Positions 1 through 64,000 of a DNA stretch of 64,000 nucleotides are shown here, in pieces. Every line of letters begins with the position of its first letter. Position 1 is the first letter of the stretch. Under the pieces are notes generated by a model, which was given only the letters and a program-made list of their open reading frames with translations, was not told where the DNA came from and did not search any database. The position numbers were made by a program, and so were the translations under genes. Origin of the DNA: Branchiostoma floridae (lineage: Eukaryota > Chordata > Leptocardii > Amphioxiformes > Branchiostomatidae); assembly GCF_000003815.2 (NCBI RefSeq), contig NC_049995.1, forward strand, positions 18,684,363 through 18,748,362. Direction: 5' to 3'.

Positions 1-315
1 GAGAAGGATTCTTTTAACTTGAGAAGGATCCTTTTAACTTGAGAAGGATTCCTTAACTTTGAGAAGGAGGATTCTATTAACTTAGAGAAGGAGTATTCCT
101 TTAACTATGAGAAGAATTCCTTTAACTTTGAGAAGGATTCCTTTAACTTTGAGAAGGATTCCTTTAACTTTGAGAAGGATTCCTTTAACTTTGAGAAGGA
201 GGATTCCTTTAACTTTGAGAAGGATTCCTTTAACTTTGAGAAGGAGGATTCCTTTAACTTTGAGAAGGAGGATTCCTTTAACTTTGAGAAGGATTCCTTT
301 AACTTTGAGAAGAAG
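1..315. repeat. 21-24 bp minisatellite
   Basis: Tandem units of GAGAAGGATTCCTTTAACTTT (21 bp) and a 24-bp form with an extra GGA run from the window edge to about 315. The first units are the most degenerate and the last ones nearly perfect. Both strands stay open through it because the unit length is a multiple of three, so the low-complexity peptides there are not genes. The array probably continues outside the window. Confidence 0.93.
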
Positions 316-1000
316 GATAATCATTCAAGAATAGGAAAATGGCAGCTTCTTCACAGACTATGATCACGCCATGACGTAGCCGATGATAACGAGTCTCCAA
401 ACAGCAGCTTACCGATTCTGTGAGATGATATAATACGTTTTGCACCAATAAAAGCCATCCAAAGGCTTCCTTTGTATATAATGGCGAAATCCATGATAAA
501 TTCAAGTACTAAGCATGCTTTCGATCTCTTCGTAACGCCATACAACATTCCGGATTAATGATTCACATTCATAGACATAGAAAATCTCTGGACGCCTGGC
601 GGTAATTTATAAAACTACATGCATTCTGAAGAAATATGCAACAATGTGATTCTACGATATGCCAAAGCGGACTGGGCTTGCAATAACGACCAATGAAGTT
701 GTAAAGAAAAGTTATTATGTATTTAATCTGCATAGGAATAATGCATTGGGACAACATTACAAACACATCGTTTGGGACTATGAGGACTTGAGACATCGTT
801 ACAAAGTTTAGCTAACGATATAACAAATTGTTCGAATGTTGGTCCTGTTATGATAATAGTGTTGGCAAGCATATCATCAGTTATCTGGTCTTTTTCAGGA
901 TGACCAAATTTAACCTTCCGCCAATCCTCTGGCGATATACATAATTTATCACATACTTGGTATCCCAAATATAAACACAGACAGATCACCTTATGCCATT
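316..1000. repeat. Diverged copy of the intergenic module
   Basis: No gene is supported. Short blocks match the spacer sequence found after the other genes: the CCGATGATAACGA block near 380, a block like 'gactgggcttgcaataacgacc' near 670-695, and 'acaaagtttagc...aacaaattg...gaatgttgg' near 800-842. The order is the same as at 35640-36270 and 63660-63830. This is an old copy of the array spacer. Confidence 0.5.
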
Positions 1001-2400
1001 AAACACCTCATGACTTGAACCACCCAATGCCAACGCCCCATATTTTCAAGTTAGGGGGTAACACCTTCCACACTTACCTTTTCTCACCAGACGTATCACT
1101 TTCACCAAAATTCCTGGACTATTTCATCTACGGGCATAATGGTTGTGACTCGTGCAGCTTGTATCACTCCCTAGTTATTTGTATCACTCCGCGGTACAGA
1201 GAACAAGAAAAGCAGAAAGAAATTCTAGGAGTCAGCTCACAAAGGTGTCTCCATTGAACCATATAATCGTGCATCAGGACATCAGGGCACAGTAGTTGTG
1301 TTGGATCCTTCAGCAGCCTATAATAATGCACTATTGTGCCTCAAGGTAACATGAACAGTGACATTGATGCCTTTTCGCCATGACAGTCGGACCAAAACAA
1401 CACACCGTCTATTTCTTCTTTGCCTATTTTTCTCTAAAAATAATTACATTACACTAGAGTCCTTTTTACTTGGTATTTGAACACGAGGTAAATTTGTCTT
1501 TCTCTCTGTACTGAAGACAGGACATGTAGCCCCATGTTTAGAAAGTACGAATGTGATCACATTACAAACAGCCTTTGCACCTGCCGGGTTCGGTTACCTT
1601 TATGGTCACGCACCGCCACCCCGTCTTTTATGCGGGAGGAGGATAAACAGAACACCTATTCGTAGTAGGGATAAGACGCTACTAAAGTGAGGACGAACGC
1701 AGCCAAAGGTGTACAGGTATGTTGTGTTGCTATCTAAAGAGGTATCTTACCAATTCTGCAGTAAGGTTAGGAAGATAGCATTTGATAGTTAAAACCAAAC
1801 GGCCATAATGTACCAGGGTCCTTCTCTTTCCACTATCACCGGGTATTTGGTCTATCCTAGTACGGAGAGACACTGACTTTAGGGTTTCTCAAGGATCTCT
1901 CAAAGTCTCTCACAGTCTGTCACATGCTACTATACCCCTAATAACAAATTGTTATGGAAAAATACTTGCTTACTTCTTGAAGATCATAACATTAGCATAA
2001 ACAGACATAACTGGCAGGAAAACAGGTATTCTACATGTAGGGTAACTTGTTCTGTAAAAACTGCTGTTACTAGTGTTAGAGGTATTAATATAGGTGCCAA
2101 TAACGTGTTATACGGGATGAGCTTTATGGGTGTTGCACGAATGACTCCTCTGGTTCTGAATATTTCAGTTTCACCCAGCGACCCACACTGCTTCGATTGC
2201 CTACCGGGCTATAGTCGCTGTTAGAACGTGAACTCCTACGTTACGCGGTTAAGAAGCACCTTTTTCCTTCAGTAGGGTGTCATATGTTCTAATATTGCAA
2301 GGATAACTAAAGTTTACATCAGATCTTAGGGTAACTCTGAACTGCAATATGTCCACAGATAACCCAAATGCGAATACCGAGTGCTACCTTATCTAGGGGT
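1001..2400. other. Non-coding, partly paralogous to 27871-28330
   Basis: No supported gene. The stretch 1272-1430 resembles 27870-28020: the same GCATCAGGACA, GTGTTGGATCCTTCA and CTCAAGGTAACATGAACAGTGA blocks occur in the same order. Around 2120-2150 a block like 'gggtgttgca-gaatgactcc' recurs at 28217 and 54418. The rest shows nothing recognisable. Confidence 0.4.
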
Positions 2401-2875
2401 ATTGTGGTTGAGAAGTTACAGCGATACAGATAGGCACCGCGTGTTTTGTTGGGATGTGACCCTAGCATGACCTCTGTGGCTCAAAAGCAAACAACTTCTC
2501 AGTTTCACCCAGCGTGTAAAAGACACATATCTGACAACAAACACTGCTGGTTAGCAAAATCTGTGTTTAAGAATCACCATGCATGCACTTATATAAGTGG
2601 TTATTATCGTTGTGCTACATATCAGCTTTGTCGCGAAGTAACATTATTCCACAGCGCTTGTAAGACTGGGAATATGTGGGGTTACCAGGTTTCCAGGCAG
2701 TGTGCTTTGTTGGCGTTACCTTGCAATACAATTCTGGTTCTATTTCTCTTATCATGTCAAAGTATTGCTTGTACATAACATCTCACACCAAACAACGCTA
2801 TTCCGTGAACCAAATGTGGATTTAGGCGGTCTAAAACATGTCCGATGTCGCAATGTTAACCAGAACATTAGAGTT
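2401..2875. other. Non-coding spacer
   Basis: Open frames here are short, show no protein-family resemblance and have no convincing splice context. I see no gene or repeat. Confidence 0.4.
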
Positions 2876-3128
2876 AGACTTCGGTCCCAATTGGGAAATT
2901 GGGCCCTGCCGAGCGATTCAAGGTTGTTTGTGGCACTTTCCGGCGTCACCCCTTGGTGGCCTAATGGGATATCCTGCGGCTCCCGGGATATCTTTGAGCA
3001 ATAATTCCGGGGCTCAGTAACTTACGGTCGCCAGGACCTATCTGTGGCATACAACGAGGGGTGTCCCCCGGGATCGTGCAGTCCGCCGGGGCAAATTTGT
3101 AGTTTCGGTGCAATTGGGACCGAAGTCT
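2876..3128. mobile_element. Candidate MITE with 18-bp terminal inverted repeats
   Basis: The 18 bases at 2876-2893 (AGACTTCGGTCCCAATTG) reappear exactly as their reverse complement at 3111-3128, 253 bp end to end. There is no coding capacity between them. Exact inverted termini at this spacing are typical of a small non-autonomous DNA transposon, but no clear target-site duplication was found and there is no second copy in the window, so the assignment is tentative. Confidence 0.45.
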
Positions 3129-4267
3129 TACGTTGCACCGCCGCGTCAAGGCAAGTTGGTTTGGTTTGTTTGGTAATAGTCTGTTAACTGAGTAACGGGA
3201 CTTCATTGTTTTCAAGACTGGAGTCAATAACGTTACAAACAGACAAAGCGCGCTTTGTGTACGTAGAAGCATATGCATGACGGGACCCGTTCAGAACAAA
3301 TGTACTTCCAAGGTTCACCTGCAAAGGACAGACTTGTTCAAGTCACACACCGGACCTGATTTAAACTCACCTGAAGTATGACTGTTAGAACAAAACGCTC
3401 TTAATGCCCACTGTTATTTAATTTGGGTCCTTTAGAACAATTCCATCCCAATATCGCCTTGTGGTATTACAAATGAGTAAAAGAAATCCAATCCCCATGT
3501 ATGTATTGATCTTTAGGGTGGTCCCTTCAGTTAACGTAGTAACTGATCCAAGGGAGCCCTATATACATGTTCGCACATGTTCGCACAACGACGGGTTATA
3601 CCGCCCCTTACGGGGTGACACACCCGTCCGGGTGAATGATGTAGATCGCCATGTGGCTGATACGAGACAGAGGTCGCCAGGCCTCCATCCGGGTGATTTG
3701 AAGTGAATCACCCACTTCCGACAGAAGGATTTGCACCAACGCACACCGCACCATCGCACGCGTGATGGTTCTTTAACGTGCATGGCGTATGGCTCTCCCC
3801 ATACACCCATGTATAGGCCTGTGATCACCATCATCATTTTCGCCACATGCACTGAGCTGAGCCATACTTCCCAGCAACCTGTGCAATACACATTCACAAT
3901 ACACCTCCAAGATGGCTGAAGTCGGCTGTGACCAACATCTGTATAGACTTGTCAAGTTGGCTCTGACAGTGCAGCAACTGGTACAATTTGATCAGAGATT
4001 TGATTTATTTTTCGTTCGCATGGAAGCATCTTGGTGCATTTTGCACACGCAGTATACATATTGATAGTGTTTAAAAACGCACTAGTTTGGTTAAATACTT
4101 TTTAAAAGCAACTATTTGCATCGATATTCCATGACAAGCTCAGTCTAAAACACGGAAATCAAAAAGTTGCACAGAATGCAAATGTACCAATGACATTATA
4201 TAATGTCCTTGGTTGTACAGAATTAGCCTTTTACAATTCAAGAAACGCTATTCACCGATGACACTGC
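3129..4267. other. Non-coding spacer
   Basis: No supported gene. A local inverted motif (CACCCGTCCGGGTGA near 3629, and CCGGGTGATTTGAAGTGAATCACCC near 3697 in two arms) is the only structure seen. The frames on both strands resemble nothing known. Confidence 0.4.
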
Positions 4268-4453
4268 ATCATCATCATCATTTCTTTAGTTATTGAGGCT
4301 ACCAACTTCAATTTGCTGAAGACTTTTGTAGCCTATATGTTAAAGTGTAAAGTGCCTTTCCCAAGGGCACAAGACCGGTGACACGTCTGGGTTTGAACTC
4401 AGGACCTTCTGGACCTGAGTCAAACGTGCTGACGATTGCGCCACGCGGTCCCA
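4268..4453 (-). mobile_element. tRNA-derived SINE
   Basis: Read on the minus strand, the sequence starts near 4453 with a tRNA-like head: TGGGACCGCGTGGCGCAAT, an A-box-like GTGGCGCAATCGTCAGC, and a B-box-like GAGTTCAAACCC at about 4390-4401. A tRNA-unrelated body with the CCCTTGGGAAAGGCACTTTA block follows, then a short (ATG)n-type tail at 4268-4282. Head, body and simple-repeat tail is the classic SINE layout. The exact ends are approximate. A real tRNA gene is unlikely because no cloverleaf 3' half follows. Confidence 0.7.
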
Positions 4454-4684
4454 CATTTATCATCCTCTATGAGGTGCAGCAAGTGAGGCTCCCTTTATCC
4501 TCTTTGGTCACAGTCAGTCATCTGGGATGTGATTTGTGGAATGTGCATTGTAAAAAAGGCTGGGTGTATTATGCATGCCGGGTCTGCTCTGCCGACATAA
4601 CTTGCCGGCACTACTGGCAAGCGGTCATTTTAGGCCATCTTGAAAATGCTGTTACCCCATGTCACAGCACGAACTAGCCAATTC

Positions 4685-5647
4685 TTAACCCTCATCCGAC
4701 CGTATGGGGTCATTTTTGACCCCAGGCCTATATTTTTATCTGTCATAGCAACAATTTTCATCGGAGAAAAATTTCCTTCCATGAATTTGTTTGTATACAT
4801 GTCTTACAACATCTACCAATTTTTCACCGAGTTTTGTCCATTATTGTATAAGCTATACTGGAAAGTTTGTGTCTGGTGCGGTGGGGTCAAAAATGACCCC
4901 AGCCAATTATGAATCATTAATTACATAAATATCAAGACATGTCAATGAAATAACAGGCATTCCTCATCATTGCTATTACAGCAATACGTTATAGTTGCTT
5001 AGATGATTAAACACCGAATATTTTGAAAGAAATTTAGTATTTTAGTGTAAAACACAGTTTTTCGACATTCTGCATAAATTATGATAATACGCACTAATTA
5101 CCTTTGCTAATGAAAATGAAAATGTTTCTAATTAATAAAGAAACAATATATGGACAGAATGTGCAGAAGGAACCTATAAGAAAGATCTCTGCGGGAAAAT
5201 AGACAAGAGTTATTGTATGTGTGTGTTTCGATGGCGGAATATGGTGCATAATTATGTAATAAATTCGTTACTTTTCAGAAATATTTTTTTGTATTTTTTC
5301 TTGTTAAATAGCATTATTATGCTATAAGTATCATTGCAGCATCAAAACCTTTGTTTAGAAATCAATAATTCAAAACATTGTTTAAGTAGGTTGAGTATGG
5401 TAGATTTTCAGAGCAAATGTGGTTTCTCCTCATTTTCTGCATAAATTATGATAATGCTTTCCGCATGTAATAACCACTGACACCAAAACTTGTTACAATA
5501 TTTTTCATAAATTGGTGAAACAGTAAATACATAGAAATGACAAAATAAGCCAGCAGAAATATGTCTATGAGCAAAACAAAATGGGGTCAAAAATGACCCC
5601 ATACGGTCAGATTCGTCGTAAAAATGTAACGGTCGGATGAGGGTTAA
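4685..5647. mobile_element. Non-autonomous piggyBac-like element with TTAA target site
   Basis: The left end reads TTAACCCTCATCCGACCG (4685-4702) and the right end is its reverse complement finishing in GGGTTAA (about 5630-5647), so the element is bounded by TTAA on both sides. Terminal CCC next to TTAA is characteristic of piggyBac transposons. Subterminal palindromes GGGGTCATTTTTGACCCC occur at about 4707-4724 and 5583-5600, with another at about 4884-4901. The interior is AT-rich and encodes no transposase, so it needs one in trans. It sits about 130 bp upstream of the gene A start codon. Confidence 0.85.
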
Positions 5648-5775
5648 ACCTATTGCCTTCCGTGAATCAAAATTTGGCTATAAGCATCAAGTTGCAATGA
5701 ACGTCTTACTTACTTAGACTTACGATGTTTGCACAAAAGTTTCAGTTCATAAACGTTTTATCGTCTGTTTTCAGG

Positions 5776-6725
5776 ATGGCAGGTCCGGAACGAAAAAAAA
5801 TCACACCTGCCGACAGGCGCCATTTTGATTTTGTGCAAACTTTGCTCCGGATTTCCAAAGAACTCACAGAAGAGGAAACGGCAACCATGAAGTTGTTCTG
5901 CCTGCATCTGCTCCCTAGAGAACAGAGGGCACAACTCAAGCGGATGGTGGATGTTTTCCACAAGCTGATGGAACTTGACAAAATCGACCAGGAAAACTTG
6001 GAATTTATTGAAGAGATCTTGGAAAGAATCGGACGGCAGGACCTGATTCGGGACGTTCTGCGGCGGTTCCAGCCGCCTGACCGAGAGATTCCGGAAAACC
6101 CCGAACTACAGCCGGAAACCCCCGAACTGCAGCCGGAAATCCCCGGGCTCCAGCCGGGAACAACTCAGAAGTTGGCAGATGCAGAAGGTCAGTGACATTT
6201 AATTCGCCTTTCATCTATTAGATTAGTTGGCTTCACATCATAGTATGATGAGAACAAAATCATTTTCATACTATTTAATGTACGAACATGTAGACCAACA
6301 GGGCTTTTTTTTTTAATTACAATTCTTACATAGTCCTGTTATATCTATTGTTTTTGTCTATACGCTGCACGCTAAACCCTAGGCTACAATTTGATACAGT
6401 CAAACATGTCTATAGCGGACACTCAAGGGACTGGAGAAATATAGACAGGTGGCCATTATAGAGAAAATGTTGATCAATTGACCATGAGCAAGCTACACAT
6501 GATTTCAGTTCCTACTAATCTTTCTCACCAAGTAACATTGTCTCGATTGGTAAATTCACCGACAAAGACTTGCACTTTAATGCTCAAGGCATGCATACCT
6601 TCTGCTACCGCCAAAATGACCCTGTCAGGAACTCCAAATCCTCGTAAACTACAATTTCATGTAGACCAATATTGTAACAAAGCTTTTATTCAAATTCCAA
6701 TTCTTACATGTGCTATTTGTGATTG

Positions 6726-6758
<33 letters not shown>

Positions 6759-9700
6759 TATATTGTTATTTTGTCTATACGTTGCACTTAGACAGGCTCT
6801 AGACACAGTTTTTCCCAATATCTACGAGCCGACAGCTTTTTTTCAGCATCTAGATGGAACTGCACATATCGCCGTCAATATGTCGGCATATATCTCCCAA
6901 AAGATCCGGAGTATTTGCCCGATACTACAAAACCCTTTGCTACGATGGTAATTTTTGGTGTGTCATAAGATGAACTGACTCGTCTTATCTCTTTATTAAA
7001 GACTTCCGCAATTTTTGTATTAATTTCCTGTTTTGTTTTTGTTTTCAGGTGACGTGCAGAAACACTTTGACTATGTCATCGAAGAAATCAGCCACAAGTG
7101 GGACGACATGGCCCGGAAGCTGGGATTTCATGATAACAAAATCAAAGAAATCCAAGACTCGGAGCGTGACCACAGCCATAGGTGCAGGGAAATACTGACA
7201 AGATGGAGAAACAGGGAGGGACGTAAAGCTACTCTACAGGTGCTAAAGCAAGCCTTAAAGAATATTGGTGAAACTCGGACAGCAGAGAGCCTAGAAGGTT
7301 TGTATCAAAGTTTTGTAAAAAATGTTCAAATTTACCACCACGATCTACCCTTTATCTAAAAGTTCTGTAGAAAATTATAAGCGTCAAGGTTTTTTCGAGG
7401 TTTTTCCTCTCCATCCAACTTGAAACTACTAGAAACCTCTCTGAATAGTTTATGAAATAGCAAAGACATCTTAATAATCATATTCTATTTGCAGGAAATA
7501 CAACCTCCAACACCTACGTGGTTGTGGACGGTACAGTGCGCATGATCCAAGAAACTCTAGATCATCTTAAAAACTGCCTGGCAACGTTATGTGGCACCAG
7601 AAGGTCACAGGTCAAGTTCAGAGGTTACAAGAAGCACAAGAGCATCCTGGTGCACTTCTCCATCCCGCGGGAGAACACGGCGGTGCTGAGGCACATGGCG
7701 GATCACTCCGACCCGAGACTAGTCTACATGGGCGTCAAGTCACTGCAGATCGACGCTAAAGTTCCAATCAAAGTCACACAGGGGGCGCCGCTGTACGGTG
7801 AGTATTTCTCTTCATTGGCAAGAAGTTGTACTTATTAAAGAGCAAGCTGTTATTTCTCTAAAGGTCTAAATTCAGGTGCTTCGAGTTGGTGTTTCAGTTT
7901 ATGTATTGGGTGCTTTTTTTGGCCACTTTTGCATTTTCTTCCAAGTTATATGTAAATGTTTGAGAAATAGAAAAAGGGAAAGAAAAATGACTGTCGTCAC
8001 ATTGTGTAGGTACTTAACAACATGTCAAAGACATCTCTGATAAATTGTCACAAGCTGTCTTTTATACAGATCATGCCCTGTGTGTTTAAGGTGTACTTTC
8101 CCTCAATCAGCGTCATGTAGACTGCATAACTGTTGATTTGTAAATGCCATATCCCTTTCACTTGCCTTTCAGGTGTCAAGAGACAACTGACGGTCGATGA
8201 CATCGAAGTGGGATGCAGTAACCGAACCAAACACCAGAGGGCGCCCCAGGGCTTGACCAGCCTGTCTGCCCTGAACCTGTTCTCGGACGCCCTGCCGCTC
8301 CATCTGCAGGCAGCCGCGAGTCTAGAGTACCAGGGCTTCTCCTACAGCCTGGTCCGGGCTCTGGTGCAGAAGGACCGGCTCAGAGAACACCAGATGAGGC
8401 AGGCCTTCCAGAACCTCAGGAACGCAGAGGTGGATTCCAACACGCTCCGTCAGAAGGCAGAGGTGGATTCCAACACGATCATGACTTTACGCTCCAAGCT
8501 CAACATCACAGAGAACAGGCTGAAGGAGGCTCTTGAGTCGATCGCAGTTCTTGAAGAAAAGCTGCAGCAGGCTCAAGAATACGCAGAGAAAGTGGCCAAG
8601 CAGGTGACATCTGACGTGACGGAGTACAGGGGAGAGAAGCCACCTGGAGGCTGGCCACAGGAGTACAGGGGAGAGAAGCCGCCTGGAGGCTGGCCACAGG
8701 AGTACAGGGGAGAGAAGCCGCCTGGAGGCTGGCCACAGGAGTACAGGGGAGAGAAGCCGCCTGGAGGCTGGCCACAGGAGTACAGGGGAGAGAAGCCGCC
8801 TGGAGGTTGGTCACAGGAGTACAGGGGAGAGAAGCCACCTGGAGGCTGGTCGGTACAGGCCGAGAAGGCAGATTCAGCTACAGAGACACACCTAACGGAT
8901 CCTGTTGGTACTACAGGGATACCTGGAGATGTGGGCGGTGACGAGGTTGGAGCAGACCCGACTGTAAAGAAAGAAGACGGGAAAACTCCAAGACAAGACG
9001 CTGGCAGTGGGAGCGATGGAAAAGAGGATGTTCTCGGTACAGAGGCACCCATGCAAGAGCAACACACAGCGGGGACAGAAGAAACGGCATCTGGCTCTAC
9101 TGGGGCCTGGGAACAGCCCGTGATCACTTTTGGTGGGAAAGGATCAGAACCTGGAAAGTTTGATTACCCACGCGGGGTTGTGGTGTCGCCTGGCAACGAG
9201 ATATTTGTGGCTGATAAGAACAGGCGAGTCCAAGTCCACAGCACAGAGGGGGTTTACCTCCGCCACTTCCCAACAGTTGTACCGGGTACAGGGGATAAGG
9301 ACATGAAGCCGCATGATGTTTGTATGGACGGTAACGGCACGCTGTGGGTAGTGGGGCGGGGAGAGACAGCCCACCATGTTGTACAGTACAGCACGGACGG
9401 GACCGCCATGGCGGGGTTTGACTTGCAGAAGGGCTATTATGACCGGGGTATTGCGGTGGACATGCGCACTAACCACATCCTGGTGACTGATTGTGACCAA
9501 GGTACAGTTCATGTGTTCCGTCCGGACGGCTCCCTGGTGCGGACAGTCCGGCATCCACGGGGTGAGATGATACGCCCGGGGTACGTCACAGTGGATGGGG
9601 AAGGGAACATTCTTGTGTCGGACTGGAGAAGTTACTCTGTCTACGTGCATGACGAGTCCGGGAAGTTCCTGTTCCAGTTCGGAGGTGAGGGAAGTGGTGA

Positions 9701-9920
9701 AGGTCAGCTGAAGTGGCCCGCAGGCATCTGTACAGACAGCTCAGGGCACATCCTCGTGGCGGACTCTTGGAACGAGAGGGTTCAGATCTTCACACGTCAC
9801 GGCGAGTTTGTCCGTACCGTCCGTACTAGGTCCTCACCGGAAGGCCTGGCTGTGGGGCCGGAAGGGCAGCTGGTTGTGACCAATCATTTGGACCATACTG
9901 TGGCTATATATACCAACTAG
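5776..9920 (+). CDS. Gene A: DED-DD-(alpha/beta)-coiled coil-NHL protein
   Basis: Predicted 903-residue protein from four exons: 5776-6187, 7049-7297, 7495-7797 and 8173-9920. All introns are phase 1 with GT-AG borders, and the exon lengths sum to an exact frame. The ATG directly follows a splice acceptor (TTTTCAG/G), so an upstream non-coding exon is expected. Residues 18-97 form a death effector domain with the RQDL motif at 87-90, followed by a short PELQPE-type tail. Residues 138-220 are a death domain (KWDD core). Residues 221-321 are a small alpha/beta module. From 322 come a helical region, a coiled coil (about 388-468), six EYRGEKPPGGWPQ repeats (8622-8855), an acidic linker, and a six-bladed NHL propeller (about 637-902). 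There is no RING or B-box, so it is not a TRIM. The likely role is a cytosolic sensor or adaptor in apoptosis or immunity; that is inference. Confidence 0.88.
6188..7048 (+). other. Gene A first coding intron with (TA)n tract
   Basis: 861-bp intron from donor GTCAGT to acceptor TTTTCAG. It contains an alternating TA microsatellite at about 6726-6760 and no supported gene. The TGGCTTCACATC stretch near 6227 and the following AT-rich sequence resemble the equivalent intron of gene G near 57581, consistent with common descent of the DD-bearing copies. Confidence 0.7.
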
Positions 9921-10390
9921 TATTAATCAGGCAACACTTTGGAGAAGGATTTGTTTCAAAACAAACAGAGTGGACGAAAATTTGTTGATTCAACTCTCCG
10001 TAATTGGTCTTCATAATTCTTGGAAGGTGTCATGAACTTTAATGTGACCAGAGGTTTTGTCCATTCTGGCCAATTGCAATGAGATAAATGTCTCCTTGTC
10101 CCAGAATGATTACGATAGAATAATAAACAACGCTTGTTCAGAAAATATTAATACATGCCGTCATACAGACAGATTTAATTACATTCTAGGAGGAGTTGTC
10201 CCTTTCTGTGTACAAAAAGGTACATCAAAGAATCGTCAGACCCAAGATTAATCAATAAATAATACGTTAAACCCCTAAATGTTGATTTATTCATACATTT
10301 GTACGTAGGACGGTAATTCACTTTTTTTTACATGTATAGTTGTATGTAGCAGACCGTACGTATATCACTGTATTGTGCTGTGCCAATAAA
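9921..10390 (+). promoter_or_regulatory. Gene A 3' flank with polyadenylation signal
   Basis: After the stop codon lies AT-rich sequence sharing the TTTGGAGAAGG...TTTCAACAC start with the flank of gene C. A canonical AATAAA occurs at 10385-10390, with another at about 10254. Either could end the gene A transcript. No other gene is supported here. Confidence 0.45.
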
Positions 10391-11219
10391 GGTTGATGAT
10401 TATTAGGTTTTCTGTCGGACAAATATAGGAATGTTGCTATTCAGTGTGTATGGTGTAATCAGGAAGTAGACCTGTATATAGTATGCTGTGCGGGAGGTAG
10501 AGTTCTGTGAGAGGGTCTGCATGCTCTTTTACGTAAGGCGTAGGCAGCCTATTTTTATTTCCCGTAATTCGTAGGGAAAACCATCTTATGTACGTGATTC
10601 GTAGCGAGGCTACCAAACTTAGCGTAATTGCCTGCCTTGATTTAGCGTAATGCGTAGGGAGTTCTTCTTAATTCTTAATAAGAAAGCCATGACCTTAATC
10701 TTTTCCGTGTTCAACTGTAGAACAATCCTTTGACATTGACGCTCGACTGCATTAAGAAGGGTACAAGCCTTTTGCGCCAACAAAACTTTACCATAAGGCT
10801 CGCGCTGAAGGTGTCGCCAAAAACATTCAATAGAACTAGACGTCTCACAGCGGTGTCTAGCGGTAAATGAGAAAACTGCACCGCTTCTTTCGCAATAAAC
10901 AATGCGATTCTTCAATTTACCAACGCAGACTGGGCTTGCTATAACGACATAGGAGGTTTTAAAAGATGGTATCAACTATTTTTCTGTACAGGAATGAAGT
11001 GAAGTTCTTGCGGTATGATTGCACCACTATGAGTGTTAAAATGATAAATTGTCTGAATTTTCTGTCCTGTTTTGATAATCATGCAACCATTTCATCATCA
11101 AGTAGAATGTTGAAGTAAAAATGTTGATTTTGTAATTCATTATCCGTTATTCTGAGTGTTCTTTGTTCGAAAAAAGAGCAACTTGAGAACATCATGATCC
11201 ACCCACCCCCAACATCTGC
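10391..11219. repeat. Diverged intergenic module copy
   Basis: Blocks such as GCGATTCTTCAATTTACCA and GACTGGGCTTGCTATAACGAC (10900-10955) match the order seen in the spacers after genes B, D, E and G. No gene is supported. Confidence 0.4.
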
Positions 11220-11455
11220 TTGAAGACAGTCCGTAACCTTTGACCCACCCGTCCAGTCCCGCCGCTTTATTACGCATGTGCAGTCCTACCGACCAATCAG
11301 CGCGCTCCACGGCACAGCCCGGTCCGTGTTGTCCCAGCTGTAGTTTCTGTCCGGGAAGTACACGTAAAACTTCATACTTTCCTCCGGGAAAACACAGAAA
11401 ACGTCGCTTCTACGGACTGGGAAACACTCTGAAAACAACATGGACATGACTACAG
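11220..11455 (+). promoter_or_regulatory. CpG-rich promoter with candidate 5-codon first exon
   Basis: This stretch is clearly richer in C and CpG than its surroundings. It holds a consensus NF-Y box (CCAATCAG, 11293-11300), an NRF1-like half-site (TTACGCATGTGC, about 11270) and a pyrimidine-rich stretch. It ends in an ATG with strong context (ACAACATGG, start 11440), five codons (MDMTT) and a perfect donor ACAG/GTGAGT at 11455/11456. The donor leaves phase 1, the same as every intron of the array. It is not in frame with the gene B DED exon, which begins with its own ATG, but is in frame with the third-type exon at 15110. It could be an alternative start for gene B, a leader with an upstream ORF, or the start of an unrelated gene. 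Confidence 0.5.
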
Positions 11456-12241
11456 GTGAGTTTATGCGTCTGGGAAGGCGTGCAGGTTTATATAAACGGT
11501 AGTAAACGTGTAAAAACCTCGTGCGGTTCGCTGTGGTTTGGTGTTGTTACTTCCGAGTGTGGTTCTACACACAACGTGTGAAAGTTTCGGCTTGAAAAGT
11601 CGCTAGAATAGTCTGTAAGTGTTCATATGTAAGGTGTAACGTTAAGGAAAGTGTGAAGTAACGTTATAGCAAAGTGGTTAGAAAGAACTGTACGAAAACG
11701 TACACGTTACTCGGGCGTTGTGATCTGAGAAGATATAATATTTAACGTTAGCGTTATACTACTAGAGCTAGCTAAGCACCTCGGATCTTGATTTGAGTAA
11801 CTAGATGTTTATGTTACAGTGTTAGAATGAATGAAACTTGATATTAATTAGCAAGTCATGCGGACCTGTCTAAGGGGCGGGGTCACGGGACCTGCTGATA
11901 ACATTGTTCCAAAATATAATATATATCCAAGTTTTTGTCACCTCATTTACGATAAATACAAAAGTATATCAAATGCAGAGGGCGATAAAGACATAACTAC
12001 CCCATGGCCCATCAGCCTAAGTCTTTGAAAAACAGCATTATGCTTCATTCAAATGTTGTCTAATTGTTAGTTAATTGTCGTGACGATTACCAACGATAGA
12101 TGGCTTTCAAAGGAAGAAGGGTCTACATTGTGACGTTCCTAATGGTCATATTTCCCTCAAGACAAACTATTACACATTTCCGTAAATAACAATGAAGGTC
12201 CATATATGGGTAGCAGACAGTATTTCATTAATGCCCCCCTG
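11456..12241 (+). other. Non-coding, probably first intron
   Basis: AT-rich sequence following the donor at 11456. It has no long open frame and no recognisable repeat. Confidence 0.35.
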
Positions 12242-12249
12242 CGAAGGAG

Positions 12250-12966
12250 CATTCCTCACCTGTAATGAATCAGGTGTGAAAACTCACCTGTGTGACGTAA
12301 GAACGGTAAGACGGACCCTGAAGATGTAACTAGTGATTTTCTCAGATAGACTTCGTTAGTTACTCCGATGTTTCTCAGCTGTCTGATGGCTAAAATGACA
12401 ATGAACGCGGAAGGTACGAAACACACTCGGTGCCCATTAGACTTTGATCATGGCCAGTAGTTCACGTCGAGATGGCTGGTGGAGCTACGCACCTAGTAGA
12501 TACTGACAGTACTACAGGGATCAGCTGTTCAATAGAAGCCAGTTAATGTGTTTCGCATGTCAATTCTTGCCCGCATCAATCGAGAAGTCTTTGCGGCATT
12601 GTCGAGTAAAACTTCACTGTGCAATCAGAAACTAGATATTGTGATTAATGTCCAAAAAATAAAGAGTTCGCTACAAAACCATCCCGTTCCTTTAATTACT
12701 TGACCGTAAACAGCTGATCTTGTAGTACCAGCATTATCCGCTAGGTCCGTAGCTGCAGCCGCCATCTTGACATAAACTAGCGGCCGTGATCAAAGTCCAA
12801 TGGTTGACGAGCTGGTTTTCCGCCTGCCACGTTGATTGGTATTTCAGTTAGGAGACATCTGAGAAAGTTTTTCTTGAAGAATCATTCTGCCAATAGTTTA
12901 AGGAGTCTTACCGTTACGTCACACAGGTGAGTTTTGCCTGCTTCACTACAGGTGAGCAATGTTCTT
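12250..12966. repeat. Foldback: inverted pair of the intergenic module
   Basis: The left arm (about 12250-12545) is the reverse complement of the right arm (about 12706-12966) over roughly 250-290 bp at moderate-to-high identity. Landmark pairs are CTCACCTGTGTGACGTAAG (12285) with TTACGTCACACAGGTGAG (12915), and TTTGATCATGGCCAGTAG (12444) with CTAGCGGCCGTGATCAAAG (12777). The right arm has the orientation seen in all other spacers, so the left arm is an inverted extra copy. The loop is about 160 bp. Confidence 0.75.
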
Positions 12967-13326
12967 AACGTGTCTCGTTAGACAGGCAGCCATTTTGGTA
13001 AACAACTTTAATTTTTTTCACCTCAAGACTTTCACTGCCCTTCACGTAATAAATCCGTGTATCAAAGGTAATCAAAGAAAGTTTAAAGATCCTTTGTCCC
13101 CTTTATTTTGAAGGTACGTGTATGAAGCCAGCTGGTGAACCTGACACAAAGAGACCACATAAATGTCTTCAATGTTTCTTTTATTGAGTAGATGTCACTT
13201 GGTGGGTAAGATAAGTTTGACTTTACAATTTTGTGGTGTTCACAGTTGCACTTTGAACATCTTTTGCTACTGTGAATAGGATAATGACCATGTAAGTGTC
13301 TCATGGTGGCAGGGTTTTATCAGTGT
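12967..13326. repeat. Spacer segment upstream of gene B
   Basis: Non-coding. The segment with GACACAAAG-GACCACAT-AATGTCTTC and a TATCC-TGACC-TGTAAGTGTCTCA stretch also appears before gene C (19890-20060), gene F (44030-44200) and gene G (55330-55505), so it belongs to the duplicated unit. Confidence 0.5.
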
Positions 13327-13420
13327 CCTGATCTCCGCCCCGCCCCTCGGCACGTCCGCGTGACGTGTTAATGATTGTTGGACAGAACAAACTCTCTGGA
13401 GTGGTCTGAGCTGACGTCAC
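13327..13420 (+). promoter_or_regulatory. GC-box/CRE promoter-like element, gene B copy 1
   Basis: Contains CCGCCCCGCCCCTC (GC boxes), GCGTGACGTGTTAATG, GGACAGAACAAACTC, and a palindromic CRE, TGACGTCA, at 13412-13419. About 95 bp are conserved in sequence and spacing upstream of six of the seven genes. Binding of Sp/KLF and CREB/ATF factors is inferred from the motifs only. Confidence 0.6.
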
Positions 13421-13707
13421 GGGGAGAGCCAAGCACTGTGAGATGTAAACAATTACATCACGAGTACAAAGTAGGCTTAGCGTGAATTTAGTGGTGCTTA
13501 CTCCATGGATGTTAATGATTAATGATTACAGAAACTTAAACCCAAATGTCGACGATTCTAAAATAACCACATGTATGGCTTCTATGTATGCAGACATAGA
13601 TGGGTGGGCGTGTAAAACAGTAGTTTTACATCTGCAATTTAAATAGCATATTTTTTATGAACATATACATGTAGGTATGCTATGTATGGATTACACATAA
13701 CAACGTT

Positions 13708-13800
13708 CTGATCTATATCCCCGCCCCTCGGCCCGTCCGCGTGACGTGTTAATGATTGTTGGACAGAACAAACTCTCAGGAGTGGTCTGAGCTGACGTCA
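13708..13800 (+). promoter_or_regulatory. GC-box/CRE promoter-like element, gene B copy 2
   Basis: Second copy about 380 bp downstream of the first, with CCCCGCCCCTCGG and TGACGTCA (13793-13800). It lies about 715 bp before the gene B start codon. An NRF1-like CTCATGCGCACGG follows at about 14211, roughly 300 bp before the ATG. Confidence 0.6.
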
Positions 13801-14515
13801 TGGGAGGGCAAAGTACTCGGGAGATTTACAAACAACTTCAGTACAAGTTCCAACTGCGCTTAGTCTTAGGTCACATTTCCAAACCGGGCCCCGGCAGAGA
13901 TGTCTGCGGAAACGCAAAGTAAAAGTGTTTACCAAGGAATATACACAAATTATGCCAATGACTAATATTGTTTACGTTTTGTGTGTTTTATTGCCTTTTA
14001 TATCACATTTTTCGTTTCCGAAAGCTGCCCTGCCGGGCCCCGGGTTGGGAATTGTAACCCAGGCATTAGTGTGCACTGAATGGTGCTCAGTCCCCAGATG
14101 TTATAAAAATTAACGGTGGTAGTTTAATATGATTACAGTGAAATGTTTTCTTGTCAGATTATCAGAAACAACACAGTATCAACTCAGTAAGCTGTAACAA
14201 GGTTTGAACTGCTCATGCGCACGGCCAAGGGAGAAGGCCCCTGATTTGTAGTTCTTGTTTCTTCAGACACATGTCAAGACGTGTTTTCGTCATGTCTCCG
14301 GGCCTTCAACTTAGAGGGATTGTCCACAATGCATCGACCAAATGCATCACATTTCAAAATGCAGAAATTAATTTATTCTTTAATCTTGTGCCCTGCATAA
14401 ATTGCTATATGTATGTGGCTACCATCTTGTAGCTATATGTACGTCGTACCCTTTTAGACGTACAACGTGTGCAGAGTAAGATCGGCCCAGTGACGTTTTA
14501 TCGTCTGTTTTCAGG

Positions 14516-17417
14516 ATGGCAGGTCCGGTCCGAGAACGAGTCACTGCTGCCGACAGGCGCCATTTTGATTTTATGGAAACTTTGCTCCGTATTTCCGATG
14601 AACTCACAGAAGAGGAAACACAAAACGTGAAGCTGTTCTGCCGACACCTGATCCCCAGAGGCCATGCGGAACAACTCAGACGGGCGGTGGACGTTTTCAA
14701 CAAACTGATAGACCTGGACAAGATCGACCAGGAGAATCTCGACTTTATTGAAGAGATCTTGGAAAGAATCGGACGACAGGACCTGATTCGGGACGTTCTG
14801 CGGCGGTTCCAGCCGCCTGACCGAGAGATTCCGGAAAATCCCGAACTGCAGCCGGGAAATCCCGAACTGCAACCGGGAACAAGTCAGGAGGTGCCAAATG
14901 CAGAAGGTGAGTATTATTTAAGTAAAAATTATTGTACGTGAAGCCTCAATCGAGTCAGCTGCACCTTTCTACTTTGTCCTAAGATACTGAACTGACCTAA
15001 GATATTTTTTCAATGAATATGCTCTTCAAATTGAAAACATTTGAAACCTTTCTGTAAAGTCATTTTATTTTTCAAGTAGCAAAAACATATCTATGCTTAA
15101 TGATTGCAGGAAATGTCACGTCCAATACCTACGTCGTCGTGCACGGCCAAGTGCGCATGATCCAGGAAACTCTGGATCGTCTAAGGAACAACATAGCAAG
15201 GTTATCTAGTACCAGAAGGTCACAGGTCAAGTTCAGAGGTTACAAGAAACACAAGAGTATTCTGGTGCACTTCTCCATACCGCGGGAGAACACGGCGGTG
15301 CTGAGGCACATGGCGGATCACTCCGACCCGAGACTTGTCTACATGGGCGTCAAGTCACTGCAGATCGACGCTGAAGTTCCCATCAAAGTCCAACAAGAGG
15401 CGCTGTGTTACGGTGACTTGACTTCTTTTAATCTTCATATGTACTCCATTTGTGAATTGTAAACTTTTGCAGGTCAATCAAAGTATATAGATGTTACTCA
15501 GCAATCGATTTGATTTTCCGACTTTCCGACCGTCTATAACTACCATTGGACTGAAACTGAGAGCAACTGCATGTTCGACATGTAAATAGAGATATTTCTA
15601 CTTGTACAAGCAGGTTTTTGAGAGATGTTATATCAAACCCTATGTTTAATGATGTTATATGCCATCCCTGACGTGTTACAGATGTCAAGAGGCAACTGCC
15701 TGTAGATGACATCGAGGTGGGATGCAGTACCCGGACCAAACACCAGAGGGCGCCCCAGGGCTGGACCCGTCTGTCTGCCCTGAACCTGTTCTCGGACGCC
15801 CTGCCGCTCCATCTGCAGGCAGCCGCGAGTCTGGAGTACCAGGGCTTCTCCTACAGCCTGGTCCAGGCTCTGGTGAAGAAGGACCGGCTCAGAGAACACC
15901 AGATGAGGCAGGCCATCCAGAACCTCAGGAACGCAGAGGTGGATTCCAACACGCTCCGTCAGAAGGCAGAGGTGGATTCCAACACGCTCCGTCAGAAGGC
16001 AGAGGTGGATTCCAACACGCTCCGTCAGAAGGCAGAGGTGGATTCCAACACGATCATGACTTTGCGCTTCAAGCTCATTATCACAGAGAACATGCTGAAG
16101 GAGGCCCACAAGAAAATCACAGCTCTTGAAGAAAGGCTGCAGAAGGCTCAAGAATATGCAAAGAAGGTCGCGAAGCAGGCACCATCCCGCAAGATCACGA
16201 GAGAGAAGTCGCCTGGATCCCCACCACAAAAGTCCAGGGGAGAGAAAACGCCTGGAGGCGGGCCACAGAAGTACAGGGGAGAGAAGCCGCCTGGAGGCTG
16301 GTCACAGAAGTACAGGGGAGAGAAGCCGCCTGGAGGCTGGCGGAAACAGGTTGTGATGTCAGCAGATGGATCTTCAATGACAAATCTAGCGGGTCCTGTT
16401 GGTACTACAGGGATACATAGAAATGTGGGTAGCAATCCGAGAGAAAACACGACTGTTAAGGAAGAAGACAGGAAAACTCGAGGACAAGACTCTGACAGTG
16501 GGAGCGATGGAAGAGAGGAAGTTCTCGGTAAAGAAGCGCCCACGCAAGAGCGAAACACAGCGGGGACAGAAGGAGCGGCATCTGGCTCTACTGGGGACGT
16601 GAAACAGGGTGCGGTCACTTTTGGTGGGGAAGGATCAGAACCTGGAAAGTTTTCTTACCGACGCGGTGTTGTGGTGTCGCCTAGCAACGAGATATATGTC
16701 GCCGATGGCGGCAACAGGCGAGTCCAAGTCCACAACACGGAGGGGGTTTACCTGCGCCACTTCCCAACAGTTGTACCGGGTACAGGGGATAAGGACATGG
16801 AGCCGCATGGTGTCTGTATGGACGGTAACGGCACGCTGTGGGTTGTGGGACAGGGAGAGACAGCCGATCATGTTGTACAGTACAGCACGGACGGGACCGT
16901 CATGGCGCGGTTTGACCTGAAGAAGATCGGTTATTGCCGCGGCATCGCAGTGGACATGCGCACTAACCACATCCTGGTGACTGATCCAGACCACGGTGCA
17001 GTTCATGTGTTCCGTCCGGACGGCTCCCTGGTGCGGACAGTCCGGCATCCACGGGGTGAGATGACACACCCACAGTACGTCACTGTGGACGGGGAAGGGA
17101 ACATTCTTGTGTCGGACTGGGGCACTCACTGTGTCTATGTGTATGACGAGCCCGGGAAGTTCCTGTTCCAGTTTGGAGGTGAGGGAAGTGGTGAAGGTCA
17201 GATGATTGGTCCCTACGGCATCTGTACAGACAGCTCGGGGCACATCCTCGTGGCGGACTATGGGAACGAAAGGGTTCAGATCTTCACACGTCACGGCGAG
17301 TTTGTCCGGACCGTCCGTACTGGGTTTCTGCCGGAAGGCCTGACTGTGGGACCGGAAGGGCAGCTGGTTGTGACTAGTTCGGATAAAGCCACTGTGACTG
17401 TATATCCTAACTACTGA
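14516..17417 (+). CDS. Gene B: DED-(alpha/beta)-coiled coil-NHL protein, no DD
   Basis: Predicted 809-residue protein from three exons: 14516-14906, 15110-15412 and 15682-17417, joined by phase-1 GT-AG introns. The DED (RQDL intact) carries only a short tail with two ELQPG units. The next intron is only 203 bp, so there is no room for a death-domain exon. The last exon has four 11-residue units (AEVDSNTLRQK type), a degenerate four-copy 13-residue array (about 16200-16350, first copies changed to REKSPGSPPQ and SRGEKTPGGGPQ), an acidic linker and a complete six-bladed NHL propeller (about 16612-17414). No frame damage is seen. It probably shares gene A's role but cannot make DD contacts. Confidence 0.88.
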
Positions 17418-18800
17418 GTTCCTGACCACTGAGTTAGATCTTTGATAAAGATTGAATGTTAACAGGACTTATCCATCCTAACCAATTATCCGGCCTACTT
17501 CGTGATGACTGAGGAACGGATGGACGGGGCGGAGGGCGGTACCGACTTCCTACGACCTTTGACCCGTTTGCCCAGGCAATACTTTTGGAAAATCACGTGT
17601 TCTCAGAAATTGAGTCCTACTTCTATCTGTTCCCATCTGTTTCGTCAGTCATCCTGGAGAAGACCAGAGGATCCGGTGATTCCCGGAAGCTCATTTTGTT
17701 ATCCATCTTCATATTGCTTCATACAAGTACATAGATCTATGCTTAAAATACACTTTATGCGAAAGTCGAATCTTTTTAATAGCAAACGTGTCTAAAAACC
17801 ATGGTAACTTTTGGGGTATGTCTGATTTGACAGATCAAAGTTTTATTAATTGATTATTGCTTCGTAAATAGCTTTGCAGACACAAAGGTCTTGCATGGCC
17901 ATGGATTCCCTTTTAAACATCGGACATTGGTATTAATCAATTGGCAACACTGTGATATTTAAAAAAAGTCATCTTGTATATATTCTAAATTTGCGAAGAC
18001 GGAATGAAGTTGAGAAGAATGACAGACTCGTCACAAACTCGAGGGTACCCTTCAGTTTGACCGATGATAACGACTATCCAACCAGCAGTGTACCGATGAT
18101 GGTAAACGATGTGAGATTTTTTTTACCTGTAACATCACCATTTATCATCGGGACAGACTCGTCACAAACTCGAGCGTACCCTTCAGTTTGACCGATGATA
18201 ACGACTATCCAACCAGCAGTGTACCGATGATGGTAAACGATGTGAGATTTTTTTTTACCTGTAACATCACCATTTATCATCGGGTAAACAATTAGATACA
18301 ACATAAAGGTCTCTGCACAATGCCTAAAGATCGCAACTAACACGTCTTTGGTATCAGCGGTTGAATTTCGGGGGAATTGAATTGGATACTTTACGATGCT
18401 GTATTCAGTTTTACACGAATAAAAGCTCTGCTTTCTTTGCATAAAATTATCAAAGATCTTTGTGGTCTTACTTATGATACTGAGAACCAACCACGATTTC
18501 TGCAGTAATTTATCGACAATGGTACACGATGTGTGATTTTTTACCTGTAACATCAACATGTATCATCAGCTGAACAAATATATATTAAATACAGACCTCT
18601 ACACAATGTCTAAAGATCGCACATTAACACGTCTTTGCTATCAGCGGTTGAATTTCTTGGGCATTGAATTGAATTGGATACTTTACGATGCTGTATTCAG
18701 TTTTACACGAATAAAAGCTCTGCTTTCTTTGCATAAAATGATCAAAGTTCTTTGTGGTCTTACTTATGATCCTGAGTACCAACTATGATTTCGGTCCCTG
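17418..18800 (+). repeat. Gene B 3' flank with internal tandem duplication
   Basis: Non-coding. It opens with GAGTTCCTGACCACTGAG, shared with gene D's flank and with the flank after the stranded fragment at 49492. A block of about 131 bp beginning GACAGACTCGTCACAAACTC is duplicated in tandem (about 18021-18151 and 18152-18285). A part recurs near 18515. The block with TTTTACACGAATAAAAGC occurs twice, giving AATAAA at 18418-18423 and 18710-18715 as candidate polyadenylation signals. Confidence 0.65.
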
Positions 18801-19800
18801 TGTAACACACTGCAAAAAGACGCGGCCAAATGAAAAGCATTGATAGGCATAGAATGTCCCACAAGGACCCCTAGCGGTACATGATGAAACTGAATGCTAT
18901 TAAACTGAATGAACTGAATGTTCTGTAGAAATAAACAACGAGATTCTGCAATACCATCGCGGACTGGGCTTCAGATAAGGACCAACGAGGTTCTTAAAAG
19001 AAGGTATGTATCAACTGCCTTATCTAATTCGTGTGGGAACAAAGCGGCCATGTCGTAACATTGTAGAACATCCTTGTGGCGACAAAGTTTAATGAACAAA
19101 TTGTCTGAATATTTGTTTTTGTTAAAAACATAGTGCCGCCATTCAATCTGCAAGCAGATGTTGGAAGAAACAATTGGGCCCCTAGTATGTGTCGAGATGC
19201 AACTTGTACTACGGGGATCAGCTTTTCAATAGAACACAATTCACCTGTTTTACAAATCACATATATGTACGGCGACGCCCATTCAGTATTAATGGAAACG
19301 CTAGCTTATTGTATCCCGACCTATTTTAGTCACTAGCGGGTCAAACCTCGCTATGCAATCAGATACCAGCGGTCTGGACCAAAGTCCAACGGATACAGAG
19401 TTCGCTACGAACCTGCCACGTTTACTGGTATTTCAGTCAACAGGCCGGAGACGGTTATACCTGTAGTAACGTCAGTATCCGCTAGGCGCGCAGCTGCACC
19501 TGCCATCCCGTCATTACCCAGTGGCCGTGATCAAAGTCTAACGGGTACCGAGTTTGTTTTCAACTGCCACGTTTACTGGTATATTAGTCCCCAGACAGGA
19601 GACTTCTAAGAAAGTTTGTCTTGAAGAATCAGACTGACGCTGGTTACACCTTAAGGAGTTTGTCTTACCGTCAAGTCACACAGGTGAGTTTTTAAACCTG
19701 CTTCTCTACAGGTGAGAAACGTTTGACGTGGCACTTCTGCCAGGCGGCCATTTTAGGTCAACGACTTTGAAAATTAAAAGAAAAATTCTTTCACCCTGAG
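18801..19800. repeat. Intergenic module between B and C
   Basis: Well-preserved copy of the spacer unit, found also at 36000-36910, 42960-43920 and 63530-64000. It contains GTACGGCGACGCCCATTCAG, CCAACGGATACAGAGTTCGC, GTGATCAAAGTCTAACGGGT, CAGGTGAGT then CAGGTGAGA, and GGCGGCCATTTTAGGTCA (a YY1-like GCCATTTT). No protein is encoded. The CACACAG/GTGAGT is a perfect splice donor and might close a leader exon. Confidence 0.65.
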
Positions 19801-20078
19801 ACCTTTGTTTCTTGCTCTATATGTGGTACAACCTTGGATCAAAGGAATTCAGAGAAAGTTTACGGAATTCGTTAGTGTATGATATATAGCCTGATGGTGA
19901 GTCTGGAAGAAAGGGACCACATAAGTGTCTACTTAACTCACTTTGAATGGGAACATCGGTAGGATAATTTTTCATTACAATTCTATGGTATTCACAGTTG
20001 CACCTTAGAAGTCTTATGTTACTGTCAGTAGGATAATGATCATGTAAGTGTCTCATTGTGGCAATGACCTATCAGTGT

Positions 20079-20171
20079 CCTGATCTCCGCCCCGCCCCTC
20101 GGCACGTCCGCGTGACGTGTTAATGATTGACGGACAGAACAAACTCTCCGGAGTGGTCTGAGCTGACGTCA
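20079..20171 (+). promoter_or_regulatory. GC-box/CRE promoter-like element, gene C copy 1
   Basis: Near-identical to the gene B elements: CCGCCCCGCCCCTCGG, GCGTGACGTGTTAATG and TGACGTCA at 20164-20171. Confidence 0.6.
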
Positions 20172-20526
20172 TGGTGGGGGGCAAAGCACTGGGAGGTGTA
20201 AACAATTACATCACGAGTACAAATGAAGCTTAGCGAGGATTCAACGATGCTTACTCCACAGATGTTAACGTTGGTACTTAAAAAGAGTCTTGTTAAAGGT
20301 TAATGTTTACAGAAACTTACACTCACCGTCGGTAAAAGTATAATAGCCACATATATTGGTTTACTGGTTTACTGAGATACATTTAGCTCATTTATATGCC
20401 TTCTATGTTTGCAGAATTAGATGAGTGGGCGTGTCAAAGAGTAGTTTCACACCTGCACTTTCAATAATCTATGTTCTATGAACGTGTGAGTGTGTTATTT
20501 GTGGCACAAGGACCTAGATCAGTGTT

Positions 20527-20618
20527 GTGATCTCTGCCCCGCCCCTCGGTCCGTCCGCGTGACGTGTTAATGATTGTTGGACAGAACAAAATCTCAGGAG
20601 TGGTCTGAGATGACGTCA
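20527..20618 (+). promoter_or_regulatory. GC-box/CRE promoter-like element, gene C copy 2
   Basis: Second copy with TGACGTCA at 20611-20618, about 490 bp before the gene C ATG. The two-copy spacing parallels gene B. Confidence 0.6.
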
Positions 20619-20812
20619 CGGTGAGGGCAAGGTACTCGGAAATTTGCAAACAACTACGGTACAAGTTCCAACTGGGTCTAGCGTTTAGCGTGGATTGCAT
20701 GTTTCTCAGTCGCCAGAAGTTAACGTTGGTACTTTAATATGATTACAGTGAACGGTCCCCTTATCAGATTATCACAAAGAACACAGTGAATAAGTTGGTA
20801 CAAGGTCTGAAC

Positions 20813-20823
20813 TGCGCATGCGC
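20813..20823. promoter_or_regulatory. NRF1-like palindrome upstream of gene C
   Basis: TGCGCATGCGC, a perfect NRF1 consensus palindrome, 285 bp upstream of the gene C start codon. Equivalent or degraded sites stand at the same distance before genes B, E and F, suggesting a conserved core-promoter position. Confidence 0.6.
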
Positions 20824-21107
20824 GGGGTCAAAGGTGAAGACCCCTGAATCCCTGACTTGTCCTCAGGATTTGTTACGTAGACAAATGTCTAGAGATGTTT
20901 CCTTATTGTTCGGGGTTCTTTAACTTTGAGATATTGACCACAATACATCTCACTGTGAATACACATTTTAAAATAAAGGAATTTCTAATTCTTTAACCTG
21001 CTGCCCTGCGTAAATTGTCACAAAAGTACAAGGCTTTTATCCTGTAGCATACATGGTGTCTGGAATAGGATGGGTTCAGTGACAGTGACGTTTCGTCTGT
21101 TTTCAGG

Positions 21108-23972
21108 ATGGCAGGTCCGGTCCGAGAAAGAGTCACAGATGCCGACAGGCGCCATTTCGATTTTGTGCAAACTTTGCTCCGTATTTCCGATGAACTGACA
21201 GAAGAGGAAACGGCAAACGTGAAGTTGTTCTGTCTGCATCTGATTCCTGAAGGCCAATCGGAACAACTGAAGCGGGCAGTGGACGTTTTCCAAAAGCTGA
21301 TTAAACTGGACAAAATTGACCAGGAGAATCTCGACTTTCTCGAAGAGCTGTTGGAAAGAATCGGGCGTCAGGACCTGATTCGGGATGTTCTGAGACAGTT
21401 CCAGCCGCCTGGCCGAGAGATTCCGGAAAATCCCGAACTGCAGCCGGGAACAAGTCAACAAGGATCAGATGCAGAAGGTGAGTTACAAGCAAGAAAATTA
21501 TGGATAAACCTCAAACAAAAATGGTATTNNNNNNNNNNNNNNNNNNNNNNNNNNNNNNNNNNNNNNNNNNNNNNNNNNNNNNNNNNNNNNNNNNNNNNNN
21601 NNNNNNNNNNNNNNNNNNNNNNNNNNNNGACTTGTTGTCAATTAACATTAACACTTTCATGCTACTTACATTCCAGGAAATGCTACGTCCACACTACGTG
21701 GTCGTGAACGGCCAAGTGCGCATGATCCAGGAAACTCTAGATCGCCTTAGAAACCACATAGCAACGTTATCTGGCAGCAGGAGGTCACAGGTCAAGTTCA
21801 GAGGTTACAAAAAGCACAAGAGCATCCTGGTGCACTTCTCCATACCGCGGGAGAACACGGCGGTGCTGAGGCACATGGCGGATCACTCCGACCCGAGACT
21901 TGTCTACATGGGCGTCAAGTCACTGCAGATCGACGCTGAATTTCCCATCTGTGTTACCACACGACGAGTCTGTGTACAGTGAGTCGACTTTGTATTTTTC
22001 TTCATGGGCAAGAAGTTGTACTTATTAAAGACCAAGCTGTTATTTCTCTAAAAATGTCTAAATTCAGGTGCTTCGAGTTGGTGTTTCAGTTTATGTATTG
22101 GGTGCTTTTTTTGGCCACGTCTGCATTTTCTTACAAGTTACATGTAAATTTTTGAGAAATAGAAAAAGGGAAAGAAAAATGACTGTCGTCACATTGTGTC
22201 GGTACTTAACAACATCTCTGATAAATTGTCACTAGCTGTCTTTTATACAGATCATGCCCTGTGTATTCAAAGTGTACTTTCCTTCAATCAGCGTCATCTA
22301 GACTGCATAACTGTTGATTTGTAAATGTTCTTTCACTTGCCTTTCAGGTGTCAAGAGACAACTGTCGGTCGATGACATCGAAGTGGGATGCAGTACCCGT
22401 TCCAAACACCAGAGGGCGCCCCAGAGCTGGACCCGCCTGTCTGCCCTGAACCTGTTCTCGGACGCCCTGCCGCTCCATTTGAAGGCAGCCGCGAGTCTGG
22501 AGTACCAGGGCTTCTCCTACAGCCTGGTCCGGGCTCTGGTGCAGAAGGACCGGCTCAGAGAACATCAGATGAGGCAGGCCATCAAGAACCTCAGGAACGC
22601 AGAGGTGGATTCCAACACGCTCCGTCAGAAGGCAGAGGTGGATTCCAACACGCTCCGTCAGAAGGCAGAGGTGGATTCCACCACGATCATGACTTTGCGC
22701 TCCAAGCTCAACATCACAGAGAACAGGCTGAAGGAGGCTCTTGAGACAAACGAGGTTCTTGAAGAAAAGCTGCAGCAGGCTCAAGAATACGCTGAGAAAG
22801 CTGCCAAGCAGGTGACATCCCACGTGATGGAGTACAGGGGAGAGAAGCCGCCTGGAGGCTGGCCACAGGAGTACAGGGGAGAGAAGCCGCCTGGAGGCTG
22901 GCCACAGGAGTACAGGGGAGAGAAGGCAGATTCAGCTACACAGACACACCTAGCGGGTTCTGTTGGTACTACAGGGAGACCTGGAGATGTGGGCGACAAC
23001 CTTGGAGAAGACCCGACTGTAACGGAAAAAGAAACTCCAAGACCACACTCTGGCAGTAAGAGCGATAAAAGAGAGGATATTTTCGGTACAGGAGCAACCG
23101 AGCAAGAGCGACACACAGCGGAGGCAGAAGGAGCGGCATCTGGTCCCACTGGGGACAAGAAACAGGGTGTCATCACTTTTGGTGGGGAAGGATCAGAACC
23201 GGGAAAGTTTGATTACCCGCGCGGGGTTGTGGTGTCGCCTGGCAACGAGATATTTGTGGCTGATAAGGACAACAGGCGAGTCCAAGTCCACAGCACGGAG
23301 GGGGTTTACCTTCGCCACTTCCCAACAGTTGTACCGGGTGCAGGGGGTAAGTACATGGAGCCAGATGATGTTTGTATGGACGGTAACGGCACGCTGTGGG
23401 TAGTGGGGCGAGGATGGACAGCTGACCATGTTGTACAGTACAGCACGGACGGGACCGTCATGGCGCGGTTTGATCTGGAGAAGATCGATTATTTCCGCGG
23501 CATTGCAGTGGACGTGCGCACTAACCACATCCTGGTGACTGATGCATACCAAGATGCAGTTCATGTGTTCCGACCGGACGGCTCCCTGGTGCGGACAGTC
23601 CGGCATCCTGAGGGTAAGATGATACACCAACGGTACGTCACTGTGGACGGGGAAGGAAACATTCTTGTGTCGGACAGGGACAGTAACTTTGTCTACGTGT
23701 TTGACGAGTCCGGGAAGTTCCTGTTCCAGTTCGGAGGGAAGGGAAGCGGTGAAGGTCAGTTGCGAAATCCTTCAGGCATCTGTACAGACAGCTCGGGTCA
23801 CATCATCGTGGCGGACCGTGGGAACGAGAGGGTTCAGATTTTCACACGTCACGGCGAGTTTGTCCGAACCGTCCGTACTGGGTTTAAGCCGGAAGGCCTG
23901 GCTGTGGGACCGGAAGGGCAGCTGGTTGTTAGTTTTTGGAACGATACTGTGACTGTCTATCCCAGCTATTAG
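21108..23972 (+). CDS. Gene C: DED-coiled coil-NHL protein with damaged third-type exon
   Basis: Exons are 21108-21477 (DED, RQDL intact, one ELQPG tail unit), 21677-21978 (alpha/beta module) and 22348-23972 (coiled coil and NHL). The middle exon is 302 instead of 303 bases: two single-base deletions near 21690-21697 (TCCACACTACG where F has TCCAACACCTACG) and one extra base near the 3' end. Read through, it stops about 25 codons in. Skipping it joins two phase-1 borders and gives an intact 664-residue DED-NHL protein. The last exon has three 11-residue units, only two full 13-residue repeats plus a partial one (22830-22925), and a full NHL propeller (about 23168-23969). A 100-base gap lies just before the damaged exon, so a DD exon cannot be fully excluded, and assembly error is possible. 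It could be a pseudogene. Confidence 0.72.
21529..21628. other. Assembly gap in gene C intron
   Basis: Exactly 100 N, a conventional placeholder of unknown true length. Confidence 0.98.
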
Positions 23973-24891
23973 TCATACTGCACTTTGGAGAAGGCTGTTA
24001 TATTGTTTCAACACAAATGAGTGAACTTACCATTTTCTCAAACCAGTCCTTTTGCCTAATTTGTGCACAGGTGGAGGGGGCGGTGAACGCTACAGGCTTC
24101 AAATGGCCTTTGACCTTTTTTTTTAATATTAGACATCCGGAAGGTCACGTGTTTTGAACAATCAGACCTCAGTTGTTCTGAAGCAGAACTGAGAACATGT
24201 CGAAAAACTGTTGATACATCTCTCTGGAATCCATCTTTATAACGCGTAGAACGAATTATAAAATTACCCGTGACCAGAGTTTTTTTTCATTCCTCCAAAA
24301 TTAGATTAAAGATCAACGTCACTTGATCACGGATTGTTCGCGATATGATGATCAACGCCTTTTCGCCCTTGTTCAAAAGAATCTGAATACATTTGATTAT
24401 TTAGATAAATGCAATTACTCATGTGCATTCTTGGAGAAGAAATACTGTGTACAAATATACTTAAATACATTAAAAATATACATAAATACATTTTGAAAAA
24501 TACGTTTAATCGACTGTATGAATCATATGTGAAACCCTATATGTTGATTTATCAATATATTTGTACGTTGGTTAATTCATTTGTACCCAATGTTTGCACG
24601 TATGTAAAATTGCATTCAAGAGATTCTATGGATGTCGCTGTCATTCTGATGGGTCAATGAAGATTGTATGACCTGTATTTTTGTGCTCATAATAAATTTT
24701 AATGCAGATGCCCATGTAACATCCATGCAACAGTTAGTTAATCTTTGGTAAAGTGTCTGGACACCATCTTGACATGTCGGGTTGGTTACAGATTTAGCAG
24801 GAGCAGACGAATACACTAACAGAAAAAGGATTGACTAATGAATGCTTTGTAAATAGCTTTTCATACCCATCCCTTCACAGGGTCGATACGA
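23973..24891 (+). promoter_or_regulatory. Gene C 3' flank with polyadenylation signal
   Basis: AT-rich non-coding sequence. It starts like gene A's flank (CACTTTGGAGAAGG then TGTTTCAACACAAA). AATAAA occurs at 24691-24696. No further gene is supported. Confidence 0.4.
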
Positions 24892-24991
24892 NNNNNNNNN
24901 NNNNNNNNNNNNNNNNNNNNNNNNNNNNNNNNNNNNNNNNNNNNNNNNNNNNNNNNNNNNNNNNNNNNNNNNNNNNNNNNNNNNNNNNNNN
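24892..24991. other. Assembly gap
   Basis: Exactly 100 N, unknown true length. The sequence resuming after it (CCGCCATCTTGGA, then TGATGACGTCATCA) looks like part of a dispersed repeat and ends near a poly-C run at about 25164. Confidence 0.98.
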
Positions 24992-25194
24992 TACGGTCCG
25001 CCATCTTGGATTTTGGGCTGATGACGTCATCAAATTAGCATAATTTGACAAACTTCGTAACATTGTTGCCAACAATATTTTAGGAAAACTCACCAAATTT
25101 GGTGGCTCTAGCGTAAGCCGTTCTGGCTTTATAGTACATCGAAGTTAGCGCGGGCCTCAAAAGCCCCCCCCCCCCGGTCTGAATAGGGTTAATC

Positions 25195-27130
25195 TCGAAG
25201 CAGATGTTGGAAGAAACATTTGGGCCCCTAGTATATGTCAAGATGCAACTTGTACTACAGGGATTAGCTTTTCAATCGAACATAATTCACCTCTTTTACA
25301 AACTAGAGTTCGGCGACCTCATACCTCCATGAAAATTTAAAGCTTTCGTAAATTTCATGCAATTGACTAAGACATTAACATAATGTATGCATGGTGTTGT
25401 TAATCATTGACTAACGTTCACATGTCACAATTATAAAATTCCCATTATTAATCATAAAGAGGTTTTGCAATTTTTACATAAATTATGCAAATAAGTTCCT
25501 CATTACCATATTTGGTATCTGCTTATATTCCACCTATCATAATTAACATGTGTTACATGTATTGAGGTCCAGTTATTGAAAACAATGGAACTGTTCAATT
25601 TCCTCATTAATTATGCAAATTCAGTCATCATTTGCATAACATGTATATCATTATGAACATCTTTGCCTAAGCTACCTGCATGCCTAAAATGCAGGCAATC
25701 CGTCGTTCCTTTCTGCAGTTATCCTCTTTGGAGTGTCTTGACAAAAACACCCCTGCAGTTCCACAATTGAATGTTAGGGGACTAAAACTTGCCCCACTTT
25801 GTCATGACGCTAAAAGATATCTACCACCCAAATGTCACGACCATATCACGTCCGGGACAAGAGATACATTGAAAAAACTGCTATGATAGAATATTCTCAT
25901 TAATTATGCAAATGTACTCCTATTTTGCATAATTAGTATTTTATCTTGTACAACATTGTCTAAGGTACCTACATACCAAAAATCATGAAAAACCGTTATT
26001 CCCTTCTTGAGTTATCCTCGTCAGAAGTTTTTTACAAAAATGCCCCTGCTATCCCAAAACTAGACGCTAGGGGGCCCAAACTTATGTCATTTTTTCCTGA
26101 GCACAAGAGCTATCTAATACTTAAAAATCTTGACCATAGCATGTTCAGAACACCGAGATAGCAAAACCGGATGTTGCGCTGCAGTACCAAGGTCACACAC
26201 CAGGGGGCCCAAAATTGACCTTGACCTTCGTCTTCCCAACCCCTACCCACATACCAAATATCATCGTAGTCCATCAAGAGATTCTCAAGTTATGCTGACC
26301 ACAATATGCGGACACACAGACACACACACACACAGACACACACACAGACACACACACAGACACACTCAAAACTATACCTCCATTTTTTCATGGAGGTAAT
26401 TACATATGTACGGCGACGCCCATTCAGTATTCATGGAAACGCTAGCGTACTGTATCCCGAACTATTTCGTCCCTAGCGGGTCAAACCTCGCTATGCAAAT
26501 TGTCTGAATGTTGGATCTTGTTATAAACAAAGTACCACCATTGAATCACAAAGCAGATGTTGGAAGAAACATTTGGGCCCCTAGTATATGTCGAGATGCA
26601 ACTTGTACTACAGGGATTAGCTTTTCAATAGAATATAATTCACCTTTTTTACAAATCACATATATGTACGGCGACGCCCAATCAGTATTAATGAAAACCC
26701 TAGCTTATTGTATCCCGAAATATTTTCGTCACTAGCGGGTCAAACCTCGCTATGCAATCAGACTCCAGCGGTCGGGACCAAAGTCCAACGGATACAGAGT
26801 TCGCTACAAACCTGCCAGGTTCACGAGACGCTTATTCCTGTAGTACCAGCAGTATCCGCTAAGTTGCACAGCTGCACCTGCCATCCCGACATAACCCAGC
26901 GGCCGTGATTGATCAAAGTCTAACGGGTAATTCAATGAGTTTGTTTCCCACCTGCCACGTTTACTGCAATTTATTTCAGTCCCCATACAGGAGACATCTG
27001 AGGAACTTTGTCTTTTATAATCAGACTAACACATATAGTCTTACCGGTACGTGACACAGGTGAGTTTTCGGTTTTCGCAGTACAGGTGAGAAATGTTCAC
27101 TTCAGCCAGGCGGCCATTTTAGGTCAACAC
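25195..27130. repeat. Intergenic module between C and D, interrupted by a transposon
   Basis: The spacer unit starts with GCAGATGTTGGAAGAAACA, breaks at about 25302, and resumes at 26400 with TACATATGTACGGCGACGCC. A second copy of the same section follows at 26500-26760, so this spacer also has an internal duplication. It ends with CACAGGTGAGTTTTCGG...CAGGTGAGAAATG and AGGCGGCCATTTTAGGTCA (to 27125). Confidence 0.6.
25303..26399. mobile_element. Hairpin-ended interspersed repeat, copy 1
   Basis: TACCTCCATGAAAA near 25322-25335 is matched by its reverse complement at the right end (TTTTTTCATGGAGGTA, to 26398). The right end is itself a hairpin (ACCTCCAT-loop-ATGGAGGT) preceded by a (CA)n-type stretch with GACA interruptions (26312-26365). 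AT-rich repeats with ATTATGCAAAT fill the interior. A homologous copy lies at 45873-46777. No transposase is visible, and the family was not identified. Confidence 0.7.
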
Positions 27131-27321
27131 ATTCATATTTTTATAGGTTTGGCTGTTCATGACGCACAGCCAGGGCTGCTACAAAGGCCCAGCCTTGCAG
27201 ACACAGACAAGACAGTTTATCACTTACTCCTGTAACACTGCTCTTTTGTTTATTACTTGTGTGATCATCTTCTCTTCCTTGCGTTTATAGATTTATAGTG
27301 TTTTTGGCATCTATCAGTATC

Positions 27322-27390
27322 ATGATCTCTAACTCCGCTCCTTCGGGAGGTCCGCGTGACGTGTTCATGGTTGTAGGACAAACACTCCAG
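27322..27390 (+). promoter_or_regulatory. Degenerate promoter-like element
   Basis: CATGATCTCTAACTCCGCTCCTTCGG then GTCCGCGTGACGTGTTCATGG in two parts. It is recognisably the GC-box/CRE element, with the GC boxes altered and the final CRE lost. It precedes the NHL pseudogene and no intact gene. Confidence 0.4.
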
Positions 27391-27513
27391 TTTTGGTGAG
27401 CTGATAAAGGCCACATATAAGTATTCTGTGCTAAAATATGTTTGAAGAGGTAGCTGTGTGGGCCTGTCAAACCGTCTTTTGACAGCTGAAATCTAGATAA
27501 GTTATTATGAACA

Positions 27514-27870
27514 ATTAGGATGAGGAGCTTGGGGAAGATCCGACAGTACAGGAAGAAGACAAGGCAAGACTCGTGCATTGGAAGAGGGGATATTCTGGGT
27601 TCAGAAGCACCCATGCAAGAACAACAAACTGCGGGAATGGAAGGAACTGCATCTGGCCCTACTGGAGACTTGAAACAGAACGTGATCAGGTTTGGTGGGG
27701 AAGGATCAGAACCGGGAAAGTTTCATCACACACGCGTGGTTGTTGTGTCGCCTAGCAACGAGGTATTTGTTGCTGATTGCAGCAACAGGCGAGTCCAAGT
27801 CCACAGCACGGAGGGGGGTTTACCTGCGCCACTTCCCAACAGCTGTACCGGGTACAGAGGATAAGGACAT
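27514..27870 (+). pseudogene. Broken NHL-exon fragment
   Basis: Encodes the acidic linker (a block like EAPMQEQQTAGMEG), the start of an NHL propeller (VIRFGGEGSEPGKF) and blade 1 (SPSNEVFVADCSNRRVQVH). It lacks the DED, alpha/beta and coiled-coil parts. An extra G near 27818 (GAGGGGGGTTTA) shifts the frame inside STEGVYLRHFP, and similarity ends at about 27870 in blade 2. What follows (GCATCAGGACA) matches 1274, not NHL. It is a relic of a further array member. Confidence 0.85.
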
Positions 27871-28911
27871 GCATCAGGACACCTCAGCACAGCAGCTGTG
27901 TTGGATCCTTCATACCCTAGTGTGCCTCATGCCTCAAGGTAACATGAACAGTGACAATGATGCCTGTCCGCCATGACAGTCACACCAAAACAGAACACAC
28001 CGTCTTTGTCTTCTTTACCTTCTTTCCACTAACTTAGACAATTTTACCCATGTCGCTCTGAGGTCATTACATTCCTTACCATAACCGTAGCCACTCAGAA
28101 TTACAGCATGATACCTTTTGTCGACGTACTAACGCTCACAATGCCTGCCCAACGATACATGACTGACATGCAGGAGCTAACAACGGTTTTAATAGAAAGG
28201 ATTGTGCTTTTTTGGGCGTTGCAGGAATGACTACTGACTCCTCTTCGTGTTTCTAGCACGGCCAAGCTGGTTTTACTCCCGTCGGCCTTTGCGCCAGTAA
28301 TCTACCTGACAGGAACCCGGAAGTACTGCAGCAACTGAGGCGCGTCGCGCGGACTATATTTAGTTGTGCTACAGGTCTTACCAATGAGATCAACGTTCTT
28401 AGTGTACGGCTGTGGGGAGTCCTCTATCAACGGGCCGAGTACACGGTTATTAAGTTTACAAGCAGATGTCAGAAAAACTTGCGGCTTGCACGTTGCACCT
28501 TAAGGCGTCCTTCGTACCATTCTTCACACAGGTGAGATTTCACACCTGGGTTACTTCACTCTTCGTGACTTGGCATCTAAGCAAGGAGGCCGTTTTAACT
28601 CAAAGTCTCAAAATACTGCATGCTATCTTGAGACTTTAATCGTTTTTATGTGATTAACAACAATGGATATCTTGTATCAAAGGAACTAACAGGAAATTTC
28701 GAGAAGTTCTCAATTTATTTGGAAGGTGAACAGGCATCTTAAACATAAATATCATCTGAGCCACACTCTCCGTTAAGGGATAGACAAGACGGTAGGTATA
28801 CGGCTACACTTTGAATATACTTAACAAGAAGTTGAACCTGTATTTGTGGCAACGGCCTAGCGGTACCATAAACGATGTTTCCGCCAATCGCCACGTCTGT
28901 GTGACTTCTTC
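27871..28911. repeat. Spacer segment paralogous to 54400-55140
   Basis: Non-coding. The stretch 28215-28560 (GGCGTTGCAGGAATGACTAC, TTTTACTCCCGTCGGCCTTTG, GGAAGTACTGCAGCAAC) aligns collinearly with 54412-54760, and 28780-28910 aligns with 54990-55140. The first 150 bp resemble 1272-1430. Confidence 0.6.
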
Positions 28912-29870
28912 TTCTTTCGTTACTGCTAAGCCCTTGTGAAGGGATTATCAGCCGTGCGCATGGTGTTAGTTACAAGTGATGATTACAAATAAACGTAGGG
29001 GAAATAAAGTTAAACACTAAGGATATAAACAACTGCTATGTGGGTGCAAAAGACAAGACAAGTGAATATAGTGGGTTAGTGTTATTTACATACATACAAG
29101 GACGTGTAGGGGCGTCTCAATGCAGCAGGGCCCTCCCCGGTTCAGTTTTGAACTGGAAGAGAGACTCCGTCTCCGCCACACCAGGAGTGGTCAACGTTCC
29201 TGTTGATGGCCAAGTCATCAGTTAGTGAGAGCATTTGGGTCTCACATGAATTGCCATGGCTAAAACCGTGTTGGAGATCATACAATATGTTGTTAGCCTG
29301 AAAGTGTGTCATCATGGTGCTAGCAATGATGTGTTCCATTATTTCACAACAGATAGATGTGAGTGAGATTGGGCGGTAGTTTTCTGGTTTGGAGCGGTCA
29401 CCTTTCTTGTACACTGGGGCTATATAGCTATGTTAGTCTCTTTCCAAGCCTCGGACACAATGCCGGTGTCTAGGTTTATCTGGAATATGACCTGAAGGAT
29501 GGGACTGAGAACTGAACTGAGTTCTTTCAGGACACGGGCATGGACTTTATCTGGCCCAGAGGCTTTATGGATGTTTAAATTCCCCAACAGCTTAGCAACT
29601 CCATTTACCTGTATGTTGATCTCCTACATAAACACACGAGGACTAGGTTCTAAGTCTGGTAGGGGTCATCTGAGGGCGCATTGGTGAATACAGATTAAAA
29701 CTGTTGATTGAGTAGGTCAGCTTTAGACTTACTGTCTGACACCAAGGTACCATTGTTCCTAAGATGGGAAACACCAGACCTCTCTGACTTAATGGATTTA
29801 AGAAAACTCCAAAACTTCTTGGTGCCTTGCTTTGCAGAGGGGTTATCGGTGCTTGACAGAACAAACCGGT
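28912..29870 (-). mobile_element. Decayed CR1/L2-type LINE fragment
   Basis: The minus strand encodes, over several frames, a linker (KFWSFLKSIKSERSG), then GPDKVHARVLKELSSVL and, after a stop, VYKKGDRSKPENYRPISLTS with QHGFSHGNSCETQ. These are the GPD and NYRPISL blocks at the start of a non-LTR reverse transcriptase. The catalytic FADD/YADD region is absent, so the copy is truncated and dead. Border estimates come from the paralogous empty site near 55139. Confidence 0.8.
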
Positions 29871-30064
29871 GTTTGTTACCGGTGCTGAACAGACTAAACT
29901 TTACTAAGCCTGTGAGCTAATAATGACGACATATTTGTCTTTGGAGCCACAATGAGCATGTCAAACTGCAGGTTTACGCCTGCAACTTGAATAAATAATT
30001 CGTTATGAAAAATGAAGATGATAAACCTGTAAGTATGTTATTTGTGGCAAGGAAATATCTAATA
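29871..30064. other. Spacer resuming after LINE fragment
   Basis: CCGGTGCTGAACAGA, TAATAATGACGACATATTTG and CATGTCAAACTGCAG align with 55145-55230. Non-coding. Confidence 0.5.
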
Positions 30065-30157
30065 TCCTAATCTCTGTCCCGCCCCTCGGCACGTCCGCGT
30101 GACTTGGTCATGGTTGATGGACAGAACAAACTATCAACAGCCAGTGAACTGACGTCA
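30065..30157 (+). promoter_or_regulatory. GC-box/CRE promoter-like element, gene D
   Basis: CCCGCCCCTCGGCACGTCCG with TGACGTCA at 30150-30157. It is somewhat diverged (GCGTGACTTGGTCATGG). It lies about 650 bp before the gene D ATG. Confidence 0.55.
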
Positions 30158-30806
30158 GGGGGAAGGCAAAGTGCTCGGAGACTCACAAAGAGCTACAGTA
30201 CATATTTCAACTGGGGTAATTGTGGACTGAAACTGCTTAGTTCACAACAGTTAAACATTGTTAACATTACTCAACATGATCATAAGTTACAGCGAAATGT
30301 CCCTTTGTCATGTATTCACTCACGGAGGGAACAGAATAAGCTTGTTTATGCTTTTGAACTGTGCGAGGTCGAACATAAAGGCCCCTAGCTAAAAAAACTT
30401 ATGCCATTTCCAGGCGTGTTCGTATTATGTTGACGGGCCCTCGCCCTCGAAATGTTACCCCGTAGAGTTCCAAGAACACATACCTTCGCCAAATAGTCAA
30501 GGGTTATTATGAAGAGTGCCGGTTTGTGACCTTATGAATAGTTGTTATGATGGTTTTGTGCTATCATGAAGATCCATTCATAGCATCTCGAGTTATGCTG
30601 TTGACCTGCATGCACACCGACAGAACATCTTATCCACCATGACACAACCGAAAACATAACCTTCTTGGTAAGAAATAAGGCATTCCACACGGCAAGGTAT
30701 ACCGCCACGTGCCTATAATCCATTAATTGGTACTTATAATTACTTAGAAGTACACTGTGAGAAGAATAGCATCAGCTTAGTGATGTTTTATCGTGTTGTT
30801 TTCAGG

Positions 30807-33800
30807 ATGGCAGGTCCGGTCAGAGAAAGCAGAGTCACAGCTGCCGACAGGCGCCATTTTGATTTTGTGCAAACCTTGCTCCGTATTTCCGATGAACTGA
30901 CAGAAATGGAAACGGCAGATGTGAAGTTGTTCTGCCTGCACCTGATCCCGAAAGGCCAGGCGGCACAACTTAAGCGGGCGGTGGACGTTTTCCACAAGCT
31001 GATAGAGCTAGACAAAATCGACCAGGAAAATCTCGATTTTCTCGAAGAGATCTTGGAAAGGATCGGACGACAGGACCTGATTTGGGACGTTCTGCGGAGG
31101 TTCCAGCCGCCTGACCGAGAGATTCCGGAAAATCCCGAACTGCAGCCAGAAAACCACGAGCTCCAGCCGGAAAACGCCGAGCTCCAACCGGGAACAAGTC
31201 TGGAAGGGACAAGAGCAGACTGTGAGTGACATGTAGGAAATTTTAAACCTCCGTACAACTTGCCATGCACCTTATCTCGTCCTGAAGTAATTTTTCCAAC
31301 CCTATTTAGACTTAAACTGATTAGATATGATCTATGAAATTGATCTATACTTCACACTTGAGATGAACATAGTATGAGTAGTAGGACCCAGGAATGTCTT
31401 GAAAGTTTGCCAATGATGTGCCAGGAAAGTATCTGTGAATTGATTAGTATTAGTATGAAGCATTATTTCTTACTTCCTGTTGTTTGGTCTGGCTATTGAT
31501 CTATTTGGCCTCCTAGCTGTTTGCTGTGGCCCTGCAGGGACGGTTACTTGTACTTTTGTGTTTGCCGTTTCTTCGTTCTAGAATTGTTAAGGACCTTTGG
31601 ATGGATTGTTATTTCGGTGAGGGACACCGTGAGCCTTTCTAATTTAATGGTATTAGCATGTTGTTGTAGATCTGTGGTGTGTTTTTTTAAAAACATCTGT
31701 TGATGTAATTTTGGCTGAGCAATTATTTAAAGGGCACTTTATACTCTTTGTCTGGTGATATCTAAGAAGTCTTACTTTGTACTACAACCCTGCGAATATG
31801 TGTACTATCATAATGTTACTTATCATATTGCGTGTGACAGCAGCCGCACCCATTTAGCTTCTCGTGGCAAGAAATGATCCTGTGACACAATGCGAAATGT
31901 ACAAAAGAACGGACAAGGCCAGGGTAGTGTGCGTGGGTAGCTACAACCAGACTAATACTTCGCTACCGTAATTTGAATATGTTCGCAGATAATTTCGTGG
32001 CAATCCCGTTCCTCCTCAAATTAACCAACAAACTTTGGTATCAATCTAAAGGTGAGAAACTGGGCTGTCACATATCAACTCTACACTTCACACCAAACGC
32101 ACCAACCGCAAAAACACCAAGTATTTCATGAAAGGAGGTTTGAGGCCACAGATGTCTTGTTTGTGATTGTTCCAGGCGATGTGCAGGGATTTTTTGACGA
32201 TGTCATCAAAGAAGTCAGCCACAAGTGGGACGACCTCGCCTGGAAGCTGGGATTCCATGGTAACGAAATCAAAGTAATCCGAGACTTGGAGCGAGACCCT
32301 GACCACAGGTGCAGGGAAATGCTGAACCGGTGGAGAAACAGGGAGGGAAGGGGAGCTACTCTACAGGTGCTGATCCAAACCCTAAAGTACATTGGTGAAA
32401 CTCGGACAGCGGAGAGCCTGGAAGGTTTGTATCATCGTTTTGTAAGAAATATTAAAATTTACCATCACGATCTATCCTTTATATAACAGTTCTGTTAAGG
32501 GTCAAGGGTCAAGGTTTACTAGAAAGTATTAGAAACCTCTCAGAATAGTTTGTGAAATAGCACAAACATCTTAATATCATATTGTATTTGCAGGAAATGT
32601 GACGTCCAACACCTACGTGGTCGTCCACGGCACAATGCGCATGATACAGGAAAATCTAGATCGCCTTAGAAACCACATAGCAATGTTATGTGGCACCAGA
32701 AGGTCACAGGTCAAGTTCAGAGGTTACAAGAAGCACAAGAGCATCCTGGTGCACTTCTCCATACCGCGGGAGAACACGGCGGTGCTGAGGCACATGGCGG
32801 ATCACTCCGACCCGAGACTTGTCTACATGGGCGTCAAGTCACTGCAGATCGACGCTGAAGTTCCCATCAAAGTCCAACAGGGGGCGCCATTGTACGGTGC
32901 GTTCAGTTAGTGTTTCACTTCATATGCACTTAATTGTCAAATTTAGATCGCTACAAGAGTAAGGACATTACTATCTTTATGAAAGTTATTATCTACTATT
33001 CTTTTCTTTCGACGCTTTACCAAACCTCTGGCTATTGAATTCAGGGAAACAGAATGTTCCATTCCAGCACTTTCGGCCAAAAACCACATGACTAAAAGGA
33101 GCACGTTTCTGGAGGAACTTAAACTGTATTTGGACAAGAATGTCTTGTGGGTGATGTCATTTATTTATTTTTTATTCATTTATTGATCTTATCAAATACA
33201 ATCCGTATATTTCATGATGTCATTTTCTTTCACAAATGTGTTCCAGAATTCAAGAGACGAAAACCCGTTGATGACATCGAAGTGGGATGCAGTACACGGA
33301 CCAAACACAAGAGGGCGCCCCAGGGCTGGACCCGCCTGTCTGCCCTGAACCTGTTCTCGGACGCCCTGCCGCTCCATCTGCAGGCGGCCGCGAGTCTGGA
33401 GTACCAGGGCTTCTCCTACAGCCTGGTCCGGGCTCTGGTGCAGAAGGACCGGCTCAGAGAACACCAGATGAGGCAGGCCATCCAGAACCTCAGGAACGCA
33501 GAGGTCGATTCCAACACGCTCCGTCAGAAGGCAGAGGTGCATTCCAACGCGCTCCGTCAGAAGGCAGAGGTGCATTCCAACGCGCTCCGTCAGAAGGCAG
33601 AGGTGGATTCCAACACGATCATGACTTTGCGCTCCAAGCTCAACATCACAGAGAACAGGCTGAAGGAGGCTCTTGAGACGACCGCAGTTCTTGAAGAAAA
33701 GCTGCAGCAGGCTCAAGAATACGCAGAGAAAGCCGTCAAACAGATGGCATCCCACGTGACGGAGTACAGGGGAGAGAAGCCGCCTGGAAGCTGGCTACAG

Positions 33801-34994
33801 GACTACAGGGGAGAGAAGCCGCCTGGAGGCTGGCCGCGGGACTACAGGGGAGGGAAGCCGCCTGGAGAAACGCTACAGGAGTACAGGAAAGAGAAGCCGC
33901 CTGGAGGATGGTCGGCACAGGTCGAGAAGGCAGATGCAGCTACACAGACACACCTGGCGGGTCCTGTTGATACTACAGGGAGACCTGGAGATAAGGGCGA
34001 CAAGCTTGGAGAAGACCGGACTGCAAAGGAAGAAGGCAAAACAGTTGCAATGCAAGATTCTGACAGTGATAGAAGAGTGGAAATCCTCGGTACAGAAGCG
34101 CCCGAGCAAGAGCGACACACAGCGGAGATAGATCTAGAAGGAGTGGCACATGGCTCTACTGGGGACTTGAAACAGGGAGTGATCACTTTTGGCGGGGAAG
34201 GAACAGAACCTGGAAAGTTTCAGTTCCCACGTGGCGTTGTGGTGTCACCTAGCAACGAGATATTTGTGGCTGATAAAAATAACGGGCGAGTCCAAGTCCA
34301 CAGCACAGAAGGGGTTTACCTGCGACACTTCCCAACACGGGGTACGGTCATAACACAACATGATGTTTGTATGGACGGTAACGGCACGCTGTGGGTAGTG
34401 GGGGGAGGAAAGACAGCTGACCGTGTTGTACAGTACAGCACGGACGGGACCGCCATGGCGGGGTTTGACCTTAGGAGTAACCGTTATCTCCGTGGCATTG
34501 CATTGGATATGCGCACTAACCACATCCTGGTGACTGATCCAGACAAAGGTGCAGTTGAGGTGTTCCGTCCGGACGGCTCCCTGGTGCGGACAGTCCGGCA
34601 TCCACGGGATGGGGAGATGACACTCCCACATTACGTCACTGTGGACGGGGAAGGAAACTTTCTTGTGACGGACTTAATAAATCACTGTGTCTACGTGTAT
34701 GACGAGTCCGGGAAGTTCCTGTTCCAGTTCGGAGGGAAGGGAAGTGGTGAAGGTCAGCTGTGGAATCCTCACGGCATCTGTACAGACAGCTCGGGTCACA
34801 TCCTCGTGGCGGACTATGGAAGGATTCAGATCTTCACACGTCACGGCGAGTTTGTCCGGACCATCCGTACTGGGTCTGAGCCGGAAGGCCTGGCTGTGGG
34901 ACCGGAAGGGCAGCTGGTTGTGACTGATTGGGATAACCACACTGTGACTGCATTTCCTGACTGGCTGTGGGACCGGAAGGGCAGCTGGTTGTGA
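30807..34994 (+). CDS. Gene D: DED-DD-(alpha/beta)-coiled coil-NHL protein with altered C terminus
   Basis: Predicted 904 residues from exons 30807-31221, 32176-32424, 32594-32896 and 33247-34994, all phase 1. The DED has RQDL followed by I-W instead of I-R, and three ELQPE-type tail units. The death domain is complete. The last exon begins EFKRRK rather than VKRQL. It has four 11-residue units, two with VHSNA changes, and four 13-residue repeats (33762-33917), one of them GGKPPGETLQ. The NHL propeller lacks about five residues in the loop before blade 2 and two in blade 5 (ADYGRIQIF). A 71-bp tandem duplication (34890-34960 repeated from 34961) shifts the frame in the last blade, replacing the usual end (V-x-FPNY) with WLWDRKGSWL. 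The old stop is at 35036-35038. Confidence 0.85.
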
Positions 34995-35038
34995 CCAGTC
35001 GGTGTAACCACACTGTGACTGTTTTTCCTAGCTACTGA
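34961..35038 (+). repeat. 71-bp tandem duplication of the last NHL strand
   Basis: CTGGCTGTGGGACCGGAAGG begins at 34890 and again at 34961, and the second copy runs on to the normal stop codon. Since 71 is not divisible by three, the second copy is read out of frame. Confidence 0.9.
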
Positions 35039-36000
35039 GTTCCTGACCACTGAGTTAGATCTTTGATAAAGATTTCATGTTGTTCCAACACAAACAGGAC
35101 TAACCCAATATAACCAGTTTTCCGGTCTAGGGCGGAACCGACTTTTGATCCATCGCTCAGGCAATACTTTTGGAAAGTTACGTGTTCTCAGAGATTAAGT
35201 CCTACTTATATCTGTTCCCATCTGTTTCGTCAGTCATCCTGAAGAAGACCAGAGGATTCGGTGATTCCCGAAAGCTCATTTTGTTATCCATCTTCATATT
35301 GCTTCGTTCAACTACATAGATCTATGCTTAAATTACACTCAATGCGAAAGTCGATTCTTTTTAATAGCAAACGTGTCTAAAAACCATGGTAACTTTCGGG
35401 GTATGTCTGATTTGACAGATCAAAGCTTTATTAACTGATTATTGCTTCGTTAATAGCTTTGCAGACTCAAAGGTCTTGCATGGCCATGGATTCCCTTTTA
35501 AACATCGTACATTGGTATTAATCAATTGGCAACACTGTGATATTAAAAAAAGTCATCTTGTATATATTCTAATTTTGCGGAGACGGAATGAAGTTGAGAA
35601 GAATGACAGACTCGTCACAAACGCGAGGGTACCCTTCAGTTTGGCCGATGATAACGACTATCCAACCAGCAGTGTACCGATGATGGTCAACGATGTGAGA
35701 TTTTTTTTTACCTGTAACATCACCATTTATCATCGGGTAAACAATTAGATACAACATACATGTCTCTGCACAATGCCTAAAGATCGCACATTAACACGTC
35801 TTTGGTATCAGCGGTTGAATTTCTTGGGAATTGAATTGAATTGGATACTTTACGATGCTGTATTCAGTTTTACACGAATAAAAGCTATGCTTTCTTTGCC
35901 TAAAATGATCAAAGTTCTTTGTGGTCTTACTTATGAAACTGAGTACCAACCATGATTTCGGTCCCTGTGTAACACCCGGCAAAAACACGCGGCCAAATGA
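34995..36000 (+). repeat. Gene D 3' flank
   Basis: Non-coding and very similar to the flank of gene B (GAGTTCCTGACCACTGAG, GACAGACTCGTCACAAAC, CCGATGATAACGACTATCC), but with the B tandem duplication present only once. AATAAA at 35877-35882 (in TTTTACACGAATAAAAGC) is a candidate polyadenylation signal. Confidence 0.6.
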
Positions 36001-36910
36001 AAAGCATTGATAGACATAGAATGTCTCACAAGGACTTCTAGCGGTACATGATGAAACTGGATGCTATTAAACTGAATGAACTGAATGTTCTATAGAAAAA
36101 ACAATGAGATTCTTTATATCCATCGCGCACTAGGCTTCCAAGGACCAACAAGGTTTTTAAAAAAGGTATACATTAACTGTCTAATCCAATTCGTATTGGA
36201 CCAGAGCGGCCGTGTCGTAATATTGTAGAACATCCTTGTGATGACAAAGTTCAACGAACAAATTTTCTAAATATTGGTTCTGTCATAATCATATAATGCC
36301 GCCATTTGAACTCCCCGCAGATGGAAAGGATAGGTGTCGGCCGCTAGTTTATATCGAGATGACAGATGTAGCATCACACCTTGCGGATTCTGCTGGTACT
36401 ACATTTACCTGTTTGACAAGTTACATATGTACGGCGACGCCCAACAAGCATTAATAACAACCTTTACCCATATCATAGCCAAACTATTTTCGTCACTAGC
36501 GGGTAAAAGTTAACAATCAGACTCCAGCGGTCGGGACCAAAGTCCAACGGATACAGAGTTCGCTAGAAACCTGCCAGGTTCACTCGTATTTCAGTCAACA
36601 GGCCGGAGACGCTTATTCCTGTAGTACCGGCAGTATCCGCAACGTGCGAAGCTGCACCTGCCATCCCGACATTACCCGGCGGCCATGATCAAAGTCTAAC
36701 GGGTACCGAGTTGGTTTCCAACTGCCACGTTTACTGTAATTTCTATCATTGCCTAGACCATGAGCAGAGACATCTGAGGAATTTGTCTTAAACAATCAGA
36801 CTAACACTGGTTACACCTTAAGGAGCCCGTACTACCGGTACCGTTACGTCACACAGGTGAGTTTTTACAGTACAGGTGAGAAATGTTCACTTCAGCCAGG
36901 CGGCCATTTT
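36001..36910. repeat. Intergenic module between D and E
   Basis: Spacer unit in the usual order, partly degraded near 36300-36400. It ends with CACACAGGTGAGTTTTTACA, CAGGTGAGAAATG and AGGCGGCCATTTTAGGTCA. Confidence 0.6.
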
Positions 36911-37350
36911 AGGTCAATGACATGACTGGTTTTTGGTACCAGGAGACTTTGAATGTTTTGAATGACTTATTATTCAGGATATAAGACGATAAGAAATTTC
37001 ATAACTATAGCGTTTCCATATTTGGAGGGTATACGGGTCTAGGTGTACGGGCGTTTGTTTCTAATTCTGGGGAACGTGATGTAAAATAATTAAATTGGTG
37101 ACGTCAGCGAAACACCTAATCTTGTGTCTAAACAAAGTGGTTTCAAATTATATGGAGCGTTTTTAAACTTCAAGTTTCAGAAGTATATTTTTTTTTAGTT
37201 TTGTTATTCAGCACGCACAGCCATACCTGCCCACCTAACCTGTGGATATTACAAAGTGCTTGTCAAACTCACAAAGACAAACGCATTTCATAACTTGCTC
37301 TTCTAATTGCAACACCCTTTGTTCATTCTAAGTAAAATTCACAACGATCA

Positions 37351-37379
37351 TCTTCTCTCTCTCTCTCTCCCCCTCTCTC

Positions 37380-37410
<31 letters not shown>

Positions 37411-37412
37411 CC
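37351..37412. repeat. (CT)n microsatellite
   Basis: About 60 bp of nearly pure CT dinucleotides with CCC interruptions. Confidence 0.95.
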
Positions 37413-37439
37413 CTTGCTATTAAGGATAGTTTTAGCATC

Positions 37440-37800
37440 TATCAGTATCATGATCTCTAACTCCGCCCCTTCGGCAGGTCCTCGTGACGTGTTCATGATT
37501 GTTGAACAAACATTCCAGCGTACGTCAGCTGATATTGACCACATGTATATATACCATATGTATTTTGAGTTTAACATATGTGGGTATGGATGTCAAACTG
37601 CAGTTTTGCAACTGCAATTTAAGATATCTATGTTATCATTAATAGTTAACATGATCAACATATAAGACGTTACTTGGGGTAAAGACTTATCTATATCTTA
37701 AACTCAATACCTCGGCACGTACGGGTGACGTGTTAATGATTGTTAGACAGAACAAACTCTGCGGAGTCAATGAACTGACTTCATGGTGAGAACAAGGTTC
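37440..37800 (+). promoter_or_regulatory. Two degenerate promoter-like elements upstream of gene E
   Basis: The first (about 37447-37530) keeps CTCCGCCCCTTCGG, CTCGTGACGTGTTCATG and GAACAAAC. The second (about 37710-37790) keeps CCTCGGCACGTACGGGTGACG, in two parts, and GACAGAACAAACTC. Both have lost the palindromic CRE. An NRF1-like AGCGCATGCGC follows at 37942-37952. Confidence 0.45.
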
Positions 37801-38415
37801 TTGGGAATTGACAAATAACTACAGTGCACGTTCCAACTGGTGAACTAGAGGGTGCTCAGTCCCCAAGAATCATCGTTGGTACCTAAATAGTTACTCTGAA
37901 ATGTCCCTTCGTATATTCAGAAGGAATACAATAAGCTGAACAGCGCATGCGCAAAGCAAGCGTGAAGGTGCCTAACTTGTACTTCTGAGCTCTTGTGTGG
38001 ACCATGATTGACACATGTCAATCCTACTTTTTTTTTATTTCTGATATGCCTTTAGTTATTAATACACATTTTAAAATGCAGACGGTACTTTATTCTTTAA
38101 ACTGACCTGTGTCAGTCGCTATGAAGTTGTGTGGCATGCATTGTATTACTTTATCTCACTCTGTGGCATCTTTGTGGAATACATAAACAACCCCATGAAC
38201 GTTGGCCCTTTTAATACTGCCTTATGCCACCGGTAAATCTACTTTTGATAGTGGAATAAACAAACAGTAAATAAACCTGTTGCATGGCATGAACTGTTTC
38301 AAAGCTACATGATTACCATCCTGAAGCAATATACGTTTGACCTAGACTTAGGCATACAGTGGGTGCAGAATAGGATCAGTTAAGTGGCATTTTATCGTGT
38401 CGAAACCTATCAGTG

Positions 38416-38512
38416 TCCTGATCTCTGTCTACGCCCCTCGGCACGTCCGCGTGACGTGTTAATGATTGTTGGACAGAACAAACTCTCCCGAGTCAGTGAG
38501 CTGTCCTCACGG
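38416..38512 (+). promoter_or_regulatory. GC-box promoter-like element, gene E
   Basis: ACGCCCCTCGGCACGTCCG and GCGTGACGTGTTAATG are intact, but the CRE position reads TGTCCTCA. It lies about 430 bp before the ATG. Confidence 0.5.
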
Positions 38513-38662
38513 TGGGGTCAAAGTACTCGTAAACAATTACAGTGCAATTCCTACTGGACCAAAAGACGCTCAGGCCACATTGTTACTTAAACATAGTTAC
38601 AATAACGTGTCTGTTTGTCATGTGTCTAGGAAGAACAAAATAAGCGGGTGCAAGATTTGAAC

Positions 38663-38673
38663 TGCGCATGCGC
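38663..38673. promoter_or_regulatory. NRF1-like palindrome upstream of gene E
   Basis: TGCGCATGCGC, 270 bp before the gene E ATG, matching the spacing at gene C. Confidence 0.6.
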
Positions 38674-38942
38674 AAGGTCAAATGCGAAGACCCCTAACTT
38701 CTGATCCAAAAGTCTTGTGTAGACAATTCTTGACACCTTTTTATACCTGTTTATGTCTTATGGTCCTTGAACGTTGACATATTACTCACAATGGATCACG
38801 TACTGGTAACGTACATTTCAAAACGCAGGAGTACTTTATTCGTTAAGCTTCTGCCAAGCATAAATCGTTATGAGTTGCATGGCCTGCATCCTGTAGCAAT
38901 GTGCACGTCTTACTAATGAACGTTTTACCGTCTGTTCTCAGA

Positions 38943-41900
38943 ATGGCAGGTCCGATCCGAGAAAGCAGAGTAACAGCTGCCGACAGACGCCATTTTGATT
39001 TCATGGAAACGTTGCTCCGTATTTCCGATGAACTCACAGAAGAGGAAACGGCAAACTTAAAGATCTTCTGCCTGCATCTCATTCCTAAGGGCCAACTAGC
39101 ACAGCTTAGGCGGGCAATGGACGTTTTCGTCAAGCTCATGGAACTGGACAAAATCGACCAGGAAAACTTGGAGTTTATTGAAGAAATCTTGGAAAGAATC
39201 GGCAGACAGGACCTGATTCGGGACGTTCTGCGACGGTTCCAGCCGCCTGACCGAGAGATTCCGGAAAATCCCGAACTCCAGCCGCCTGGCCGAGAGATTC
39301 CGGAAGATTCCGAACTCCAGCCGGAAACCCCCGAACTGCAGCCGGAAACCTCCGAACTGCAGCCGGAAACCTCCGAACTGCTCCCCGAAACCCCCGTACT
39401 GCCGCCAGAGAACCCTGAACCCCAACCAGAAAACCCAGAACTCCAACCAGGCGAAAGCAATTCATATCAAGCCAATGAAGGTGATTTTTAATGTATTAAC
39501 ATACAATTATTTCTAACGCCTTACTATTTTATACGCTTTTATATTTCTACAACGTCAAGTACAGCTTTCCTAGTCCAAAACTCTCATTTCTACGTGGAGA
39601 AGAATGTAGAAATATTTGAGATGTTTTTTAGATATTTCTGTAAATTCCTGTTTTAATTGGCATAAACGTGTCAATGTGTCTGCAAATTCATTTTTGATTC
39701 ACATTAACATATCAAAAATTATTCATTGAAGGAACTACAACGTCCAACATCTACGTGGTCGTGCACGGCACAGTGCGCATGATCCAGGAAACTCTAGATC
39801 ATCTAAGAAACTGCCTGGCAACGTTAATTGGCACCAGAAGGTCACAGGTCAAGTTCAGAGGTTACAAGAAGCACAAGAGCATCCTGGTGCACTTCTCCAT
39901 ACCGCGGGAGAACACGGCGGTGCTGAGGCACATGGCGGATCACTCCGACCCAAGACTTGTCTACATGGGCGTCAAGTCACTGCAGATCGACGCTATCAAG
40001 GTTCAACCGGGAGCGCCTGTGTACGGTGAGCTGACTTTGTGTTTGTCTTCATATGCTTGTAGTTGTGATTATCATAGACTTAGTTGGTATTTCTCTACGG
40101 GTCTGAATTCAGGCGCATTCAGTTGGTATTCCAGTTTATGTATTGAGTTGTTTTATTTTGGCAATGTTTACATTTTTCTTCTAAGTTACAAGAAAATTTT
40201 AGAGAAAAGGAAAAAGGATTATCGACGCTCTCAACGTCACTTTTCGTAATAGGTACTTTACAACATGTCTAAAACATGTCTAATAGATGTGTAATAGATT
40301 GTCCCTAGCTGTCATTTTCTATACAGATAAAGCTCTATGTACTAGAAATGCACTTTCCATACATCAGAACCATCTAGACTGCTTTTTTGTTGATTTGTGA
40401 AGTTCTTTTCACTAAATGTCTTTCAGATGTCAAGAGACAGCTGCCTGTTGACGACATCGAGGTGGGGTGCAGTACCCGGAACAAACACCAGAGGGCGCCC
40501 CAGAGCTGGACCCGCCTGTCTGCCCTGAACCTGTTCTCGGACGCCCTGCCGCTCCATCTGCAGGCAGCCGCGAGTCTGGAGTACCAGGGCTTCTCCTACA
40601 GCCTGGTCCGGGCTCTGGTGCAGAAGGACCGGCTCAGAGAACACCAGATGAGGCAGGCCATCCAGAACCTCAGGAACGCAGAGGTGGATTCCAACACGCT
40701 CCGTCAGAAGGCAGAGGTGGATTCCAACACGCTCCGTCAAAAGGCAGAGGTGGATTCCAACACGATCATGACTTTTCGCTCCAAGCTCGACATCACAGAG
40801 AACAGACTGAAGGAGGCCCTTGAGACGATCACAACTCTTGAAGAAAAGCTGCAGCAGGCTCAAGAATACGCAGAGAAAGCCGCCAAGCAGGTGGCATCCC
40901 ACGTGACGGAGTACAGGGGAGAGAAGCCGCCTGGAGGCTGGCCGGCACAGGTCGAGAATGCAGATGCAGCTACACAGACACACTTAACGGATCCTGTTGG
41001 TACTGCAGGGATACCTGGAGGTGTGGGTGACAAGGTTGGAGCAGACCCGACTGCAAAGGAAGAAGACGGGAAAGTTCTCGGTACAGGACCACCCGAGCAA
41101 GAGCGACACACAGCGGAGACAGAAGGAGCGGCATCTCGCTCTACTGGAGAGTTGGAACAGGTTGTGATCACTTTTGGCGGGATGGGAACAGAACCTGGAA
41201 AATTTTATCATCCACGCGGGGTTGTGGTGTCGCCTAGCAACGAGATCTATGTGGCAGAAAGAGACAACAGGCGAGTCCAAGTCCACAGCACGGAGGGGGT
41301 TTACCTGCGCCACTTCCCAACAGTTGTAACGGGTACAGGGGATAAGGACATGCGGCCACATGATGTCTGTATGGACGGTAACGGCACGCTGTGGGTAGTG
41401 GGGCGAGGAGAGACAGCTGACCATGTTGTACAGTACAGCACGGACGGGACCACCATGACGCGGTTTGACATTAAGAATAGCTCTTATTACCGTGGTATTG
41501 CAGTGGACATGCGCACTAACCACATCCTGGTGAGTGATCCAGACCAATGTGCAGTTGAGGTGTTCCGTCCGGACGGCTCCCTGGTACGGTCAGTCCGCCA
41601 TCCACGGGATGGGGAGATGACGCGCCCACGGTACGTCACTGTAGACGGGGAAGGGAACATTCTTGTGACGGACTTGATAAGTCACTATGTCTACGTGTAT
41701 GACAATTCCGGGAAGTTCCTGTTCCAGTTCGGAGGTTATGGAAGTGGTGAAGGTCAGCTGAATGAGCCCCGCGGCATCTGTACAGACAGCTCGGGGCACA
41801 TCATCGTGGTAGATACTGGGAACGAGAGGGTTCAGATCTTCACACGTCACGGCGAGTTTGTCCGTACTGTCAATACTGGATTTGAGCCGGAAGGCCTGGC

Positions 41901-41973
41901 TGTGGGACCGGGAGGACAGCTGGTTGTGACCAATTGGAATAACGAAACTGTAACTGTATTTCCTAACTACTGA
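38943..41973 (+). CDS. Gene E: DED-(alpha/beta)-coiled coil-NHL protein, no DD
   Basis: Predicted 792 residues from exons 38943-39480, 39732-40025 and 40427-41973, phase 1 throughout. The DED tail is strongly expanded, with about nine PELQPE-like units (39253-39450) including a duplicated PPGREIPE block. The DED-to-module intron is only 251 bp, so there is no DD exon. Its acceptor is TTGAAG, weaker than the TTGCAG or TTCCAG of its paralogues, so this exon may be skipped at times. The alpha/beta exon is three codons short (no EVP before IKV). The last exon has three 11-residue units, a single 13-residue repeat (40909-40944), a short acidic linker and a full NHL propeller (about 41164-41970). 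No frame damage is seen. Confidence 0.87.
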
Positions 41974-42960
41974 TTGTAGACGAGTTTTATCTTTCAAATG
42001 GACTTTATTTTGTTCCAAACTAAAAAAAAATGGACTAGCCAATTGGTCCACCAGTTCTCTTTCTTCATGATGACTGAGGACCGTATGGGGGCGGGGGGCG
42101 ATTCCGACTTCCAACGGCCTTTGACCCATTGCTCTGACCAGACTTTCAGAAGGTCACATGTTCAAGAAATCGTATCCTACCTATATTTGTTCCCATCTGT
42201 TTCGTCAGTCATCCTGGAGAAGACTTGAGGATTCGGTGATTCCCGAAAGCTCATTTTGTTATCCATCTTCATATTGCTTCATACAAGTACATAGATCTAT
42301 GCTTAAAGTGCACTTTATGCGAAAGTCGAATCTTGTCTAAAAACGTGTCTAAAAACCATGGTAACTTTTGGGATATGTCTGATTTGACAGATCAAAGCTT
42401 TATTAATTGATTATTGCTTCGTTAATAGCTTTGCAGACTCAAAGGTCTTGCATGGCCATGGATTCATTTTTTAAACCTCGTGCATTGCTATGAACCAAGC
42501 GGCAACACTGTGATATTAAAAAAAGTCATCTTGTATATATTCTAATTTTGCGAAGACTAAATGAAGATGAGAAGAATGACAGACTCGTCACAAACTCGAG
42601 GGTACCCTTCAGTTTGGCCGATGATAACGACTATCCAACCAGCAGTGTACCGATGATGGTAAACGATGTGAGATTTTTTTTACCTGTAACATCACCATTT
42701 ATCATCGGGTAAACAATTAGATACAACATAAAGGTGTCTGCACAATGTCTAAAGATCGCACATTAACACGTCTTTGCTTTTAGCGGTTGTATTTTTTGGG
42801 AATAGAATTGAAATAGATACTTAACGGTGGCGCATTCAGTTCTACACCAATGAAAGCTGTACTTTCTTTGCATAAAATGATCAAAGTTCTTTGTGGTCTC
42901 ACTCATAATACTGATTACCAACCATGATTTCAGTCCCTGTGTAACACCCGACAAAAAGGC
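41974..42960 (+). repeat. Gene E 3' flank
   Basis: Non-coding, collinear with the flanks of genes B and D (the CATGGCCATGGATTC, GACAGACTCGTCACAAAC and CCGATGATAACGACTATCC blocks). The AATAAAAGC of those flanks reads AATGAAAGC here, so this copy has lost that polyadenylation signal. Confidence 0.55.
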
Positions 42961-43920
42961 GTTGCCAAAGAAAAGCATTGATAGACATAGAATATCTCAC
43001 AAGGACTTCTAGCGGTACATGATGAAACTGAATGCTATTAAACTGAATGAAGTGAATGTTCTGTAGAAATAAACAACGAGATTCTGCAATACCATCGCGG
43101 ACTGGGCTTCAAATAAGGACCAGCGAGGTTCTTAAAAGAATGTATATATCAACTGTCTTATCTAATTCGTTTGGGAACAAATCGGCCTGTCGTAACATTG
43201 TAGAACATCCTTGTGACGACAAAGTTTAACGAACACATTCTCTGAATGTTGCTTCTGTTATAAACATAGTGCTTCATTTAATCTCCAAGCAGATGTTGGG
43301 AAGAAATATTTGGGCCGCAAGTATATGTCGAGATGCAACTTCACACCAGTTGATACTGCTGATACTACAGCAATTAGCTTTTCAACAGAAAATAATTCAC
43401 AAATTTGTTTACAAATCACAAATGTACGGCGACGCCCATTCAGTATTAATAGGAACGCTAGCTTATTGTACCCGAACTATTTTAGTCACTAGCAGGTCAA
43501 ACCTCGCTATGCAATCAGACTCCAGCGGTCGGGACCAAAGTCCAGCGGATACAGAGTTCGCTACAAACCTGCCATGTTTACTCGTATTTCAGTCAACAGG
43601 CCGGAGACGGTGATACCTGTAGTACCGGCAGTATCCGCTAGGCGCGTAGCTGCACCAGCCATCCCGACATCACCCAGTGGCCATGATCAAAGTCTAACGG
43701 GTACCGAGTGTGTTACCCAATTGCCACGTTTACTGGTATATTAGTCCCCAGACAGGAGACATCTAAGAAAGTTTGTCTTGAAGAATCAGACCAACGCTGG
43801 CTACACCTTAAGGAGTTTGTCTTACCGTTACGTCACACAGGTAAGTTTTTGAACCTGCTTCACTACAGGTGAGAAACGTTTGACGTGGCACTTCTGCCAG
43901 GCGGCCATTTTAGGTCAACG
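42961..43920. repeat. Intergenic module between E and F
   Basis: Spacer unit very close to the B-C copy. The donor-like site reads CACACAGGTAAGTTTTTG here. GGCGGCCATTTTAGGTCA follows at about 43901. Confidence 0.65.
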
Positions 43921-44226
43921 ACCTGAGAATACTTTCCTTTATTTTGAGACTTTCGTTCCTTTTTGTGTGGTGAAAGTTTGAATAAAGGGAGTTCAGAGAA
44001 ATTGTAAGGAATTTGTTTATTTACAAAGCCCGATGGTGAGCCTGACACAAAGGGACCGCATGAATGTCTTCAAAGCTACTTTGAATGGGTGGGCGGATAG
44101 GATATTTTGAATTACATCTTATAGTATTCACAGCTGTACTTTAGATATCTTAATCATGATAATGTTAATAGGATAATGATCATTTAAGTATCTCATTGTG
44201 GCAAGGACATATCAGACCTATCAGTG

Positions 44227-44900
44227 TCCTGATCTCCGCCCCGCCCCTCGGCACGTCCGCGTGACGTGTTAATGATTGTTGGACAGAGCAAACTCTCCGG
44301 AGTGGTCTGAGCTGACGTCACGGTGGGAGCCAAGCACTGGGAGATGTAAACAATTACACCACGAGTACAAATTAGGCTTAGCGAGGATTCAACGGTGCTT
44401 ACTCCACGGATGTTAACGTTGGTACTTAAAAAGAAGTCTTGTTAAAGGTTAATGTTTAAAGAAAATTAACCCCAGCGTTGGTGATAGTATAATAGCCACA
44501 TATATTGGTTTACTGGTTTACTGAGATACCTTTAGCTCATATATATGCCTTCTACGTTTGCAAAATTAGATGACTTGGCGTGTGAAACAGTAGTTTTACA
44601 CCTACAGTTTCAATAATCTATGTTCTATTAACATGTAAGTATGTTATTTGTGGCACAAGAACCTATCAGTGTCCTGATCTCTGCCCCGCCCCTCGGCACG
44701 TCCACATGACGTGTTAATGATTGATGGACAGAACAAACTCTGTGGAGTGGGTGTGCTGACGTCACGGGGAGGGCCAATCAATGTTCTATGAGTAAAAATG
44801 TTATTTGTGGCGAGGGCTTACCATGATCTCTGTCCGCGTGACGTGTTAATGATTGATGGACAGAACAAACTCTCCGGTGGAGTGGTCTGAGCTGACGTCA
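44227..44900 (+). promoter_or_regulatory. Three GC-box/CRE promoter-like elements, gene F
   Basis: Copies lie at 44227-44320 (CRE 44313-44320), 44672-44764 and 44821-44900 (CRE 44893-44900, GC boxes deleted). Gene F has the highest number of intact copies in the window. A degenerate NRF1-like TTCATGCGCACGG lies near 45097, about 275 bp before the ATG. Confidence 0.6.
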
Positions 44901-45378
44901 CAGGGAGGGCAAAGTACTCGGAGATCCACAAACAACTTCAGTACAAGTTCCAACTGGGCTGGGTGTGGGCTGAATGGTGCTCAGTCCCCAGATGTTAGCG
45001 GTGGTAGTTTAATATGATTACAGTGAACTGTTTTCTTGTCAGATTATCAGAAACAACACAGTATTAACTCAGTAAGCTGATACAAAGTTTGAATTGTTCA
45101 TGCGCACGGCCAAGGGTAAAGGCCCCTGACCTGTAATCGTGAGTTCTTGTGTTCTTGAGACACATTTCAAGACGTTTCTCTTCATGTCTGGGGCCTTCAA
45201 CCTGGAGGGATTATCCAAATGCATCACATTTCAAAATGCAGAAATTACTTTCCTTAACTTTCTACCCTGCATAAATCGCTATAGTTATGTGGCTACCATC
45301 CTGTAACTATTTGTACGTCTTTTAGACGTACAACGTGTGCAGAGTAAGATCAGTGACGTTTTATCGTCTGTTTTCAGG

Positions 45379-48300
45379 ATGGCAGGTCCGGTCCGAGAAA
45401 GAGTCACAGATGCCGACCGGCGCCATTTTGATTTTGTGCAAACCTTGCTCCGTATTTCCGATGAACTGACAGAAGAGGAAACAAAAAACGTGAAGTTGTT
45501 CTGCCGACACCTGATCCCCAGAGGACATGCAGAACAACTCGATCGAGCGGTAGACGTTTTCAACAAACTGATAGACCTGGACAAAATCGACCAGGAGAAT
45601 CTCGACTTTATTGAAGAGATCTTAGAAAGAATCGGCCGACAGGACCTGATTCGGGACGTTCTGCGACGGTTCCAGCCGCCTGACCGAGAGATTCCGGAAA
45701 ATCCCGAACTGCAACCGGGATCAAGTCAACAGGGAGCAGATGCAGAAGGTGAGTTACAACATCATCGAGAAAATTATATATAAACCTCAAGCAAAAATCA
45801 ATTTTCTGCTCGGCAGCCTTGTCTCGTCATAGAAAGACATTTCTATGGAATTTGCTCTCAACCCAACTAGTAAAAGAAATTATACGAAAACATAAATTAT
45901 GCAAATGAGTTTCTCATTACCATATTTTTCATCTGCTTACATTCCACCTATTATAATATAATATTATAATCAACAATTGTTACATTGGACATTTATTGAA
46001 GTCCTTTAATTATGCAAATGAATTCCTCATCTGCATAACATACATATCATTATGAACATCTTTGCCCAAGCTACCTGCATGCCTAAAATGATGCCAATTC
46101 GTCAATCCTTTCTGCAGTTATCCTCTTTGGAATGTCTTGGCAAAAACGCCCCTGCAGTTCCAAAGTTAAATGTTAGAGGGCTGAAACCTGCCCCACTTTG
46201 TCATGACACTGCAAACTATCTACCACTTAAATGTCAAGACCATATGACATTCAGGACAAGAGATACATAGAAAAAACTGCTGTGATAATATATTCGCATT
46301 AATTATGCAAATGTACTTCTATTTTGCGTAATTAGCATGTCATTTTATAAAAAATTGTCCAAAGTATTTACCTACCAAAAATCATGACAATCCGTTGTTC
46401 CCTTCTTGAGTTATCGTCTTAAGGAGTTTTTGACTAAAATTCCCCTGCCATCCCAAACCTAGTCGGTAGGGGGCCAAAACTTATGTCACTTATTCCTGAG
46501 CACAAGAGCTATCTAACACCTCAAATCGTGACCGTGGCTTGTTCAGAACACGAAAAAGCAAACTTGAAAGTTGCGCTGCAGTACCAAGGGGACCCGCTAG
46601 GGGGCCCAAAATCTTATCAATTTTAGCATTCATTACACACTACCAACACACCAAGTATGGAACCAAACCACCCAACCTTGAATTATCTTATTTACACACA
46701 AACGCACATACACATACACACACACAAACAGACAAACGCAGGGTAAAATATAACCTCCATGACATTTCATGGAGGTAACAATACTGCGAACTTGTTTTCA
46801 ATTAACATTAACACTTTCATTGATACTTGATATTCCAGGAAATGTAACCTCCAACACCTACGTTGTCGTAAACGGTCAAGTGCGCATGATCCAGGAAACT
46901 CTAGATCGCCTTAGGAACCACATAGCAACGTTATCTGGCACCAGAAGGTCACAGGTCAAGTTCAGAGGTTACAAGAAGCACAAGAGCATCCTGGTGCACT
47001 TCTCCATACCGCGGGAGAACACGGCGGTGCTGAGGCACATGGCGGATCACTCCGACCCGAGACTTGTCTACATGGGCGTCAAGTCACTACAGATCGACGC
47101 TGAAGTTCCAATCAAAGTCAGACAGGGGGCGCCGCTGTACGGTGAGTCGACTTTGTATTTCTCTTCATTGGCAAGAAGTTGTACTTATTAAAGACCAGCT
47201 GTTATTTCTCTAAATGTCTAAATTCAGGTGCTTCGAGTTGGTGTTTCAGTTTATGTATTGGGTGCTTTTTTTGGCCACTTTTGCATTTTCTTTCAAGTTA
47301 CATGTAAATTTTTGAGAAATAGAAAAAGGGAAAGAAAATGACTGTCGTCACATTGTGTAGGTACTTAACAACATTTCAAAGACATCTCTGATGAATTGTC
47401 ACTAGCTGTCTTTTATACAGATATGTGTATTCCCTCAATCAGCGTCATGTAGACTGCATAACTGTTGACTTATAAATGCCACATCCTTTTCACTTGCCTT
47501 TCAGGTGTCAAGAGACAACTGCCGGTCGATGACATCGAAGTGGGCTGCAGTACCCGGACCAAACACCAGAGGGCGCCCCAGAGCTGGACCCGCCTGTCTG
47601 CCCTGAACCTGTTCTCGGACGCCCTGCCGCTCCATCTGCAGGCAGCCGCGAGTCTGGAGTACCAGGGCTTCTCCTACAGCCTGGTCCGGGCTCTGGTGCA
47701 GAAGGACCGGCTCAGAGAACACCAGATGAGGCAGGCCATCCAGAACCTCAGGAACGCAGAGGCGGATTCCAACAAGCTCCGTCAGAAGGCAGAGATGGAT
47801 TCCAACACGCTCCGTCAGAAGGCAGAGGTGGATTCCAACACGATCATGACTTTGCGCTCAAAGCTCAACATCTCAGAGAACAGGCTGAAGGAGACTCTTG
47901 AGACGATCTCAGTTCTTGAAGAAAAGCTGCAGAAGGCTCAAGAATACGCAGAGAAAGCCGCCAAGAAGGTAACATCCCACGTGACGGAGTACAGGGGAGA
48001 GAAGCCGCCACAGGAGTACAGGGGAGAGAAGTCGCCTGGAGGCTGGCCAAAGGAGTACAGGGGAGAGAAGCCGCCTGGAGGCTGGCCACAGGAGTACAGG
48101 GGAGAGAAGCCGCCTGGAGGCTGGCCACAGGAGTACAGGGGAGAGAAGCCGCCTGGAGGCTGGCCACAGGAGTACAGGGGAGAGAAACCGCCTGGAGGCT
48201 GGCCACAGGAGTACAGGGGAGAGAAGCCGCCTGGAGGCTGGTCGGCACAGGTCGAGAAGGCAGATGTAGAGTCACCGACACACCAAGCGGGTACTGTTGG

Positions 48301-49318
48301 TACGACAGCGAGACCTGGAGATGCGGGTGATATGCTTGGAGATGACCCGGTTGTGAAGGAAGAACACAGGAGAGCAACAACGCAAGACTCTGACAGTGGG
48401 AGCGATGGAAGAGAGGATGTTTTCGGTATAGAAGCAACCGAGCAAGAGAAACACCAAGCGGGGATAGTAGGAGCGGCATCTACTGGGGACTTGAAACAGG
48501 GTGTGGTCACTTTTGGCGGGAAAGGATCGGAACCCGAAAAATTTTCGTTCCCACGTGGCGTTGTGGTGTCGCCTAGCAACGAGATATTTGTGACTGATAC
48601 ACTCAACAAGCGAGTCCAAGTCCACAGCACAGAGGGGGTTTACCTGCGCCACTTCCCAACAGTTGTACCGGGTACTGGGGATAAGGTCATGCAGCCACAT
48701 GATGTCTGTATGGACGGTAACGGCACGCTGTGGGTAGTGGGGCGGGGAGAGACAGCTGAGCATGTTGTACAGTACAGCACGGACGGGACCGCCATGGCGC
48801 GGTTTGACTTGGAGAAGGGCTATCTTTTCCACGGGATTGCACTAGACATGCGCACTAACTACATCCTGGTGAGTGATCCAGACCAAGGTGAAGTTCTTGT
48901 GTTCCGTCCGGACGGCTCCATGGTGCGGACAGTCCGGCATCCACGGGCTGGGGAGATGACACGCCCCGGGTACGTCACTGTGGACGGGGAAGGAAACATT
49001 CTTGTGACGGGTCCGGACTTGAGAAGTCACTATGTCTACGTGTATGACGAGTCCGGGAAGTTCCTGTTCCAGTTCGGAGGTGAGGGAAGTGGTGAAGGTC
49101 AGCTGAAGTTTCCCCACGGCATCTGTACAGACAGCTCGGGTAACATCATCGTGGCGGACCGTGGGAACGAGAGGATTCAGATCTTCACACGTCACGGCGA
49201 GTTTGTCCGTACCGTCCATACTGGGCTTAAGCCGGAAGGCCTGGCTGTGGGACCGGAAGGGCAGCTGGTTGTGACCGATAGATGGAACAACACTGTGATT
49301 ATATTTCCTAACTACTGA
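45379..49318 (+). CDS. Gene F: DED-(alpha/beta)-coiled coil-NHL protein, no DD
   Basis: Predicted 828 residues from exons 45379-45748, 46839-47141 and 47505-49318, phase 1. The DED has RQDL and a single ELQPG tail unit. The 1,090-bp following intron has no DD exon and carries the second copy of the hairpin-ended repeat. The last exon has three 11-residue units (one ADSNK, one MDSN) and the longest 13-residue array here: one truncated plus six full units (47987-48243). The NHL propeller (about 48503-49315) has a two-residue insertion in blade 4 (TGPDLRSHY). It is intact. The alpha/beta exon protein sequence is almost identical to that of gene A, and the intron before the last exon is also close to A, C and G. 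Confidence 0.88.
45873..46777. mobile_element. Hairpin-ended interspersed repeat, copy 2 (gene F intron)
   Basis: Homologous to 25303-26399: shared CATAAATTATGCAAAT, TTCTGCAGTTATCCTCTTTGG and AGGGGGCC blocks in the same order, a (CA)n-like stretch near 46690-46735, and the terminal hairpin ACCTCCATGACATTTCATGG followed by AGGT at the right end. The left terminal copy of the inverted repeat is missing. Confidence 0.7.
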
Positions 49319-49491
49319 ACGGAAAACATCTTCGATAAGTATCTAATTTTGTTCCAACACAAACAGATTGGACGTACCAAATAGCCACCAGTTCTCCGGT
49401 CTTCATGACCACGGAGGGTGGTACCGACTTTCAATGATTTTTGACCTTACGCTGAGGCCAGAATTGGAAATTCATGTGTTCGCAGCAATTG
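49319..49491 (+). other. Gene F 3' flank
   Basis: CGGAAAACATCTTCGATAAG and TTTTGTTCCAACACAAACAG are shared with sequence after 50970 and, diverged, after 63330. Non-coding. Confidence 0.5.
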
Positions 49492-49607
49492 TTTGTCCGT
49501 ACCATCCGTACTGGGTCTAACGCGGAATGCCTGGCTGTGGGACCGGAAGGGCAGCTGACTGTGACCAATAGCTGGAACCACACTGTGACTGTATTTCCTA
49601 ACTACTG
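49492..49607 (+). pseudogene. Stranded NHL 3' end, fragment 1
   Basis: Encodes the last blade only (FVRTIRTGSNAECLAVGPEG, then TVTVFPNY and a stop at 49605-49607). It is followed by a B/D-type flank (GAGTTCCTGACCACTGAG). It has no upstream exons, so it is a recombination remnant. Confidence 0.88.
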
Positions 49608-50874
49608 AGTTCCTGACCACTGAGTTAGATCTTTGATAAAGATTAAATGTTAACATGACTTACCCATTCTAACCAATTATCCGGCCTACTTCGTGATGAA
49701 TGAGGAACGGATGGACGGGGCGGAGGGCGGTACCGACTTCCTACGACCTTTGACCCATCGCTCAGGCAATATTTTTTCGAAAATCACGTGTTCTCAGAAA
49801 TTGAGTCCTACTTTTATCCGTTCCCATCTGTTTCGTCAGTCATCCTGAAGAAGACTTGAGGATTCGGTGATTCCCGAAAGCTCATTTTGTTATCCATCTT
49901 CATATTGCTTCATTCCAGTACATAGATCTATGCTTAAAATACACTTTATGCGAAAGTCGAATCTTTTTGATAGCAAACGTGTCTCAAAACAATGGTAACT
50001 TTTGGGGTATGTCTGATTTGACAGATCAAAGCTTTATTAATTGATTATTGCTTCGTTAGTAGCTTTGCAGACTCACAGGTCTTGCATGGCCATGGATTCC
50101 CTTTTAAACATCGTACATTGGTATTAATCAAGTGGCAACACTGTGATATTAAAAAAAGTCATCTTGTATATATTCTAATTTTGCGAAGACGGAATGAAGT
50201 TGAGGAGGATGACAGACTCGTCACAAACTCGAGGGTACCCTTCAGTTTGACCGATGATAACGACTATCCAAACAGCAGTGTGCCGACAATGGTACACGAT
50301 GTGTGATTTTTTTTACCTGTAACATCAACATGTATCATCAGCTGAACAAATACATACTAAATACAGACCTCTACACAATGTCTAAAGATCGTGCATTAAA
50401 ACGTCTGTGGCATCAGCGGTTGAATTCTATGGAATCGAAATGGATAGTTTACAATGTCGCAGTCAGTTTTACTCTAATCAAAGCTATGCTTTCTTTGAAT
50501 AAAATGATCATGATTTTTGTGGTCTTAATTATTAAACTGAGTATTAACGATGATTTAGGTCCCTGTGTGACACCCGGTAAAAAGACGTGGCCAAATGAAA
50601 AGCATTGACAGACATAGAATGTCTCACAGGGACTTCCAGCGGTACATGATGAAACTGAATGCTATTAAACTGAATGAACTGAATGAACGCTCATTCCTGT
50701 AGTACCAGCAGTATCCGCTATGCGCGCAGCTGCACCTGCCATCGCGACATTACCCAGTGATCGATCAAAGTCTAACACGTACCGAGTTTGTTTCCAACTG
50801 CCGCTACGGACAGGAGATATCTGAGGGCCGGTAGTTTGTCTTGAAGAACCAGACCAACGCTGGCTACGTCTTAA
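49608..50874. repeat. Second 3' flank and partial module after gene F
   Basis: Non-coding. It repeats the B/D-type flank (GACAGACTCGTCACAAAC at about 50211), then a shortened spacer module (50600-50874) that passes directly into fragment 2. Confidence 0.55.
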
Positions 50875-50970
50875 GGGTTTAAACCGGAAGGTCTGGCTGT
50901 GGGACCGGAAGGGCAGCTGGTTGTGACTGATTGGGATAACTATACAGTGACTGTATTTCTTAACTACTGA
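50875..50970 (+). pseudogene. Stranded NHL 3' end, fragment 2
   Basis: Encodes FKPEGLAVGPEGQLVVTDW and TVTVFLNY with a stop at 50968-50970. On its left the spacer block GCTGGCTACGTCTTAAG is joined directly to it, where other spacers continue with GAGTTTGTCTTACCG. This marks a deletion or unequal-exchange junction. Confidence 0.88.
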
Positions 50971-51009
50971 TCGGAAAACATCTTTGATAAGTTTATTTTG
51001 TTCCAACAT

Positions 51010-52325
51010 AAGTAAGAACACAAGCCTGGAAATATCTTAACTCTGGTGATGACTGATTTTTCGAAGGCCTTCGATCGCATTGATCATACCACTGCCATAT
51101 GTAAGCTGATTAAACTTGGAACAAGACCGTGCATCGTTCCATGGATATGTGACTTCTTGTCTGCACGCCGCCAACGCGTACGTTACAGCGGTGAACTTTC
51201 CGAATGGGAGACCCTGTCATGCTCTGTTCCGCAAGGTACACTGTTAGGACCACTTATTTTCCTGGCAGTCTTCGGCGATGCGGTCAGAGACATACCCCCC
51301 GAGGTGTCGGAATGGAAGTTTGTGGACGATTTATCATTGGCCGAATCCAGACACTACCAGCAACCGTCCATCATGCAACAGGAAATGGACAACTTCAACC
51401 AATGGTCAGAACAAAACCACATGCTTTTAAACGCGGACAAATGCAAGGTAATGATCTTCTGTTTCATGATGCGCCCTCCCCCACCACTGGTTCTCACCAT
51501 CAATGGTAAAGAACTTGAGATTGTGTCAGTTGCGCGTCTCCTGGGAGTACTTCTACAGGCTGACTTGAAATGGGAGGCTAACGTGGTGTACATGCTTTCA
51601 AAAGCAAATGGCCGTCTCTTTCTGCTAAGGAGATTACGTAACTTCCATCTGTCATCCGAGGACTTACTTCAGGTGTACACGTCATTCATCAGGCCAGTGG
51701 TGGAATACTGTGTTCCTGTATGGAATCCTGGACTGACAAGTATGCAGGTTGCAAGGTTGGAACGGGTCCAGAAGAGGGCGCTGCGCACAATTCTGAAGGG
51801 ACAGTACACTAGCTATGAGTCAGCTCTGCAGCTAACCGGTCTAAAGTCACTGAAGGACCGACGAGAGGACCTATGCCTGAAGTTTGCTGGCAAACTCAGC
51901 CCTGAACTCCTCCCACCCACAGTAGGGGAACTCCATGGTAGAAACACTAGGAACTCTAAGAAGCTCAAAACTGTAAAGTGCAGAACAAACCGATACCGAA
52001 ATTCCCCAATGCCATATCTAGTCCACCTCCTGAACAAATGCTGATATTGTGAATAGTCGAGTGTTATCATGTTCAGAATAAGACCAATTGTCTATAAGTT
52101 TTAAAGTGTATGATAAGGCGAGACATGTTATTGTGCGATAGTGTAAATAGTCGATTGTTTTTTATGTTCCAATTAAGAGAAAAGTTGTCTTATAGTTTTA
52201 AAGTGTACGATAAGTTGAGACATGTTATTGTGCCACACTTGTACCGTATACGCAATTCAGCCTTTGGCTGCGAGGTATGTCGTTTTTCAATAAACCATTC
52301 ATTCATTCATTCATTCATTCATTCA
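51010..52325 (+). mobile_element. 5'-truncated CR1/L2-type LINE
   Basis: An open frame (to 52044) encodes the reverse transcriptase from its first catalytic block on: TDFSKAFDRIDH, CSVPQGTLLGPL and FVDDLS (the YADD equivalent, residues F-V-D-D), then the thumb and a C-terminal region with VEYCVPVWNPGL. The endonuclease and N-terminal RT parts are missing. The 3' end is an ATTC microsatellite (about 52297-52325) after AATAAACC, as expected for this superfamily. Flanks belong to an NHL 3' flank; ACATAA near 51007 and 52331 could be a short target duplication. It is not autonomous. Confidence 0.85.
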
Positions 52326-52844
52326 AGAATTGACATAACAATTTAGTCTAGCAGTTCTCCTGTGTAGTTAATAATGAGGAACGGATAGACGGGGCGGAGG
52401 TGATACCGACTTCTAAAGGCCTTTAACCAAACACTTGTGAAAACTTCGATCGTCAGTCATCCTGAAGAAGACCAGAGGATTCAGTATAATTTCCGGAATT
52501 TTGTTTTTCATCTTCATATTGCTTTAGTACACAAATCATAGTAAATTTTTGCGACAGTTTTTTAAATATTTCAATGTTAAGTTATGCTAAGTTCGTACAT
52601 GGGGCGGACCTAATGTACGATGTACGATGTACGAAGTTAAGATATTTTGATTATGCTGTGAGTTATGCTAACTCTGTACGCAGCATTTTATTCTACTTTC
52701 ACCTGTCGCACATGGTAAATGTGAAACATGTAGAATAACGATAATGATAAAAATGCAACATGTATTGCATTTATCTTTTGTTGAACATTTATTTTTGATA
52801 ATTTACAAGGTCAGCAGTCCTGTTCTCTCCAGTTTTCTCTCTTC
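52326..52844. other. Spacer before satellite
   Basis: Resumes the NHL-type 3' flank (GAGGAACGGATAGACGGGGC near 52376), then AT-rich sequence. At about 52612-52635 a short inverted piece of the downstream satellite occurs (GTACGATGTACGATGTACG). Confidence 0.5.
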
Positions 52845-54245
52845 TCGAACATTGTGTACGTACATCAACCCTGCCCCTCTGAACTAAGTTAGATTTTTAA
52901 GTTCGTACATCGTACATCGTACATCAACCCTGCCCCTCTGTACTAAGTTAGATTTTTTTAAGTTCGTACATCGTACATCGTACACCAACCCTGCCCCTAT
53001 GTACTAAGTTGGATTTTTTTAAGTTCGTACATCGTACATCGTACATCAACCCTGCCCCTCTGTACTAAGTTAGATTTTTAAGTTCGTACATCGTACATCG
53101 TACATCAACCCTGCCCCTCTGTACTAAGTTAGATTTTTTTAAGTTCGTACATCGTACATCGTACACCAACCCTGCCCCTATGTACTAAGTTGGATTTTTT
53201 TAAGTTCGTACATCGTACATCGTACATCAACCCTGCCCCTCTGTACTAAGTTAGATTTTTTAAGTTCGTACATCGTACATCGTACATCAACCCTGCCCCT
53301 CTGTACTAAGTTAGATTTTTAAGTTCGTACATCGTACATNNNNNNNNNNNNNNNNNNNNNNNNNNNNNNNNNNNNNNNNNNNNNNNNNNNNNNNNNNNNN
53401 NNNNNNNNNNNNNNNNNNNNNNNNNNNNNNNNNNNNNNNNNNNNNNNNNNNNNNNNNNNNNNNNNNNNNNNNNNNNNNNNNNNNNNNNNNNNNNNNNNNN
53501 NNNNNNNNNNNNNNNNNNNNNNNNNNNNNNNNNNNNNNNNNNNNNNNNNNNNNNNNNNNNNNNNNNNNNNNNNNNNNNNNNNNNNNNNNNNNNNNNNNNN
53601 NNNNNNNNNNNNNNNNNNNNNNNNNNNNNNNNNNNNNNNNNNNNNNNNNNNNNNNNNNNNNNNNNNNNNNNNNNNNNNNNNNNNNNNNNNNNNNNNNNNN
53701 NNNNNNNNNNNNNNNNNNNNNNNNNNNNNNNNNNNNNNNNNNNNNNNNNNNNNNNNNNNNNNNNNNNNNNNNNNNNNNNNNNNNNNNNNNNNNNNNNNNN
53801 NNNNNNNNNNNNNNNNNNNNNNNNNNNNNNNNNNNNNNNNNNNNNNNNNNNNNNNNNNNNNNNNNNNNNNNNNNNNNNNNNNNNNNNNNNNNNNNNNNNN
53901 NNNNNNNNNNNNNNNNNNNNNNNNNNNNNNNNNNNNNNNNNNNNNNNNNNNNNNNNNNNNNNNNNNNNNNNNNNNNNNNNNNNNNNNNNNNNNNNNNNNN
54001 NNNNNNNNNNNNNNNNNNNNNNNNNNNNNNNNNNNNNNNNNNNNNNTACATCGTACATCAACCCTGTCCCTCTGTACTAAGTTAGATTTTTAAGTTCGTA
54101 CATCGTACATCAACCCTGCCCCTATGTACTAAGTTAGATTTTTTAAGTTCGTACATCGTACATCGTACATCAACCCTTCCCCTATGTACTAAGTTAGATT
54201 TTTTAAGTTCGTACATCGTACATCGTACATCGTACACCAACCCTG
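52845..54245. repeat. 59-62 bp satellite with three-unit higher-order pattern
   Basis: Units read AAGTTCGTACATCGTACATC, then GTACATCAACCCTGCCCCTC and TGTACTAAGTTAGATTTTT. Every third unit before the gap has CACCAACCC, CTATG and GTTGG variants (about 52983 and 53163), giving a super-period of about 180 bp. The array is cut by a 707-N gap and continues for about 200 bp after it. Confidence 0.93.
53340..54046. other. Assembly gap inside the satellite
   Basis: 707 N, not a round placeholder, so its length was probably estimated. Confidence 0.98.
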
Positions 54246-55533
54246 CCTACCTGTACAAAGTTAGATGACGTCACTTAAAACTTCCGAAGTTTACCGATTA
54301 CGGTCTATATCTACCTTTAACTTCGTACAAGTTCGTACAAGTTCGTACACACTAACTTCGTACAATTACCCCTTTTCTGGACATACCTCGTTTCCATAGA
54401 AAGGGACGTGCTTTTTGGACGTTGCAGGAATGACTAATGACTCCTCTTTATGTTTCCAACACGGCTATAGTGTACGGAGGCCAAGTTTGTTTTACTCCCG
54501 TCGGCCTTTGGGTGAGTTGTCTACGCGACCAGAACACGGAAGTACTGCAGCAACAGAAGCGCGTCGCGTGGACTATAGTAACTGCTGTATTACGGGTATT
54601 TCCCAGAGATCAACGTTCTTAGTGTATGGCTGTGGGGAGTCCTCTGTCAACGGGCCAAGTACACGGCTAATTGTACAGACAGATTTCAGCAAAAACGTGC
54701 GGCTTGCACGTTGGCGTCCTTCGTACCATTCTTCACACAGGTGAGATTTCACACCTGCTTTATTTTATTTACGGTAACTTAGCATGTCAGCAAGGAGGTC
54801 AGTTTAGCTCAAAGGCTCAAAATACTGTATGCTATCTTGAGACCTTAATCCTTATGTGCATAAGAACAATTGATATCTTGTATCAAGGAAGACACAGGAA
54901 AATTCAAGAAGTTCTCATTTTATCTGGAAGGTATAAATGTATACATCTAATATTTCTAAACATGATTATTTTCTTAGCCACACTCTCCGTTAAGGGTAGA
55001 CCGGATGGTGGGTATTCACGGCTACACTTTAAATATACTTCACAAGAAGTTGAACGTGTAAATATGCTATTTGTGGCAAGGGCCTACTATGCTGGTGTCA
55101 TAAACAATGTCTCCACCCCTCGCCACGTCTGTGTGACTTGTCACCGGTGCTGAACAGAACAAACATTACGAAGTCGGTGAGGTAATAATGGCGACATATT
55201 TGTCTTTGGGGCTGCACTGGGCATGTCAAACTTCAGTTTTTCGCCTGCAATTTGAATGATATAATTCATTATGAAAAATTTATGTAAGATGATGAACCTC
55301 TAAGTATGTTATTCGTGACAAGAACTTGTAAGGAATCCGTTTATTTACAAAGCCTGGCACAAAGTGACCGCATGAATGTCTTCTAAGTTACTTTGAATGG
55401 GTAGGTGGGTAGGATGATTTTTCATTACAATTCTATGGTATTCACAGTTTTGTTGTAGACGTCTTATATTACTGTGAATAGGATAATGATAATGTGAGAG
55501 TCTCATTGTGACAAGAACCTATCAGTGTCCTGA
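54246..55533. repeat. Spacer paralogous to 28215-30064
   Basis: Non-coding. It is collinear with the C-D spacer but lacks the LINE fragment: GTCTGTGTGACTTGTCACCG (55126) passes straight into GGTGCTGAACAGAACAAAC. It ends with the GACCGCATGAATGTCTTC segment shared with genes B, C and F. Confidence 0.6.
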
Positions 55534-55622
55534 TCTCCGCCCCGCCCCTCGGCACGTCCGCGTGACGTGTTAATGATTGTTGGACAGAACAAACTCTCAG
55601 GAGGGGTCTGAGATGACGTCAC
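55534..55622 (+). promoter_or_regulatory. GC-box/CRE promoter-like element, gene G
   Basis: CCGCCCCGCCCCTCGG, GCGTGACGTGTTAATG and TGACGTCA at 55615-55622. It lies about 810 bp before the ATG, the farthest of the set. Spacer sequence with two related blocks (CTCAGTC-CAGAAGTTAA at about 55700 and 56025) lies between. Confidence 0.55.
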
Positions 55623-56429
55623 GGGGAGGTCAAGGTACTCGGAGATTTACAGACAACTACGGTACAAGTTCCAACTGGGCTGGGTGTGGGTTGAATGTTG
55701 CTCAGTCGCCAGAAGTTAACGTTGGTACTTTAATATGATTACAGTGAACAGTCCCCTTATCAGATTATCACAAAGAACACGGTAAATAAGTTGGTACAAT
55801 GTCTGAACTGCGCAACTATCGGCAACAGTCAATTCTGGGTGCCACAATTGGCACGCGTCTTCTAATGCCGGGCCCAATATAGACAGGTACAAGGTCACCG
55901 GTAGTCATAATTGGACAGTGTTCCCTTCCCTACAATCATTTCAACGTGTATGGTCCACGAGGTTGCTTTGCAGTATAACCCCTAGAATGCGCGCAAACTC
56001 GACAACATCCTCCTCAATGTTGCTCAGTCCTCAGAAGTTAATGTTACTTTAATATGATAACAGTGAAATGTCCCTTCGTCATATATATCAAGAAGGAAAA
56101 CAATAAGCCAGTAGGAGATTTGACCTGCGCGTGTGCCAGTCCAAAGTTGAGGGACCGTGACTTGTAATAATGAGTTCCTGTGTTGAAGATGCTTGACACT
56201 AGTCGAGACCTGTTTTTGTTTCATTCCTCATTGGTCTTTAACTTTGACATATCACTCATAAATCAACACTGTGAGTACACATTCCAAAATGCATAAAGAA
56301 TTTTATCAACATACTGCCATGTGTGTCATTTTCAAGCTGTTTTTGGCTATCAAAATATGGCAATGTAAGTCATAGAGATATGTTGTGTGCAAATTATCAA
56401 TTAAGTAACATGTATCGTCGATTTTCAGA

Positions 56430-59400
56430 ATGGCAGATCCAGTGCGAGAAAGAGTCACAGCTGCCGACAGGCGCCAGTTTGATTTTGTTCAAACCTTGCT
56501 CCGTATTTCTAAAGAACTCACAGAAGAGGAAACTGCAATCATGAAGTTGTGCTGCCTGCATCTGATCCCCAAAAGACAGGCGACACAACTCAAGCGGGCG
56601 GTGGACGTTTTCCACAAGCTGATGGAACTGGACAAAATTGACCAGGAAAACTTGGAGTTTATGGAAGAGATTCTGGAAAGAATCGGACGACAGGACCTGA
56701 TTCGGGACGTTCTGCGGCCGTTCCAGCCCCCGAACCGAGAGATTCCGGAAAATCCCGAACTCCAGCCGGAAAAGCCCGATCTCCAGCCGGAGTACCCCGA
56801 GCACCCGCCGGAAAACCTAGAGGTTCAGCCGACAGACCCCGAGCTCCAGTCGGAAAACCCCGAGCTCCAGCCGGAAAACCCCGAGATCCAGTCGGAAAAC
56901 CCCGAGCTCCAGTCGGGAACAAGTCTGGAAGGGACGACAGCAGATGGTGAGTAACATGAAGGAAACTTTTAAACCTCATAAAAAACTGTCCGTACAACAT
57001 GCCGTGTAATTTCAACCCAATTGAGATATGTAAGGGCTTAAACTGCCAGCGTCAATTTTGAGACTAGGAGGCTCATTTTAAATATTTGTTGGCAACAATT
57101 CTATGGTAATAAAGTAAGTTTTTTCAATTTACGTGTTGCCGTGGAAACGAGTTTCCGACAGTAATATTTTACAAAATTCACTAATATCGGGTTACATGAG
57201 GTTTCTAAGTAATAAATGCTTATGTGATGACGTAATCTGTCATAATCTAAATGGGAGAACGATATCTTTAGGTTTTAATCAGGTTATTGTCACTCGACTA
57301 AAATTACTACTTTGTATTTTATTTTACAGGTGGACTTTTTAGTCTGTTTCTATGGTGTTTTGTTGGTATATTTGGAATAAATTGTAGTTAGAAAATGTAA
57401 GAATGCAGATCTAAGATATAGGATCTCAAAGGAGATCAGCAAATACCAATAACGCCCCCCCACCCCCTATCGGCCCCAGAATTAAAACAGAAGCCCAGGC
57501 TAGATAGTGTTAACTTATTACATATCAAGTTCAAGATGAATTTCAATTTACCGTGCATCTATAAGAGTATTTGCCGTAGCTGGCTTCACATCCAAGTAAA
57601 ATAGATTTTCATAGTATTTAAAGTATGTAGTCAAATAGTGTAACAATGTATAGTTTACATAACTGAACCATTTGTTTTGTATTACAATTATAACATAGCG
57701 ATTCTATAGCGTATTGTACAATAAGCTGCACTCTAGGCTTAGGCTACAATGTTTTAGCTTTTAGTGTGTCATGAGATAAACAGAATTATCTCATCTCCTT
57801 ACGGCGGACTTCGGCCATTTTGTATTCGTATTTCTTCCAGCATGGTGGGAAGTAGTTCCAGGTGACGTGCTGGGACATTTCGACGATGTAATCCAGGAAG
57901 TCAGCCACAAGTGGGACGACCTGGCCCGGGAGCTGGGATTTCAGCATAACGAAATCAAAGTAATCCGAGACTTGGAGCGTGACCATGACCGCAGGTGCAG
58001 GGAAATGCTGACCAGGTGGAGAAACAGGGAGGGAAGGGGAGCTACTTTACAGGTCTTAAATCAAGCCTTAATGAACATTGGTGAAACCCGGACAGCAGAG
58101 AGCCTGGAAGGTTTGTATGATAGTTTTGTAATAAATGTTAAAAGTTACTATCATGATCTACTATTAACTAGAAGTTCTGTAGCACAATTAATGGATTCAG
58201 AAATTTGCTCTCAATCGAACTAGAAGCCATCTAAAAATCATTTTGAATACCTTTTTTAATTTTTGCAGGAAATGCTACCTCCAACATCTACGTGGTCTTG
58301 CACGGCGCAATGATCCAAGAAACTCTAGATCATCTTAAAAACTGCCTGGCAACTTTATGTGGCGCCACAAGGTCACAGATCAAGTTCATAGGTCACAAGA
58401 AGCACAAGAGCATCCTGGTACACTTCTCCATACCGCGGGAGAACACGGCGGTGCTGAGGCACATGGCGGATCACTCCGACCCGAGACTTGTCTACATGGG
58501 CGTCAAGTCACTGCAGATCGACGCTGACGTTCCCATCAAAGTCCAACAGGGGGCGCCGGTGTACGGTGAGTCGACTTTGTATTCCTCTTCATTGGTAAGC
58601 AGTTGCAATTATTATGGTACTTCTCTACATGTCTAAATTCAGGTGCTTTGAGTTGGTGTTTTAGTTTATGTATTGAGTAGTTTTCTTTTGGCAACGTTTG
58701 CATCTTTTAATCTTCCAGGTTACATAAACATTTTAGAGAAATAGAAAAAGGGAAAGAAAGAAAATAAAAAGACATCGCATTGTGTAGATACAACATGTCA
58801 AAGACGTGTCTGATAGACATCTCTAATAAATTGTCATTAGCTGTCTATTATACAGATCATGTCCTGTGTATTCAAAGTGTACTTTCCATCAATCAGAGTC
58901 ATCTAGACTACATATCTGTTGATTTCTAAATGCCACATCCCTTTCACTTGCCTTTCAGGTGTCAACAGACAACTGTCAGTTGATGACATCGAGGTGGGCT
59001 GCAGTACCCGGACCAGACACCAGAAGGCGCCCCAGAGCTGGACCCGCCTGTCTGCCCTGAACCTGTTCTCGGACGCCCTGCCGCTCCATCTGCAGGCAGC
59101 CGCGAGTCTGGAGTACCAGGGCTTCTCCTACAGCCTGGTCCGGGCTCTGGTGCAGAAGGACCGGCTCAGAGAACACCAGATGAGGCAGGCCATCCAGAAC
59201 CTCAGGAACGCAGAGGTGGATTCCAACACGCTCCGTCAGAAGGCAGAGGTGGATTTCAACACGCTCCGTCAGAAGGCAGAGGTGGATTCCAACACGATCA
59301 TGACTTTGCGCTCAAAGCTCAACATCGCAGAGAACAGGCTGCAGGAGGCTCTTGAGACGATCACAGTTCTTGAAGAAAAGCTGCGGCAGGCTCAAGAATA

Positions 59401-60913
59401 CGCAGAGAAAGCCGCCAAGCAGGTGACATCCCACGTGACGGAGTACAAGGGAGAGAAGCCGCCTGGCGGCTGGCCACAGGAGTACAGGGGAGAGAAGCCG
59501 CCTGGAGGCTGGTCACAGGAGTACAGGGGAGAGAAGCCGCCTGGAGGCTGGTCACAGGAGTACAGGGGAGAGAAGCCGCCTGGAGAAACGCTACAGGGGT
59601 ACAGGGGAGAGAAGCCGCATAGAGGATGGTCGGCACAGGTCGAGAAGGCAGATGCAGCTACAGAGACACACCTGGCGGGTCCTGTTGATACTACAGGGAG
59701 ACCTGGAGATAAGGGTGACAAGCTTGGAGAAGACCCGACTGCAAAGGAAGAAGGCAAAACAGTTGCAATGCAAGATTCTGACAGTGAGAGTGATAGAAGA
59801 GTGGAAATCCTCTGTACAGAAGCACCCGAGCAAGAGCGACACACAGCGGAGATAGATCTAGAAGGAGTGGCACATGGCTCTACTGGGAACTTGAAACAGC
59901 GTGTGATCACTTTTGGCGGGGAAGGAACAGAACCTGGAAAGTTTCAGTTCCCACGTGGCGTTGTGGTGTCACCTAGCAACGAGATATTTGTGACTGATAA
60001 AAATAACGGGCAAGTCCAAGTCCACAGCACAGAGGGGGTTTACCTGCGCCACTTCCCAACACGGGGTACGGTCATAACAACACATGATGTCTGTATGGAC
60101 GGTAACGGCACGCTGTGGGTAGTGGGGCGGGGAGGGACAGCTGACCATGTTGTACAGTACAGCACGGACGGGACCGCCATGGCGGGGTTTGAACTGAAGA
60201 TGAGCAATGATACCCGCGGCATCGCAGTGGACATGCGCACTAACCACATCCTGGTGAGTGATCCAGACCAAGGTGAAGTTCTTGTGTTCCGTCCGGACGG
60301 CTCCCTGGTGCGGACAGTGCAGCATCCGCGGGGTGAGATGACACACCCACGGTACATCACTGTGGACGGGGAAGGGAACATTGTTGTGTCGGACTGGGTT
60401 ACTTACTGTGTCTACGTTTATGACGAGTCCGGGAAGTTCCTGTTCCAGTTCGGAGGTGAGGGAAGTGGTGAAGGGGAAAAACCTACTAAGTACTTCTTAA
60501 ACTTGGAAAAGAAAAGAGGAAGTGACAAGGATATTAACTTGTTATCCATTGATGGGAGAGAGATTAGTAGAGACTCAGATATTCTTAGTGAATGTAAGGA
60601 ATACTATGAACAACTATACCAGGAAGACAATATAAGTGATATAGACATAGATCAGTACTTAGAAAGTGTACAGTTAGAAAATATCTTGAGCCAAACTGAC
60701 AGAGAATTCTTAGATAAACCAATTACTAAAGATGAATGTAAGGATGCCCTTTTCTCTATGAAAGAAAACAAAAGCCCTGGCCTTAATGGCATTCCCTCAG
60801 AATTTTTTAAGATGTTTTGGCCCTATATAGGAGACCTAGTTTATAATTCTATCCAGGAAACATTGATAGAAGGTAAAATGTCTGTTTTGCAAAGACGTGC
60901 AATGCTAAGTTAA
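56430..60913 (+). CDS. Gene G: DED-DD-(alpha/beta)-coiled coil-NHL protein, C terminus replaced by LINE sequence
   Basis: Exons are 56430-56946, 57862-58110, 58269-58565 and 58959-60913, phase 1; the open reading frame would give 1,005 residues. The DED starts MADPVRE and has the longest proline-rich tail (about nine ELQ-E/S units, 56746-56925). The DD is complete. The alpha/beta exon is two codons short and has IKFIGHKKHK where all others have VKFRGYKKHK. The last exon has three 11-residue units and five 13-residue repeats (59441-59632). The NHL propeller is intact through blade 4 (59903-60475) and stops at GSGEG, where it passes in frame into LINE reverse transcriptase (EKPTKYFLNLEKKR) for about 146 residues. 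Blades 5 and 6 are gone. It is either a pseudogene or a chimera of unknown function. Confidence 0.78.
56947..57861 (+). other. Gene G first coding intron
   Basis: 915-bp AT-rich intron from donor GTGAGT to acceptor TTCCAG. A poly-C/A patch lies near 57456-57470. No coding content is supported. Confidence 0.7.
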
Positions 60914-63316
60914 TACACAAAAAAAATGAACGCCACAACCTAGACAATTGGAGACCAATTAGCCTTCTCAACACTGAATATAAAATATTTGCCTTTGTTC
61001 TTGCCAAAAGACTTAAGAAAGTTTTACACAAGTTGATTAATAATGACCAAACAGCTTATATCAAGGGTAGATTCATTGGACAAAATGTAAGACTGATTAA
61101 TGATGTTATTGAATATGTTAAAACCCAAAATATCCCTGAAGCAGTAATATTCCTGGATTTTACTAAAGCTTTTGACACTTTGAATAGAAAATTTATGTGG
61201 AAGGTTCTAGAAAAATTTAACTTTGGCCCCTCGTTTATCAGTGCAATAAAATGCATGTATAATGACATTAGTAGCACCATCAGTAATAGAGGATGGTTAT
61301 CTGACTTCTTTCCCTTAAAGAAAGGCTGTCCCATATCTGCTCTTTTATTCATCCTCACAGTAGAGATTATGGCTGTAAAGATCAGACAGGCACAAGACGT
61401 GGAAGGAATTAAAGTTAAAACCCATTCTAATGAAACTGTTGACATTAAAATCTCACAGGTAGCTGATGATACCACCTTGTTTGTATCTGACCTTACATCA
61501 ATGGAAAATGCCTTCAAACTTATTCAAGATTTCTGTAGTGTTTCAAGCCTAAATTTAAATGTTAAAAAATGTGAAGGTTTATGGATTGGATCCTATGTTG
61601 ACAGACAAGACACCCCCTTGGGGATATCTTTGGCAAAGACACATATAAAATCCCTAGGTATATACTTAAAAGTTACTGTCTTAAAATCCCTTGCCCTTTC
61701 ACAAATAATCTATAACATGTCTATGATTCTTACCCCACCTTGGGTGATAAACATTGTAAAGAAAGAAATGTTTACTTTCCTGTGGAATGGTAAAAAAGAT
61801 AAGATTAAAAGAGATGTTGTTAGCCAGCCTATTGAGCAGGGAGGATTAGGCCTGACAAACTTAGATCTCCAAAGACAAGCCCTACTTGCATCCTGGATAC
61901 AAAGATTAGTGACAAATAACAACGCAAGATGGAAAGTTATTGCGTTAACATTTATAAACTCCCTTTGTCAAGACAATTTGCTATTGCATATGAACTTTAC
62001 TTCTGATAAAGATGGTCCTGATATGAGTAAATTCCCCACATTTTATAAACAGGTAATATCATCCTTCCACTCTGCTGGTGGAGGAGGTAAGAACAAACCC
62101 TCTAGTGTAAGTGAAATAATGGGTGAAACTATATGGTGCAACAAATATATAAGGTCACAAGGTAAAACAATTTTCTTCCCAACCTGGATAAAAAATGACA
62201 TAATATTCGTAAAAGACATTTTCCCCTTAGACAGGTTCATGTCTCTAGATCACTACCCTCAGCTTAACCTTAACACAAGACCTAATGGTATTATTGAATA
62301 TATAACTCTGTTTCAAGCTATACCTCTTACATGAAAGAATGCAATAAGAAACCATAGAGGCCCAATTCCTTATCGAAGATTAGAGCTTAACACCCTTACC
62401 CCATGTATATTTGATGGTAAAACAACAAAACAAATCAAAAGCAAGAACACCTGCAAATTGTTTTATAATGCATTAGTGCAGGCACAGGCCAAGGAACCAA
62501 TATGCTGTAAAAGATGGCAATCCACATTTCCTACTGAAACCCTGGCTTGGGAAAATATCTGGAGATGGTTAAGCACACAGACCTGTATAGACACTAAGTT
62601 AGCAGAGTTAAACTACAAACTATTACACCGAATATTACCATGTGCACACAATCTGCACAAATGGGGTATCAAAGATGAAACGGGACACATATATGATGCA
62701 ACATGTACACTATGTAGCAGTGGAAGCATAGAAGATTATGAGCATATGTTCTTTAATTGTGAAAGACTGTGTAATTTCTGGGAATTAGTTAACACATTTG
62801 TACCCTTGCCCAACATAAAAATTACTTTGCAGGAGATTTTATTTGGAAAAATTGATCATTTAATAACTGCTAAAGACCAGAAAAATAGAACCTTTACTGT
62901 TACTGTTGCTAAATGGACAATCTTTAAAACTTGGATCTGGCATAGGAAAGACCCACACCTGTGCATTACTAGCCTCTTTAATGTCTTTGAAAAGGACTTC
63001 GAAGAACGGATATTCCATGATAGACTGACAGTCAATGTAGATTGATTGTACAAATTTTCTATTGATAGTTTGGCATGAACTGCACCTACTGTTAGACTTC
63101 TCCATTTTTGATCATAGTGTAATATCAGACTGTACATATTCCTTAAGGTTCCCCAGATGTACTACATGTATTTGTCTCTTCTAACTGTTCCACTACCCAT
63201 GTACTGCATGTACTGCATGTAATTCGTCCAGACACACCAGTATATGTTATCCCTCCATGTGCAATGGTACTCGACTGTACAAAATCTAGTCTTAGTTGTT
63301 GACAAAAAAAAAAAAA
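60476..63316 (+). mobile_element. 5'-truncated L1/Tx1-type LINE inserted in gene G
   Basis: Encodes the part of ORF2 after the endonuclease: YFLNLEKKR, the KSPGLNGIPSEFF block, NWRPISLLNTEYKIFA, IFLDFTKAFDTLN, PLKKGCPISALLF and VADDTTLF (the YADD equivalent), a thumb region, and a C-terminal Cys/His block (CTLCSSGSIEDYEHMFFNC). It is disabled by a frameshift near 60900, a TGA at 62332-62334 and probably a small deletion near 61660. The last frame ends at 63045. The 3' end is an A-run at about 63304-63316. The adjacent genomic sequence (CTTCGATAAGTATCTAATTT) is the normal gene 3' flank, so insertion came with loss of about 230-250 bp of the NHL exon. Confidence 0.88.
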
Positions 63317-64000
63317 CTATTGATCTAAAAAAAACTTCGATAAGTATCTAATTTTGTTTCAACATAAACATGAATTTCTGGGGAATTTAATTGAAATGGA
63401 AACTTTACGATGTCGTATGCAGTTTTACACCAATAAAATCTCTGCTTTCTTTGCATGAAGTGGTCGCAGTTCTTTGTGGTCTTACTTATGAAACTGAGTA
63501 CCAACCATGATTTCGGTCCCTGTGTAACACACGACAAAAAGACGCAGCCAAATAAAAAGCATTGATAGACACAGAATATCTCACAAGGACTTCTAGCGGT
63601 ACATGATGAAACTGAATGCTATTAAACTGAATGAACTGAATGTTCCATAGAAATAAACAACGAGATTCTGCAATACCATCGCGGAGTGGGCTTCAAAAAA
63701 GGACAAGGTACACATCAACTGCCTTATCTAATTCGTGTGGGAACAAAGCGGCCTTGTCGTAACATTGTAGAACATCCTTGTGATGACAAAGTTTAACGAA
63801 CAAATTGTCTGAATGTTGGTTCTGTTATAAATATAGTGCCGCCATTTAATCTCCAAGCAGATGTTGGAAAGAAATATTTTGGCCCCTAGTATATGACGAG
63901 ATGCAACTTGTACTACAGGGATTAGCTTTTCAATAGAATACAATTCACCTGTTTTACAAATCACATATGTACGGCGACGCCCATTCAGTATCAATGGAAA
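63317..64000. repeat. Gene G 3' flank and start of the next intergenic module
   Basis: The flank begins like that of gene F. AATAAA at 63432-63437 (TTTTACACCAATAAAATC) is a candidate polyadenylation signal. From about 63530 the spacer unit starts (AAAGCATTGATAGACA, CCATCGCGGA, GTACGGCGACGCCCATTCAG) and runs off the window, so the array probably continues downstream. Confidence 0.6.

Follow-up and report, generated by a model that had tools for sequence, protein, structure and literature searches.

The window analysed here, the whole 64,000-nucleotide stretch of Branchiostoma floridae NC_049995.1, contains seven plus-strand copies of one type of gene at 5776–60913 and belongs to an array of about 606 kb whose products are probably a large family of immune receptors, soluble and intracellular. 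The array extends far past the window in both directions and includes at least 62 last exons, 59 of them on one strand. The order in the encoded protein is a DED, an optional death domain (DD), an alpha/beta domain (TRADD-N), a helical region, 14-residue repeats and an NHL propeller. An earlier, sequence-only reading had proposed seven same-strand paralogues with death folds at the N-terminus and NHL at the C-terminus, and both proposals are borne out. It had placed them at 5776..60913; the seven copies are indeed there, but the array exceeds the window on both sides, and the frame of gene 7 continues past the end of its NHL region (~60475) into a non-LTR retroelement, so that position 60913 lies inside that element.

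As listed in Table 1, all seven genes of the window have a DED, an alpha/beta exon and the helical region; the DD occurs in three (copies 1, 4 and 7) and a complete NHL in six. Five of the seven are intact, and a description of the window as seven intact genes was rejected; the exceptions are gene 3, with its TRADD-N exon, and gene 7, truncated by the retroelement. The exon joins were deduced from genomic DNA by splice sites, phase and conservation between copies. Apart from the broken TRADD-N exon of gene 3, all internal boundaries are AG/GT and in phase 1.

Table 1. Exon models of the seven genes and the modelled propeller, in window positions.
Feature	Position	Strand	Remarks
Gene 1 DED exon	5776..6187	+	ATG start, donor AAG/GTCAGT
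Gene 1 DD exon	7049..7297	+	
Gene 1 TRADD-N exon	7495..7797	+	
Gene 1 last exon	8173..9920	+	Helical region, 14-residue repeats, NHL, stop
Gene 2 DED exon	14516..14906	+	
Gene 2 TRADD-N exon	15110..15412	+	
Gene 2 last exon	15682..17417	+	Helical region, repeats, NHL
Gene 3 DED exon	21108..21477	+	
Gene 3 TRADD-N exon	21676..21971	+	Frameshift near start, adjoins N gap; broken copy
Gene 3 last exon	22348..23972	+	Helical region, repeats, NHL; frame open
Gene 4 DED exon	30807..31221	+	
Gene 4 DD exon	32176..32424	+	
Gene 4 TRADD-N exon	32594..32896	+	
Gene 4 last exon	33247..34994	+	Helical region, repeats, NHL; C-terminal tail short, altered
Gene 5 DED exon	38943..39480	+	Longer, proline-rich tail
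Gene 5 TRADD-N exon	39732..40025	+	
Gene 5 last exon	40427..41973	+	Helical region, repeat, NHL
Gene 6 DED exon	45379..45748	+	
Gene 6 TRADD-N exon	46839..47141	+	
Gene 6 last exon	47505..49318	+	Helical region, repeats, NHL
Gene 6 NHL propeller	48497..49315	+	AlphaFold model
Gene 7 DED exon	56430..56946	+	
Gene 7 DD exon	57862..58110	+	
Gene 7 TRADD-N exon	58269..58565	+	
Gene 7 last exon	58959..60475	+	Up to break inside NHL; retroelement frame next

Across the array, 55 of the 59 one-strand last exons have, by position, DED, TRADD-N and NHL matches in order, and 13 array genes carry a DD. Full reading covered 25 of the at least 62 array genes; under a single splice rule (taking the best in-phase GT whatever its score) 18 of the 25 are intact and seven are not. 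A further six last exons are dispersed outside the array. A relative on C7 runs into N, with no NHL in the piece read. It could be argued that DED exons and NHL exons alternate but belong to separate transcripts, and one array locus (L054) does have a DED and an NHL without TRADD-N and the helical region between them. We regard this as highly improbable, given that the phase-1 AG/GT boundaries are conserved in the complete models (18/25), that the same exon order is found in the solitary loci of C10, C11 and C18, and that Branchiostoma proteins described in the available part of Kaur et al. (2021, PMC8195603) combine DED, TRADD-N and a propeller in one chain. Similarity does not decay along the array (Spearman coefficients against distance of −0.13 to 0.14). 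An NHL at C17:18311190-18311999 was considered as an orphan cassette and rejected, as another NHL precedes it within the same 501-residue frame.

Pfam profiles were scanned against the spliced models of genes 1, 2, 4, 5 and 6 and two single exons, genes 3 and 7 being left out. DED (PF01335) scores 58–65 bits against a cut-off of 35.9 and NCOA6_TRADD-N (PF13820) 32–38 bits against 22.5 (32–37 bits in the spliced models), each in all five spliced models; in the scanned models Death (61–63 bits), TRADD-like_N (32–40 bits) and NHL (91–101 bits) also lie above their cut-offs. The DED, DD and NHL modules of the sequence-only reading thus stand up in these five models to the HMM search that it had itself suggested, and TRADD-N joins them. 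Its statement that RING and B-box are absent also holds for the five spliced models, and the same search finds both domains in two of two TRIM-NHL genes scanned. Nor do the five models give any Pfam match to a NACHT or NB-ARC NTPase, a HET domain or WD40 repeats. No transmembrane stretch is found in 18 models, where the highest 19-residue Kyte–Doolittle mean is 1.06.

On its profile matches the alpha/beta domain is identified as an NCOA6-type TRADD-N. AlphaFold gives a weak model of it (pLDDT 75), for which no PDB match appears at E ≤ 0.001; sequence searches of the PDB with this domain gave only one match, at E 1.2, which we take as chance. Kaur et al. (PMC8195603, in the part available) use as a criterion a motif of a tiny residue and a serine between strands 2 and 3 of TRADD-N. 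Here 18 of the 19 aligned copies show the serine, within KKHKS, but the residue preceding it is lysine, not tiny; the remaining copy is gene 3, whose frameshift puts the reading out of register.

The AlphaFold model of the gene 6 propeller (pLDDT 93.8, pTM 0.92) has 24 strands forming six blades with velcro closure. NHL is its closest fold, with TM values of 0.85–0.88 against the NHL domains of TRIM3, TRIM2, Thin and TRIM71. All 19 aligned copies have a single six-bladed unit of 266–273 residues, as the sequence-only reading had expected. A constant six blades was nevertheless rejected, since in one minus-strand gene outside this set a single 929-residue frame encodes two complete NHLs, and another gene, assembled in part, is similar.

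The sequence-only reading knew of no named family with this domain order, and this was not borne out: the available text of Kaur et al. (2021, PMC8195603) already gives the architecture in outline, as a lineage-specific expansion of the NCOA6 clade of TRADD-N in Branchiostoma. The two descriptions agree in the DED, TRADD-N, a low-complexity linker, a C-terminal beta-propeller and large expansion; recombination is credited there for propeller variability, and blade number can vary, as in the two-propeller gene here. In this one genome we likewise find a lineage-specific expansion with recombination, comprising at least 62 array and six dispersed last exons, with a PHI-type p of 0.001 for NHL. 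They differ in the propeller, termed WD40 there and NHL here, with six blades in 19 aligned copies. A WD40 assignment was rejected by both Pfam and fold; we read the earlier label as a difference of naming, because Pfam also gives SGL and six-bladed DUF5128 matches. The terms NHL, hypervariable and positive selection are absent from the main text of Kaur et al. (PMC8195603), and the portion available contains no mention that we found of a DD exon or a chromosomal array.

Codon comparisons used 19 genes, including gene 3, which is not intact. Mean pairwise dN/dS is 0.21 for the DED, 0.37 for TRADD-N, 0.30 for the N-terminal part of the helical region and 0.68 for NHL. Sites with P(beta>alpha)>0.9 number 30/286 in NHL, several with beta/alpha far above 1, compared with 0/113, 1/90 and 1/78 in the DED, TRADD-N and N-terminal helical part; the single TRADD-N site may be an artefact, because the first TRADD-N codons of gene 3 are out of frame. 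The site test is a home-made codon test calibrated without recombination, which can inflate such tests; four null simulations, also without recombination, gave 2–5 false sites in 286, and segment-wise trees leave 24/286 NHL sites. A PHI-type test detects recombination in NHL and does not reach significance in any of the three shorter regions.

Within the propeller, pN/pS is 1.08 (0.82–1.43) for the D-A and B-C loops, as a whole not significantly above 1, against 0.33 (0.18–0.64) for the A-B and C-D loops. Selected sites fall at 19 of 86 codons in the former and 0 of 54 in the latter (Fisher p 6e-5); the remaining 11 of the 30 are among 127 strand codons, and several are V/I or S/T changes. Mean entropy is 2.07 in 24 ligand-type slots, which were defined with the alignment already known, and 0.46 elsewhere; ten of the 30 selected sites are inside these slots, and the net charge of the slots runs from −3 to +6 between the 19 genes. 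As far as codon comparison can indicate, propeller variation and diversifying selection concentrate on one face, with constraint on the opposite face and in the death-fold exons. Variation mainly on one face would be expected of a large immune-sensor family. The description of the locus as a receptor array with a sensor propeller is therefore supported, the one-face variation being largely non-synonymous and the DED and TRADD-N mostly constrained.

Relaxed constraint with gene conversion would offer another account, in which nothing depends on this face and unequal crossing-over produced the array incidentally. Seven of the 25 fully read copies are not intact, the array contains retroelements and NHL pieces lacking the remaining exons, and recombination is detected. 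We find this account improbable, since 18 of the 25 are intact, constraint is seen within the same exon on the opposite face and in the strands, and beta/alpha is far above 1 at several sites. Moreover, 13 NHLs from a separate TRIM-NHL-type cluster on the same chromosome show the same pattern of one-face variability (compared by variability alone). The same comparison rejects one-face variability as peculiar to the DED-NHL family, and raises the possibility of a single variable head with two outputs. TRIM-NHL proteins (TRIM2/3/71, Thin and Brat) likewise have NHL after a helical region, with the same fold and ligand-face slots; they have RING/B-box where the array proteins have DED, DD and TRADD-N.

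The closest fold being NHL, the array proteins could instead be RNA sensors or regulators, whose NHL face binds RNA as in LIN41 and Brat, with the motif read differing by paralogue and the death folds signalling on viral RNA. When LIN41/TRIM71 contacts are placed by within-blade register, 12 of the 14 RNA-contact residues named in the available text of PMC5908797 fall in slot types that are hypervariable here, and the other two lie one residue past the proline. RNA-binding NHLs have a positively charged top patch according to the accessible parts of PMC9070667 and PMC9634614, unlike the range of slot charge seen here, and we consider an RNA role rather unlikely. The one-face pattern seen here, with variation and inferred selection at within-blade slots that contact RNA in LIN41, was not found in the published literature searched.

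It is also unlikely that the propellers serve allorecognition, telling self from non-self conspecific molecules as in fungal HNWD NLRs, and not pathogens. We are aware of no cell fusion in lancelets for which such a system would be required, and the 18 models have no membrane-spanning stretch. The nearest mechanistic parallel is nevertheless the WD repeats of HET-E, in each of which four positions on the propeller interaction surface are under selection (PMC4986451, available sections). HNWD NLRs (the HET-E family) also combine a death-type effector with a propeller, undergo paralogue exchange and, like the array propellers, show selection on one face, at few positions in each repeat. This is analogy and not homology: according to the same sections, HNWD proteins have WD40 in place of NHL, a NACHT NTPase and internally highly conserved repeats. 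In zebrafish, NLR-B30.2 and finTRIM genes (PMC4852459 and PMC2657112, as far as available) similarly share a variable recognition domain between TRIM and death-type receptor families, with gene conversion, positive selection and many genes toward chromosome ends; they use B30.2, not NHL, and their NACHT/LRR core is missing from the array proteins.

For the immune-receptor reading, which we prefer, we envisage cytosolic proteins in which the DED, sometimes a DD, and TRADD-N would form a conserved signalling platform, the long helical region a probable coiled-coil oligomeriser and the repeats a flexible linker. The NHL face of D-A and B-C loops would be the variable, ligand-binding part. Ligand binding would cluster the proteins, and the clustered death folds could nucleate assemblies that recruit DED or DD partners, such as caspase-8- or FADD-like proteins, leading to cell death or an inflammatory response. 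Tandem duplication would supply diversity, together with recombination between NHL exons and diversifying selection acting on the face that binds ligand. We give even odds to a broader proposal, in which selection and recombination in a cephalochordate have diversified one hypervariable NHL head, on the surface used for RNA binding in LIN41-type NHL proteins, and this head feeds both RING ubiquitin ligases (in TRIM-NHL clusters) and DED/DD/TRADD-N platforms. Such a system would correspond in animals to the fungal HNWD NLRs but lack an NTPase, and loose NHL cassettes might act as conversion donors.

If correct, these interpretations would give an invertebrate chordate a further large system of variable receptors, provide a concrete putative binding surface of 24 slots and correct the propeller class of a published family. 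They would also suggest the same recognition head for ubiquitin-ligase and death-fold outputs, in parallel with the B30.2 domain of fish and the WD40 propeller of fungi, and would bear on receptor convergence without NTPases or LRRs.

The 64-kb window contains a single gene type in seven copies on the plus strand. In every copy the first exon encodes the DED and starts MAGP or MADP; it is followed by an optional death-domain (DD) exon, an alpha/beta exon (TRADD-N) and a single long last exon, which runs from a helical region through a repeated 14-residue unit of the EYRGEKPPGGWPQ type to the NHL propeller. The internal exon boundaries are AG/GT and in phase 1, so that the frame would be kept if a DD or TRADD-N exon were gained or skipped. 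The sequence-only reading had described seven paralogues with a common order; seven same-strand copies are indeed present, but genes 3 and 7 are not intact. Genes 1, 2, 4, 5 and 6 have reading frames that are open from end to end. The TRADD-N exon of gene 3 is frameshifted and adjoins an assembly gap, and the propeller of gene 7 is cut off near 60475, where the frame continues into what, judged by eye, is a non-LTR retroelement. We also note, by eye from the translation, a further reverse-transcriptase-like frame at window positions 51016-52041, and at 43-360 a tandem NFEKDS-type repeat in an open frame, unlike the array genes.

Pfam searches of the spliced genes 1, 2, 4, 5 and 6 and two single exons gave matches above the cut-offs to DED, Death, NCOA6_TRADD-N, TRADD-like_N and NHL, which bears out the DED, DD and NHL domains proposed earlier and makes the alpha/beta domain a TRADD-N, with extra propeller matches to SGL and the six-bladed DUF5128. 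The same models had no Pfam match to RING, B-box, NACHT, NB-ARC or WD40, in keeping with the claimed absence of the first two, and no transmembrane-like stretch was seen in 18 intact models. The AlphaFold model of the gene 6 propeller (pLDDT 93.8, pTM 0.92) has 24 strands forming six blades, blade 6 being closed by the first strand, and its top solved Foldseek matches are the NHL domains of TRIM3, TRIM2, Thin and TRIM71/Lin41 (TM 0.85-0.88). The TRADD-N model is weak (pLDDT 75, pTM 0.59) and matched no solved structure at E<=0.001; its predicted order of strands and helices is compatible with the TRADD-N fold.

In this 513 Mb genome, exon-level searches found at least 67 DED, 59 TRADD-N, 13 DD, 62 helical-region and 65 NHL matches at 18.286-18.906 Mb of C17, the contig on which the window occupies 18684363-18748362; the counts are lower bounds, the candidates scored being 150 of 172 for DED, 150 of 275 for DD and 142 of 776 for NHL. 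Helical-region exons, 59 of them on the plus strand and three on the minus strand, extend over about 606 kb. Judged by position, 55 of the 59 plus-strand last exons have DED, TRADD-N and NHL in order, and DD occurs at no fewer than 13 array genes. The median gene spacing is 8.05 kb and the array terminates about 0.2 Mb short of the contig end. We read 25 array genes in full, the seven in the window and 18 from a contiguous 220 kb (18.275-18.495 Mb). All 25 have DED, TRADD-N and helical-region matches and six have DD; the NHL is in frame to its end in 19, not counting the truncated gene 7, and 18 are intact under a single splice rule, in which the best in-phase GT was taken. Simple pattern counts across the 25 last exons gave 0 to 8 units of the 14-residue coded repeat and 1 to 10 copies of the RQKAEVDSNTL unit. 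The repeat linker is a protein-coding minisatellite.

A single six-bladed propeller of 266-273 residues is found in 19 aligned copies. A constant blade number is contradicted by the gene with two complete NHL propellers; this gene and a second propeller pair indicate that blade number varies, in agreement with Kaur et al. (2021). One further NHL was rejected as an orphan cassette. The region C17:18525444-18526839 resembles, by position only, the DED-NHL layout of L054, and a lone partial NHL at C17:11234084-11234617 (11.23 Mb), distant from the array, is 76% identical to the array NHL. Loose NHL cassettes such as the one tabulated might, speculatively, act as gene conversion donors.

Coordinates of unusual array loci, other NHL clusters and inserted or fragmentary sequences
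Feature	Position	Strand	Description
L053, two-propeller gene	C17:18788501-18791501	minus	Last exon: helical region, repeats, two complete NHLs; 929-residue open frame
Second propeller pair	C17:18311190-18312632		First propeller of pair incomplete
L054	C17:18495001-18496600		303-residue NHL frame directly after the DED exon; TRADD-N and helical region absent
NHL cassette	C17:18378218-18379024	plus	Complete and open, with linker, without upstream exons
NHL clusters, same chromosome	C17:18948501-18967868; C17:17249668-17508715		One gene read in each
Retroelement inside gene 7 NHL	window 60475-63042		L1-like non-LTR frames, including reverse-transcriptase-like sequence; from translation, by eye, no family search
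Intergenic NHL fragments	window 27685-27871, 34961-35035, 49492-49605, 50875-50967		Remnants of additional copies

Six dispersed relatives lie on contigs C7, C10, C11, C12 and C18 (two). Among the pieces fetched, DED, TRADD-N, helical region and NHL are present at C10, C11 and one C18 locus, and at all three the NHL reading frame is either broken or not complete; the piece at the C7 relative passes into N. The solitary C11 gene (loci L030 and L038) has two DEDs, TRADD-N, a helical region and a partial NHL, and may represent the ancestral or single-copy type. Death-domain exon clusters at C215:481918-714798 and C6:361618-1847102, the closest 66-72% identical to the array DD exon among the matches listed, are a possible source of the optional DD.

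Evolutionary tests were made on 19 genes, including gene 3. Mean pairwise dN/dS is 0.21 for DED, 0.37 for TRADD-N, 0.30 for the first 78 last-exon residues and 0.68 for NHL. In a FUBAR-style MG94 grid analysis of our own making, with P(beta>alpha)>0.9 as the criterion, the selected columns numbered 30 of 286 in NHL, 0 of 113 in DED, 1 of 90 in TRADD-N and 1 of 78 in the helical region. The NHL figure is 24 of 286 when six segments each get their own tree, and in four simulations with neither positive selection nor recombination the false sites numbered 2-5 of 286. With loops and strands assigned from the AlphaFold propeller model, the D-A and B-C loops, which share one face, have a pN/pS of 1.08 (bootstrap 0.82-1.43), with 19 of 86 sites selected, compared with 0.33 (0.18-0.64) and 0 of 54 for the A-B and C-D loops of the opposite face. 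The strands have a pN/pS of 0.48 and 11 selected sites of 127, several being V/I or S/T changes. The 40 most variable NHL columns comprise 32 in D-A/B-C loops, eight in strands and none in A-B/C-D loops. A PHI-type test reached significance for NHL only (0.627 versus 0.699, s.d. 0.010, p 0.001, 1000 permutations); DED, TRADD-N and the helical region, where it did not, are all shorter. Nearest neighbours shift between segments, and synonymous divergence falls from DED (0.417) through TRADD-N (0.233) and NHL (0.195) to the helical region (0.126).

The available text of Kumari et al. (2018; PMC5908797) names 14 RNA-touching residues of LIN41. In human TRIM71 letters, 12 of these occupy the last one or two positions ahead of the P-x-G/D turn or the first two positions following V-A/S/T-D, and the remaining two lie one residue past the proline. 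The 24 matching array slots have a mean entropy of 2.07 versus 0.46 in the other 248 columns (p 1.7e-13, which is descriptive only since the slots were fixed after the alignment was seen). Paralogues differ at 9-21 of the 24 slots (median 17), which hold 10 of the 30 selected NHL sites, the other 20 lying elsewhere. Net slot charge varies between -3 and +6, evidence against a single RNA-backbone ligand common to the paralogues.

Beyond the array, most of the NHL matches listed are 46-56% identical. Two genes were read in the NHL clusters of the same chromosome, the first some 60 kb past the downstream end of the array and the second at C17:17.31 Mb; both are of the TRIM-NHL kind, RING and B-box included. 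Thirteen of the 18 NHL matches in the 17.25-17.51 Mb cluster served as a control; one of the 13 was read upstream and has RING and B-box. These 13 have a pN/pS of 1.00 (0.81-1.22) in D-A/B-C loops, 0.42 (0.23-0.77) on the other face and 0.68 (0.49-0.92) in strands, and as a set a slot entropy of 2.18 versus 0.54 elsewhere. Because they vary on the same face, one-face hypervariability is no speciality of the death-fold family. One clade (bootstrap 100) unites the NHLs of the 19 DED-family genes with those of the solitary genes on C11 and C18, which fits one fusion event; this clade may have arisen within amphioxus TRIM-NHLs or outside them.

The available text of Kaur et al. (2021; PMC8195603) describes Branchiostoma expansions of 13-129 NCOA6-clade TRADD-N proteins with DED, a linker and 'WD40' propellers variable in repeat number and sequence, ascribes the propeller variation to recombination and suggests that the propellers may recognise invaders directly. 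The array family matches this description except in propeller class, NHL here and 'WD40' there. The initial view, in which no named family with this order was known, needs qualification: the outline is published, but the NHL class is absent from that main text, in which the terms NHL, hypervariable and positive selection were not found. Among the main texts of open-access journal papers we found no report of an amphioxus death effector domain with NHL, nor of an expansion of amphioxus tripartite motif NHL genes, and hypervariable, positively selected propeller immune receptors yielded fungal receptors only. As far as its available text goes, Zhang et al. 2008 (PMC2575513) covers amphioxus DED/DD shuffling with NHL and TRADD unmentioned, and that of Marin 2012 (PMC3503706) mentions Branchiostoma TRIMs without an NHL expansion. 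The closest mechanistic parallels, from the accessible parts of the sources, are the fungal HNWD receptors, with four selected positions per WD repeat on the interaction face (PMC4986451), and fish NLR-B30.2/finTRIM (PMC4852459).

The anatomy and evolution observed here combine array growth and recombination with a conserved signalling end and a variable recognition end, and together these features are consistent with an immune receptor family. We infer that a ligand would be bound on the D-A/B-C face of the propeller and that the receptors would cluster via the helical region; DED/DD assembly would follow clustering, and the output may be cell death or an inflammatory response.
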